From NCBI RefSeq assembly GCF_019059575.1, contig NW_024881503.1:2294001-2358000 (forward strand): a stretch of DNA of 64,000 nt, written 5' to 3'. This DNA comes from Amphibalanus amphitrite (Eukaryota; Arthropoda; Thecostraca; Balanomorpha; Balanidae). Made by a program: the position numbers and the translations under genes. The notes under the pieces are model-generated. The model did no database searches and was not told where the DNA came from. It saw only the letters and a program-made list of their open reading frames with translations. Below, piece by piece: positions 1 to 64,000 of the stretch; the first letter of the stretch is position 1, and the number at the start of each line of letters is the position of its first letter.

Positions 1-840
1 CGTCCCCAAGGACCGAACTCGGGTCGTCCCAGCTGACATGTATGCGCCACTATCTGAAATGTCTCCGATTGCTCCGGGATATATGATTCAACCCGACGTT
101 GGATCTTTGAGATATGGAAAATATGCGCAGATACATGTTGCTATTAGAATCTTTGATTTTGCAGCGAGTAAGTTTGACAAAAAGGATGAGGCAAGAGACG
201 ACGGATCTAAAATGGTTGTCAGATCTCTATGTAGTAATTGATGTCTGCTTGAAGAGCTTGCACAAAGCTGACAGCCACTGTGAAACGAAGACACTCGGAT
301 TGACTGCAATGCTTCAACATTGCTTGGTGTGAGAAGACACTGATTAGAGTCCACGCGATAACATGTCACTCGCAGTCTGCATGAATGAGCTATGTATTCA
401 CAGATCGATCACGTTGGTTGTTTGAAAGCAATCATTTTCCAACAATGCAGTAAAGAAGCAATTGCATCTATTTTCAAAGGTCTTACATTAAAATTGAGCC
501 CTCGGGATTTTTATCCGGCGCAAGTAGCGTGAGATTCTACGCCTTGTGTGTGCGGCTAGCTCTTGTTCTCATCCCATTAGATAAATACCGAATGAATAAA
601 GGCAAGGCCAAATCTCCGTAGACGGCTCTCGGCGTGTGATGTCGCCGTCGACGAATGCCAAGTGGGGGAACTGATGGCAGGTAGCAGCCGCCGACGCTTC
701 CGTTGCATTCTGATGAAGACCAAGCTCGGCTGTGTTTCAACATCCGGCTACTGTGTGAGGTTATGCTCACAATCTCAAACAGCGGTGCCTATGGTGAGAC
801 GTTAATCTTCATTCCTTATGCAGTCTCAGGTGGCTTGAAA
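1..840. other. unique left flank of the array
   Basis: No RC-unit sequence, tandem repeat or recognisable transposon end is visible here, and nothing in it recurs elsewhere in the window. Only short open frames (under 95 codons) occur on both strands and none shows a recognisable domain. It is probably the host DNA into which the array was seeded: the first RC 5' end follows directly after 'gtggcttgaaa'. A fragment of a spliced gene cannot be excluded from sequence alone. Confidence 0.6.
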
Positions 841-1043
841 TAACCGCAGGTTGTTTGAAAAGACAAACACTATTCGTTAGAATTGTGTTTTTCTATTGAA
901 AAACAACCGGAGCGGTCGTTCTCCGGGCTATGTTTTGCAAGTCTGGCAGCGAATCGAGACATCTTGATTGGGGCCTAGACCTAGACGAAATGTACAATCT
1001 TCGTAAAAAGTTCAGTGTATGGGCTCCCGGAGGCGATCTACCT
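841..1043 (+). mobile_element. RC unit 1, 5' part (subfamily B), interrupted
   Basis: Starts with the exact RC 5' end and follows the B-subfamily text (gaatcgagacatcttgattg), with a small extra 'cctaga' duplication. It stops at 'gatctacct', where unit 2 begins. B-type units 25 and 26 read 'ctaccttatggc' at this place, and a piece beginning 'tatggcaccgg' follows the end of unit 8 at 17236. Unit 1 therefore appears to be split by a 16.2-kb insertion. Confidence 0.75.
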
Positions 1044-1884
1044 TAACCGCAGGTTGTTTGAAAAGACAAACACTATTCGTTAGAATTGTGTTTTTCTATT
1101 GAAAAACAACCGGAGCGGTCGTTCTCCGGGCTATGTTTTGCAAGTCTGGCCGCGAATTGGGGCAACTTGGGTCAGGCCTAGACGAAATGTACAATCTTCG
1201 TAAAAAGTTCAGTGTATGGGCTCCCGGAGGCGATCTACCTGATGGCACCGGTCGCTACTCGCTTAAAACCTCGTGGCACGTGGCACGTGCGATTCCATTT
1301 TCCCCATGTTAAGTCAATGGGGTTTTGGACACTTTTTGCGCGATCGCCAATAGCGGGAAAACGAGCCAAGAAAGAGGTGGTTTTCTTCCACGCATGTTAT
1401 GGCAAACACGTTTGGGTACACGCTAGTGTGCGCCGTATAGCCCTCAGAACTTCGTAACGTGTCTTTGCACGAGGTCAAAGTTGAACTTTTTTCGCTCCCC
1501 ATGTTAAGTCAATGGGCGTTTTTGCAGAGAGTTTTTCATTCGCTCATTGTACAAAATTATATGATACGATTTTGTTTAAACTTTCAGGACTTGTTGAGAA
1601 AAGACCATAGAACATGTTGTTATGCTTCTTTAAGCTGTGCAAATTCGTTTGTTCTTTTTAGGCTCGTTTAAAAATGAAAAATTTTAACATGGAAAGTGAA
1701 TGGGAGCGTCTTTGCTGCTTAATAACTTTTTACAGTTGAGATATATTTAAGTGAAAAGTTGATAGGTTATACAACTTTTGATGCTCTTTCCAATGATATA
1801 TACAACTTTATTGCACGTGGTGCCGTTTTTGAGAAATATAGTAAAAAAGCACGACATTACCGAGATTTGAGCTCAGACCTATAT

Positions 1885-2928
1885 CGTTACGGTGTCAGGC
1901 GGACACGAGGACAGGTGGCGCCGCCGCCGCCCGCATAGCGGCGGGAATGTGAACTAACCTGTTTACCAGAGGGGTGTTCACGGGCACCGCACACTGCTGC
2001 GTGCGCTGTGTGCGGTGCGTCCAGCAGGCGTGGGGGTAGGGGATGGGTAGGCGGTTCTGACGTCACGGCTGCGTGCGGTGGACGGTCCGCTGTGGCCAGT
2101 CCCGACCGGCCACAGCGATCGCTGTGTGCGGTGACGGAAGGCTGACGTAGGGACGCAGTGGGCGGAGCTTGGAGGCTGTGTGCGGTCCGACCGCACACAG
2201 GGCCCGTGAACAGCCCTCTGATCTATGGTATGGTACCATCGGGGGACCGGCCGCCGTCGGCACCATTTCGGGACTTTGCATCGCAATAAAAGGCTTATTT
2301 ACAATTGAAAATGGACTAGCGAGAGTCGTTATGGAATCAGAATTTGATGCTCTACAAAACTAGGCTATTTTCATTGTGATGGCATCACAGACTACACCGC
2401 TAAACCCAATAAAGCAGATTTATGTCGCGTCATCGATGATTACATATAATGTTTCTTTGATATATATGTAGTCGGGTCTTTCAGCTGCGTCCCTCCCCTC
2501 CCTCGCCGCGCCGGCGGGTCGGCCATCCGCGGCTTGCCGCCCGCCGGCTGCTGGCCGGTCAGCTGGCCGGTCAGCTGGTCGCCCGCGGCTGTCGGTGCAG
2601 TGCGGGATGCCTACTTGCGGGGGGCCGTCGTGGCGGCGGCCCGGGTGGACTGGGCGAGCAGTGAGTTGGGGAGCGCTGCGCTGTCGGTGCTCTAGTTTGT
2701 ATTGCGTTCGCATGATACGGCTTGAGCCAATACAGAGTGAACTGATTGAGCTGAGCAAGTCTTTATATACATTGAAAAGTAAAGCACTTTTTACTGCATC
2801 TACGGTGAGATGCTAGATAAAATTTATGGTCTAATGGTACCCATTACTTAACAATTAAGTGAATCATTTCGTCGCTAAACTCTCGTAAATTCGTATGTCC
2901 GCCTCACTATGGAGTTTGGACCGTAACG
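1885..2928. mobile_element. M1 nested element in unit 2 (with M2)
   Basis: Ends are CGTTACGGT and ACCGTAACG, with a second inner inverted match (aggcggaca / tgtccgcct). The interior is strongly GC-rich and contains 2.5 copies of the 12-mer ctggccggtcag. The 1044-bp length includes the 254-bp M2. It is inserted between 'gacctatat' and 'tatggcc' of the RC unit. Units lacking it show a continuous 'cctatatggcc', so it is a passenger. No transposase is visible, making it MITE-like; the superfamily is unclear. Confidence 0.75.
1967..2220. mobile_element. M2 foldback MITE inside M1 (unit 2)
   Basis: Flanked by 19-bp inverted ends, CAGAGGGGTGTTCACGGGC and its complement with one mismatch. Inside are more palindromes: CTGTGTGCGGTC around one central C near the right end, CTGTGGCC/GGCCACAG in the middle, and ACCGCACAC/GTGTGCGGT near the left end. 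The CAGAGG start resembles hAT ends, but no 8-bp target duplication is visible; M1 copies without M2 read 'gtttaccatctatgg'. Confidence 0.75.
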
Positions 2929-3981
2929 TATGGCCTTTGCTCAGACAGTATACGAACAGGTGACGGGGATACCTCCCATAGAAGGATGCGACACGATTTT
3001 ACTGCTAAATAGCGGCCGGCCGCCGTGGGGACGTTTTTGTACGACTTATATCTCGGCAACCACTGGGCTGATACACGTGCGGTTTTTTGTGTGGGGTAGC
3101 TTTTTCCCTTCTTTCACATAGTGTGCTACTCTCGATGCATAACCGCAGGTTGTTTGAAGTAGACAAACACTATTCGTTAGAATTGTGTTTTTCTATTGAA
3201 AAACAACCGGAGCGGTCCTTCTCCGGGCTATGTTTTGCATGTCTGGCCGCGAATTGGGGCAACTTGGGTCAGGCCTAAACTTGTGGCTCGATTTTCTTAA
3301 AAATTTCAGTGTATGGGCTCCCGCAGGCGATCTACCTGATGGCTTCGGTCGCTACTCGCTTAAAACCTCGTGGCACGTGGCACGTGCGATTCCATTTTCC
3401 CCATGTTAAGTCAATGGGGTTTTGGACACTTTTTGCGCGATCGCGAATAGCGGGAAAACGAGCCAAGGAAGAGGTGGTTTTCTTCCCAGCATTTTATGGC
3501 AAACACGTTTGGGTACACGCTAGTGTGCGCCGTATACCCCTCAGAACTTCGTAACGTGACTTTGCACGAGGTCAAAGTTGAACTTTTTTCGCTCCCCATG
3601 TTAAGTCAATGGGCATTTTTGCAGAGACTTTTTCATTCGCTCATTGTACAAAATTATATGATACGATTTTGTTTAAACTTCCAGGACTTGTTGAGAAAAG
3701 ACCATAGAACATGTTGTTATGCTTCTTTAAGCTGTGCAAATTCGTTTGTTCTTTTTAGGCTCGTTTAAAAATGAAAAATTTTAACATGGAAAGTCAATGG
3801 GAGCGTCTTTGCTGCTTAATAACTTTTTACAGTTGAGATATATTTATGTGAAAAGTTGATAGGTTATACAACTTTTGATGCTCTTTCCAATGATATATAC
3901 AACTTTATTGCACGTGGTGCCGTTTTTGAGAAATATAGTAAAAAAGCACGACATTACCGAGATTTGAGCTCAGACCTATAT

Positions 3982-4786
3982 CGTTACGGTGTCAGGCGGA
4001 CACGAGGACAGGTGGCGCCGCCGCCGCCCGCATAGCGGCGGGAATGTGAACTAACCTGTTTACCATCTATGGTATGGTACCATCGGGGGACCGGCCGCCG
4101 TCGGCACCATTTCGGGACTTTGCATCGCAATAAAAGGCTTATTTACAATTGAAAATGGACTAGCGAGAGTCGTTATGGAATCAGAATTTGATGCTCTACA
4201 AAACTAGGCTATTTTCATTGTGATGGCATCACAGACTACACCGCTAAACCCAATAAAGCAGATTTATGTCGCGTCATCGATGATTACATATAATGTATCA
4301 TTCTTTGATATATATGTAGTCGGGTCTTTCAGCTGCGTCCCTCCCCTCCCTCGCCGCGCCGGCGGGTCGGCCATCCGTGGCTTGCCGCCCGCCGGCTGCT
4401 GGCCGGTCAGCTGGCCGGTCAGCTGGTCGCCCGCGGCTGTCGGTGCAGTGCGGGATGCCTACTTGCGGGGGGGGGGGGCCGTCGTGGCGGCGGCCCGGGT
4501 GGACTGGGCGAGCAGTGAGTTGGGGAGCGCTGCGCTGTCGGTGCTCTAGTTTGTATTGCGTTCGCATGATACGGCTTGAGCCAATACAGAGTGAACTGAT
4601 TGAGCTGAGCAAGTCTTTACATACATTGAAAAGTAAAGCACTTTTTACTGCATCTACGGTGAGATGCTAGATAAAATTTATGGTCTACCTAATGGTACCC
4701 ATTACTTAACAATTAAGTGAATCATTTCGTCGCTAAACTCTCGTAAATTCGTATGTCCGCCTCACTATGGAGTTTGGACCGTAACG
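3982..4786. mobile_element. M1 copy in unit 3
   Basis: 805 bp without M2. It differs from most M1 copies by a 12-G run (4467-4478) where others have 6 G and by a 'tatcattctttg' insertion before the GC-rich core. The same alleles occur in units 12 and 23. Confidence 0.75.
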
Positions 4787-5163
4787 TATGGCCTTTGCTC
4801 AGACAGTATACGAACAGGTGACGGGGATACCTCTAATAGAAGGATGCGACACGATTTTACTGCTAAATAGCGGCCGGCCGCCGTGGGGACGTTTTTGTAC
4901 GACTTATATCTCGGCAACCACTGGGCTGATACACGTGCGGTTTTTTTGTGTGGGGTAGCTTTTTCCCTTCTTTCACATAGTGTGCTACTCTCGATGCATA
5001 TGGGTGACCCCTAACGCACGTTCCACGTGCAAAGCCAAGAGGTGCCTGTTTTGTAATAAGCGCAATAGCTCGCGGTAATTACTGGGCCGATTGCGCTAAA
5101 ACTTGGCATGGAGGTAGACACTTTCCAGGCGATGCATTTCCATGTGTCTTGGTAGGGGTGCAA

Positions 5164-5862
5164 CTGCACGTGCGCACGTGCAGGGTGACGCTTCCAGATC
5201 TCGAGAACGGCTGGACCGATTGTGTTCAAATTTGGCATAACGCTTGATACCGATCAGTAGGTTGCAGTCATTTAGTATGTATTTCCATGTGCCACGATTG
5301 GGGTGCAACTGCACGTGCGCACGTGCAGGGTGACGCTTCCAGATCTCGAGAACGGCCGGGCCGATTGAGTTCAAATTTGGTACACCGCTAGAGACCGATT
5401 AGTAGGGTGCCGTGCGCAAGTCAGTTTGGACCCATCTTGCACGTGCGCACGTGCAGGGTGACGCTTCCAGATTTCAAGAACGGCTGGACCGATTGCACTC
5501 AAATTCGGCAAACATCTAGAGATCGATCAGTAGGGTGCCGTGCACAAGTCAGTTAGTATGTATTTCCATGTGTCACGGTTGAGATGCAACTGCACGTGCG
5601 CACGTGGAGGGGTCGTTTCAAGATCTTGAAAACGGCTGGGCCGATTGAGCTCGAATTTGGTACACCGCTAGGGACCGGCGAATAGGGTCCCATGCACAAT
5701 GCAATTGGACACAGCTTGCACGTGCGCACGTGCAGGGTGACGCTTCCAGATCTCGAAAATGGCCGAGCCGATTACACTCAAATTTGGCACACCGCTATAG
5801 ATCAGCGAGTAGGGTGCCGTGCACGTCAGTTTGTAACACACCGACTCCGGTCTGCACGTGCA
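5164..5862 (+). repeat. E-box palindrome minisatellite, unit 3
   Basis: Five copies of the CTGCACGTGCGCACGTGCAG core plus a terminal half copy, starting near 5164, 5309, 5437, 5590, 5716 and 5852. The steps alternate about 145-153 and 126-128 bp because every second monomer has an extra 'gtatgtatttccatgtg' segment, giving a dimer of about 275 bp. Between cores the text is 'cagatctcgagaacgg' then 'ctgggccgattgagctcaaa'. Confidence 0.85.
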
Positions 5863-5919
5863 AGGCTCATCCTCTCGTTTGGCGGCGGGCGTTTTTGCTG
5901 CGTTTACAAAGGTGCTTGC

Positions 5920-5970
5920 TCAAACAACCTGCGGTCCCGCGATGCGGAGCCCAGCATCGCAGATGCTGGG
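5920..5970 (+). other. 3' terminus of the RC unit: subterminal inverted repeat and hairpins
   Basis: TCAAACAACCTGCGGT (5920-5935) is the exact reverse complement of bases 3-18 of the unit's 5' end. It is followed by two overlapping stem-loops: GCGATGC/GCATCGC (5939-5945 with 5954-5960) and CCCAGCATC/GATGCTGGG (5950-5958 with 5962-5970, loop GCA). They share bases and so exclude each other. This arrangement is that of Helentron/Helitron2 3' ends, where the hairpin is thought to act in ending rolling-circle transfer. Confidence 0.75.
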
Positions 5971-6811
5971 TAACCGCAGGTTGTTTGAAAAGACAAACAC
6001 TATTCGTTAGAATTGTGTTTTTCTATTGAAAAACAACCGGAGCGGTCCTTCTCCGGGCTATGTTTTGCAAGTCTGGCCGCGAATTGGGGCAACTTGGGTC
6101 AGGCCTAGACGAATCGCTCAATCTTCGTAAAAAGTTCAGGGTATGGGCTCCCGGGGGCGATCTACCTGATGGCACCGGTCGCTACTCGCTTAAAACCTCG
6201 TGGCACGTGGCACGTGCGATTCCATTTTCCCCATGTTAAGTCAACGGGGTTTTGGACACTTTTTGCGCGATCGCCAATGGCGGGAAAACGAGCCAAGGAA
6301 GAGGTGGTTTTCTTCCCAGCATTTTATGGCAAACACGTTTGGGTACATGCTGGTGTGCGCCGTATACCCCTCAGAACTTCGTAACGTGTCTTTGCACGAG
6401 GTCAAAGTTGAATTTTTTTCGCTCCCCATGTTAAGTCAATGGGCGTTTTTGCAGAGACTTTTTCATTCGCTCATTGTACAAAATTATATGATACGATTTT
6501 GTTTAAACTTTTAGGACTTGTTGAGAAAAGACCATAGAATATGTTGTTATGCTTCGTTAAGCTGTCAGAATTCGTTTGTTCTTTTTGAGCTCGTTTAAAG
6601 AAGAATTTTTTTAACATGCAAAGTCAATGGGAGCGTCTTTGCTGCTTTATAACTTTTTACGTTATAGATATATTTAAGTGAAAAGTTGATAGGTTATACA
6701 ACTTTTGATGCTCTTTCCAATGATATATACAACTTTATTGCACGTGGTGCCGTTGTTGAGAAATATAGTAAAAAAGCACGACATTACCGAGATTTGAGCT
6801 CAGACCTATAT

Positions 6812-7608
6812 CGTTACGGTGTCAGGCGGACACCAGGACAGGTGGCGCCGCCGCCGCCCGCATAGCGGCGGGAATGTGAACTAACCTGTTTACCACCTAT
6901 GGTATGGTACCATCGGGGGACCGGCCGCCGTCGGCACCATTTCGGGACTTTGCATCGCAATAAAAGGCTTATTTACAATTGAAAATGGACTAGCGAGAGT
7001 CGTTATGGAATCAGAATTTGATGCTCTACAAAACTAGGCTATTTTCATTGTGATGGCACCACAGACTACACCGCTAACCCCAATAAAGCAGATTTATGTC
7101 GCGTCATCGATGATTACATATAATGTTTCTTTGATATATATGTAGTCGGGTCTTTCAGCTGCGTCCCTCCCCTCCCTCGCCGCGCCGGCGGGTCGGCCAT
7201 CCGCGGCTTGCCGCCCGCCGGCTGCTGGCCGGTCAGCTGGCCGGTCAGCTGGTCGCCCGCGGCTGTCGGTGCAGTGCGGGATGCCTACTTGCGGGGGGCC
7301 GTCGTGGCGGCGCGGCCCGGGTGGACTGGGCGAGCAGTGAGTTGGGGAGCGCTGCGCTGTCGGTGCTCTAGTTTTTATTGCGTTCGCATGATACGGCTTG
7401 AGCCAATACAGAGTGAACTGATTGAGCTGAGCAAGTCTTTATATACATTGAAAAGTAAAGCACTTTTTACTGCATCTACGGTGAGATGCTAGATAAAATT
7501 TATGGTCTACCTAATGGTACCCATTACTTAACAATTAAGTGAATCATTTCGTCGCTAAACTCTCGTAAATTCGTATGTCCGCCTCACTATGGAGTTTGGA
7601 CCGTAACG
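6812..7608. mobile_element. M1 copy in unit 4
   Basis: 797 bp, no M2. The M2 site reads 'gtttaccacctatgg', and a 2-bp difference lies in the GC-rich core ('gtggcggcgcggcccggg'). Confidence 0.75.
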
Positions 7609-7984
7609 TATGGCTTTTGCTCAGACAGTATACGAACAGGTGACGGGGATACCTCCCATAGAAGGATGCGACACGATTTTACTGCTAAATAGCGGCCGGC
7701 CGCCGTGGGGACGTTTTTGTACGACTTATACCTCGGCAACCACTGGGCTGATACACGTGCGGTTTTTTGTGTGGGGTAGCTTTTTCCCTTCTTTCACATA
7801 GTGTGCTACTCTCGATGCATATGGGTGACCCCTAACGCACGTTCCACGTACAAAGCCAAGAGGTGCCTGTTTTGTAATAAGTGCAATAGCTCGCGGTAAT
7901 TACTGAACCGATTGCGCTAAAACTTGGCATGGAGGTAGACACTTTCCAGGCGATGCATTTCCATGTGTCTTGGTAGGGGTGCAA

Positions 7985-8620
7985 CTGCACGTGCGCACGT
8001 GCAGGGTGACGCTTCCAGATCTCGAGAACGGCTGGACCGGTTGTGTTCAAATTTGGCATAACGCTTGATACCGATCAGTAGGTTGCAGTCATTTAGTATG
8101 TATTTCCATGTGCCACGATTGGGATGCAACTGCACGTGCGCACGTGCAGGATGACGCTTCCAGATCTCGAGAACGGCCGGGCCAATTGTGCTCAGATTTG
8201 GCACACCGCTAGAGATCGCGTAGTAGGGTGTCTTGCACAGGTCTGCTGGGCCCCAGGTTGCACGTGCGCACGTGCAGGGTGACGCTTCCAGATCTCAGGA
8301 ACGGCTGGGCCGATTGCATTCAAATTCGGCACACCTTTAGAGACCGGTTAGTAGGGTGCTGTGCACAAGTCAGTTAGTATGTATACTCATGTGTCTCGGT
8401 TGGGGTGCAACTGCACGTGCGCACGTGTAGGGGTCGCTTCCAGATCTTGAAAACGGCTGGGCCGATTGAGCTTAAATTCGGTACACCGCTAGAGACCGGC
8501 AACTAGGGTGCCGTCCACAAGTCATTTGGGACCCAGCTTGCACGTGCGCACGTGCAGGGTGAGGCTTTCAGATCTCAGAAACGGCTGGGCTGATTGCATT
8601 CAAATTCGGCACACCTTTAG
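7985..8620 (+). repeat. E-box palindrome minisatellite, unit 4
   Basis: Five cores, near 7985, 8130, 8258, 8411 and 8538, with alternating long and short spacing. The last monomer has 'gtgaggctttcagatctcag' after the core, a variant shared with units 14 and 24. Confidence 0.85.
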
Positions 8621-9534
8621 CGGCGTTACAGAGGTGCTTGCTCAAACAACCTGCGGTCCCGCGATGCGGAGCCCAGCATCGCAGATGCTGGGTAACCGCA
8701 GGTTGTTTGAAAAGACAAACACTATTCGTTAGAATTGTGTTTTTCTATTGAAAAACAACCGGAGCGGTCCTTCTCCGGGCTATGTTTTGCAAGTCTGGCC
8801 GCGAATTGGGGCAACTTGACCGGGGCCTAAACGTGCATTGCGATTTTCGTAAAAAGTTCAGTGTATGGGCTCCCGGAGGCGATCTACCTGATGGCACCGG
8901 TCGCTACTCGCTTAAAACCTCGTGGCACGTGGCACGTGCGATTCCATTTTTCCCATAGTAAGTCAATGGGGGTTTGGGACACTTTTTGCGCGATCGCGAA
9001 TAGCGGGAAAACGAGCCAAGAAGGAGGTGGTTTTCTTCCCAGCATTTTATGGCAAACACGTTCAGGTACACGCTAGTGTGCTCCGTATACCCCTCAGAAC
9101 TTCGTAACGTGTCTTTGCACGAGGTCAAAGTTGAACTTTTTTCGCTCCCCATGTTAAGTCAATGGGCGTTTTTGCAGAGACTTTTTCATTCGCTCATTGT
9201 ACAAAATTATATGATACGATTTTGTTTAAACTTTCAGGACTTGTTGAGAAAAGACCATAGAACATGTTGTTATGCTTCTTTAAGCTGTGCAAATTCGTTT
9301 GTTGTCTTTAGGCTTCTTTAAAAATGAAAAATTTTAACATGGAAAGTCAATGGGAGCGTCTTTGGTGCTTAATAACTTTGTACCTTGAAGACATATTCAA
9401 GTGAAAAGTTGATATTTTATACAACTTTTGATGCTCTTTCCAATGATATATACAACTTTATTGCACGTGGTGCCGTTTTTGAGAAATATAGTAAAAAAGC
9501 ACGACATTACCGAGATTTGAGCTCAGACCTATAT

Positions 9535-10332
9535 CGTTACGGTGTCAGGCGGACACGAGGACAGGTGGCGCCGCCGCCGCCCGCATAGCGGCGGGAATGT
9601 GAACTAACCTGTTTACCATCTATGGTATGGTACCATCGGGGGACCGGCCGCCGTCGGCACCATTTCGGGACTTTGCATCGCAATAAAAGGCTTATTTACA
9701 ATTGAAAATGGACTAGCGAGAGTCGTTATGGAATCAGAATTTGATGCTGTACAAAACTAGGCGCCTATTTTCATTGTGATGGCATCACAGACTACACCGC
9801 TAACCCCAATAAAGCAGATTTATGTCGCGTCATCGATGATTACATATAATGTTTCTTTGATATATATGTAGTCGGGTCTTTCAGCTGCGTTCCTCCCCTC
9901 CCTCGCCGCGCCGGCGGGTCGGCCATCCGCGCCCTGCCGCCCGCCGGCTGCTGGCCGGTCAGCTGGCCGGTCAGCTGGTCGCCCGCGGCTGTCGGTGCAG
10001 TGCGGGATGCCTACTTGCGGGGGGCCGTCGTGGCGGCGGCCCGGGTGGACTGGGCGAGCAGTGAGTTGGGGAGCGCTGCGCTGTCGGTGCTCTAGTTTGC
10101 ATTGCGTTCGCATGATACGGCTTGAGCCAATACAGAGTGAACTGATTGAGCTGAGCAAGTCTTTATATACATTGAAAAGTAAAGCACTTTTTACTGCATC
10201 TACGGTGAGATGCTAGATAAAATTTATGGTCTACCTAATGGTACCCATTACTTAACAATTAAGTGAATCATTTCGTCGCTAAACTCTCGTAAATTCGTAT
10301 GTCCGCCTCACTATGGAGTTTGGACCGTAACG
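9535..10332. mobile_element. M1 copy in unit 5 with the longest flanking duplication
   Basis: 798 bp. Left flank 'acctatat' and right flank 'tcctatat' form a 7-of-8-bp direct duplication, which other M1 copies lack on the right. The allele (aggcgcctatt, gcgttcctccc, gcgccctgccg) matches the M1 of unit 22. Confidence 0.75.
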
Positions 10333-10719
10333 TCCTATATATGGTCTTGACTCAGACAGTATACGAACAGGTGACGGGGATACCTCCCATAGAAGGATGC
10401 GACACGAATTTAATGCTGAATATTAGCGGCCGGCAGCCGTGAGGACGTTTTTGTACGACCTATCTCCGCAACCGCTGGACCGATACACTTGCGGTTTTTT
10501 GTATGGGGTTGCGTATACCCTTCCGGAGAAGTATTTTACTATGGACGAAGCATGCGGGTGACCCCTACTGCACGTGACACGTGTAAAACGGAGAGGGGTC
10601 ACTTTTGTTGTGATGACAATAACACGGTAATTACTGGTGAGATTCTGCTGAAACTACATACACAAGGATGTAGGCACCCGCCGGACCATGCCTTTCCATG
10701 TGCTACGGCTGGGGTGCAA

Positions 10720-11272
10720 CTGCACGTGCGCACGTGCAGGGTGACGCTTCCAGATCTCGAGAACGGCCGGGCCGATTGTGCTTAGATTTGGCACACCGCT
10801 AGAGACCGCGCAGTATGGTGCCTTCCACAGGTCAGCTGGGCCCCAAGTTGCACGTGCGCACGTGCAGGGTGACGTTTCCAGATCTCAGGAACGGCTTGGC
10901 CGATTGCATTCAAGTTCGGCACACCTTTAGAGACTGGTTAGTAGGGTGCTGTGCACAAGTCAGTTAGTATGTATATTCATGTGTCACGGTTGGGGTGCAA
11001 CTGCACGTGCGCACTTGTAGGGGTCGCTTCCGGATCTTGAAAACGGCTGGGCCGATTGAGCTTAAATTCGGTACACCGCTAGAGACCGGCAACTAGAGTG
11101 CCGTGCACAAGTCAGTTGGGACCCAGCTTGCACGTGCGCACGTGAAGGGTGCCGCTTCAATATCTCGAAAATGGCCGGGCCGATTGCACTCAAATTTTGC
11201 ACACCGCTAGAGTGGTTAGTAGAGTGTCCTGTTCGTCAGTTCGTAGCACACCCACTCCGGTCTGCACGTGCC
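10720..11272 (+). repeat. E-box palindrome minisatellite, unit 5
   Basis: Four cores, near 10720, 10848, 11001 and 11128, plus a half copy near 11262. Two cores are slightly decayed (gcacttgtag, cgtgaagg). Confidence 0.82.
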
Positions 11273-12074
11273 AATCTCATCCTCTCGTTTGGCGGCGGGT
11301 AACCGCAGGTTGTTTCTTCATTAGACAAACACCATTCGTTAGAATTGTGCTTTTCTATTGAAAAAAACAACCGGAGCAGTCCTTCACCGGGCTATGTTTT
11401 GCATGGTTGGCCGCGAATCGAAATGTGTTTGTGATTGCAGTAGAAGACTCGAACAGGGAACAATCGGCGAGTTTGCTACCAAAACACATTAACCTCCGCC
11501 CGAGTGGGGCGAAGGTGTTTTTAGCCACACCTATTAGCTTTTTTGCGTTTGTTAAGAAAATCACTACGCGCATTGTTATAAAGCTTTGTATGATAGATCA
11601 ATTTCAGCGGCATGGTTGGACCTCTATGTAGGCACACACCGGCGAGAACGGCTGCGCCAATTGCGCTTAAATCTTCATCCATGCGGCTGCATACAGAAGA
11701 GGTGGCACTCCGGCGCAACATGCTTTCAGGCGTTTGACACTTCTGCGTCATCTAGCGAGTAAAACGGAATGTTTGGCTAAAATGCCAGACGCATTTACCA
11801 TACTCGATAATCGTCCTCAAAAGCTCCAGTCTCGTGCGAGTCATCAGTTCTAAAGAGATAGTGGTTTTCCCGGATCCCTCATTACTCCGCCATTTATTTA
11901 GGCGGTTATATACAATAGAGCCGGCATTGCGGCACAGCATACATTCAGGCGTTTGACGCTTCTGCCATCTAGCGAGTAAAAAGGAATGTAAGGTGTTTTC
12001 GACTGATATACAGATCCGTTGAAGCATCAATCTTAAACTTGATATTCGGCACAATTCAATGACTCTGATTCGAA

Positions 12075-12106
12075 TGGTGACGTCGACGGCGACCGTGACG
12101 TCACCA
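12075..12106. repeat. inverted repeat with CRE-like arms
   Basis: Perfect 10-bp arms TGGTGACGTC and GACGTCACCA separated by 12 bp. It is conserved in unit 8 at 15718-15749. Each arm holds a TGACGTC or GACGTCA core. Confidence 0.7.
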
Positions 12107-12439
12107 TTGCGTCAATATTGATTAACCCTCGCCGGCAGAGGGGCAGCACCCGCCTCTTCCCATAGGGTTTTTCGTGATAGCTCGGGACACGCCGGAGACA
12201 AAAGTGCTGAAACTTGGAATACCTAACCTATGATTTAAGCCGGATCTTATGACTTCGACCACATTTTCTGGTTACGTAAGGTCACTGACCTATGACGTCA
12301 TAAGTGAACTTCTGCACTGTCCTCAGAGGTCGCAACTTCGCACCGCCCTCAGTACCAGAGGAACTTTCACAGAAAGATGAAACTTACAGGACGTAGTAGC
12401 CTCCCAGGATGTCCAACTTGTATAACTCGTATTTTTCAA

Positions 12440-12472
12440 AGGTCACATGAGGTCAGGTCGGTCATGTGACCT
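12440..12472. repeat. inverted repeat AGGTCACATGA / TCATGTGACCT
   Basis: Perfect 11-bp arms around an 11-bp centre that itself contains further GGTCA copies. It lies in the AGGTCA-rich part of the unit 6 cassette. Confidence 0.7.
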
Positions 12473-12546
12473 CACTATTATAAGTCAATGGGGAAATATG
12501 AAAACTGGTATTTTGGCGCTGGAAATGATCTAAAACTATCTCAAGC

Positions 12547-12568
12547 GCATGAAATCGTGATTTCATGC
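12547..12568. repeat. short palindrome GCATGAAATC / GATTTCATGC
   Basis: Perfect 10-bp arms with a 2-bp centre inside the unit 6 cassette. It is absent from unit 8 because this stretch is missing there. Confidence 0.6.
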
Positions 12569-13161
12569 ATTCCTTGCAAGGTCCAATGTTCTATTTTTAA
12601 TTGTTGACATTGCGTAACGTCATTTATGACGTCACTATAGTCAAAGGAGTTTTCTGTCAATAACTCCTGCTAAAATTGAGCTAGGGAGTCGAAAAAGCTA
12701 CAAATGGACTCTGAAAGACCTGCCGAATCAAATGGTATGCGATATGACCTCCTTCGACCAGCCTCATGACCTGAGGGGCTCTGACCTGCCCTTGACCCGA
12801 GGTCAATACCTTAGGTTGACCTAAACCAAACAAAAAAAATATCATTCGACGCGCCTTAGCAAGGTAAGCACGATGATAGCGGTTAGTAGTGTCGTGCACG
12901 TCGGTTCGTAGCACACCCACTCGGGTCTGCACGTGCAAGGCTCGTCCTCCGTTTGGCGGCGGGCGTTTTTGCTGCGTGCACGGGTGAGTGGGTTACAGAG
13001 GTTAGAGTGCAGTGCACGTCAGTTCGTAGCACACCCACTCTGGTCTGCACGTGCAAGGCTCATCCTCTCGTTTGGCGGCGGGTGTTTTGGCGGCGTTACA
13101 GAGGTGCTTGCTCAAACAACCTGCGGTCCCGCGATGCGGAGCCCAGCATCGCAGATGCTGG

Positions 13162-14949
13162 TAACCGCAGGTTGTTTGAAAAGACAAACACTATTCGTTA
13201 GAATTGTGTTTTTCTATTGAAAAACAACCGGAGCGGTCCTTCTCCGGGCTATGTTTTGCATGTCTGGCCGCGAATTGGGGCAACTTGGGTCAGGCCTAAA
13301 CTTGTGGCTCGATTTTCTTAAAAATTTCAGTGTATGGGCTCCCGCAGGCGATCTACCTGTTGGCACCGGTCGCTACTCGCTTAAAACCTCGTGGCACGTG
13401 GCACGTGCGATTCCATTTTCCCCATGTTAAGTCAATGGGGTTTTGGACACTTTTTGCGCGATCGCCAATGGCGGGAAAACGAGCCAAGGAAGAGGTGGTT
13501 TTCTTCCCAGCATTTTATGGCAAACACGTTTGGGTACACGCTAGTGTGCGCCGTATACCCCTCAGAACTTCGTAACGTGTCTTTGCACGAGGTCAAAGTT
13601 GAACTTTTTTCGCTCCCCATGTTAAGTCAATGGGCGTTTTTGCAGAGACTTTTTCATTCGCTCATTGTACAAAATTATATGATACGATTTTGTTTAAACT
13701 TTCAGGACTTGTTGAGAAAAGACCATAGAACATGTTGTTATGCTTTTTTAAGCTGTGCAAATTCGTTTGTTGTCTTTAGCCTTCTTTAAATATGAAAAAT
13801 TTTAACATTGAAAGTCAATGGGAGCGTCTTTGTTGCTTAATAACTTTTTACAGTTGAGATATATTTAAGTGAAAAGTTGATAGATTATACAACTTTTGAT
13901 GCTCTTTCCAATGATATATAGAAAGTTATTGCACGTCGTGCCGTTTTTGAGGAATTTAGTAAAAAAGCACGACATTACCGAGATTTGAGCTCAAACCTAT
14001 GTATGGCCTTGACTCAGACAGTATACGAACAGGTGACGGGGATACCTCCCATAGAAGGATGCGATTTAATGCTAAATATTAGCGGCCGGCCTCCGTGGGG
14101 ACGTTTTTGTACGACTTATATCTCCGCAAGCAGGGGACCGATACACTTGCGGTTTTTTGTGTGGGGTAGCGTATACCCTTCTTAGAAGTATTTACTATGG
14201 ATGATGCATGCCGGTGACCCCTACTACACGTGACACGTGTAAAACGGAGAGGTGTCACTTTTGTTGTAATGACAATAACACGGTAATTACTTGGCTGATT
14301 GCACTGAAACTACACAAGGATGTAGGCACCCGCCGGACCATGCCTTTTCATGTGCTACGGTTGGGGTGCACCTGCACGTGCGCACGTGCAGGGTGACGCT
14401 TCGAGATCTCGAGAACGGCCGGGCCGATTGAGTTCAAATTTGGTACACCGCTAGAGACCGGTTAGTAGGGTGCCGTGCGCAAGTCAGTTAGGACCCATCT
14501 TGCACGTGCGCACGTGCAGGGTGACGCTTCCAGATCTCAGGAACAACTGGGCCGATTGCATTCAAATTCGGCACATCTTTAGAGACCGGTTAGTAGATGC
14601 CTTGCACAAGTCAGTTAGTATGTATATTCATGTGCCACGGTTGGGGTGCAGCTGCACGTGCGCACGTGTAGGGGTCGCTTCAAGATCTTGGAAACGGCTG
14701 GGACGATTCAGATTAAATTCGGTACACCGCTAGAGACCGGCGAATAGGGTCCACTGCACAAGTCAATTGGACACAGCTTGCACGTGCGCACGTGCAGGGT
14801 GACGTTTCAATATCTCGAAAACGGCCGGGCCGATTGCACTCAAATTTTGCACACCGCTAGAGTGGTTAGTAGAGTGTCCTGTTCGTCAGCTCGTAGCACA
14901 CCCACTCCGGTCTGCACGTGCCAGGCTCATCCTCTCGTTTGGCGGTGGG
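13162..14949 (+). mobile_element. RC unit 7 (subfamily A, empty M1 site), lacks extreme 3' end
   Basis: 1788 bp. At the place where M1 usually sits it reads 'cctatgtatggccttgactcag' (around 14000) without a break, so it represents the state before M1 insertion. It stops at 'ctcgtttggcggtggg', the same break as unit 5, followed by unit 8. Confidence 0.82.
14372..14922 (+). repeat. E-box palindrome minisatellite, unit 7
   Basis: Four cores, near 14372, 14500, 14652 and 14778, plus a half copy at 14912. Confidence 0.82.
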
Positions 14950-15059
14950 TAACCGCAGGCTGTTTCTTCATTAGACAAACACTATTCGTTAGAATTGTGT
15001 TTTTCTATTGAAAAAACAGCCGGAGCAGTCCTTCACCGGGCTATGTTTTGCATACTTGG

Positions 15060-17040
15060 CCGCGAATCCAAATAGAAGACTAGACCAGGAAACAATTAAT
15101 GAGTTTGCTACCACAACACATTAACCTCCGCCCGAGTGGGGCAGGGGCGTTTTTAACCACGCCTATTAGTTTTTTTTGCGTTTGTTAGGAAAATTACTCC
15201 GCGCATTGTTATGAAGCTTTGAATGATAGATCAATTTCAGCGGCATGGTTGGACCTCTATGTAGGTACACATTGGCGACAACAGCTGAGCCAATTGCGCT
15301 TAAATCTTCATTCATGCGGCTACATACGGAAGAGGTGGCACTGCGGCGCAGCATGCTTTCAGGCGTTTGACACTTCTGCGTTATCTAGCGAGTAAATGTT
15401 TGGCTAAAATAAAAAATGCCAGACTCATTTACCACACTCGGTAATCGTCTTCAAAAGCTTCAGTTTCGTGAGAGTCATCACTCATCAGTTCTAAAGAGAT
15501 AGTGGTTTTCCCGGATCCCTCATTACTCCGCCATTCATTTAGGCGGTTATATACAATAGAGCCGGCATTGCGGCACAGCATACATTCAGGCGTTTGACGC
15601 TTCTGCCATCTAGCGAGTAAAAAGGAATGTAATGTGTTTTCGGCTGATAAGATCAGATCCGTTGAAGCATCAATATTAAACTTGATAGTCGGCACAAGTC
15701 AATGACTCTGATTTGAATGGTGACGTCGACGGCGACCGTGACGTCACCATTGCGTCAATATTGATTACCCTCGCCGGCAGAGGGGGCAGCACCCGCCTCC
15801 TCCCATATGGTTTTTTCGTGATAGCTCGAGTCACGCCGGCGACAAAGTGCTGAAACTTGATATGCGATATGACCTCATTCGACAAACCTCATGACATGAG
15901 GGGCTCTGACCTGCCATTGACCCGAGGTCAAGGGCAGGTCAGGTCAACCTTAGGTTGACCTCAACCAAACAAAAAGTATACCATTCGACGCGCCTTAGCA
16001 AGGTAAGCACGATAATGCAGAAATCGCGGCTCTGTGGCCATTTTTGCGAAGTCATTTAGCGGAAACCAAGCCCGTATCTTGGGTCAATTGTCGTGACCTC
16101 AGAGGTCACTAGTTGACATGAGACCTTAACGGGGGGGGGGGGGTGATGCAACCCCCTAGGGTTTTTCGCGAATAACTCGCGTAAAAAGCGGCCGATCGCG
16201 ACGAAACTTTCAGTACCCTCGCATTGATCAATTTTACACCTACCCATACAATTTCATGACCCTGACCCAAATGACCTTTGACCTGTGACCTCTTTTCCGA
16301 GACCATATTTGGCCGGAATCGCGATTCTGCGTCCTATGTCGGCTCGCATTAGCCGCGCGTTTGCAAGCTTTTCGTGGTTTCAAACGTTCAAACATGTGAT
16401 ATGTTGTTGCTTCCTAGGGGGTGTCTATAAGGGTGGGTGTAAAGGTCATCTGAAGGTCAGGTCAGGTCACTGACCTTTGGTGACCTCGGTTCACTTTTTC
16501 GAGTTTTATATGTTTCTAGACTACTTTTTGGAGCTGAATTCGAATTTAGCAACCATTTGAAAGTTTACGAAGTATTTCAGTACCCTCGCATTGATCAATT
16601 TTACACCTACCCTTAAAATTTCATGACCCTGACCCAAATGACCTTTGACCTGTGACCTCTTTTCCGAGACCATATTTGGCCAGAATCGCGATTCTGCGTC
16701 CTATGCCGGCTCGCATTAGCCGCGCGTTTGCAAGCTTTTCGTGGTTTCAAACGTCCAAACATGTGATATGATGTTGCTTCCTAGGGGGTGTCTATTAGGG
16801 TGGGTGTCAAGGTCATCTGAAGGTCAGGTCAGGTCACTGACCTTTGGTGACCTCGGTTCACTTTTTCGAGTTTTACATGTTTCTAGACTAGTTTTTGGAG
16901 CTGAATTCGAATTTAGCAACCATTTGAAAGTTTACGAAGTAGTTTTGGTGCCTTCGTAACATGTTACGAAGCTGTCAGAGGCGGATGACAGGTACTACGA
17001 ATACCCGTCACGACCCCTACCGGTTGACCCGACCTGACCT
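15060..17040. other. cassette specific to units 6 and 8 (unit 8 copy)
   Basis: Matches the unit 6 cassette to about 15860 and again at 15865-16015, then extends through sequence absent from unit 6. That extension includes a 13-G run (16131-16143), the 367-bp tandem duplication and clusters of AGGTCA/TGACCT. No convincing open frame or RNA gene is seen. Confidence 0.6.
16211..16944 (+). repeat. tandem duplication, two copies of about 367 bp
   Basis: The copy starting at 16211 (cagtaccctcgcattgatc) is repeated from 16578. They differ at only a few scattered bases. Each copy contains 'aaggtcatctgaaggtcagg' followed by further direct and inverted AGGTCA hexamers. Confidence 0.85.
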
Positions 17041-17235
17041 GACTCAAATTTGGCACACCGGTATAGACCGGCGAATAGGGTGCCGTGCACGTCAGTTTGT
17101 AGCACACCCACCCCGGTCTGCACGTGCAATGCTCGTCCTCTCGTTTGGCGGCGGGCGTTTTTGCTGCGTTCACAGAGGTGCTTGCTCAAACAACCTGCGG
17201 TCCCGCGATGCGGAGCCCAGCATCGCAGATGCTGG

Positions 17236-17333
17236 TATGGCACCGGTCGCTACTCGCTTAAAACCTCGTGGCACGTGGCACGTGCGATTCCATTTTCCCC
17301 ATGTTAAGTCAACGGGGTTTTGGACACTTTTTG
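17236..17333 (+). mobile_element. RC unit 1, continuation fragment
   Basis: Begins 'tatggcaccggtcgctactc' directly after the hairpin of unit 8 and ends at 'ggacactttttg'. Its start completes the B-type 'ctacct|tatggc' broken at 1043/1044. If so, the insertion point was T^T with no target duplication. A new RC 5' end interrupts it at 17334. Confidence 0.65.
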
Positions 17334-17977
17334 TAACCGCAGGTTGTTTCTTCATTAGACAAACACCATTCGTTAGAATTGTGCTTTTCTATTGAAAAAA
17401 ACAACCGGAGCGGTCCGTCTCCGGGCTATGTTTTGCAAGTCTGGCCGCGAATCGAGACAAGTTGAGCCTCTCCTAAACGAATCCCTCAATCTTCGTAAAA
17501 ATTTCAGGGTATGGGCTCCCGCAGGCGATCTACCTGATGGCACCGGTCGCTACTCGCTTAAAACCTCGTGGCACGTGGCACGTGCGATTCCATTTTCCCC
17601 ATGTTAAGTCAATGGGGTTTTGGACACTTTTTGCGCGATCGCCAATGGCGGGAAAACGAGCCAAGGAAGAGGTGGTTTTCTTCCCAGCATTTTATGGCAA
17701 ACACGTTTGGGTACACGCTAGTGTGCGCCGTATACCCCTCAGAACTTCGTAACGTGTCTTTGCACGAGGTCAAAGTTGAACTTTTTTCGCTCCCCATGTT
17801 AAGTCAATGGGCGTTTTTGCAGAGACTTTTTCATTCGCTCATTGTACAAAATTATATGATACGATTTTGTTTAAACTTTCAGGACTTGTTGAGAAAAGAC
17901 CATAGAACATGTTGTTATGCTTTTTTAAGCTGTGCAAATTCGTTTGTTGTCTTTAGCCAATGGGGTTTTGGACAAAC
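17334..17977 (+). mobile_element. RC unit 9, truncated
   Basis: The 5' end is of the 'cttcattagac' type but the body is ordinary subfamily A left body. It stops after 'gtctttagcc', followed by a 17-bp stray piece 'caatggggttttggaca' from another part of the left body. Confidence 0.7.
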
Positions 17978-18315
17978 AACCGCAGGTTGTTTGAAAAGAC
18001 AAACACTATTCGTTAGAATTGTGTTTTTCTATTGAAAAACAACCGGAGCGGTCCGTCTCCGGGCTATGTTTTGCAAGTCTGGCCGCGAATCGAGACAAGT
18101 TGAGACTCTCCTAAACGAATCCCTCAATCTTCGTAAAAATTTCAGGGTATGGGCTCCCGCAGGCGATCTACCTGATGGCACCGGTCGCTACTCGCTTAAA
18201 ACCTCGTGGTCTATTGAAAAACAACCGGAGCGGTCCGTCTCCGGGCTATGTTTTGCAAGTCTGGCCGCGAATCGAGACAAGTTGAGCCTCTCCTAAACGA
18301 ATCCCTCAATCTTCG
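17978..18315 (+). mobile_element. RC unit 10, truncated and rearranged
   Basis: The 5' end starts at AACCGCAGG, preceded by C, so this is the one copy without the leading T. After 'cttaaaacctcgtgg' (18209) the text jumps back to 'tctattgaaaaacaaccgg', so bases from 18210 repeat part of the unit's own beginning, consistent with a slip or unequal exchange. It ends at 'caatcttcg', where unit 11 begins. Confidence 0.7.
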
Positions 18316-19156
18316 TAACCGCAGGTTGTTTGAAAAGACAAACACTATTCGTTAGAATTGTGTTTTTCTATTGAAAAACAACCGGAGCGGTCGTTCTCCG
18401 GGCTATGTTTTGCAAGTCTGGCCGCGAATTGGGGCAACTTGGGTCAGGCCTAGACGAAATGTACAATCTTCGTAAAAAGTTCAGTGTATGGGCTCCCGGA
18501 GGCGATCTACCTGATGGCACCGGTCGCTACTCGCTTAAAACCTCGTGGCACGTGGCACGTGCGATTCCATTTTCCCCATGTTAAGTCAATGGGGTTTTGG
18601 ACACTTTTTGCGCGATCGCCAATAGCGGGAAAACGAGCCAAGAAAGAGGTGGTTTTCTTCCACGCATGTTATGGCAAACACGTTTGGGTACACGCTAGTG
18701 TGCGCCGTATAGCCCTCAGAACTTCGTAACGTGTCTTTGCACGAGGTCAAAGTTGAACTTTTTTCGCTCCCCATGTTAAGTCAATGGGCGTTTTTGCAGA
18801 GAGTTTTTCATTCGCTCATTGTACAAAATTATATGATACGATTTTGTTTAAACTTTCAGGACTTGTTGAGAAAAGACCATAGAACATGTTGTTATGCTTC
18901 TTTAAGCTGTGCAAATTCGTTTGTTCTTTTTAGGCTCGTTTAAAAATGAAAAATTTTAACATGGAAAGTGAATGGGAGCGTCTTTGCTGCTTAATAACTT
19001 TTTACAGTTGAGATATATTTAAGTGAAAAGTTGATAGGTTATACAACTTTTGATGCTCTTTCCAATGATATATACAACTTTATTGCACGTGGTGCCGTTT
19101 TTGAGAAATATAGTAAAAAAGCACGACATTACCGAGATTTGAGCTCAGACCTATAT

Positions 19157-20200
19157 CGTTACGGTGTCAGGCGGACACGAGGACAGGTGGCGCCGCCGCC
19201 GCCCGCATAGCGGCGGGAATGTGAACTAACCTGTTTACCAGAGGGGTGTTCACGGGCACCGCACACTGCTGCGTGCGCTGTGTGCGGTGCGTCCAGCAGG
19301 CGTGGGGGTAGGGGATGGGTAGGCGGTTCTGACGTCACGGCTGCGTGCGGTGGACGGTCCGCTGTGGCCAGTCCCGACCGGCCACAGCGATCGCTGTGTG
19401 CGGTGACGGAAGGCTGACGTAGGGACGCAGTGGGCGGAGCTTGGAGGCTGTGTGCGGTCCGACCGCACACAGGGCCCGTGAACAGCCCTCTGATCTATGG
19501 TATGGTACCATCGGGGGACCGGCCGCCGTCGGCACCATTTCGGGACTTTGCATCGCAATAAAAGGCTTATTTACAATTGAAAATGGACTAGCGAGAGTCG
19601 TTATGGAATCAGAATTTGATGCTCTACAAAACTAGGCTATTTTCATTGTGATGGCATCACAGACTACACCGCTAAACCCAATAAAGCAGATTTATGTCGC
19701 GTCATCGATGATTACATATAATGTTTCTTTGATATATATGTAGTCGGGTCTTTCAGCTGCGTCCCTCCCCTCCCTCGCCGCGCCGGCGGGTCGGCCATCC
19801 GCGGCTTGCCGCCCGCCGGCTGCTGGCCGGTCAGCTGGCCGGTCAGCTGGTCGCCCGCGGCTGTCGGTGCAGTGCGGGATGCCTACTTGCGGGGGGCCGT
19901 CGTGGCGGCGGCCCGGGTGGACTGGGCGAGCAGTGAGTTGGGGAGCGCTGCGCTGTCGGTGCTCTAGTTTGTATTGCGTTCGCATGATACGGCTTGAGCC
20001 AATACAGAGTGAACTGATTGAGCTGAGCAAGTCTTTATATACATTGAAAAGTAAAGCACTTTTTACTGCATCTACGGTGAGATGCTAGATAAAATTTATG
20101 GTCTAATGGTACCCATTACTTAACAATTAAGTGAATCATTTCGTCGCTAAACTCTCGTAAATTCGTATGTCCGCCTCACTATGGAGTTTGGACCGTAACG
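19157..20200. mobile_element. M1 copy in unit 11 (with M2)
   Basis: 1044 bp, matching the unit 2 copy throughout where compared, including 'ggtctaatggtacc', which lacks the 'ctac' found in M1 copies without M2. Confidence 0.75.
19239..19492. mobile_element. M2 foldback MITE in unit 11
   Basis: 254 bp, matching the M2 of unit 2 at offset 17272; it belongs to the same block duplication and is not an independent insertion. Confidence 0.75.
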
Positions 20201-21253
20201 TATGGCCTTTGCTCAGACAGTATACGAACAGGTGACGGGGATACCTCCCATAGAAGGATGCGACACGATTTTACTGCTAAATAGCGGCCGGCCGCCGTGG
20301 GGACGTTTTTGTACGACTTATATCTCGGCAACCACTGGGCTGATACACGTGCGGTTTTTTGTGTGGGGTAGCTTTTTCCCTTCTTTCACATAGTGTGCTA
20401 CTCTCGATGCATAACCGCAGGTTGTTTGAAGTAGACAAACACTATTCGTTAGAATTGTGTTTTTCTATTGAAAAACAACCGGAGCGGTCCTTCTCCGGGC
20501 TATGTTTTGCATGTCTGGCCGCGAATTGGGGCAACTTGGGTCAGGCCTAAACTTGTGGCTCGATTTTCTTAAAAATTTCAGTGTATGGGCTCCCGCAGGC
20601 GATCTACCTGATGGCTTCGGTCGCTACTCGCTTAAAACCTCGTGGCACGTGGCACGTGCGATTCCATTTTCCCCATGTTAAGTCAATGGGGTTTTGGACA
20701 CTTTTTGCGCGATCGCGAATAGCGGGAAAACGAGCCAAGGAAGAGGTGGTTTTCTTCCCAGCATTTTATGGCAAACACGTTTGGGTACACGCTAGTGTGC
20801 GCCGTATACCCCTCAGAACTTCGTAACGTGACTTTGCACGAGGTCAAAGTTGAACTTTTTTCGCTCCCCATGTTAAGTCAATGGGCATTTTTGCAGAGAC
20901 TTTTTCATTCGCTCATTGTACAAAATTATATGATACGATTTTGTTTAAACTTCCAGGACTTGTTGAGAAAAGACCATAGAACATGTTGTTATGCTTCTTT
21001 AAGCTGTGCAAATTCGTTTGTTCTTTTTAGGCTCGTTTAAAAATGAAAAATTTTAACATGGAAAGTCAATGGGAGCGTCTTTGCTGCTTAATAACTTTTT
21101 ACAGTTGAGATATATTTATGTGAAAAGTTGATAGGTTATACAACTTTTGATGCTCTTTCCAATGATATATACAACTTTATTGCACGTGGTGCCGTTTTTG
21201 AGAAATATAGTAAAAAAGCACGACATTACCGAGATTTGAGCTCAGACCTATAT

Positions 21254-22058
21254 CGTTACGGTGTCAGGCGGACACGAGGACAGGTGGCGCCGCCGCCGCC
21301 CGCATAGCGGCGGGAATGTGAACTAACCTGTTTACCATCTATGGTATGGTACCATCGGGGGACCGGCCGCCGTCGGCACCATTTCGGGACTTTGCATCGC
21401 AATAAAAGGCTTATTTACAATTGAAAATGGACTAGCGAGAGTCGTTATGGAATCAGAATTTGATGCTCTACAAAACTAGGCTATTTTCATTGTGATGGCA
21501 TCACAGACTACACCGCTAAACCCAATAAAGCAGATTTATGTCGCGTCATCGATGATTACATATAATGTATCATTCTTTGATATATATGTAGTCGGGTCTT
21601 TCAGCTGCGTCCCTCCCCTCCCTCGCCGCGCCGGCGGGTCGGCCATCCGTGGCTTGCCGCCCGCCGGCTGCTGGCCGGTCAGCTGGCCGGTCAGCTGGTC
21701 GCCCGCGGCTGTCGGTGCAGTGCGGGATGCCTACTTGCGGGGGGGGGGGGCCGTCGTGGCGGCGGCCCGGGTGGACTGGGCGAGCAGTGAGTTGGGGAGC
21801 GCTGCGCTGTCGGTGCTCTAGTTTGTATTGCGTTCGCATGATACGGCTTGAGCCAATACAGAGTGAACTGATTGAGCTGAGCAAGTCTTTACATACATTG
21901 AAAAGTAAAGCACTTTTTACTGCATCTACGGTGAGATGCTAGATAAAATTTATGGTCTACCTAATGGTACCCATTACTTAACAATTAAGTGAATCATTTC
22001 GTCGCTAAACTCTCGTAAATTCGTATGTCCGCCTCACTATGGAGTTTGGACCGTAACG
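21254..22058. mobile_element. M1 copy in unit 12
   Basis: 805 bp with the 12-G run, the same allele as in units 3 and 23. Confidence 0.75.
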
Positions 22059-22435
22059 TATGGCCTTTGCTCAGACAGTATACGAACAGGTGACGGGGAT
22101 ACCTCTAATAGAAGGATGCGACACGATTTTACTGCTAAATAGCGGCCGGCCGCCGTGGGGACGTTTTTGTACGACTTATATCTCGGCAACCACTGGGCTG
22201 ATACACGTGCGGTTTTTTTGTGTGGGGTAGCTTTTTCCCTTCTTTCACATAGTGTGCTACTCTCGATGCATATGGGTGACCCCTAACGCACGTTCCACGT
22301 GCAAAGCCAAGAGGTGCCTGTTTTGTAATAAGCGCAATAGCTCGCGGTAATTACTGGGCCGATTGCGCTAAAACTTGGCATGGAGGTAGACACTTTCCAG
22401 GCGATGCATTTCCATGTGTCTTGGTAGGGGTGCAA

Positions 22436-23134
22436 CTGCACGTGCGCACGTGCAGGGTGACGCTTCCAGATCTCGAGAACGGCTGGACCGATTGTGTTCA
22501 AATTTGGCATAACGCTTGATACCGATCAGTAGGTTGCAGTCATTTAGTATGTATTTCCATGTGCCACGATTGGGGTGCAACTGCACGTGCGCACGTGCAG
22601 GGTGACGCTTCCAGATCTCGAGAACGGCCGGGCCGATTGAGTTCAAATTTGGTACACCGCTAGAGACCGATTAGTAGGGTGCCGTGCGCAAGTCAGTTTG
22701 GACCCATCTTGCACGTGCGCACGTGCAGGGTGACGCTTCCAGATTTCAAGAACGGCTGGACCGATTGCACTCAAATTCGGCAAACATCTAGAGATCGATC
22801 AGTAGGGTGCCGTGCACAAGTCAGTTAGTATGTATTTCCATGTGTCACGGTTGAGATGCAACTGCACGTGCGCACGTGGAGGGGTCGTTTCAAGATCTTG
22901 AAAACGGCTGGGCCGATTGAGCTCGAATTTGGTACACCGCTAGGGACCGGCGAATAGGGTCCCATGCACAATGCAATTGGACACAGCTTGCACGTGCGCA
23001 CGTGCAGGGTGACGCTTCCAGATCTCGAAAATGGCCGAGCCGATTACACTCAAATTTGGCACACCGCTATAGATCAGCGAGTAGGGTGCCGTGCACGTCA
23101 GTTTGTAACACACCGACTCCGGTCTGCACGTGCA
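22436..23134 (+). repeat. E-box palindrome minisatellite, unit 12
   Basis: Five cores plus a half copy, with the same monomer order as unit 3. Confidence 0.85.
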
Positions 23135-23241
23135 AGGCTCATCCTCTCGTTTGGCGGCGGGCGTTTTTGCTGCGTTTACAAAGGTGCTTGCTCAAACAAC
23201 CTGCGGTCCCGCGATGCGGAGCCCAGCATCGCAGATGCTGG

Positions 23242-23299
23242 TAACCGCAGGTTGTTTGAAAAGACAAACACTATTCGTTAGAATTGTGTTTTTCTATTG
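23242..23299 (+). mobile_element. RC unit 13, 58-bp 5'-end fragment
   Basis: Only the first 58 bases of a unit, to 'tttttctattg', before unit 14 begins with its own exact 5' end. Similar tiny 5'-only pieces are units 27 and 29. Confidence 0.8.
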
Positions 23300-24141
23300 T
23301 AACCGCAGGTTGTTTGAAGTAGACAAACACTATTCGTTAGAATTGTGTTTTTCTATTGAAAAACAACCGGAGCGGTCCTTCTCCGGGCTATGTTTTGCAT
23401 GTCTGGCCGCGAATTGGGGCAACTTGGGTCAGGCCTAAACTTGTGGCTCGATTTTCTTAAAAATTTCAGTGTATGGGCTCCCGCAGGCGATCTACCTGTT
23501 GGCACCGGTCGCTACTCGCTTAAAACCTCGTGGCACGTGGCACGTGCGATTCCATTTTCCCCATGTTAAGTCAACGGGGTTTTGGACACTTTTTGCGCGA
23601 TCGCCAATGGCGGGAAAACGAGCCAAGGAAGAGGTGGTTTTCTTCCCAGCATTTTATGGCAAACACGATTGGGTACACGCTAGTGTGCGCCGTATACCCC
23701 TCAGAACTTCGTAACGTGTCTTTGCACGAGGTCAAAGTTGAACTTTTTTCGCTCCCCATGTTAAGTCAATGGGCGTTTTTGCAGAGACATTTTCATTCGC
23801 TCATTGTACAAAATTATATGATACGATTTTGCTTTAACTTTCAGGACTTGTTACGAAAAGACAATAGAACATGTTGTTATGCTTCGTTAAGCTGTCAGAA
23901 TTCGTTTGCTCTTTTGAAGCTCGTTTAAAAATGAAAAATTTTAACATGGAAAGTCAATGGGAGCGTCTTTGCTGCTTAATAACTTTTTACGTTTAAGATA
24001 TGTTTAAGTCAAAAGTTGATATTTTATACAACTTTTGATGCTCTTTCCAATGATATATACAACGTTATTGCACGTGCTGCCGTTTTTGAGAAATTTCGTC
24101 AAAAAGCACGACATTACCGAGATTTGAGCTCAGACCTATAT

Positions 24142-24936
24142 CGTTACGGTGTCAGGCGGACACGAGGACAGGTGGCGCCGCCGCCGCCCGCATAGCGGCG
24201 GGAATGTGAACTAACCTGTTTACCATCTATGGTATGGTACCATCGGGGGACCGGCCGCCGTCGGCACCATTTCGGGACTTTGCATCGCAATAAAAGGCTT
24301 ATTTACAATTGAAAATGGACTAGCAAGAGTCGTTATGGAATCAGAATTTGATGCTCTACAAAACTAGGCTATTTTCATTGTGATGGCATCACAGACTACA
24401 CCGCTAACCCCAATAAAGCAGATTTATGTCGCGTCATCGATGATTACATGTAATGTTTCTTTGATATATATGTAGTCGGGTCTTTCAGCTGCGTCCCTCC
24501 CCTCCCTCGCCGCGCCGGCGGGTCGGCCATCCGCGGCTTGCCGCCCGCCGGCTGCTGGCCGGTCAGCTGGCCGGTCAGCTGGTCGCCCGCGGCTGTCGGT
24601 GCAGTGCGGGATGCCTACTTGCGGGGGGCCGTCGTGGCGGCGGCCCGGGTGGACTGGGCGAGCAGTGAGTTGGGGAGCGCTGCGCTGTCGGTGCTCTAGT
24701 TTGTATTGCGTTCGCATGATACGGCTTGAGCCAATACAGAGTGAACTGATTGAGCTGAGCAAGTCTTTATATACATTGAAAAGTAAAGCACTTTTTACTG
24801 CATCTACGGTGAGATGCTAGATAAAATTTATGGTCTACCTAATGGTACCCATTACTTAACAATTAAGTGAATCATTTCGTCGCTAAACTCTCGTAAATTC
24901 GTATGTCCGCCTCACTATGGAGTTTGGACCGTAACG
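24142..24936. mobile_element. M1 copy in unit 14
   Basis: 795 bp, no M2; variant bases 'actagcaagag' and 'acatgtaatg'. Confidence 0.75.
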
Positions 24937-25312
24937 TATGGCCTTTGCTCAGACAGTATACGAACAGGTGACGGGGATACCTCCCATAGAAGGATGCGAC
25001 ACGATTTTACTGCTAAATAGCGGCCGGCCGCCGTGGGGACGTTTTTGTACGACTTATATCTCGGCAACCACTGGGCTGATACACGTGCGGTTTTTTGTGT
25101 GGGGTAGCTTTTTCCCTTCTTTCACATAGTGTGCTACTCTCGATGCACATGGGTGACCCCTAACGCACGTTCCACGTGCAAAGCCAAGAGGTGCCTGTTT
25201 TGTAATAAGCGCAATAGCTCGCGGTAATTACTGGGCCGATTGCGCTAAACCTTGGCATGGAGGTAGACACTTTCCAGGCGATGCATTTCCATGTGTCTTG
25301 GTAGGGGTGCAA

Positions 25313-25948
25313 CTGCACGTGCGCACGTGCAGGGTGACGCTTCCAGATCTCGAGAACGGCTGGACCGATTGTGTTCAAATTTGGCATAACGCTTGATACC
25401 GATCAGTAGGTTGCAGTCATTTAGTATGCATTTCCATGTGCCACAATTGGGGTGCAACTGCACGTGCGCACGTGCAGGGTGACGCTTCCAGATCTCGAGA
25501 ACGGCCGGGCCAATTGTGCTCAGATTTGGCACACCGCTAGAGATCGCGTAGTAGGGTGTCTTGCACAGGTCTGCTGGGCCCCAGGTTGCACGTGCGCACG
25601 TGCAGGGTGACGCTTCCAGATCTCAGGAACGGCTGGGCTGATTGCATTCAAATTCGGCATACCTTTAGAGACCGGTTAGTAGGGTGCTGTGCACAAGTCA
25701 GTTAGTATGTATACTCATGTGTCTCGGTTGGGGTGCAACTGCACGTGCGCACGTGTAGGGGTCGCTTCCAGATCTTGAAAACGGCTGGGCCGATTGAGCT
25801 TAAATTCGGTACACCGCTAGAGACCGGCAACTAGGGTGCCGTCCACAAGTCATTTGGGACCCAGCTTGCACGTGCGCACGTGCAGGGTGAGGCTTTCAGA
25901 TCTCAGAAACGGCTGGGCTGATTGCATTCAAATTCGGCACACCTTTAG
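25313..25948 (+). repeat. E-box palindrome minisatellite, unit 14
   Basis: Five cores with the same monomer order as unit 4, no terminal half copy, and the same jump to 'cggcgttacagagg'. Confidence 0.85.
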
Positions 25949-26858
25949 CGGCGTTACAGAGGTGCTTGCTCAAACAACCTGCGGTCCCGCGATGCGGAGC
26001 CCAGCATCGCAGATGCTGTAACCGCAGGTTGTTTGAAAATGACAAACACTATTCGTTAGAATTGTGTTTTTCTATTGAAAAACAACCGGAGCGGTCCTTC
26101 TCCGGGCTATGTTTGCAAAGTTGGCCTGAGATTGGGGCAACTTGGTCGCAGCCTAGAGTTTTGCGTTTAGGATCGTAAAAATTTCAGGGTATAGACTTTT
26201 GCAGGTGATCTACCTGATGGTACCGGTCGCTACTCGGAACAAAAATCATTGCGCGTGCCACGTGCAATTGCATTTTCCCCATGTTAAGTCAATGGGGTTT
26301 TGGACACTTTTTGCGCGATCGCCAATGGCGGGAAAACGAGCCAAGAAGGAGGTGGTTTTCTTCCCAGCATTTTATGGCAAACACGTTCTGCTACACGCCA
26401 GTGTGCGCCGTATACCCGTCAGAATTCTTTAACTTGAGTTGCACGAGTTTGAAGTTGAACTTTTTTCCCTCCCCATGTTAAGTCAATGGGCGTTTTTGCA
26501 GAGGCATTTTCATTCGCTCGTTGCACAAAATTATATGATACGATTTTGTTTAAACTTTCAGGACTTGTTGAGAAAAGACCATAGAACATGTTGTTATGCT
26601 TCGTTAAGCTGTCAGAATTCGTTTGTTGTCTTTAGGCTTCTTTAAAAATGAAAAATTTTAACATGGAAAGTCAATGGGAGCGTCTTTGCTGCTTTATAAC
26701 TTTTTACGTTAAAGATATGTTTAAGTCAAAAGTTGATATTTTATACAACTTTTGATGCTCTTTCCAATGATATATACAACTTTATTGCACGTGGTGCCGT
26801 TTTTGAGAAATATAGTAAAAAAGCACGACATTACCGAGATTTGAGCTCAGACCTATAT

Positions 26859-27657
26859 CGTTACGGTATCGGGCGGACACGAGGACAGGTGGCGCCGCCG
26901 CCGCCCGCATAGCGGCGGGAATGTGAACTAACCTGTTTACCACATGGTATGGTACCATCGGGGGACCGGCCGCCGTCGGCACCATTTCGGGACTTTGCAT
27001 CGTAATAAAAGGCTTATTTACAATTGAAAATGGACTAGCGAGAGTCGTTATGGAATCAGAATTTGATGCTCTACAAAACTAGGCTATTTTCATTGTGATG
27101 GCATCACAGACTACACCGCTAACCCCAATAAAGCAGATTTATGTCGCGTCATCGATGATTACATATAATGTTTCTTTGATATATATGTAGTCGGGTCTTT
27201 CAGCTGCGTCCCTCCCCTCCCTCGCCGGGCCGGCGGGTCGGCCATCCGCGGCTTGCCGCCCGCCGGCTGCTGGCCGGTCAGCTGGCCGGTCAGCTGGTCG
27301 CCCGCGGCTGTCGGTGCAGTGCGGGATGCCTACTTGCGGGGGGCCGTCGCGTCGTGGCGGCGGCCCGGGTGGACTGGGCGAGCAGTGAGTTGGGGAGCGC
27401 TGCGCTGTCTGGTGCTGTAGTTTGTATTGCGTTCGCATGATACGGCTTGAGCCAATACAGAGTGAACTGATTGAGCTGAGCAAGTCTTTATATACATTGA
27501 AAAGTAAAGCACTTTTTACTGCATCTACGGTGAGATGCTAGATAAAATTTATGGTCTACCTAATGGTACCCATTACTTAACAATTAAGTGAATCATTTCG
27601 TCGCTAAACTCTCGTAAATTCGTATGTCCGCCTCACTATGGAGTTTGGACCGTAACG
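26859..27657. mobile_element. M1 copy in unit 15
   Basis: 799 bp. It differs near the left end (cggtatcgggcgg), at the M2 site (gtttaccacatggtatgg) and by an extra 'cgtcg' in the core. Confidence 0.72.
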
Positions 27658-28033
27658 TATGGCCTTTGCTCAGACAGTATACGAACAGGTGACGGGGATA
27701 CCTCCCATAGAAGGATGCGACACGATTTTACTGCTAAATAGCGGCCGGCCGCCGTGGGGACGTTTTTGTACGACTTATATCTCGGCAACAACTGGGCTGA
27801 TACACGTGCGGTTTTTAGTGTGGGGTAGCTTTTTCCCTTCTTTCACATAGTGTGCTACTCTCGATGCATATGGGTGACCCCTAACGCACGTTCCACGTGC
27901 AAAGCCAAGAGGTGCCTGTTTTGTAATAAGCGCAATAGCTCGCGGTAATTACTGAACCGATTGCGCTAAAACTTGGCATGGAGGTAGACACTTTCCAGGC
28001 GATGCATTTCCATGTGTCTTGGTAGGGGTGCAA

Positions 28034-28639
28034 CTGCACGTGCGCACGTACAGGGTGACGCTTCCAGATCTCGAGAACGGCTGGACCGATTGTGTTCAAA
28101 TTTGGCATAACGCTTGATACCGATCAGTAGATTGCAGTCATTTAGTATGTATTTCCATGTGCCACGATTGGGGTGCAACTGCACGTGCGCACGTGCAGGG
28201 TGACGCTTCCAGATCTCGAGAACGGCCGGGCCAATTGTGCTCAGATTTGGCACACCGCTAGAGATCGCGTAGTAGGGTGTCTTGCACAGGTCTGCTGGGC
28301 CCCAGGTTGCACTTGCGCACGTGCAGGGTGACGCTTCCAGATCTCAGGAACGGCTGGGCCGATTGCATTCAAATTCGGCACACCTTTAGAGACCGGTTAG
28401 TAGGATGCTGTGCACAAGTCAGTTAGTATGTATACTCATGTGTCTCGGTTGGGGTGCAACTGCACGTGCGCACGTGTAGGGGTCGCTTCCAGATCTTGAA
28501 AACGGCTGGGCCGATTGAGCTTAAATTCGGTACACCGCTAGAGACCGGCAACTAGGGTGCCGTCCACAAGTCATTTGGGACCCAGCTTGCACGTGCGCAC
28601 GTGCAGGGTGTAGCACACCGACTCCGGTCTGCACGTGCA
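28034..28639 (+). repeat. E-box palindrome minisatellite, unit 15
   Basis: Five cores, two with point changes (cgcacgtacag near 28045 and cacttgcgcacg near 28312), plus a half copy. Confidence 0.82.
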
Positions 28640-28746
28640 AGGCTCATCCTCTCGTTTGGCGGCGGGCGTTTTTGCTGCGTTTACAAAGGTGCTTGCTCAA
28701 ACAACCTGCGGTCCCGCGATGCGGAGCCCAGCATCGCAGATGCTGG

Positions 28747-30106
28747 TAACCGCAGGTTGTTTGAAAAGACAAACACTATTCGTTAGAATTGTGTTTTTCT
28801 ATTGAAAAACAACCGGAGCGGTCCTTCTCCGGGCTATGTTTTGCAAGTCTGGCCGCGAATTGGGGCAACTTGAGCGGGGCCTAGACGAATCGCTCAATCT
28901 TCGTAAAAAGTTCAGAGTATGGGCTCCCGGAGGCGATCTACCTGATGGCATCGGTCGCTACTCGCTTAAAACCTCGTGGCACGTGGCACGTGCGATTCCA
29001 TTTTCCCCATGTTAAGTCAACGGGGTTTTGGACACTTTTTGCGCGATCGCGAATAGCGGAAAAAATCGCGGAACAAGGTATGGTTTCCTGCACACCATTT
29101 TATGACCGACACGTTCAGGTACACGCCCGTGTGCGCCGTATACCCGTCAGAATTCGTTAACTTGAGATGCACGAGTTTGAAGTTGAACTTTTTTCGCTCC
29201 CCATGTTAAGTCAATGGGCGTTTTTGCAGAGACATTTTCATTCGCTCATTGTACAAATTTATATGATACGATTTTGTTTAAACTTTCAGGACCTGTTGAG
29301 AAACGACCATAGCACATTTTGTTATGCTTCGTTAAGCTGTCAGAATTCGTTTGTTGTCTTTAGGCTTTTTTAAAAATGAAACATTTTAACATGGAAAGTC
29401 AATGGGAGCGTCTTTGGTGCTAAATAACTTTGTACGTTGAAGATATATTTAAGTGAAAAGTTGATAGGATATACAACTTTTGATGCTCTTTCCAATGACA
29501 TATAGAGCGTTATTGCACGTTGTGCCGTTTTTGAGAAATTTAGTAAAAAAGCACGACATTACCGAGATTTGAGCTCAGACCTATATATGGTCTTGGCTCA
29601 GACAGTATACGAACAGGTGACGGGGATACCTCTCATTGAAGGATGCGATTTAATGCTAAATATTAGCAGCCGACCGCCGTGGGGACGTTTTTGCAGGAGT
29701 TATATCTCCGCAACCACTGGACCGATTCACTTGCGGTTTTTTGTGTGGGGTAGGGTATACCCTTCTTACAAGCAGTTTACTATGCACGATGCATGCGGGT
29801 GACCCCCACTGCACGTGACACGTGTAAAACGGAGAGGTGTCACTTTTGTTGTAATGACAATACCACGGTAATTCCTGGGGAGATTCTGCTGAAACTACAC
29901 AAGGATGGAGGCACCCGCCGGACCATGCCTTTCCATGTGCTACGGTTGGGGTGCAACTGCACGTGCGCACGTGCAGGGTGACGCTTCCAGATCTCGAGAA
30001 CGGCCGGGCCGATTGTGCTCAGATTTGGCACACCGCTAGAGACCGCGAAGTAGGGTGCCTTGCACAGGTCAGCTAGGCCCCAGGTTGCACGTGCGCACGT
30101 GCAGGG
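28747..30106 (+). mobile_element. RC unit 16 (subfamily A, empty M1 site), truncated
   Basis: 1360 bp. The M1 site is uninterrupted: 'gacctatatatggtcttgg' around 29579. It breaks inside the second minisatellite monomer at 'cacgtgcaggg', where unit 17 starts in place of 'tgacgc'. Confidence 0.83.
29957..30106 (+). repeat. E-box palindrome minisatellite, unit 16 (cut short)
   Basis: Two cores, near 29957 and 30083; the second is followed at once by the next RC 5' end. Confidence 0.8.
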
Positions 30107-31988
30107 TAACCGCAGGTTGTTTGAAAAGACAAACACTATTCGTTAGAATTGTGTTTTTCTATTGAAAAACAACCGGAGCGGTCGTTCTCCGGGCTATGTT
30201 TTGCATGGTTGGCAGCGAATTGGGGCAACTTGATTGGGGCCTAAACGCGTCGTTCAATCTTCGTAAAAATTTCAGCATATGGGCTTCCGGCGGTGATCTA
30301 CCTGATGGCATCGGTCGCTACCCGCTCAGAAATCTTTTGCGCGTGGCACGTGCATTTCCATTTTTCCCATAGTAAGTCAATGGGGCTTTGAGACACTTTT
30401 TGCGCGATCGCGAATGGCGGAAAAAATAGCCGTAGAAGGGGCGGTTTGGTTCCCACCGTCTCGTGGCCCACACGTTCAGGTGCACGCCCGTGTGCGCGGT
30501 GTATCCGTCAGAACTCGTTTACTTGAGTTGCACGACTTTGAAGTTGAACTTTTTTCGCTTACCATGTTAAGTCAATGGACGTTTTTGCAGACACATTTTC
30601 ATTCGTTCATTGTACAAAATTATATGATACGATTTTGTTTAAACTTGCAGGACTTGTTGAGAAACGACCGTAGAACATGTTGTTATGCTTCGTTAAGCTG
30701 TCAGAATTCGTTTGTTGTCTTTAGGCTTCTTTAAAAATGAAAAATTTTAACATGGAAAGGCAATGGGAGCGTCTTTGGTGCTTAATAACTTTTTACGTGA
30801 AAGACATATTTAAGTGAAAAGTTGATAGGTTATACAACTTTTGATCCTCTTTCCAGTGATATATAGAACGTTATTGCACGTTGTGCCGTTTTCGAAAAAT
30901 TTAGTAAAAAAGCACGACATAACCGAGATTTGAGCTCACACCTATATGGCCTTGGCTCAGACGGCTCAGACAGTATACGAACAGGTGACCGGGATACCTC
31001 CCATAGAAGGATGCGACACGAATTTAATGCTAAATATTAGCGGCCGGCCGCCGTGGGGACGTTTTTGCACGACTTATATCTCCGCAGCCACTGGAACGAT
31101 ACACTTGCGGCTTTTTGTATGGGGTAGCGTATACCCTTCTTACAAGTATTTTACTATGGACGATGGATGCGGGTGACCCCTACTGCACGTGACACGTGTA
31201 AAACGGAGAGGTGTCACTTTTGTTGTAATGACAATACCACGGTAATTCCTGAGGAGATTCTGCTGAAACTACACAAGGATGTAGGCACCGGGCCATGCGT
31301 TTCCATGTGTTACGGTTCGGGTGCAACTGCACGTGCGCGCGTGCAGGGTGACGCTTCCAGATCTCGGGAACGGCCGGGCCGATTGAGCTCAAATTTGGTA
31401 CACCGCTAGAGACCGGTTAGTAGGGTGCCGTGCACAAGTCAGATGGGATCCATTTTGCACGTGCGCACGTGCAGGCTGACGCTTCCATAGCTAAAGACTG
31501 GCTGGACCGACTGTGTTCAAATTTGGCATATCACTAGAGACTGGGTAGTAGGGTGCCGTGAACAAGTCAGTTAGTATGTATTGTCATGTGCCACGGATGG
31601 GGTGCAGCTGCACGTGCGCAGGTGTAGGGGTCGCTTCCAGATCTTGAAATTGGCTGGGCCGATTGAGCTCAAATTTGGTACACCGCTTGAGAACGGCGAA
31701 TAGAGTGCCATGAACAAGTCAATTGGGACCCAGGTTGCACGTGCGCACGTGCAGGGTGTCGCTTCCAGATCTCGAAAACGGCCGGGTCGATTGCACTCAA
31801 ATTTGGCACACCGCTATAGACCGGCGAATAGGGTGCCGTGCACGTCAGTCTGTAGCACACCGACTCCGGTCTGCACGTGCAAGGCTCATCCTCTCGTTTG
31901 GCGGCGGGCGTTTTTGCTGCGTTTGCAAAGGTGCTTGCTCAAACAACCTGCGGTCCCGCGATGCGGAGCCCAGCATCGCAGATGCTGG
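30107..31988 (+). mobile_element. RC unit 17 (subfamily A, empty M1 site), complete
   Basis: 1882 bp, the best picture of a whole unit without M1: 'cacacctatatggccttgg' at 30940-30957 is the clean empty site. It is one of the more diverged units in the array (ctcagaaatcttttgcgc, ggtgtatccgtcag) and also has an 8-bp local duplication 'ggctcaga'. Confidence 0.87.
31328..31881 (+). repeat. E-box palindrome minisatellite, unit 17
   Basis: Four cores, near 31328, 31456, 31608 and 31735, plus a half copy at 31871. Confidence 0.82.
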
Positions 31989-32774
31989 TAACCGCAGGTT
32001 GTTTGAAAAGACAAACACTATTCGTTAGAATTGTGTTTTTCTATTGAAAAACAACCGGAGCGGTCCTTCTCCGGGCTATGTTTTGCATGTCTGGCCGCGA
32101 ATTGGGGCAACTTGGGTCAGGCCTAAACTTGTGGCTCGATTTTCTTAAAAATTTCAGTGTATGGGCTCCCGCAGGCGATCTACCTGTTGGCACCGGTCGC
32201 TACTCGCTTAAAACCTCGTGGCACGTGGCACGTGCGATTCCATTTTCCCCATGTTAAGTCAACGGGGTTTTGGACACTTTTTGCGCGATCGGGAATAGCG
32301 GAAAAACGAGCCAAGGAAGAGGTGGTTTTCTTCCCAGCATTTTATGGCAAACACGTTTGGGTACACGCTGGTGTGCGCCGTATACCCCTCAGAACTTCGT
32401 AACGTGTCTTTGCACGAGGTCAAAGTTGAATTTTTTTCGCTCCCCATGTTAAGTCAATGGGCGTTTTTGCAGAGACTTTTTCATTCGCTCATTGTACAAA
32501 ATTATATGATACGATTTTGTTTAAACTTTCAGGACTTGTTGAGAAAAGACCATAGAACATGGTGTTATGCTTCGTTAAGCTGTCAGAATTCGTTTGCTCT
32601 TTTGAAGCTCGTTTAAAAATGAAAAATTTTAACTTTGAAAGTCAATGGGAGCGTCTTTGATGCTTAATAACTTTTTACGTTTAAGATATGTTTAAGTCAA
32701 AAGTTGATATTTTATACAACTTTTGATGCTCTTTCCAATGATATATAGAACGTTATTGCACGTTGTTCCGTTTT
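31989..32774 (+). mobile_element. RC unit 18 (subfamily A), truncated in the left body
   Basis: Exact 5' end and left body, with 'gatcgggaatagcgg' shared only with unit 22. It ends at 'cacgttgttccgtttt', just before the M1 region, and passes into unrelated sequence and not another RC 5' end. Confidence 0.78.
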
Positions 32775-33039
32775 CCTGGTGTTGTCCATCTGAACTTGTC
32801 AGTCACGTGACCCATTTGACCTTCGGATCCAATTCTGGTAGTCAATTCTGGCGCTTTTGTTACCATAGCGAAATATGTAACGCCGTGTTCACAGTTTACT
32901 GACGACGAAGGTCCTGCTTAATCTGGCAAATAGCGTTCGAGAACTGCGGCCAAGCCCCGCTGATCTTGAACGTGATTGGTCGGTGGGCGTAAAGAATCTC
33001 CGTCGTCAGGGAGACTGCGAACACGGGGTAAACCAAGGA
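32775..33039. other. non-RC spacer
   Basis: 265 bp seen only once in the window, containing the 148-bp foldback element described separately. It may be host DNA or an unrelated insertion that removed the rest of unit 18. Unit 19 starts right after 'aaccaagga'. Confidence 0.6.
32881..33028. mobile_element. small foldback MITE-like element
   Basis: Arms of about 33 bp, starting CGCCGTGTTCACAGT and ending as the near complement ACTGCGAACACGGGG, with an inner match CTGACGACG/CGTCGTCAG. It is flanked by TAA at 32878-32880 and TAA at 33029-33031. A 3-bp TAA duplication would suit a PIF/Harbinger-type MITE, but the arms are imperfect and only one copy is present. Confidence 0.5.
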
Positions 33040-33881
33040 TAACCGCAGGTTGTTTGAAAAGACAAACACTATTCGTTAGAATTGTGTTTTTCTATTGAAA
33101 AACAACCGGAGCGGTCCTTCTCCGGGCTATGTTTTGCAAGTCTGGCCGCGAATTGGGGCAACTTGACCGGGGCCTAAACGTGCATTGCGATTTTCGTAAA
33201 AAGTTCAGTGTATGGGCTCCCGGAGGCGATCTACCTGATGGCACCGGTCGCTACTCGCTTAAAACCTCGTGGCACGTGGCACGTGCGATTCCATTTTTCC
33301 CATAGTAAGTCAATGGGGGTTTGGGACACTTTTTGCGCAATCGCGAATAGCGGGAAAACGAGCCAAGGAAGGGGTGGTTTTCATCCCAGCATTTTATGGC
33401 AAACACGTTTGGGTACACGCTAGTGTGCGCCGTATACCCCTCAGAACTTCGTAACGTGTCTTTGCACGAGGTCAAAGTTGAACTTTTTTCGCTCCCCATG
33501 TTAAGTCAATGGGCGTTTTTGCAGAGACCTTTTCATTCGCTCATTGTACAAAATTATATGATACGATTTTGTTTAAACTTTCAGGACTTGTTGAGAAAAG
33601 ACCATAGAACATGTTGTTATGCTTCTTTAAGCTGTGCAAATTCGTTTGTTCTTTTTAGGCTCGTTTAAAAATGAAAAATTTTAACATGGAAAGTGAATGG
33701 GAGCGTCTTTGCTGCTTAATAACTTTTTACAGTTGAGATATATTTAAGTGAAAAGTTGATAGGTTATACAACTTTTGATGCTCTTTCCAATGATATATAC
33801 AACTTTATTGCACGTGGTGCCGTTTTTGAGAAATATAGTAAAAAAGCACGACATTACCGAGATTTGAGCTCAGACCTATAT

Positions 33882-34925
33882 CGTTACGGTGTCAGGCGGA
33901 CACGAGGACAGGTGGCGCCGCCGCCGCCCGCATAGCGGCGGGAATGTGAACTAACCTGTTTACCAGAGGGGTGTTCACGGGCACCGCACACTGCTGCGTG
34001 CGCTGTGTGCGGTGCGTCCAGCAGGCGTGGGGGTAGGGGATGGGTAGGCGGTTCTGACGTCACGGCTGCGTGCGGTGGACGGTCCGCTGTGGCCAGTCCC
34101 GACCGGCCACAGCGATCGCTGTGTGCGGTGACGGAAGGCTGACGTAGGGACGCAGTGGGCGGAGCTTGGAGGCTATGTGCGGTCCGACCGCACACAGGGC
34201 CCGTGAACAGCCCTCTGATCTATGGTATGGTACCATCGGGGGACCGGCCGCCGTCGGCACCATTTCGGGACTTTGCATCGCAATAAAAGGCTTATTTACA
34301 ATTGAAAATGGACTAGCGAGAGTCGTTATGGAATCAGAATTTGATGCTCTACAAAACTAGGCTATTTTCATTGTGATGGCATCACAGACTACACCGCTAA
34401 ACCCAATAAAGCAGATTTATGTCGCGTCATCGATGATTACATATAATGTTTCTTTGATATATATGTAGTCGGGTCTTTCAGCTGCGTCCCTCCCCTCCCT
34501 CGCCGCGCCGGCGGGTCGGCCATCCGCGGCTTGCCGCCCGCCGGCTGCTGGCCGGTCAGCTGGCCGGTCAGCTGGTCGCCCGCGGCTGTCGGTGCAGTGC
34601 GGGATGCCTACTTGCGGGGGGCCGTCGTGGCGGCGGCCCGGGTGGACTGGGCGAGCAGTGAGTTGGGGAGCGCTGCGCTGTCGGTGCTCTAGTTTGTATT
34701 GCGTTCGCATGATACGGCTTGAGCCAATACAGAGTGAACTGATTGAGCTGAGCAAGTCTTTATATACATTGAAAAGTAAAGCACTTTTTACTGCATCTAC
34801 GGTGAGATGCTAGATAAAATTTATGGTCTAATGGTACCCATTACTTAACAATTAAGTGAATCATTTCGTCGCTAAACTCTCGTAAATTCGTATGTCCGCC
34901 TCACTATGGAGTTTGGACCGTAACG
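33882..34925. mobile_element. M1 copy in unit 19 (with M2)
   Basis: 1044 bp. It differs from the unit 2 copy by 'ggaggctatgtgcgg' within M2, an allele shared with units 21 and 33. Confidence 0.75.
33964..34217. mobile_element. M2 foldback MITE in unit 19
   Basis: 254 bp. The G-to-A change in the long right-hand palindrome leaves one mismatch in the stem. Confidence 0.75.
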
Positions 34926-35301
34926 TATGGCCTTTGCTCAGACAGTATACGAACAGGTGACGGGGATACCTCCCATAGAAGGATGCGACACGATTTTACT
35001 GCTAAATAGCGGCCGGCCGCCGTGGGGACGTTTTTGTACGACTTATATCTCGGCAACCACTGGGCTGATACACGTGCGGTTTTTTGTGTGGGGTAGCTTT
35101 TTCCCTTCTTTCACATAGTGTGCTACTCTCGATGCATATGGGTGACCCCTAACGCACGTTCCACGTGCAAAGCCAAGAGGTGCCTGTTTTGTAATAAGCG
35201 CAATAGCTCGCGGTAATTACTGGGCCGATTGCGCTAAAACTTGGCATGGAGGTAGACACTTTCCAGGCGATGCATTTCCATGTGTCTTGGTAGGGGTGCA
35301 A

Positions 35302-35757
35302 CTGCACGTGCGCACGTGCAGGGTGACGCTTCCAGATCTCGAGAACGGCTGGACCGATTGTGTTCAAATTTGGCATAACGCTTGATACCGATCAGTAGGT
35401 TGCAGTCATTTAGTATGTATTTCCATGTGCCACGATTGGGGTGCAACTGCACGTGCGCACGTGCAGGGTGACGCTTCCAGATCTCGAGAACGGCCGGGCC
35501 GATTGAGTTCAAATTTGGTACACCGCTAGAGACCGATTAGTAGGGTGCCGACTGCCGTGCGCAAGTCAGTTTGGACCCATCTTGCACGTGCGCACGTGCA
35601 GGGTGACGCTTCCAGATCTCAAGAACGGCTGGACCGATTGCACTCAAATTCGGCAAACATCTAGAGATCGATCAGTAGGGTGCCGTGCACAAGTCAGTTA
35701 GTATGTGTTTCCATGTGTCACGGTTGAGATGCAACTGCACGTGCGCACGTGGAGGGG
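35302..35757 (+). repeat. E-box palindrome minisatellite, unit 19 (cut short)
   Basis: Four cores, near 35302, 35447, 35582 and 35735. A 6-bp local duplication (ccgactgccg) near 35549 is shared with unit 33. Confidence 0.82.
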
Positions 35758-37626
35758 TAACCGCAGGTTGTTTGAAAAGACAAACACTATTCGTTAGAAT
35801 TGTGTTTTTCTATTGAAAAACAACCGGAGCGGTCGTTGTCCGGGCTATGTTTTGCAAGTCTGGCAGCGAATTGGGGCAACTTGGTAGGGGCCTAAACGAA
35901 TCGCTCAATCTTCGTAAAAAGTTCAGTGTATGGGCTCCCGGAGGCGATCTACCTGATGGCACCGGTCGCTACTCGCTAAGAAGTCTTTTGCGCGTGGCAC
36001 GTGCGATTCCATTTTCCCCATGTTAAGTCAACGGGGTTTTGGACACTTTTTGCGCGATCGCGAATGGCGGGAAAACGAGCCAAGGAAGAGGTGGTTTTCT
36101 TCCCAGCATTTTATGGCAAACACGTTTGGGTACACGCCAGTGTGCGCTGTATATCCCTCAGAATCTCGGAACGTGGCTTTGCACGAGGTCAAAGTTGGAA
36201 TTTTGCTGTGTCCCATGTTAAGTCAATGGACGGCGATGTCGAGACTTTGCAGAGACATTTTCATTCGATCTTTGTACAAAATTTTAGAGATAGATTTCGC
36301 CCAAACTCTTATATCTTGTAGAGGAAAGAGCATAGTACTTGCTGGTATGCTTCGTTAAGGTGGCAAAACTCATTTTTTCTTTTAAAGTTAATTTGAAATT
36401 TAAAATTTTTAACATGGAAAGTCAATGGGAGCGTCTTTATTCCTCTATAACTTTTATCTTTAGTAAGATATATAGGTGAAAAGTTAATATAATATACAAC
36501 TTTTGATGCTCTTTCCACTGATGCATAGGACGTCACTGCACGATGTGCCGTTTTTAAGAAAAGCTGTAAAAAATCAGGGCACAACTGTGGCTTGAACCCA
36601 ACCACATTAGACTATACGAAGAGGTGACGGCGATACCTCCCGTGTGCGGATGCGACACTGATTATTGCTAAATATTAGCAGTCGGCCGCCTTGGGGGCGC
36701 CTTTACAAACCTTATATCTCTGCAACCACTGGACCGATTCACTCGCGGTCTTTTGTGTCGGATAGTTTCTTCCTTTCTTACACGTAGTGTGCTATTCTCG
36801 ATGCGTATGGGTGACCCCTAATGCACGTGCCACGTGCAAAACGAAGAGAAGTCAGTTCGGTAACAAGTCTAATAACTCTGTAGTTAGTTTGCCGATTGCG
36901 CTGATACTTGGCATGGTTGTAGGCACCCGCCCCGCAATGCATTTCCATGTGTCACGGTTGGGGTGCCGCTGCACGTGCGCACGGGCAGGGTGACGCTTCC
37001 AGATCTCGAGAACGGCTGGGCCGATTATGATCAAAGTTGGCACACCGTTAGGGATCGGCGAGTAGGGTGCCGTGCACAAATCAGATGGCACTTATTTTGC
37101 ACGTGCGCACGTGCAGGGCGACGCTTCCAGATCTCGAGAACGGCCGGACCGACTGTGCTCAAAGTTGGAATACCACTAGAGACTGGTTAGTAGGGTGCCG
37201 TGCACAAGTCAGTAAGTATGTATTTTCATGTGCCTTGGGGTGCAGCTGCACGTGCGCACGTGTAGGGGTCGTTTCCCGATCTTGGAAACGGCTGGGCCGA
37301 TTCAGATTAAATTTGGTACATCGCTAGAAACCGGCGAATAGACTGCCGTGCACAAGTCAATTAGGGCCCAGGCTGCACGTGCGCACGTGCAGGGTGTCGC
37401 TTCCAGATCTCGAAAACGGCCGGGTCGATTGCACTCAAATTTGGCACACCGCTATAGGCCGGCGAATAGTGTGCCGTGCACGTCAATCCGTAGCACACCG
37501 ACTCCGGTCTGCACGTGCAAGGCTCATCCTCTCGTTTGGCGGCGGGCGTTTTTGCTGCGTTTACAAAGGTGCTTGCTCAAACAACCTGCGGTCCCGCGAT
37601 GCGGAGCCCAGCATCGCAGATGCTGG
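35758..37626 (+). mobile_element. RC unit 20 (subfamily B), complete
   Basis: 1869 bp, the complete B-type unit. The middle reads 'gagatagatttcgcccaaac' and 'gacttgaacccaaccacatt'-like text with no M1 and no trace of the M1 site wording. Its ends are the same as in subfamily A. Confidence 0.87.
36969..37519 (+). repeat. E-box palindrome minisatellite, unit 20
   Basis: Four cores, near 36969, 37097, 37246 and 37373, plus a half copy. The first core is decayed to 'gcgcacgggcag', as in other B units and in units 30-32. Confidence 0.82.
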
Positions 37627-38469
37627 TAACCGCAGGTTGTTTGAAAATGACAAACACTATTCGTTAGAATTGTGTTTTTCTATTGAAAAACAACCGGAGC
37701 GGTCCTTCTCCGGGCTATGTTTTGCAAGTCTGGCCGCGAATTGGGGCAACTTGACCGGGGCCTAAACGTGCATTGCGATTTTCGTAAAAAGTTCAGTGTA
37801 TGGGCTCCCGGAGGCGATCTACCTGATGGCACCGGTCGCTACTCGCTTAAAACCTCGTGGCACGTGGCACGTGCGATTCCATTTTTCCCATAGTAAGTCA
37901 ATGGGGGTTTGGGACACTTTTTGCGCAATCGCGAATAGCGGGAAAACGAGCCAAGGAAGGGGTGGTTTTCATCCCAGCATTTTATGGCAAACACGTTTGG
38001 GTACACGCTAGTGTGCGCCGTATACCCCTCAGAACTTCGTAACGTGTCTTTGCACGAGGTCAAAGTTGAACTTTTTTCGCTCCCCATGTTAAGTCAATGG
38101 GCGTTTTTGCAGAGACTTTTTCATTCGCTCATTGTACAAAATTATATGATACGATTTTGTTTAAACTTTCAGGACTTGTTGAGAAAAGACCATAGAACAT
38201 GTTGTTATGCTTCTTTAAGCTGTGCAAATTCGTTTGTTCTTTTTAGGCTCGTTTAAAAATGAAAAATTTTAACATGGAAAGTGAATGGGAGCGTCTTTGC
38301 TGCTTAATAACTTTTTACAGTTGAGATATATTTAAGTGAAAAGTTGATAGGTTATACAACTTTTGATGCTCTTTCCAATGATATATACAACTTTATTGCA
38401 CGTGGTGCCGTTTTTGAGAAATATAGTAAAAAAGCACGACATTACCGAGATTTGAGCTCAGACCTATAT

Positions 38470-39350
38470 CGTTACGGTGTCAGGCGGACACGAGGACAGG
38501 TGGCGCCGCCGCCGCCCGCATAGCGGCGGGAATGTGAACTAACCTGTTTACCAGAGGGGTGTTCACGGGCACCGCACACTGCTGCGTGCGCTGTGTGCGG
38601 TGCGTCCAGCAGGCGTGGGGGTAGGGGATGGGTAGGCGGTTCTGACGTCACGGCTGCGTGCGGTGGACGGTCCGCTGTGGCCAGTCCCGACCGGCCACAG
38701 CGATCGCTGTGTGCGGTGACGGAAGGCTGACGTAGGGACGCAGTGGGCGGAGCTTGGAGGCTATGTGCGGTCCGACCGCACACAGGGCCCGTGAACAGCC
38801 CTCTGATCTATGGTATGGTACCATCGGGGGACCGGCCGCCGTCGGCACCATTTCGGGACTTTGCATCGCAATAAAAGGCTTATTTACAATTGAAAATGGA
38901 CTAGCGAGAGTCGTTATGGAATCAGAATTTGATGCTCTACAAAACTAGGCTATTTTCATTGTGATGGCATCACAGACTACACCGCTAAACCCAATAAAGC
39001 AGATTTATGTCGCGTCATCGATGATTACATATAATGTTTCTTTGATATATATGTAGTCGGGTCTTTCAGCTGCGTCCCTCCCCTCCCTCGCCGCGCCGGC
39101 GGGTCGGCCATCCGCGGCTTGCCGCCCGCCGGCTGCTGGCCGGTCAGCTGGCCGGTCAGCTGGTCGCCCGCGGCTGTCGGTGCAGTGCGGGATGCCTACT
39201 TGCGGGGGGCCGTCGTGGCGGCGGCCCGGGTGGACTGGGCGAGCAGTGAGTTGGGGAGCGCTGCGCTGTCGGTGCTCTAGTTTGTATTGCGTTCGCATGA
39301 TACGGCTTGAGCCAATACAGAGTGAACTGATTGAGCTGAGCAAGTCTTTA
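38470..39350. mobile_element. M1 copy in unit 21 (with M2), split by unit 22
   Basis: Left 881 bp of M1; 12 further bases lie at 42028-42039. Its right inverted end is missing. Confidence 0.72.
38552..38805. mobile_element. M2 foldback MITE in unit 21
   Basis: 254 bp, the same allele as in units 19 and 33. Confidence 0.75.
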
Positions 39351-40191
39351 TAACCGCAGGTTGTTTGAAAAGACAAACACTATTCGTTAGAATTGTGTTT
39401 TTCTATTGAAAAACAACCGGAGCGGTCCGTCTCCGGGCTATGTTTTGCAAGTCTGGCCGCGAATTGGGGCAACTTGGGTCAGGCCTAAACTTGTGGCTCG
39501 ATTTTCTTAAAAATTTCAGTGTATGGGCTCCCGCAGGCGATCTACCTGTTGGCACCGGTCGCTACTCGCTTAAAACCTCGTGGCACGTGGCACGTGCGAT
39601 TCCATTTTCCCCATGTTAAGTCAACGGGGTTTTGGACACTTTTTGCGCGATCGGGAATAGCGGAAAAACGAGCCAAGGAAGAGGTGGTTTTCTTCCCAGC
39701 ATTTTATGGCAAACACGTTTGGGTACACGCTGGTGTGCGCCGTATACCCCTCAGAACTTCGTAACGTGTCTTTGCACGAGGTCAAAGTTGAACTTTTTTC
39801 GCTCCCCATGTTAAGTCAATGGGCGTTTTTGCAGAGACTTTTTCATTCGCTCATTGTACAAAATTATATGATACGATTTTGTTTAAACTTTCAGGACTTG
39901 TTGAGAAAAGACCATAGAACATGTTGTTATGCTTCTTTAAGCTGTGCAAATTCGTTTGTTCTTTTTAGGCTCGTTTAAAAATGAAAAATTTTAACATGGA
40001 AAGTGAATGGGAGCGTCTTTGCTGCTTAATAACTTTTTACAGTTGAGATATATTTAAGTGAAAAGTTGATAGGTTATACAACTTTTGATGCTCTTTCCAA
40101 TGATATATACAACTTTATTGCACGTGGTGCCGTTTTTGAGAAATATAGTAAAAAAGCACGACATTACCGAGATTTGAGCTCAGACCTATAT

Positions 40192-40989
40192 CGTTACGGT
40201 GTCAGGCGGACACGAGGACAGGTGGCGCCGCCGCCGCCCGCATAGCGGCGGGAATGTGAACTAACCTGTTTACCATCTATGGTATGGTACCATCGGGGGA
40301 CCGGCCGCCGTCGGCACCATTTCGGGACTTTGCATCGCAATAAAAGGCTTATTTACAATTGAAAATGGACTAGCGAGAGTCGTTATGGAATCAGAATTTG
40401 ATGCTGTACAAAACTAGGCGCCTATTTTCATTGTGATGGCATCACAGACTACACCGCTAACCCCAATAAAGCAGATTTATGTCGCGTCATCGATGATTAC
40501 ATATAATGTTTCTTTGATATATATGTAGTCGGGTCTTTCAGCTGCGTTCCTCCCCTCCCTCGCCGCGCCGGCGGGTCGGCCATCCGCGCCCTGCCGCCCG
40601 CCGGCTGCTGGCCGGTCAGCTGGCCGGTCAGCTGGTCGCCCGCGGCTGTCGGTGCAGTGCGGGATGCCTACTTGCGGGGGGCCGTCGTGGCGGCGGCCCG
40701 GGTGGACTGGGCGAGCAGTGAGTTGGGGAGCGCTGCGCTGTCGGTGCTCTAGTTTGCATTGCGTTCGCATGATACGGCTTGAGCCAATACAGAGTGAACT
40801 GATTGAGCTGAGCAAGTCTTTATATACATTGAAAAGTAAAGCACTTTTTACTGCATCTACGGTGAGATGCTAGATAAAATTTATGGTCTACCTAATGGTA
40901 CCCATTACTTAACAATTAAGTGAATCATTTCGTCGCTAAACTCTCGTAAATTCGTATGTCCGCCTCACTATGGAGTTTGGACCGTAACG
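40192..40989. mobile_element. M1 copy in unit 22
   Basis: 798 bp with the unit 5 alleles (gctgtacaaaactaggcgcc, gcgccctgccg), but the right flank is the short 'tatggtc' form. Confidence 0.75.
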
Positions 40990-41365
40990 TATGGTCTTTG
41001 CTCAGACAGTATACGAACAGGTGACGGGGATACCTCCCATAGAAGGATGCGACACGATTTTACTGCTAAATAGCGGCCGGCCGCCGTGGGGACGTTTTTG
41101 TACGACTTATATCTCGGCAACCACTGGGCTGATACACGTGCGGTTTTTTGTGTTGGGTAGCTTTTTTCCTTCTTTCACATAGTGTGCTACTCTCGATGCA
41201 TATGGGTGACCCCTAACGCACGTTCCACGTGCAAAGCCAAGAGGTGCCTGTTTTGTAATAAGTGCAATAGCTCGCGGTAATTACTGGGCCGATTGCGCTA
41301 AAACTTGGCATGGAGGTAGACACATTCCAGGCGATGCATTTCCACGTGTCTTGGTAGGGGTGCAA

Positions 41366-41920
41366 CTGCACGTGCGCACGGGCAGGGTGACGCTTCCAGA
41401 TGTCGAGAACGGCTGGGCCGATTGTGATCAAACTTGGCACACCGCTAGAGGCTGGTAAGTAGGGTGCCGTGCACAAGTCAGATGGGACCCGCTATGCACG
41501 TGCGCACGTGCAGGCTGACGCTTCCAGATCTCAAGAACGGCTGGGCCGACTCTGCTGAAATTTGGCATACCGCTAGAGACTGGTTAGTAGGGTGCCGTGC
41601 ACAAGTCAGTTAGTATGTATTTTCATGTGCCACGGTTGGGGTGCAGTTGCACCAGCGCACGTGTAGGGGTCGCTTCCAGATCTTGAAATTGACGGGGCTG
41701 ATTGAGCTCCAATTTGGTACACCGCTAGAAACCGGCGAATAGAGTGCCGTGCACAAGTCAATTGGGGCCTAGGCTGCACGTGCGCACGTGCAGGGTGTCG
41801 CTTCCAGATCTCGAAAACGGCCGGGTCGATTGCACTCAAATTTGGCACACCGCTATAGACCGACGAATAGGGTGCCGTGCACGTCAGTCCGTAGCACACC
41901 GACTGCGGTCTGCACGTGCA
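41366..41920 (+). repeat. E-box palindrome minisatellite, unit 22
   Basis: Four cores plus a half copy. The third is badly decayed (gttgcaccagcgcacgtg, near 41647). Confidence 0.8.
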
Positions 41921-42008
41921 AGGCTCATCCTCTCGTTTGGTGGCGGGCGTTTTTGCTGCGTTTACAAAGGTGCTTGCTCAAACAACCTGCGGTCCCGCGA
42001 TGCGGAGC

Positions 42009-42027
42009 CCGGCATCGCAGATGCCGG
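42009..42027 (+). other. 3' hairpin of unit 22 with compensated stem
   Basis: CCGGCATC, loop GCA, GATGCCGG. Other units read CCAGCATC/GATGCTGG. The A-to-G change in the left arm and T-to-C in the right arm restore pairing (A-T to G-C). Confidence 0.8.
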
Positions 42028-42039
42028 TATACATTGAAA
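42028..42039. other. 12-bp remnant of the M1 of unit 21
   Basis: 'tatacattgaaa' continues the M1 text broken at 39350. Unit 23 starts directly after it, so a second event hit within 12 bp of the first. Confidence 0.75.
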
Positions 42040-42880
42040 TAACCGCAGGTTGTTTGAAAAGACAAACACTATTCGTTAGAATTGTGTTTTTCTATTGAAA
42101 AACAACCGGAGCGGTCCTTCTCCGGGCTATGTTTTGCATGTCTGGCCGCGAATTGGGGCAACTTGGGTCAGGCCTAAACTTGTGGCTCGATTTTCTTAAA
42201 AATTTCAGTGTATGGGCTCCCGCAGGCGATCTACCTGATGGCTTCGGTCGCTACTCGCTTAAAACCTCGTGGCACGTGGCACGTGCGATTCCATTTTCCC
42301 CATGTTAAGTCAATGGGGTTTTGGACACTTTTTGCGCGATCGCGAATAGCGGGAAAACGAGCCAAGGAAGAGGTGGTTTTCTTCCCAGCATTTTATGGCA
42401 AACACGTTTGGGTACACGCTAGTGTGCGCCGTATACCCCTCAGAACTTCGTAACGTGACTTTGCACGAGGTCAAAGTTGAACTTTTTTCGCTCCCCATGT
42501 TAAGTCAATGGGCATTTTTGCAGAGACTTTTTCATTCGCTCATTGTACAAAATTATATGATACGATTTTGTTTAAACTTCCAGGACTTGTTGAGAAAAGA
42601 CCATAGAACATGTTGTTATGCTTCTTTAAGCTGTGCAAATTCGTTTGTTCTTTTTAGGCTCGTTTAAAAATGAAAAATTTTAACATGGAAAGTCAATGGG
42701 AGCGTCTTTGCTGCTTAATAACTTTTTACAGTTGAGATATATTTATGTGAAAAGTTGATAGGTTATACAACTTTTGATGCTCTTTCCAATGATATATACA
42801 ACTTTATTGCACGTGGTGCCGTTTTTGAGAAATATAGTAAAAAAGCACGACATTACCGAGATTTGAGCTCAGACCTATAT

Positions 42881-43685
42881 CGTTACGGTGTCAGGCGGAC
42901 ACGAGGACAGGTGGCGCCGCCGCCGCCCGCATAGCGGCGGGAATGTGAACTAACCTGTTTACCATCTATGGTATGGTACCATCGGGGGACCGGCCGCCGT
43001 CGGCACCATTTCGGGACTTTGCATCGCAATAAAAGGCTTATTTACAATTGAAAATGGACTAGCGAGAGTCGTTATGGAATCAGAATTTGATGCTCTACAA
43101 AACTAGGCTATTTTCATTGTGATGGCATCACAGACTACACCGCTAAACCCAATAAAGCAGATTTATGTCGCGTCATCGATGATTACATATAATGTATCAT
43201 TCTTTGATATATATGTAGTCGGGTCTTTCAGCTGCGTCCCTCCCCTCCCTCGCCGCGCCGGCGGGTCGGCCATCCGTGGCTTGCCGCCCGCCGGCTGCTG
43301 GCCGGTCAGCTGGCCGGTCAGCTGGTCGCCCGCGGCTGTCGGTGCAGTGCGGGATGCCTACTTGCGGGGGGGGGGGGCCGTCGTGGCGGCGGCCCGGGTG
43401 GACTGGGCGAGCAGTGAGTTGGGGAGCGCTGCGCTGTCGGTGCTCTAGTTTGTATTGCGTTCGCATGATACGGCTTGAGCCAATACAGAGTGAACTGATT
43501 GAGCTGAGCAAGTCTTTACATACATTGAAAAGTAAAGCACTTTTTACTGCATCTACGGTGAGATGCTAGATAAAATTTATGGTCTACCTAATGGTACCCA
43601 TTACTTAACAATTAAGTGAATCATTTCGTCGCTAAACTCTCGTAAATTCGTATGTCCGCCTCACTATGGAGTTTGGACCGTAACG
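42881..43685. mobile_element. M1 copy in unit 23
   Basis: 805 bp with the 12-G run and the other alleles of units 3 and 12. Confidence 0.75.
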
Positions 43686-44062
43686 TATGGCCTTTGCTCA
43701 GACAGTATACGAACAGGTGACGGGGATACCTCTAATAGAAGGATGCGACACGATTTTACTGCTAAATAGCGGCCGGCCGCCGTGGGGACGTTTTTGTACG
43801 ACTTATATCTCGGCAACCACTGGGCTGATACACGTGCGGTTTTTTTGTGTGGGGTAGCTTTTTCCCTTCTTTCACATAGTGTGCTACTCTCGATGCATAT
43901 GGGTGACCCCTAACGCACGTTCCACGTGCAAAGCCAAGAGGTGCCTGTTTTGTAATAAGCGCAATAGCTCGCGGTAATTACTGGGCCGATTGCGCTAAAA
44001 CTTGGCATGGAGGTAGACACTTTCCAGGCGATGCATTTCCATGTGTCTTGGTAGGGGTGCAA

Positions 44063-44761
44063 CTGCACGTGCGCACGTGCAGGGTGACGCTTCCAGATCT
44101 CGAGAACGGCTGGACCGATTGTGTTCAAATTTGGCATAACGCTTGATACCGATCAGTAGGTTGCAGTCATTTAGTATGTATTTCCATGTGCCACGATTGG
44201 GGTGCAACTGCACGTGCGCACGTGCAGGGTGACGCTTCCAGATCTCGAGAACGGCCGGGCCGATTGAGTTCAAATTTGGTACACCGCTAGAGACCGATTA
44301 GTAGGGTGCCGTGCGCAAGTCAGTTTGGACCCATCTTGCACGTGCGCACGTGCAGGGTGACGCTTCCAGATTTCAAGAACGGCTGGACCGATTGCACTCA
44401 AATTCGGCAAACATCTAGAGATCGATCAGTAGGGTGCCGTGCACAAGTCAGTTAGTATGTATTTCCATGTGTCACGGTTGAGATGCAACTGCACGTGCGC
44501 ACGTGGAGGGGTCGTTTCAAGATCTTGAAAACGGCTGGGCCGATTGAGCTCGAATTTGGTACACCGCTAGGGACCGGCGAATAGGGTCCCATGCACAATG
44601 CAATTGGACACAGCTTGCACGTGCGCACGTGCAGGGTGACGCTTCCAGATCTCGAAAATGGCCGAGCCGATTACACTCAAATTTGGCACACCGCTATAGA
44701 TCAGCGAGTAGGGTGCCGTGCACGTCAGTTTGTAACACACCGACTCCGGTCTGCACGTGCA
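44063..44761 (+). repeat. E-box palindrome minisatellite, unit 23
   Basis: Five cores plus a half copy, in the same order as in unit 3. Confidence 0.85.
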
Positions 44762-45708
44762 AGGCTCATCCTCTCGTTTGGCGGCGGGCGTTTTTGCTGC
44801 GTTTACAAAGGTGCTTGCTCAAACAACCTGCGGTCCCGCGATGCGGAGCCCAGCATCGCAGATGCTGGTAACCGCAGGTTGTTTGAAAAGACAAACACTA
44901 TTCGTTAGAATTGTGTTTTTCTATTGAAAAACAACCGGAGCGGTCCTTCTCCGGGCTATGTTTTGCAAGTCTGGCAGCGAATCAGTACAACTTGGGTGGG
45001 GCCTACAGTTTTGCGTCTAGGATCGTAAAAACTTCAGGATATAGACTTTTGCAGGTGATCTACCTGATGGTACCGGTCGCTACTCGCAACAAAAATCATT
45101 GCGCGTGCCACGTGCAATTGCATTTTCCCCATGTTAAGTCAACGGGGTTTTGGACACTTTTTGCGCGATCGCCAATGGCGGGAAAACGAGCCAAGAAGGA
45201 GGTGGTTTTCTTCCCAGCATTTTATGGCAAACACGTTCTGGTACACGCCAGTGTGCGCCGTATACCCGTCAGAATTCGTTAACTTGAGTTGCACGAGTTT
45301 GAAGTTGAACTTTTTTCGCTCCCCATGTTAAGTCAATGGGCGTTTTTGCAGAGGCATTTTCATTAGCTCATTGTACAAAATTATATGATACGATTTTGTT
45401 TAAACTTTCAGGACTTGTTGAGAAAAGACCATAGAACATGTTGTTATGCTTCGTTAAGCTGTCAGAATTCGTTTGCTCTTTTGAAGCTCGTTTAAAAATG
45501 AAAAATTTTAACATGGAAAGTCAATGGGAGCGTCTTTGCTGCTTTATAACTTTTTACGTTATAGATATATTTAAGTGAAAAGTTGATAGGTTATACAACT
45601 TTTGATGCTCTTTCCAATGATATATAGAACGTTATTGCACGTTGTACCGTTTTTGAGAAATATAGTAAAAAAGCACGACATTACCGAGATTTGAGCTCAG
45701 ACCTATGT

Positions 45709-46503
45709 CGTTACGGTGTCAGGCGGACACGAGGACAGGTGGCGCCGCCGCCGCCCGCATAGCGGCGGGAATGTGAACTAACCTGTTTACCATCTATGGT
45801 ATGGTACCATCGGGGGACCGGCCGCCGTCGGCACCATTTCGGGACTTTGCATCGCAATAAAAGGCTTATTTACAATTGAAAATGGACTAGCGAGAGTCGT
45901 TATGGAATCAGAATTTGATGCTCTACAAAACTAGGCTATTTTCATTGTGATGGCATCACAGACTACACCGCTAACCCCAATAAAGCAGATTTATGTCGCG
46001 TCATCGATGATTACATATAATGTTTCTTTGATATATATGTAGTCGGGTCTTTCAGCTGCGTCCCTCCCCTCCCTCGCCGCGCCGGCGGGTCGGCCATCCG
46101 CGGCTTGCCGCCCGCCGGCTGCTGGCCGGTCAGCTGGCCGGTCAGCTGGTCGCCCGCGGCTGTCGGTGCAGTGCGGGATGCCTACTTGCGGGGGGCCGTC
46201 GTGGCGGCGGCCCGGGTGGACTGGGCAAGCAGTGAGTTGGGGAGCGCTGCGCTGTCGGTGCTCTAGTTTGTATTGCGCTCGCATGATACGGCTTGAGCCA
46301 ATACAGAGTGAACTGATTGAGCTGAGCAAGTCTTTATATACATTGAAAAGTAAAGCACTTTTTACTGCATCTACGGTGAGATGCTAGATAAAATTTATGG
46401 TCTACCTAATGGTACCCATTACTTAACAATTAAGTGAATCATTTCGTCGCTAAACTCTCGTAAATTCGTATGTCCGCCTCACTATGGAGTTTGGACCGTA
46501 ACG
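45709..46503. mobile_element. M1 copy in unit 24
   Basis: 795 bp; the left flank reads 'cctatgtcgttacgg', a T-for-A difference next to the insertion shared with unit 30. Confidence 0.74.
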
Positions 46504-46879
46504 TATGGCCTTTGCTCAGACAGTATACGAACAGGTGACGGGGATACCTCCCATAGAAGGATGCGACACGATTTTACTGCTAAATAGCGGCCGGCCGCCG
46601 TGGGGACGTTTTTGTACGACTTATATCTCGGCAACCACTGGGCTGATACACGTGCGGTTTTTTGTGTGGGGTAGCTTTTTCCCTTCTTTCACATAGTGTG
46701 CTACTCTCGATGCATATGGGTGACCCCTAACGCACGTTCCACGTGCAAAGCCAAGAGGTGCCTGTTTTGTAATAAGCGCAATAGCTCGCGGTAATTACTG
46801 GGCCGATTGCGCTAAAACTTGTCATGGAGGTAGACACTTTCCAGGCGATGCATTTCCATGTGTCTTGGTAGGGGTGCAA

Positions 46880-47515
46880 CTGCACGTGCGCACGTGCAGG
46901 GTGACGCTTCCAGATCTCGAGAACGGCTGGACCGATTGTGTTCAAATTTGGCATAACGCTTGATACCGATCAGTAGGTTGCAGTCATTTAGTATGCATTT
47001 CCATGTGCCACGATTGGGGTGCAACTGCACGTGCGCACGTGCAGGGTGACGCTTCCAGATCTCGAGAACGGCCGGGCCAATTGTGCTCAGATTTGGCACA
47101 CCGCTAGAGATCGCGTAGTAGGATGTCTTGCACAGGTCTGCTGGGCCCCAGGTTGCACGTGCGCACGTGCAGGGTGACGCTTCCAGATCTCAGGAACGGC
47201 TGGGCCGATTGCATTCAAATTCGGCACACCTTTAGAGACCGGTTAGTAGGGTGCTGTGCACAAGTCAGTTAGTATGTATACTCATGTGTCTCGGTTGGGG
47301 TGCAACTGCACGTGCGCACGTGTAGGGGTCGCTTCCAGATCTTGAAAACGGCTGGGCCGATTGAGCTTAAATTCGGTACACCGCTAGAGACCGGCAACTA
47401 GGGTGCCGTCCACAAGTCATTTGGGACCCAGCTTGCACGTGCGCACGTGCAGGGTGAGGCTTTCAGATCTCAGAAACGGCTGGGCTGATTGCATTCAAAT
47501 TCGGCACACCTTTAG
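46880..47515 (+). repeat. E-box palindrome minisatellite, unit 24
   Basis: Five cores, monomer order as in units 4 and 14. Confidence 0.84.
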
Positions 47516-47587
47516 CGGCGTAAGCAGAGGTGCTTGCTCAAACAACCTGCGGTCCCGCGATGCGGAGCCCAGCATCGCAGATGCTGG

Positions 47588-47630
47588 TACCTATATTTTC
47601 AGCAGTTTTTAAGCACATCATGGAAGCTTA
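47588..47630. other. 43-bp unique spacer
   Basis: Begins 'tacctatattttcagcag', ends 'catggaagctta', and is unlike any RC, M1 or M2 sequence here. It starts with T directly after a hairpin end, as expected if unit 24 went in before a T. Confidence 0.6.
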
Positions 47631-48635
47631 TAACCGCAGGTTGTTTGAAAAGACAAACACTATTCGTTAGAATTGTGTTTTTCTATTGAAAAACAACCGG
47701 AGCGGTCGTTCTCCGGGCTATGTTTTGCAAGTCTGGCAGCGAATCGAGACATCTTGATTGGGGCCTAGACGAAATGTACAATCTTCGTAAAAAGTTCAGT
47801 GTATAGGCTCCCGGAGGCGATCTACCTTATGGCATCGGTCGCTACTCGCTTAAAACCTCGTGGCACGTGGCACGTGCGATTCCATTTTCCCCGTGTTAAG
47901 TGAACGGGGTTTTGGACACTTTTTGCGCGATCGCCAATAGCGGGAAAACGAGCCAAGGAAGAGGTGGTTTTCTTCCCAGCATTTTATGGCAAACACGTTT
48001 GGGTACACGCTAGTGTGCGCTGTATACCCCTCAGAATCTCGGAACGTGTCTTTGCACGAGGTCAAAGTTGGAATTTTGCTGTGTCCCATGTTAAGTCAAT
48101 GGACGGCGATGTCGAGACTTTGCAGAGACATTTTCATTCGATCTTTGTACAAAATTTTAGAGATAGATTTCGCCCAAACTCTTATATCTTGTAAAGGAAA
48201 GAGCATAGTACATGCCGTTATGCTTCGTTAAGCTGGCAGAAATCGTTTTTTCTAATAAAGTTCGTTTGAAAATGAAAATTTTTAACATGGAAAGTCAATG
48301 GGAGCGTCTTTGTTGCTTAATAACTTTTTACGTTACAGATATATCAAAGTGAAAAGTTAATAAAACATACAACTTTCGATGCTCTTTCCAATAATGTATA
48401 GAACGTCACTGCACGATGTGCCGTTTTTAAGAAAAGTTGTAAAAAAGCAGGGCTCGACTGTGACTTGAACCCAACCACATTAGAGTATACGAATAGGTGA
48501 CGGCGATACCTCCCGTGTGCGGATGCGACACTGATTATTGCTAAATATTAGCAGTAGGCCGCCTGTGGGGTGCCTGTACAAACCTTATATCTCTGCAACC
48601 ACTGGACCGATTCACTCGCGGTCTTTTGTGTGGGA
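47631..48635 (+). mobile_element. RC unit 25 (subfamily B), truncated
   Basis: 1005 bp, including 'gatctaccttatggcatcgg', the wording that explains the split of unit 1. It stops at 'cttttgtgtggga' in place of the expected 'tagcttc', before the minisatellite. Confidence 0.83.
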
Positions 48636-50449
48636 TAACCGCAGGTTGTTTGAAAAGACAAACACTATTCGTTAGAATTGTGTTTTTCTATTGAAAAACA
48701 ACCGGAGCGGTCGTTCTCCGGGCTATGTTTTGCAAGTCTGGCAGCGAATCGAGACATCTTGATTGGGGCCTAGACGAAATGTACAATCTTCGTAAAAAGT
48801 TCAGTGTATGGGCTCCCGGAGGCGATCTACCTTATGGCACCGGTCGCTACTCGCTTAAAACCTCGTGGCACGTGGCACGTGCGATACCATTTTCCCCATG
48901 TTAAGTCAACGGGGTTTTGGACACTTTTTGCGAGATCGCGAATGGCGGGAAAACGAGCCAAGGAAGAGGTGGTTTTCTTCCGAGCATTTTATGGCAAACA
49001 CGTTCCGGTACACGCCAGTGTGCGCTGTATACCCCTCAGAATCTCGGAACGTGTCTTTGCACGAGGTCAAAGTTGGAATTTTGCTGTGTCCCATGTTAAG
49101 TCAATGGACGGCGATGTCGAGACTTTGCAGAGACATTTTCATTCGATCTTTGTACAAAATTTTAGAGATAGATTTCGCCCAAACTCTTATATCTTGTAGA
49201 GAAAGGAACATAGTACATGCTGGTGTGCTTCGTTAAGCTGGCAGAAATCGTTTTTTCTAATAAAGTTCGTTTGAAAATGAAAATTTTTAACATGGAAAGT
49301 CAATGGGTGCGTCTTTATTCCTCTATAACTTTTATTGTTAGTAATATACATAGGTGAAAAGTTCATATAATATACAACATTTGATGCTCTTTCCACTGAT
49401 GTATAGAACGTCACTGCACGATGTGCCGTTTTCAAGAAAAGTTGTAAAAAAGCAGGGCTCGACTGTGACTTGAACCCAACCACAATAGAATATACGAACA
49501 GGTGAAGGGGACACCTCCCATGTGCGGACGCGACACTGATTATTGCTAAATATTAGCAGTCGGCCGCCGTGGGGGCGCCTTTACAAACCTTATATCTCTG
49601 CAACCACTGGACCGATTCACTCGCAGTCTTTTGTGTGGGATAGCTTCTTCCTTTCTTACACGTAGTGTGCTACTCTCGATACGTATGGGTCACCCCTTAT
49701 GCACGTGCCACGTGCAAAACGAAGAGGCGTCAGTTTGGTAAGAAGTCTAATTACTCTGTAGTTAGTTTGCCGATTGCGCTGATACTTGGCTGGGATGTAG
49801 GCAACCGCCGCGCAATGCATTTCCATGTGTCACGGTTGGGGTGCAGCTGCACGTGCGCACGGGCAGGGTGACGATTCCAGATCTCGAGAACGGCTGGGCC
49901 GATTGTGATCAAAGTTGGCACACCGCTAGGGATCGGCGAGTAGGGTGCCGTGCACAAGTCAGATGGGGCCCAGTTTGCACGTGCGCACGTGCAGGCTGAC
50001 GCTTCCATATCTCAAGAACGGCTGGACCGACTGTGCTCAAATTTGGCATACCACTAGAGACTGGTTAGTAGGGTGCCGTGCACAAGTCAGTAAGTATGTA
50101 TTTTCATGTGCCACGGTTGGGGTACAACTGCACGTGCGCACGTGTAGGGGTCGTTTCCAGATCTTGGAAACGGCTGGGCCGAATGCGATTAAATTTGGTA
50201 CATCGCTAGAAACCAGCGAATAGAGTGCCGTGCACAAGTCAATTGGGACCCAGCTTGCACGTGCGCACGTGCAGGGTGCCGCTTCAAGATCTCGAAAACG
50301 GCCGGGCCGATTGCACCCAAATTTTGCACACCGCTCTAGACGGGCGAATAGGGTGCCGTGCACGTCAGTTTTTAGCACACCCACTCCGGTCTGCACGTGC
50401 AAGGCTCATCCTCTCGTTTGGCGGTTGGCGTTTTTGCTGCGTTACAGAG
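48636..50449 (+). mobile_element. RC unit 26 (subfamily B), lacks the last about 70 bp
   Basis: 1814 bp, nearly full length, stopping at 'gctgcgttacagag' where 'gtgcttgctcaaac' is expected, so the subterminal inverted repeat and hairpin are absent. Confidence 0.83.
49848..50401 (+). repeat. E-box palindrome minisatellite, unit 26
   Basis: Four cores, near 49848, 49975, 50128 and 50255, plus a half copy. Confidence 0.82.
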
Positions 50450-50664
50450 TAACCGCAGGTTGTTTGAAAAGACAAACACTATTCGTTAGAATTGTGTTTT
50501 TCTACGAATAGGGTGCCGTGCACGTCAGTTTTTAGCACACCCACTCCGGTCTGCACGTGCAAGGCTCATCCTCTCGTTTGGCGGTTGGCGTTTTTGCTGC
50601 GTTACAGAGTAACCGCAGGTTGTTTGAAAAGACAAACACTATTCGTTAGAATTGTGTTTTTCTA
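50345..50664 (+). repeat. tandem duplication, two copies of 160 bp
   Basis: 50345-50504 and 50505-50664 read the same. Each copy holds the last 105 bp of unit 26 (from 'cgaatagggtgccg') and the first 55 bp of a new RC unit, so the duplication spans a unit junction. Confidence 0.85.
50450..50504 (+). mobile_element. RC unit 27, 55-bp 5'-end fragment
   Basis: First 55 bases of a unit ending 'gtgtttttcta', then return to the unit 26 tail through the 160-bp duplication. It is best read as a product of that duplication. Confidence 0.75.
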
Positions 50665-52573
50665 TTGAAAAACAACCGGAGCGGTCGTTCTCCGGGCTAT
50701 GTTTTGCAAGTCTGGCAGCGAATCGAGACATTTTGGGTGGGGCCTAGACGAAATGTACAATCTTCGTAAAAAGTTCATGGTATGGGCTCCCGGAGGCGAT
50801 CTACCTGATGGCACCGGTCGCTACTCGCTAAGAAGTCTTTTGCGCGTGGCACGTGCGATTCCATTTTCCCCATGTTAAGTGAACGGGGTTTTGGACACTT
50901 TTTGCGCGATCGCCAATAGCGGAAAAACGAGCCAAGGAAGAGGTGGTTTTCTTCCCAGCATTTTATGGCAAACACGTTTGGGTACACGCCAGTGTGCGCT
51001 GTATACCCCTCAGAATCTCGGAACGTGTCTTTGCACGAGGTCAAAGTTGGAATTTTGCTGTGTCCCATGTTAAGTCAATGGACGGCGATGTCGAGACTTT
51101 GCAGAGACATTTTCATTCGATCTTTGTACAAAATTTTAGAGATAGATTTCGCCCAAACTCTTATATCTTGTAGAGAAAGGAGCATAGTACATGCTGGTAT
51201 GCTTCGTTAAGCTGGCAGAAATCGTTTTTTTCTACTAAAGTTCGTTTGAAAATGAAAATTTTTAACATGGAAAGTCAATGGGTGCGTCTTTATTCCTCTA
51301 TAACTTTTATCGTTAGTAATATATATAGGTGAAAAGTTGATATAATATACGACTTTCGATGCTCTTTCCAACGATGTATAGCACGTCACTGCACGGTGTG
51401 CCGTTTTCAAGAAAAGTTGTAAAAAAGCAGGGCTCGACTGTGACTTGAACCCAACCACATTGAGTATACGAACAGGTGAAGGGGACACCTCCCATGTGCG
51501 GACGCGACACTGATTATTGCTTATTATTGGCAGTCGGCCGTTGTGGGTGCGCCTTTGCTAAGCTTATATCTCCACAACTGCTTGACCGATTCACTCGCCG
51601 TCTTTTGTGTGGGATAGCCTCTTCCATTCTTACACGTAGTGTGCTATTCTTGATGCGTATGGGTGACCCCTAATGCACGTGCCACGTGCAAAGCGAAGAG
51701 GTGTCAGTTCGGTAGCAAGTGTAATAACTCTGTAGTTATTTTGCCGATTGCGCTGATCCTTGGCATGGATGTAGGCAACCGCCGGGCAATACATTTCCGT
51801 GTGTCACGGTTGGGGTGCAGCTGCACGTGCGCACGGGCAGGGTGACGCTTCCAGATCTCGAGAACGGCTGGGCCGATTGTGATCAAAGTTGGCACACCGT
51901 TAGGGATCGGCGAGTAGGGTGCCGTGCACAACTCAGATGGGACCCATTTGGCACGTGCGCACGTGCAGGCTGACGCTTCCAGATCTCAAGAACGGCTGGG
52001 CCGATTGCACTCAAATTCGGTACACTTCTAGAGACCGATTAGAAGGTTGCCGTGCACAAGTCAGTGAGTATGTATTTGCATGTGTCACGGTTGGATTGCA
52101 GCTGCACGTGCGCACGTGCAGGGGTCGCTCCCAGATCTTGAAATTGAATGGGCTGATTGAGTTCAAAGTTGGTACATCGCTAGAAACCGGCGAATAGATA
52201 TTTTCATGTGCCACGGTTGGGGTGCAGCTGCACGTGCGCACGTGTAGGGGTCGCTTCCAGATCTTGGAAACGGCTGGGCCGATTCAGATTTAATTCGGTA
52301 CACCGCTAGAGACCGGCGAATAGAGTGCCGTGCACAAGTCAATTGGGACCCAGGCTGCACGTGCGCACGTGCAGGGTGTCGCTTCCGGATCTCGAAAATG
52401 GCCGTGCCGATTGCACTCAAATTTGGCACACCGCTATAGACCGACGAATAGGGTGCCGTGCACGTCAGTCCGTATCACACCGACTCCGGTCTGCACGTGC
52501 AAGGCTCATCCTCTCGTTTGGCGGCGGGCGTTTTTGCTGCGTTTACAAAGGTGCTTGCTCAAACAACCTGCGG
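50610..52573 (+). mobile_element. RC unit 28 (subfamily B), lacks the 3' hairpin
   Basis: 1964 bp. It contains the complete subterminal inverted repeat but stops after TCAAACAACCTGCGG; the next 5' end follows at once in place of 'tcccgcgatgc'. The hairpin alone is missing. Confidence 0.85.
51831..52501 (+). repeat. E-box palindrome minisatellite, unit 28
   Basis: Five cores, near 51831, 51949, 52102, 52228 and 52355, plus a half copy. The piece from 52199 repeats a monomer start (tattttcatgtgccacgg) out of the usual order. Confidence 0.82.
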
Positions 52574-52591
52574 TAACCGCAGGTTGTTTGA
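52559..52591. repeat. 33-bp palindrome at the unit 28/29 junction
   Basis: The 3' subterminal repeat TCAAACAACCTGCGGT abuts the 5' repeat ACCGCAGGTTGTTTGA with one base between, giving perfect 16-bp arms. This joins the two element ends directly. Confidence 0.85.
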
Positions 52592-52662
52592 AATAGACAA
52601 ACACTATTCGTTAGAATTGTGTTTTTCTATTGAAAAACAACCGGAGCGGTCCTTCTCCGGGC
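52574..52662 (+). mobile_element. RC unit 29, 89-bp 5'-end fragment
   Basis: First 89 bases of a unit (variant 'gaaatagac'), cut at 'ctccgggc' in place of the expected 'tatgttt'. It includes the CCGGAG/CTCCGG subterminal stem. Confidence 0.8.
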
Positions 52663-53503
52663 TAACCGCAGGTTGTTTGAAAAGACAAACACTATTCGTT
52701 AGAATTGTGTTTTTCTATTGAAAAACAACCGGAGCGGTCCTTCTCCGGGCTATGTTTTGAAAGTCTGGCAGCGAATCGAGACATCTTGGTCGCAGCCTAG
52801 ACGAATCCCTCAATCTTCGTAAAAAGTTCAGGGTATGGGCTCCCGGAGGCGATCTACCTGATGGCACCGGTCGCTACTCGCTTAAAACCTCGTGGCACGT
52901 GGCACGTGCGATTCCATTTTCCCCATGTTAAGTCAACGGGGTTTTGGACACTTTTTGCGCGATCGCCAATGGCGGGAAAACGAGCCAAGAAGGAGGTGGC
53001 TTTCTTCCCAGCATTTTATGGCAAACACGTTTGGGTACACGCTAGTGTGCGCCGTATACCCCTCAGAACTTCGTAACGTGTCTTTGCACGAGGTCAAAGT
53101 TGAACTTTTTTCGCTCCCCATGTTAAGTCAATGGGCGTTTTTGCAGAGACTTTTTCATTCGCTCATTGTACAAAATTATATGATACGATTTTGTTTAAAC
53201 TTTCAGGACTTGTTGAGAACAGACCATAGAATATGTTGTTATGCTTCGTTAAGCTGTCAGAATTCGTTTGCTCTTTTGAAGCTCGTTTAAAAATGAAAAA
53301 TTTTAACATGGAAAGTGAATGGGAGCGTCTTTGCTGCTTAATAACTTTTTACAGTTGAGATATATTTAAGTGAAAAGTTGATAGGTTATACAACTTTTGA
53401 TGCTCTTTCCAATGATATATACAACTTTATTGCACGTGGTGCCGTTTTTGAGAAATATAGTAAAAAAGCACGACATTACCGAGATTTGAGCTCAGACCTA
53501 TGT

Positions 53504-54299
53504 CGTTACGGTGTCAGGCGGACACGAGGACAGGTGGCGCCGCCGCCGCCCGCATAGCGGCGGGAATGTGAACTAACCTGTTTACCATCTATGGTATGGT
53601 ACCATCGGGGGACCGGCCGCCGTCGGCACCATTTCGGGACTTTGCATCGCAATAAAAGGCTTATTTATAATTGAACATGGACTAGCGAGAGTCGATATGG
53701 AATCAGAATTTGATGCTCTACAAAACTAGGCTGTTTTCATTGTGATGACATCACAGACTACACCGCTAACCCCAATAAAGCAGATTTATGTCGCGTCATC
53801 GATGATTACATATAATGTTTCTTTGATATATATGTAGTCGGGTCTTTCAGCTGCGTCCCTCCCCTCCCTCGCCGCGCCGGCGGGTCGGCCATCCGCGGCT
53901 TGCCGCCCGCCGGCTGCTGGCCGGTCAGCTGGCCGGTCAGCTGGTCGCCCGCGGCTGTCGGTGCAGTGCGGGATGCCTACTTGCGGGGGGCCGTCGTGGC
54001 GGCGGCCCGGGTGGACTGGGCGAGCAGTGAGTTGGGGAGCGCTGCGCTGTCTGGTGCTCTAGTTTGTATTGCGCTCGCATGATACGGCTTGAGCCAATAC
54101 AGAGTGAACTGATTGAGCTGAGCAAGTCTTTATATACATTGAAAAGTAAAGCACTTTTTACTGCATCTACGGTGAGATGCTAGATAAAATTTATGGTCTA
54201 CCTAATGGTACCCATTACTTAACAATTAAGTGAATCATTTCGTCGCTAAACTCTCGTAAATTCGTATGTCCGCCTCACTATGGAGTTTGGACCGTAACG
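53504..54299. mobile_element. M1 copy in unit 30
   Basis: 796 bp with private changes (aattgaacatgg, gtcgatatgg, gatgacatc). The core has 'gctgtctggtgctc', shared with units 31 and 32. Confidence 0.74.
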
Positions 54300-54682
54300 T
54301 ATGGCCTTTGCTCAGACAGTATACGAACAGGTGACGGGGATACCTCCCATAGAAGGATGCGACACGATTTTACTGCTAAATAGCGGCCGGCCGCCGTGGG
54401 GAGTCTGGGGACGTTTTTGTACGACTTATATCTCGGCAACCACTGGGCTGATACACTTACGGTTTTTTGTGTGGGGTAGCTTTTTCCCTTCTTTCATATA
54501 GTGTGCTACTCTCGATGCATATGGGTGACCCCTAACGCACGTTCCACGTGCAAAGCCAAGAGGTGCCTGTTTTGTAATAAGCGCAATAGCTCGGTAATTA
54601 CTGGGCCGATTGCGCTAAAACTTGGCATGGAGGTAGACACTTTTCAGGCAATGCATTTCCATGTGTCACGGTTGGGGTGCCG

Positions 54683-55248
54683 CTGCACGTGCGCACGGGC
54701 AGGGTGACGATTCCAGATCTCGAGAACGGCTGGGCCGATTGTGATCAAAGTTGGCACACCGTTAGGGCTCGGCGAGTAGGGTGCTGTGCACAAGTCAGAT
54801 GGGACCCAGTTTGCACGTGCGCACGTGCAGGCTGACGCTTCCATATCTCAAGAACGGCTGGACCGACTGTGCTCAAATTTGGCATACCACTAGAGACTGG
54901 TTAGTAGGGTGCCGTGCACAAGTCAGTAAGTATGTATTTTCATGTGCCGCGGTTGGGGTGCAGCTGCACGTGCGCACCTGTAGGGGTCGCTTCCAGATCT
55001 TGGAAACGGCTGGGCCGATTCAGATTAAATTTGGTTAAATTTGGTACATCGCTAGAAACCGGCGAATAGAATGCCGTGCACAAGTCAATTGGGGCCCAGG
55101 CTGCACGTGCGCACGTGCAGGGTGTCGCTTCCAGATCTCGAAAACGGCCGGGTCGATTGCACTCAAATTTGGCACACCGCTATAGACCGGCGAATAGGGT
55201 GCCGTGCACGTCAGTCCGTAGCACACCGACTCCGGTCTGCACGTGCAA
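54683..55248 (+). repeat. E-box palindrome minisatellite, unit 30
   Basis: Four cores plus a half copy; the first is decayed (acgggcag) and the third reads 'gcgcacctgtag'. Confidence 0.82.
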
Positions 55249-56192
55249 GGCTCATCCTCTCGTTTGGCGGCGGGCGTTTTTGCTGCGTTTACAAAGGTGC
55301 TTGCTCAAACAACCTGCGGTCCCGCGATGCGGAGCCCAGCATCGCAGATGCTGTAACCGCAGGTTGTTTGAAAAGACAAACACTATTCGTTAGAATTGTG
55401 TTTTTCTATTGAAAAACAGCCGGAGCGGTCCTTCTCCGGGCTATGTTTGCAAAGTTGGCCTGAGATTGGGGCAACTTGGTCGCAGCCTAGAGTTTTGCGT
55501 TTAGGATCGTAAAAATTTCAGGGTATAGACTTTTGCAGGTGATCTACCTGATGGTACCGGTCGCTACTCGCAACAAAAATCATTGCGCGTGCCACGTGCA
55601 ATTGCATTTTCCCCATGTTAAGTCAACGGGGTTTTGGACACTTTTTGCGCGATCGCCAATGGCGGGAAAACGAGCCAAGAAGGAGGTGGTTTTCTTCCCA
55701 GCATTTTATGGCAAACACGTTCTGGTACACGCCAGTGTGCGCCGTATACCCGTCAGAATTCGTTAACTTGAGTTGCACGAGTTTGAAGTTGAACTTTTTT
55801 CGCTCCCCATGTTAAGTCAATGGACGTTTTTGCAGAGGCATTTTCATTCGCTCATTGTACAAAATTATATGATACGATTTTGTTTAAACTTTCAGGACTT
55901 GTTGAGAAAAGACAATAGAATATGTTGTTATGCTTCGTTAAGCTGTCAGAATTCGTTTGCTCTTTTGAAGCTCGTTTAAAAATGAAAAATTTTAACATGG
56001 AAAGTCAATGGGAGCGTCTTTGCTGCTTAATAACTTTTTACGTTTAAGATATGTTTAAGTCAAAAGTTGATATTTTATACAACTTTTGATGCTCTTTCCA
56101 ATGATATATACAACGTTATTGCACGTGCTGCCGTTTTTGAGAAATTTCGTAAAAAAGCACGACATTGCCGAGATTTGAGCTCAGACCTATAT

Positions 56193-57004
56193 CGTTACGG
56201 TGCCAGGCGGACACGAGGACAGGTGGCGCCGCCGCCGCCAGCATAGCGGCGGGAATGCGAACTAACCTGTTTACCATCTATGGTATGGGGGACCATCGGG
56301 GGACCGGCCGCCGTCGGCACCATTTCGGGCTTAGTTTTGACTTTGCATCGCAATAAAAGGCTTATTTGCAATTGAAAATGGACTAGCGAGAGTCGTTATG
56401 GAATCAGAATTTGATGCTCTACAAAACTAGGCTATTTTCATTGTGATGGCATCACAGACTACACCGCTAACCCCAATAAAGCAGATTTATGTCGCGTCAT
56501 CGATGATTACATGTAATGTTTCTTTGGTATATATGTTTGTAGTCGGGTCTTTCAGCTGCCTCCCTCTCCTCCCTCGCCGCGCCGGCGGGTCGGCCATCCG
56601 CGGCTTGCCGCCCGCCGGCTGCTGGCCGGTCAGCTGGCCGGTCAGCTGGTCGCCCGCGGCTGTCGGTGCAGTGCGGGATGCCTACTTGCGGGGGGCCGTC
56701 GTGGCGGCGGCCCGGGTGGACTGGGCGAGCAGTGAGTTGGGGAGCGCTGCGCTGTCTGGTGCTCTAGTTTGTATTGCGCTCGCATGATACGGCTTGAGCC
56801 AATACAGAGTGAACTGATTGAGCTGAGCAAGTCTTTATATACATTGAAAAGTAAAGCACTTTTTACTGCATCTACGGTGAGATGCTAGAGAAAATTTATG
56901 GCCTACCTAATGGTACCCATTACTTAACATTTAAGTGAATCATTTCGTCGCTAAACTCTCGTAAATTCGTATGTCCGCCTCACTATGGAGTTTGGACCGT
57001 AACG
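56193..57004. mobile_element. M1 copy in unit 31
   Basis: 812 bp. It has an extra 'cttagttttga' segment after 'catttcggg', 'tatggtatgggggacc' near the M2 site, and 'tatatgtttgtagtc', all shared only with unit 32. Confidence 0.74.
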
Positions 57005-57387
57005 TATGGCCTTTGCTCAGACAGTATACGAACAGGTGACGGGGATACCTCCCGTAGAAGGATGCGACACGATTTTACTGCTAAATAGCGGCCGGCCGCC
57101 GTGGGGAGTCTGGGGACGTTTTTGTACGACTTATATCTTGGCAACCACTGGGCTGATACACTTACGGTTTTTTGTGTGGGGTAGCCTTTTCCCTTCTTTC
57201 ATATAGTGTGCTACTCTCGATGCATATGGGTGACCCCTAACGCACGTTCCACGTGCAAAGCCAAGAGGTGCCTGTTTTGTAATAAGCGCAATAGCTCGGT
57301 AATTACTGGGCCGATTGCGCTAAAACTTGGCATGGAGGTAGACACTTTCCAGGCGATGCATTTCCATGTGTCACGGTTGGGGTGCCG

Positions 57388-57942
57388 CTGCACGTGCGCA
57401 CGGGCAGGGTGACGATTCCAGATCTCGAGAACGGCTGGGCCGATTGTGATCAAAGTTGGCACACCGTTAGGGCTCGGCGAGTAGGGTGCCGTGCACAAGT
57501 CAGATGGGACCCAGTTTGCACGTGCGCACGTGCAGGCTGACGCTTCCATATCTCAAGAACGGCTGGATCGACTGTGCTCAAATTTGGCATACCACTAGAG
57601 ACTGGTTAGTAGGGTGCCGTGCACAAGTCAGTAAGCATGTATTTTCATGTGCCGCGGTTGGGGTGCAGCTGCACGTGCGCACCTGTAGGGGTCGCTTCCA
57701 GATCTTGGAAACGGCTGGGCCGATTCAGATTAAATTTGGTACATCGCTAGAAACCGGCGAATAGAGTGCCGTGCACAAGTCAATTGGGGCCCAGGCTGCA
57801 CGTGCGCACGTGCAGGGTGTCGCTTCCAGATCTCGAAAACGGCCGGGTCGATTGCACTCAAATTTGGCACACCGCTATAGACCGTCGAATAGGGTGCCGT
57901 GCACGTCAGTCCGTAGCACACCGACTCCGGTCTGCACGTGCA
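57388..57942 (+). repeat. E-box palindrome minisatellite, unit 31
   Basis: Four cores plus a half copy, as in units 30 and 32. Confidence 0.82.
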
Positions 57943-58889
57943 AGGCTCATCCTCTCGTTTGGCGGCGGGCGTTTTTGCTGCGTTTACAAAGGTGCTTGCT
58001 CAAACAACCTGCGGTCCCGCGATGCGGAGCCCAGCATCGCAGATGCTGGGTAACCGCAGGTTGTTTGAAAAGACAAACACTATTCGTTAGAATTGTGTTT
58101 TTCTATTGAAAAACAACCGGAGCGGTCCTTCTCCGGGCTATGTTTGCAAAGTTGGCCTGAGATTGGGGCAACTTGGTCGCAGCCTAGAGTTTTGCGTTTA
58201 GGATCGTAAAAATTTCAGGGTATAGACTTTTGCAGGTGATCTACCTGATGGTACCGGTCGCTACTCGCAACAAAAATCATTGCGCGTGCCACGTGCAATT
58301 GCATTTTCCCCATGTTAAGTCAACGGGGTTTTGGACACTTTTTGCGCGATCGCCAATGGCGGGAAAACGAGCCAAGAAGGAGGTGGTTTTCTTCCCAGCA
58401 TTTTATGGCAAATACGTTCTGGTACACGCCAGTGTGCGCCGTATACCCGTCAGAATTCGTTAACTTGAGTTGCACGAGTTTGAAGTTGAACTTTTTTCGC
58501 TCCCCATGTTAAGTCAATGGGCGTTTTTGCAGAGGCATTTTCATTCGCTCATTGTACAAAATTTTATGATACGATTTTGTTTAAACTTTCAGGACTTGTT
58601 GAGAAAAGACCATAGAACATGTTGTTATGCTTCGTTAAGCTGTCAGAATTCGTTTGTTCTTTCTGAGCTCGTTTAAAGAAGAATTTTTTTAACATGCAAA
58701 GTCAATGGGAGCGTCTTTGGTGCTTAATAACTTTGTACCTTGAAGACATATTCAAGTGAAAAGTTGATAGGTTATACAACTTTTGATGCTCTTTCCAATG
58801 ATATATACAACGTTATTGCACGTGCTGCCGTTTTTGAGAAATGTAGTAAAAAAGCACGACATTACCGAGATTTGAGCTCAGACCTCTAT

Positions 58890-59701
58890 CGTTACGGTGC
58901 CAGGCGGACACGAGGACAGGTGGCGCCGCCGCCGCCAGCATAGCGGCGGGAATGTGAACTAACCTGTTTACCATCTATGGTATGGGGGACCATCGGGGGA
59001 CCGGCCGCCGTCGGCACCATTTCGGGCTTAGTTTTGACTTTGCATCGCAATAAAAGGCTTATTTACAATTGAAAATGGACTAGCGAGAGTCGTTATGGAA
59101 TCAGAATTTGATGCTCTACAAAACTAGGCTATTTTCATTGTGATGGCATCACAGACTACACCGCTAACCCCAATAAAGCAGATTTATGTCGCGTTATCGA
59201 TGATTACATGTAATGTTTCTTTGGTATATATGTTTGTAGTCGGGTCTTTCAGCTGCCTCCCTCTCCTCCCTCGCCGCGCCGGCGGGTCGGCCATCCGCGG
59301 CTTGCCGCCCGCCGGCTGCTGGCCGGTCAGCTGGCCGGTCAGCTGGTCGCCCGCGGCTGTCGGTGCAGTGCGGGATGCCTACTTGCGGGGGGCCGTCGTG
59401 GCGGCGGTCCGGGTGGACTGGGCGAGCAGTGAGTTGGGGAGCACTGCGCTGTCTGGTGCTCTAGTTTGTATTGCGCTCGCATGATACGGCTTGAGCCAAT
59501 ACAGAGTAAACTGATTGAGCTGAGCAAGTCTTTATATACATTGAAAAGTAAAGCACTTTTTACTGCATCTACGGTGAGATGCTAGAGAAAATTTATGGCC
59601 TACCTAATGGTACCCATTACTTAACAATTAAGTGAATCATTTCGTCGCTAAACTCTCGTAAATTCGTATGTCCGCCTTACTATGGAGTTTGGACCGTAAC
59701 G
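58890..59701. mobile_element. M1 copy in unit 32
   Basis: 812 bp with the unit 31 alleles plus a few private changes (gtcgcgttatcg, gcggtccgggtgg). Confidence 0.74.
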
Positions 59702-60084
59702 TATGGCCTTTGCTCAGACAGTATACGAACAGGTGACGGGGATACCTCCCATAGAAGGATGCGACACGATTTTACTGCTAAATAGCGGCCGGCCGCCGTG
59801 GGGAGTCTGGGGACGTTTTTGTACGACTTATATCTCGGCAACCACTGGGCTGATACACTTACGGTTTTTTGTGTGAGGTAGCTTTTTCCCTTCTTTCATA
59901 TAGTGTGCTACTCTTGATGCATATGGGTGACCCCTAACGCACGTTCCACGTGCAAAGCCAAGAGGTGCCTGTTTTGTAATAAGCGCAATAGCTCGGTAAT
60001 TACTGGGCCGATTGCGCTAAAACTTGGCAAGGAGGTAGACACTTTCCAGGCGATGCATTTCCATGTGTCACGGTTGGGGTGCCG

Positions 60085-60639
60085 CTGCACGTGCGCACGG
60101 GCAGGGTGACGATTCCAGATCTCGAGAACGGCTGGGCCGATTGTGATCAAAGTTGGCACACCGTTAGGGCTCGGCGAGTAGGGTGCCGTGCACAAGTCAG
60201 ATGGGACCCAGTTTGCACGTGCGCACGTGCAGGCTGACTCTTCCATATCTCAAGAACGGCTGGACCGACTGTGCTCAAATTTGGCATACCACTAGAGACT
60301 GGTTAGTAGGGTGCCGTGCACAAGCCAGTAAGTATGTATTTTTATGTGCCGCGGTTGGGGTGCAGCTGCACGTGCGCACCTGTAGGGGTCGCTTCCAGAT
60401 CTTGGAAACGGCTGGGCCGATTCAGATTAAATTTGGTACATCGCTAGAAACCGGCGAATAGAGTGCCGTGCACAAGTCAATTGGGGCCCAGGCTGCACGT
60501 GCGCACGTGCAGGGTGTCGCTTCCAGATCTCGAAAACGGCCGGGTCGATTGCACTCAAATTTGGCACACCGCTATAGACCGGCGAATAGGGTGCCGTGCA
60601 CGTCAGTCCGTAGCACACCGACTCCGGTCTGCACGTGCA
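60085..60639 (+). repeat. E-box palindrome minisatellite, unit 32
   Basis: Four cores plus a half copy. Confidence 0.82.
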
Positions 60640-61590
60640 AGGCTCATCCTCTCGTTTGGCGGCGGGCGTTTTTGCTGCGTTTACAAAGGTGCTTGCTCAA
60701 ACAACCTGCGGTCCCGCGATGCGGAGCCCAGCATCGCAGATGCTGGGTAACCGCAGGTTGTTTGAAAATGACAAACACTATTCGTTAGAATTGTGTTTTT
60801 CTATTGAAAAACAACCGGAGCGGTCCTTCTCCGGGCTATGTTTTGCAAGTCTGGCCGCGAATTGGGGCAACTTGACCGGGGCCTAAACGTGCATTGCGAT
60901 TTTCGTAAAAAGTTCAGTGTATGGGCTCCCGGAGGCGATCTACCTGATGGCACCGGTCGCTACTCGCTTAAAACCTCGTGGCACGTGGCACGTGCGATTC
61001 CATTTTTCCCATAGTAAGTCAATGGGGGTTTGGGACACTTTTTGCGCAATCGCGAATAGCGGGAAAACGAGCCAAGGAAGGGGTGGTTTTCATCCCAACA
61101 TTTTATGGCAAACACGTTTGGGTACACGCTAGTGTGCGCCGTATACCCCTCAGAACTTCGTAACGTGTCTTTGCACGAGGTCAAAGTTGAACTTTTTTCG
61201 CTCCCCATGTTAAGTCAATGGGCGTTTTTGCAGAGACTTTTTCATTCGCTCATTGTACAAAATTATATGATACGATTTTGTTTAAACTTTCAGGACTTGT
61301 TGAGAAAAGACCATAGAACATGTTGTTATGCTTCTTTAAGCTGTGCAAATTCGTTTGTTCTTTTTAGGCTCGTTTAAAAATGAAAAATTTTAACATGGAA
61401 AGTCAATGGGAGCGTCTTTGGTGCTTAATAACTTTGTACCTTGAAGACATATTCAAGTGAAAAGTTGATATTTTATACAACTTTTGATGCTCTTTCCAAT
61501 GATATATACAACTTTATTGCACGTGGTGCCGTTTTTGAGAAATATAGTAAAAAAGCACGACATTACCGAGATTTGAGCTCAGACCTATAT

Positions 61591-62634
61591 CGTTACGGTG
61601 TCAGGCGGACACGAGGACAGGTGGCGCCGCCGCCGCCCGCATAGCGGCGGGAATGTGAACTAACCTGTTTACCAGAGGGGTGTTCACGGGCACCGCACAC
61701 TGCTGCGTGCGCTGTGTGCGGTGCGTCCAGCAGGCGTGGGGGTAGGGGATGGGTAGGCGGTTCTGACGTCACGGCTGCGTGCGGTGGACGGTCCGCTGTG
61801 GCCAGTCCCGACCGGCCACAGCGATCGCTGTGTGCGGTGACGGAAGGCTGACGTAGGGACGCAGTGGGCGGAGCTTGGAGGCTATGTGCGGTCCGACCGC
61901 ACACAGGGCCCGTGAACAGCCCTCTGATCTATGGTATGGTACCATCGGGGGACCGGCCGCCGTCGGCACCATTTCGGGACTTTGCATCGCAATAAAAGGC
62001 TTATTTACAATTGAAAATGGACTAGCGAGAGTCGTTATGGAATCAGAATTTGATGCTCTACAAAACTAGGCTATTTTCATTGTGATGGCATCACAGACTA
62101 CACCGCTAAACCCAATAAAGCAGATTTATGTCGCGTCATCGATGATTACATATAATGTTTCTTTGATATATATGTAGTCGGGTCTTTCAGCTGCGTCCCT
62201 CCCCTCCCTCGCCGCGCCGGCGGGTCGGCCATCCGCGGCTTGCCGCCCGCCGGCTGCTGGCCGGTCAGCTGGCCGGTCAGCTGGTCGCCCGCGGCTGTCG
62301 GTGCAGTGCGGGATGCCTACTTGCGGGGGGCCGTCGTGGCGGCGGCCCGGGTGGACTGGGCGAGCAGTGAGTTGGGGAGCGCTGCGCTGTCGGTGCTCTA
62401 GTTTGTATTGCGTTCGCATGATACGGCTTGAGCCAATACAGAGTGAACTGATTGAGCTGAGCAAGTCTTTATATACATTGAAAAGTAAAGCACTTTTTAC
62501 TGCATCTACGGTGAGATGCTAGATAAAATTTATGGTCTAATGGTACCCATTACTTAACAATTAAGTGAATCATTTCGTCGCTAAACTCTCGTAAATTCGT
62601 ATGTCCGCCTCACTATGGAGTTTGGACCGTAACG
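61591..62634. mobile_element. M1 copy in unit 33 (with M2)
   Basis: 1044 bp, the same allele as in units 19 and 21. Confidence 0.75.
61673..61926. mobile_element. M2 foldback MITE in unit 33
   Basis: 254 bp, the 'ggctatgtgcgg' allele of units 19 and 21. Confidence 0.75.
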
Positions 62635-63010
62635 TATGGCCTTTGCTCAGACAGTATACGAACAGGTGACGGGGATACCTCCCATAGAAGGATGCGACAC
62701 GATTTTACTGCTAAATAGCGGCCGGCCGCCGTGGGGACGTTTTTGTACGACTTATATCTCGGCAACCACTGGGCTGATACACGTGCGGTTTTTTGTGTGG
62801 GGTAGCTTTTTCCCTTCTTTCACATAGTGTGCTACTCTCGATGCATATGGGTGACCCCTAACGCACGTTCCACGTGCAAAGCCAAGAGGTGCCTGTTTTG
62901 TAATAAGCGCAATAGCTCGCGGTAATTACTGGGCCGATTGCGCTAAAACTTGGCATGGAGGTAGACACTTTCCAGGCGATGCATTTCCATGTGTCTTGGT
63001 AGGGGTGCAA

Positions 63011-63716
63011 CTGCACGTGCGCACGTGCAGGGTGACGCTTCCAGATCTCGAGAACGGCTGGACCGATTGTGTTCAAATTTGGCATAACGCTTGATACCGA
63101 TCAGTAGGTTGCAGTCATTTAGTATGTATTTCCATGTGCCACGATTGGGGTGCAACTGCACGTGCGCACGTGCAGGGTGACGCTTCCAGATCTCGAGAAC
63201 GGCCGGGCCGATTGAGTTCAAATTTGGTACACCGCTAGAGACCGATTAGTAGGGTGCCGACTGCCGTGCGCAAGTCAGTTTGGACCCATCTTGCACGTGC
63301 GCACGTGCAGGGTGACGCTTCCAGATCTCAAGAACGGCTGGACCGATTGCACTCAAATTCGGCAAACATCTAGAGATCGATCAGTAGGGTGCCGTGCACA
63401 AGTCAGTTAGTATGTATTTCCATGTGTCACGGTTGAGATGCAACTGCACGTGCGCACGTGGAGGGGTCGTTTCAAGATCTTGAAAACGGCTGGGCCGATT
63501 GAGCTCGAATTTGGTACACCGCTAGAGACCGGCGAATAGGGTCCCATGCACAATGCAATTGGACACAGCTTGCACGTGCGCACGTGCAGGGTGACGCTTC
63601 CAGATCTCGAAAATGGCCGAGCCGATTACACTCAAATTTGGCACACCGCTATAGATCAGCGAGTAGGGTGCCGTGCACGTCAGTTTGTAGCACACCGACT
63701 CCGGTCTACACGTGCA
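63011..63716 (+). repeat. E-box palindrome minisatellite, unit 33
   Basis: Five cores plus a half copy; the half copy has lost its symmetry (ctacacgtgca). Confidence 0.83.
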
Positions 63717-63822
63717 AGGCTCATCCTCTCGTTTGGCGGCGGGCGTTTTTGCTGCGTTTACAAAGGTGCTTGCTCAAACAACCTGCGGTCCCGCGATGCG
63801 GAGCCCAGCATCGCAGATGCTG

Positions 63823-64000
63823 TAACCGCAGGTTGTTTGAAAAGACAAACACTATTCGTTAGAATTGTGTTTTTCTATTGAAAAACAACCGGAGCGGTCG
63901 TTCTCCGGGCTATGTTTTGCAAGTCTGGCAGCGAATCGAGACATCTTGATTGGGGCCTAGACGAAATGTACAATCTTCGTAAAAAGTTCAGTGTATGGGC
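63823..64000 (+). mobile_element. RC unit 34 (subfamily B start), runs off the window
   Basis: Exact 5' end followed by B-type text (gcgaatcgagacatcttgat), so the array continues past the right edge. Confidence 0.83.

Follow-up and report, generated by a model that had tools for sequence, protein, structure and literature searches.

A non-autonomous rolling-circle transposon with Helitron2-like termini, probably stacked at resident 5' ends, in the genome of Amphibalanus amphitrite

Background

The closest described relatives of the locus studied here are the non-autonomous Helentrons, the Fusarium Helitron2 elements and Helitron1. According to the relevant parts of PMC4067079, HINE and DINE-1 carry an inverted repeat whose 5' copy lies 2 nt inside the terminus and whose 3' copy is subterminal, and non-autonomous Helentrons have a 3' palindrome, no target duplication and no coding capacity; in addition, DINE-1 has a short inverted repeat within its 5' end and some non-autonomous Helentrons have internal tandem repeats. 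The unit described here shares these features but differs from HINE and DINE-1 in that its hairpin is flush with the 3' terminus, its target is purine|T(A) instead of TT, its ends have no T run and no Helentron partner was found. In the sections of PMC5148889 used, Fusarium Helitron2 is reported to have asymmetric terminal inverted repeats and joined-end forms as well, and FoHeli1 and FoHeli2 to have a hairpin at either end, whereas the terminal letters are different and the target of FoHeli is TNAT|A. Moreover, tandems of FoHeli are described there as one or a few cases, against thousands of units here; one triple tandem of Helitron2 is mentioned from Metarhizium acridum.

For Helitron1, the portions of PMC4778049 consulted describe Helraiser as requiring its 5' end, the 3' end being not strictly needed. 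They present the 3' hairpin as a terminator with truncations and read-through, and report Helitrons that lie with the 5' end directly against the 3' end of another. A 3' hairpin, truncations and 5'-to-3' abutting elements are found here as well, but there is no 5'-TC, no CTRR-3' and no hairpin about 11 nt inside the end; with its TA...GG termini and flush hairpin the unit was rejected as a canonical Helitron. The tandem Helitron clusters of bat and silkmoth are attributed to missed termination in the pertinent part of PMC4067079, and, compared by description, the present family differs from them by its truncated young copies and 5'-only fragments. Stacking of 5' stubs is not named in the titles and abstract openings of the literature surveyed, which does not prove its absence.

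Results and discussion

Organization of the array

The window, i.e. the whole stretch of 64,000 nucleotides analysed, holds most of an array of about 70.1 kb located on one contig (C6) of the 807.6-Mb genome (Table 1). In a DNA search, positions 541-840 were unique genome-wide, and the start of the array at 841 is correct. The 5' terminus TAACCGCAGG occurs 33 times in the window, always on the same strand: 30 ends are exact (TAACCGCAGGTTGTTTG, every one on the + strand) and three are variants (11300, 14950 and 17334). Counting a further end at 17978, which lacks the leading T, there are 34, as in the preliminary description, which had given about 34 same-strand units over more than 63 kb. Unit lengths fall into two main classes of about 1.87 and 2.7 kb, and identity over the first 800 bp ranges from about 80 to 100%, leaving out the copies at 11300 and 14950, whose bodies did not align. 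The two copies of a two-unit block match over 4,926 bp with 0 mismatches, and both edges of the block are element termini.

Table 1. Coordinates of the features in the window
Feature	Positions	Strand	Remarks
Host flank left of the array	1..840	.	541-840 matches one place only
Head-to-tail array of non-autonomous rolling-circle units	841..64000	+	Continues to about C6:2364919, 6.9 kb past the window
First 203 bp of a unit	841..1043	+	Broken at reference position 196 (CTACCT|)
Two-unit block (truncated and full unit)	1044..5970	+	Source or copy of 18316-23241
Unit, 2,831 bp	3140..5970	+	Bases 3300-4700 identical at 15 places, spread over 11 other contigs
Probable continuation of the unit broken at 1043	17236..17333	+	TATGGC.., reference 198-294
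Second copy of the two-unit block	18316..23241	+	Match to 1044..5970
58-nt 5' fragment	23242..23299	+	Next exact 5' end adjoins directly
Complete nested unit	39351..42027	+	Inside another unit at CTTTA|TATACATTG
160-bp tandem duplication over a 5' junction	50345..50664	+	105 bp of left flank and 55 bp of 5' end
89-nt 5' fragment	52574..52662	+	Next exact 5' end adjoins directly
Reference full-length unit, 2,697 bp	58051..60747	+	Exact 5' end through 3' hairpin
5' terminal stem-loop	58051..58126	+	ACCGCAGGTTGTTTGA pairs with internal AAACAACC..GCGGT; z -4.39
3' end	60698..60747	+	Inverted repeat copy CAAACAACCTGCGG, subterminal; hairpin CCCAGCATCGCAGATGCTGGG at the terminus

Termini and classification

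The 16-mer ACCGCAGGTTGTTTGA occurs 31 times in the window and its 3'-side complement 17 times; the corresponding figure in 200 dinucleotide shuffles was 0. It lies 2 nt from the 5' end, and its inverted copy sits 34 nt ahead of the 3' terminus in units with a GG end and 35 nt ahead of it in those with a GGG end; an asymmetric inverted repeat of this kind is a membership feature of the Helitron2/Helentron group. The 3' hairpin, CC(C)AGCATC-GCA-GATGCTGG(G), is complete at 16 places in the window; its DNA fold has a z of -2.23, and 4 of 200 shuffles were equally good. The first 76 nt form one long stem-loop (Table 1), for which none of 200 shuffles was as good. In these fold tests, hairpins are thus present both at the 3' end and inside the 5' end, as in the Helitron2/Helentron group. 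The longest closed ORF in the window has only 155 aa, with no transposase, and an Rfam search of the window returned nothing at gathering score. The inverted repeat (terminal at the 5' side, subterminal at the 3' side), the 3' hairpin and the lack of a transposase had all been noted beforehand and are borne out; the 5' stem-loop was absent from that description.

Filed by its termini alone, the unit is a non-autonomous rolling-circle element with ends resembling Helitron2, Helentron and DINE. The earlier assignment to Helentron/Helitron2 stands as regards the termini but not as regards the TT target of Helentron, and no partner with the same ends was found. Helentron sensu stricto, which inserts into TT, was set aside, a purine being found before the 5' end and a T after the 3' end. 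A cut-and-paste TIR transposon or MITE was likewise rejected, as the 3' copy of the repeat is internal and there is no duplication of at least 2 bp.

Target site

The insertion target is purine|T(A), not TT. Of 50 distinct junctions not lying on a hairpin end, 45 have a purine immediately before the 5' end, as do 38 of the 45 joints derived from units (p 1.3e-6 against a background of 0.50), and the right flank after a complete 3' end starts with T in 16/16 cases. Removal of the nested unit restores the empty site CTTTA|TATACATTG exactly, and the window contains 13 uninterrupted copies of this site. A target duplication of at least 2 bp is absent there; a 1-bp T duplication is indistinguishable from none, and the proposed lack of duplication is upheld with that reservation. 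A probable second nested insertion (1044-17235) would rebuild its empty site too: the unit broken at 1043 probably resumes at 17236..17333, which would make 1044-17235 an insertion of several units, and the rebuilt CTACCTTATGG is a variant found in two other units of the window. The check for copies with empty sites has yielded one exact and one probable case. Finally, a copy on contig C1, read at both ends, lies within a TTAGG-type repeat whose register is kept.

Genome-wide distribution and young copies

Allowing at most 2 mismatches, with reversed sequences as controls (0-2 matches), the genome contains 3,826 first-20-mers, 3,472 matches to positions +58 to +77 and 1,824 3' 29-mers, so that 5' ends exceed 3' ends about 2:1. 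Exact head-to-tail joints (GG|TAACCG) number 743. A body of 1.4 kb from one unit (1,401 bp identical) recurs outside the window with full score at 15 places, distributed over 11 contigs. The youth proposed for the array is supported, and the unit has spread very recently to many contigs. What is new here is that the family is genome-wide and very young; the term "satellite" was only half right, since the family is dispersed and mobile and not one local satellite.

The 15 young copies read at both ends all start at the exact 5' end (15/15); the unit is copied as a discrete entity, and the base at which copying begins (R|TAACCG) does not vary among the young copies read. Copying ran as far as the terminal 3' hairpin in 6/15 and ended short of it in 9/15, in line with the rolling-circle growth proposed initially. 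The nine breaks fall at unit positions of about 2365-2745 out of 2831; eight of these copies abut another exact 5' end directly and one has a 23-nt filler, and two of the nine (C444) have one right-hand context in common. Most of the young copies read sit inside or next to existing copies, whose orientation they share. Among 67 left junctions without a complete 3' end, 45 can be assigned to a unit, all in the same orientation (45/45). Among the first 100 of 3,407 listed 5' ends, neighbouring ends are on opposite strands in 0 of 85 pairs and lie less than 260 bp apart in 22 of 85, down to 18 bp. One 5' fragment of the family adjoins a cuticle-protein gene (PF00379).

Search for an autonomous partner

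A profile of the Rep family PF14214 gave 148 matches in the genome. A Rep/helicase element with the same ends had been suggested as a partner; it was searched for and not found among the Rep regions read. For example, neither the window ends nor window-like DNA is present in 30 Rep loci cut out of the 148 matches, of which L009-L037 carry the Helitron-type GLPH motif (29/29, many of them near-identical) and L038 has no intact motif. Of two pieces between tandem Reps of two families, L069 showed only loose matches to the ends, which lie on the opposite strand and have 3-4 errors, and L070 contained none of the family ends. A second Rep type, which we take to resemble Helitron2/Helentron, has four matches (C97/C796, C433 and C122) that appear multi-exon or broken, and the 13.2 kb around the one on C97 contains none of the family's ends. 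Finally, 5' ends with a different continuation occur at 17 places, one of which shares C1 with a Rep place 428 kb away, the others being on contigs free of PF14214 matches.

Origin of the array

The array is probably the product of a non-autonomous rolling-circle transposon with Helitron2-like termini whose copies, anchored at the 5' end and often one-ended, were stacked at resident 5' nick sites. The stacking step, as inferred here, would begin with a Rep/helicase acting in trans, which would nick a resident unit at its 5' terminus (R^TAACCG). The incoming copy would join there, its own 5' end to the upstream 3'-OH, and its 3' end, complete or prematurely ended, would be linked to the 5' T of that unit. 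Recurring rounds of this kind, many of them aborted, would pile up units head to tail, the 5' ends being exact and the 3' ends ragged, and would leave very short 5' fragments as well; segmental copying of multi-unit blocks and junction-spanning duplications would contribute further. More tentatively, the resident 5' terminus could be the preferred integration site, the Rep nick receiving incoming or re-copied strands in the same orientation and abortive rounds leaving 5' stubs of about 18-250 nt and duplicated host flank. The nested unit, a true internal insertion, and probably 1044-17235 as well, indicate that such targeting is not exclusive.

Two refinements of this scheme were tried and rejected. 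In-place stutter would make a 5' fragment most similar to the unit downstream, which is so for some fragments (100% versus at most 95.4% elsewhere in L086) but not for others, where that unit ranks only 4 of 32 and 8 of 34; in-place re-copying is therefore not general. The palindromes TGCACGTGCGCACGTGCA directly precede some breaks, yet hairpins just upstream of breaks are not significantly enriched (7/45 versus 9%, p 0.11), which leaves stops at false terminators unsupported.

It is also possible, if somewhat doubtful, that joined-end circles or rolling-circle concatemers, formed by end bypass, integrate as head-to-tail blocks in single events. This would agree with the 743 exact joints, the two-unit block moved as one, the probable multi-unit insertion, a few identical pairs of neighbours spaced by one unit length (3 among 40 scored places) and the joined-end forms of Fusarium Helitron2 (PMC5148889, in part). 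However, neighbouring units scarcely exceed non-neighbouring ones in similarity, either over the first 800 bp (mean 84.3 versus 83.6, median 89.5 versus 88.0) or over the last 900 bp (mean 81.9 versus 79.1), and truncated units and 5' fragments of 18-244 nt are left unexplained.

Ordinary insertion at internal purine|T sites, with loss of the downstream remainder by same-orientation recombination, seems unlikely. The exact and the probable nested insertion speak for it, and so does the native base past the break in truncated joints, a T in 21 of 39 (p 1.6e-4), which fits internal R|T insertion too. Nevertheless, about half of the joints should then be inverted, whereas all 45 assignable ones share one orientation; of the nine youngest truncated copies, just two have T as the native base past the break, and none of their breaks lies outside the final 470 bp of the 1,270 bp that are ascertainable.

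Unequal crossing-over or gene conversion of a satellite is highly improbable, and satellite DNA built by unequal exchange was rejected. The orientation is single throughout, the structure is array-like and some adjacent copies are identical, but the joints pair non-homologous positions (various internal points with unit base 1), the edges of the copied block are both at termini and identical bodies are dispersed on 11 other contigs; the earlier view that simple unequal crossing-over fits worse is thus sustained. An assembly artefact is barely credible: the repeats are long and near-identical and the mirrored locus pair L052/L053 on C32 may be a mis-join, whereas units differ by up to 20%, unique host DNA lies left of the array, and small 5' pieces, the C1 copy and the array joints carry the same ends on many contigs.

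Conclusions

To our knowledge, the start, stop and array formation of Helitrons are known experimentally chiefly through a single reconstructed element. Here, the bodies of many very young natural copies are identical and their ends differ, which makes the start of copying, at the same base in all cases read, and its stop readable, and renders the choice between end bypass, circles and self-targeting directly testable. The family also shows a route from a mobile element to a satellite-like array that needs no unequal crossing-over. If targeting of the 5' terminus is true, such arrays would be a fossil record of single initiation and termination events of a eukaryotic rolling-circle transposase.

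The array in the window

The window is placed at C6:2294001-2358000 of the genome assembly G000 (807.6 Mb in 2,644 contigs; C and L numbers denote contigs and loci cut from them for reading). From position 841 onward it is occupied by a head-to-tail array of units on the + strand, which extends past the window as far as about C6:2364919; its last unit ends without a 3' end at reference position 2340 (counted along the full-length 2,697-bp unit at window 58051-60747). The left host flank, used as a genome query, matched a single place, the array's own. The window harbors 30 exact 5' termini (TAACCGCAGGTTGTTTG), three variants and one terminus without the first T, together with 16 complete 3' hairpins, and the 16-bp inverted repeat has 31 and 17 occurrences, with none in 200 dinucleotide shuffles. 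The units are mosaics of two forms (2.7 kb and 1.87 kb), and no closed ORF longer than 155 aa was identified when the window was scanned.

Repeated and nested units within the window
Feature	Position	Strand	Remarks
Identical two-unit block	1044-5970 and 18316-23241	+	4,926 bp identical; both edges are element termini; neighbours differ
One unit present three times	3140, 20412, 42040 (unit starts)	+	42040 copy differs only around bases 19-22
Nested unit	39351-42027	+	inside another unit, between CTTTA and TATACATTG

Some local features are also present. Bases 19-22 vary among units (AAAAG, AAGTAG, AAAATG, AAATAG) and are possibly a hot spot for change; units 3140 and 42040, identical over 2.8 kb, diverge immediately 3' of the 16-bp inverted repeat, and one copy in L089 has its first 18 nt doubled. 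A ~254-bp insertion near reference position 923, found at window 1967-2220 and in four more units (five in all), has terminal inverted repeats (CAGAGGG.TGTTCACGGGC) and thereby resembles a non-autonomous DNA transposon of small size. A 367-bp unit in two tandem copies (16208-16941, 97% identity) shows by eye no kinship to the array unit, and a similar sequence is present in L095.

Element ends and target sites

The first 76 nt form a single stem-loop (z -4.39; 0/200 shuffles as good), the inverted repeat being base-paired to a copy of itself further inside, and the last 21 nt form a hairpin flush with the 3' terminus (z -2.23; 4/200 shuffles as good). The base after a complete 3' end is T in all 16 distinct flanks that lack a following unit (TA in 14), and the tandem joint therefore reads GG/TAACCG, with one, two or three G. 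Variant family members (L039, L049-L051, L063 and C52:487805-487882) show a second 5' end type (TAACCGAAGGTTTGTTG), 1,357-bp tandem units common only in their ends, and joints just 77 bp apart.

The empty site of the nested unit, CTTTA followed by TATACATTG, is found uninterrupted 13 times in the window, and therefore neither duplication nor loss occurred there. Another unit, interrupted at 1043 (reference 196), probably continues from 17236 (reference 198); in that case 1044-17235 would be a 16-kb multi-unit insertion. The rebuilt sequence CTACCTTATGG is carried by two window units and is one base off most units (21 have CTACCTGATGG). A copy on C1, read at its two ends (spaced by about 2.7 kb), lies within a TTAGG-type repeat whose register is kept. 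As the element still starts with TA at TT, TG or TC targets, at least the A belongs to it, and any target duplication could be at most a 1-bp T.

Distribution of the family in the genome

Allowing up to 2 mismatches, the genome has 3,826 occurrences of the first 20 bases of the 5' end, 3,472 of bases 58-77 and 1,824 of the 3' 29-mer, with 0 to 2 matches in reversed-sequence controls. We estimate that the stricter test of the 29-mer relative to the 20-mers accounts for only a small part of the gap between 5' and 3' counts. Multiplying 3,800 by about 2 kb gives the family a rough share of ~1% of the genome. There are 743 exact GG/TAACCG joints. Among the first 100 of the 3,407 listed exact 5' ends, 96 are clustered; none of their 85 neighbouring pairs is inverted, and 22 of the 85 are spaced by less than 260 bp. 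On C32, L052 and L053 are mirror images with shared features, spaced by ~28 kb; the pair is either a mis-join in the assembly or a large palindrome. In L094 (C11:1660667) a 5' piece lies upstream of a cuticle-protein gene (PF00379).

Young copies, joints and 5' stubs

The genome was queried with 1,401 bp of unit 3140, and the best 40 of 2,698 first-look candidates, hence selected for likeness, were scored. All 40 are about 100% identical to the query, and 18 of them, 3 within the window, reach full score. The ends of the 15 outside the window, on 11 contigs, were read: all begin at the exact 5' terminus, and on the left 4 of them adjoin a complete 3' end and 11 some other sequence (10 different). 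Six of the 15 retain the 3' hairpin; the nine truncated copies break at unit positions about 2365 to 2745 of 2831, and the next exact 5' terminus follows at once in eight and after 23 intervening bases in one. Two of the nine, both on C444, have a common right context and different left ones, so that at most eight breaks are independent. These copies are too young for slow decay to have truncated them.

Left junctions pooled over the window and every locus with ends comprise 70 distinct cases (3 complete 3' ends and 67 other). In 45 of the 67, the sequence was assignable to a unit right up to the joint, the remaining 22 being host or unassigned. Orientation is the same in 45/45 assignable joints, and the final base before the joint is a purine in 38/45 (background 0.50). 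Natively, the unit would continue with T in 21/39 assignable joints (background 0.26, p 1.6e-4), and in just 2/9 of the youngest truncated copies. No enrichment of hairpins ahead of the breaks was found in the pooled joints.

Neighbouring exact 5' ends are also separated by fragments of 18 to 244 nt, some of these spacings including repeated left flank besides the 5' end. On C9, 5' pieces measuring about 26-32 and 73-74 nt are separated by repeats of the host flank (about 153-159, 15, 10 and 15 bp), a pattern that would arise if copying began repeatedly at the host/element joint and then fell back. L093-L095 harbor 5'-end pieces of about 40-60 nt with no 3' end within the 1.7-1.9 kb read downstream; these could be either host-embedded stubs or starts of other bodies.

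Rep-bearing Helitrons and classification

Helitrons bearing the replication-initiator (Rep) domain are same-strand and regularly spaced on C2217, C173, C2314, C64, C575, C1505 and C29; on C2217, for example, three Rep places follow one another at 13.0-kb intervals. Members of one Rep family (L022-L029, L033), spread over several contigs, show 100% identity along 3.5 kb. A canonical-looking Helitron array, L069 (C2217:22500-30500), whose joints read by eye as CTAG/TC, harbors relatives (~73% identity) of the 128/145-bp TGCACGTGCGCACGTGCAG repeats of the window units; internal repeats are therefore common to two element classes. Rare second-type Rep exons (C97:80450-82371, C796 and C433), preceded on C97 by a DUF6570 domain, presumably resemble Helitron2/Helentron Reps.

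The termini place the element among the Helitron2/Helentron-like elements (PMC4067079 and PMC5148889). We do not call it a Helentron because its targets depart from the Helentron TT and no autonomous partner was found among the Rep-bearing loci that were read.

Mode of array formation

A constant start with an often variable end is expected of one-ended rolling-circle transposition. In Helraiser, according to PMC4778049, the 5' end is required, but not strictly the 3' end. The single orientation and the lack of displaced remainders beside the joints suggest that resident units would receive new copies at their 5' joint, presumably also the nick site. Circles or concatemers very likely contribute to the arrays, since multi-unit blocks move, and true insertion at internal sites also takes place. 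Tandem Helitron arrays are already known, bat and silkmoth being named in PMC4067079; the scale and the preserved record of starts and stops seem to be new here.
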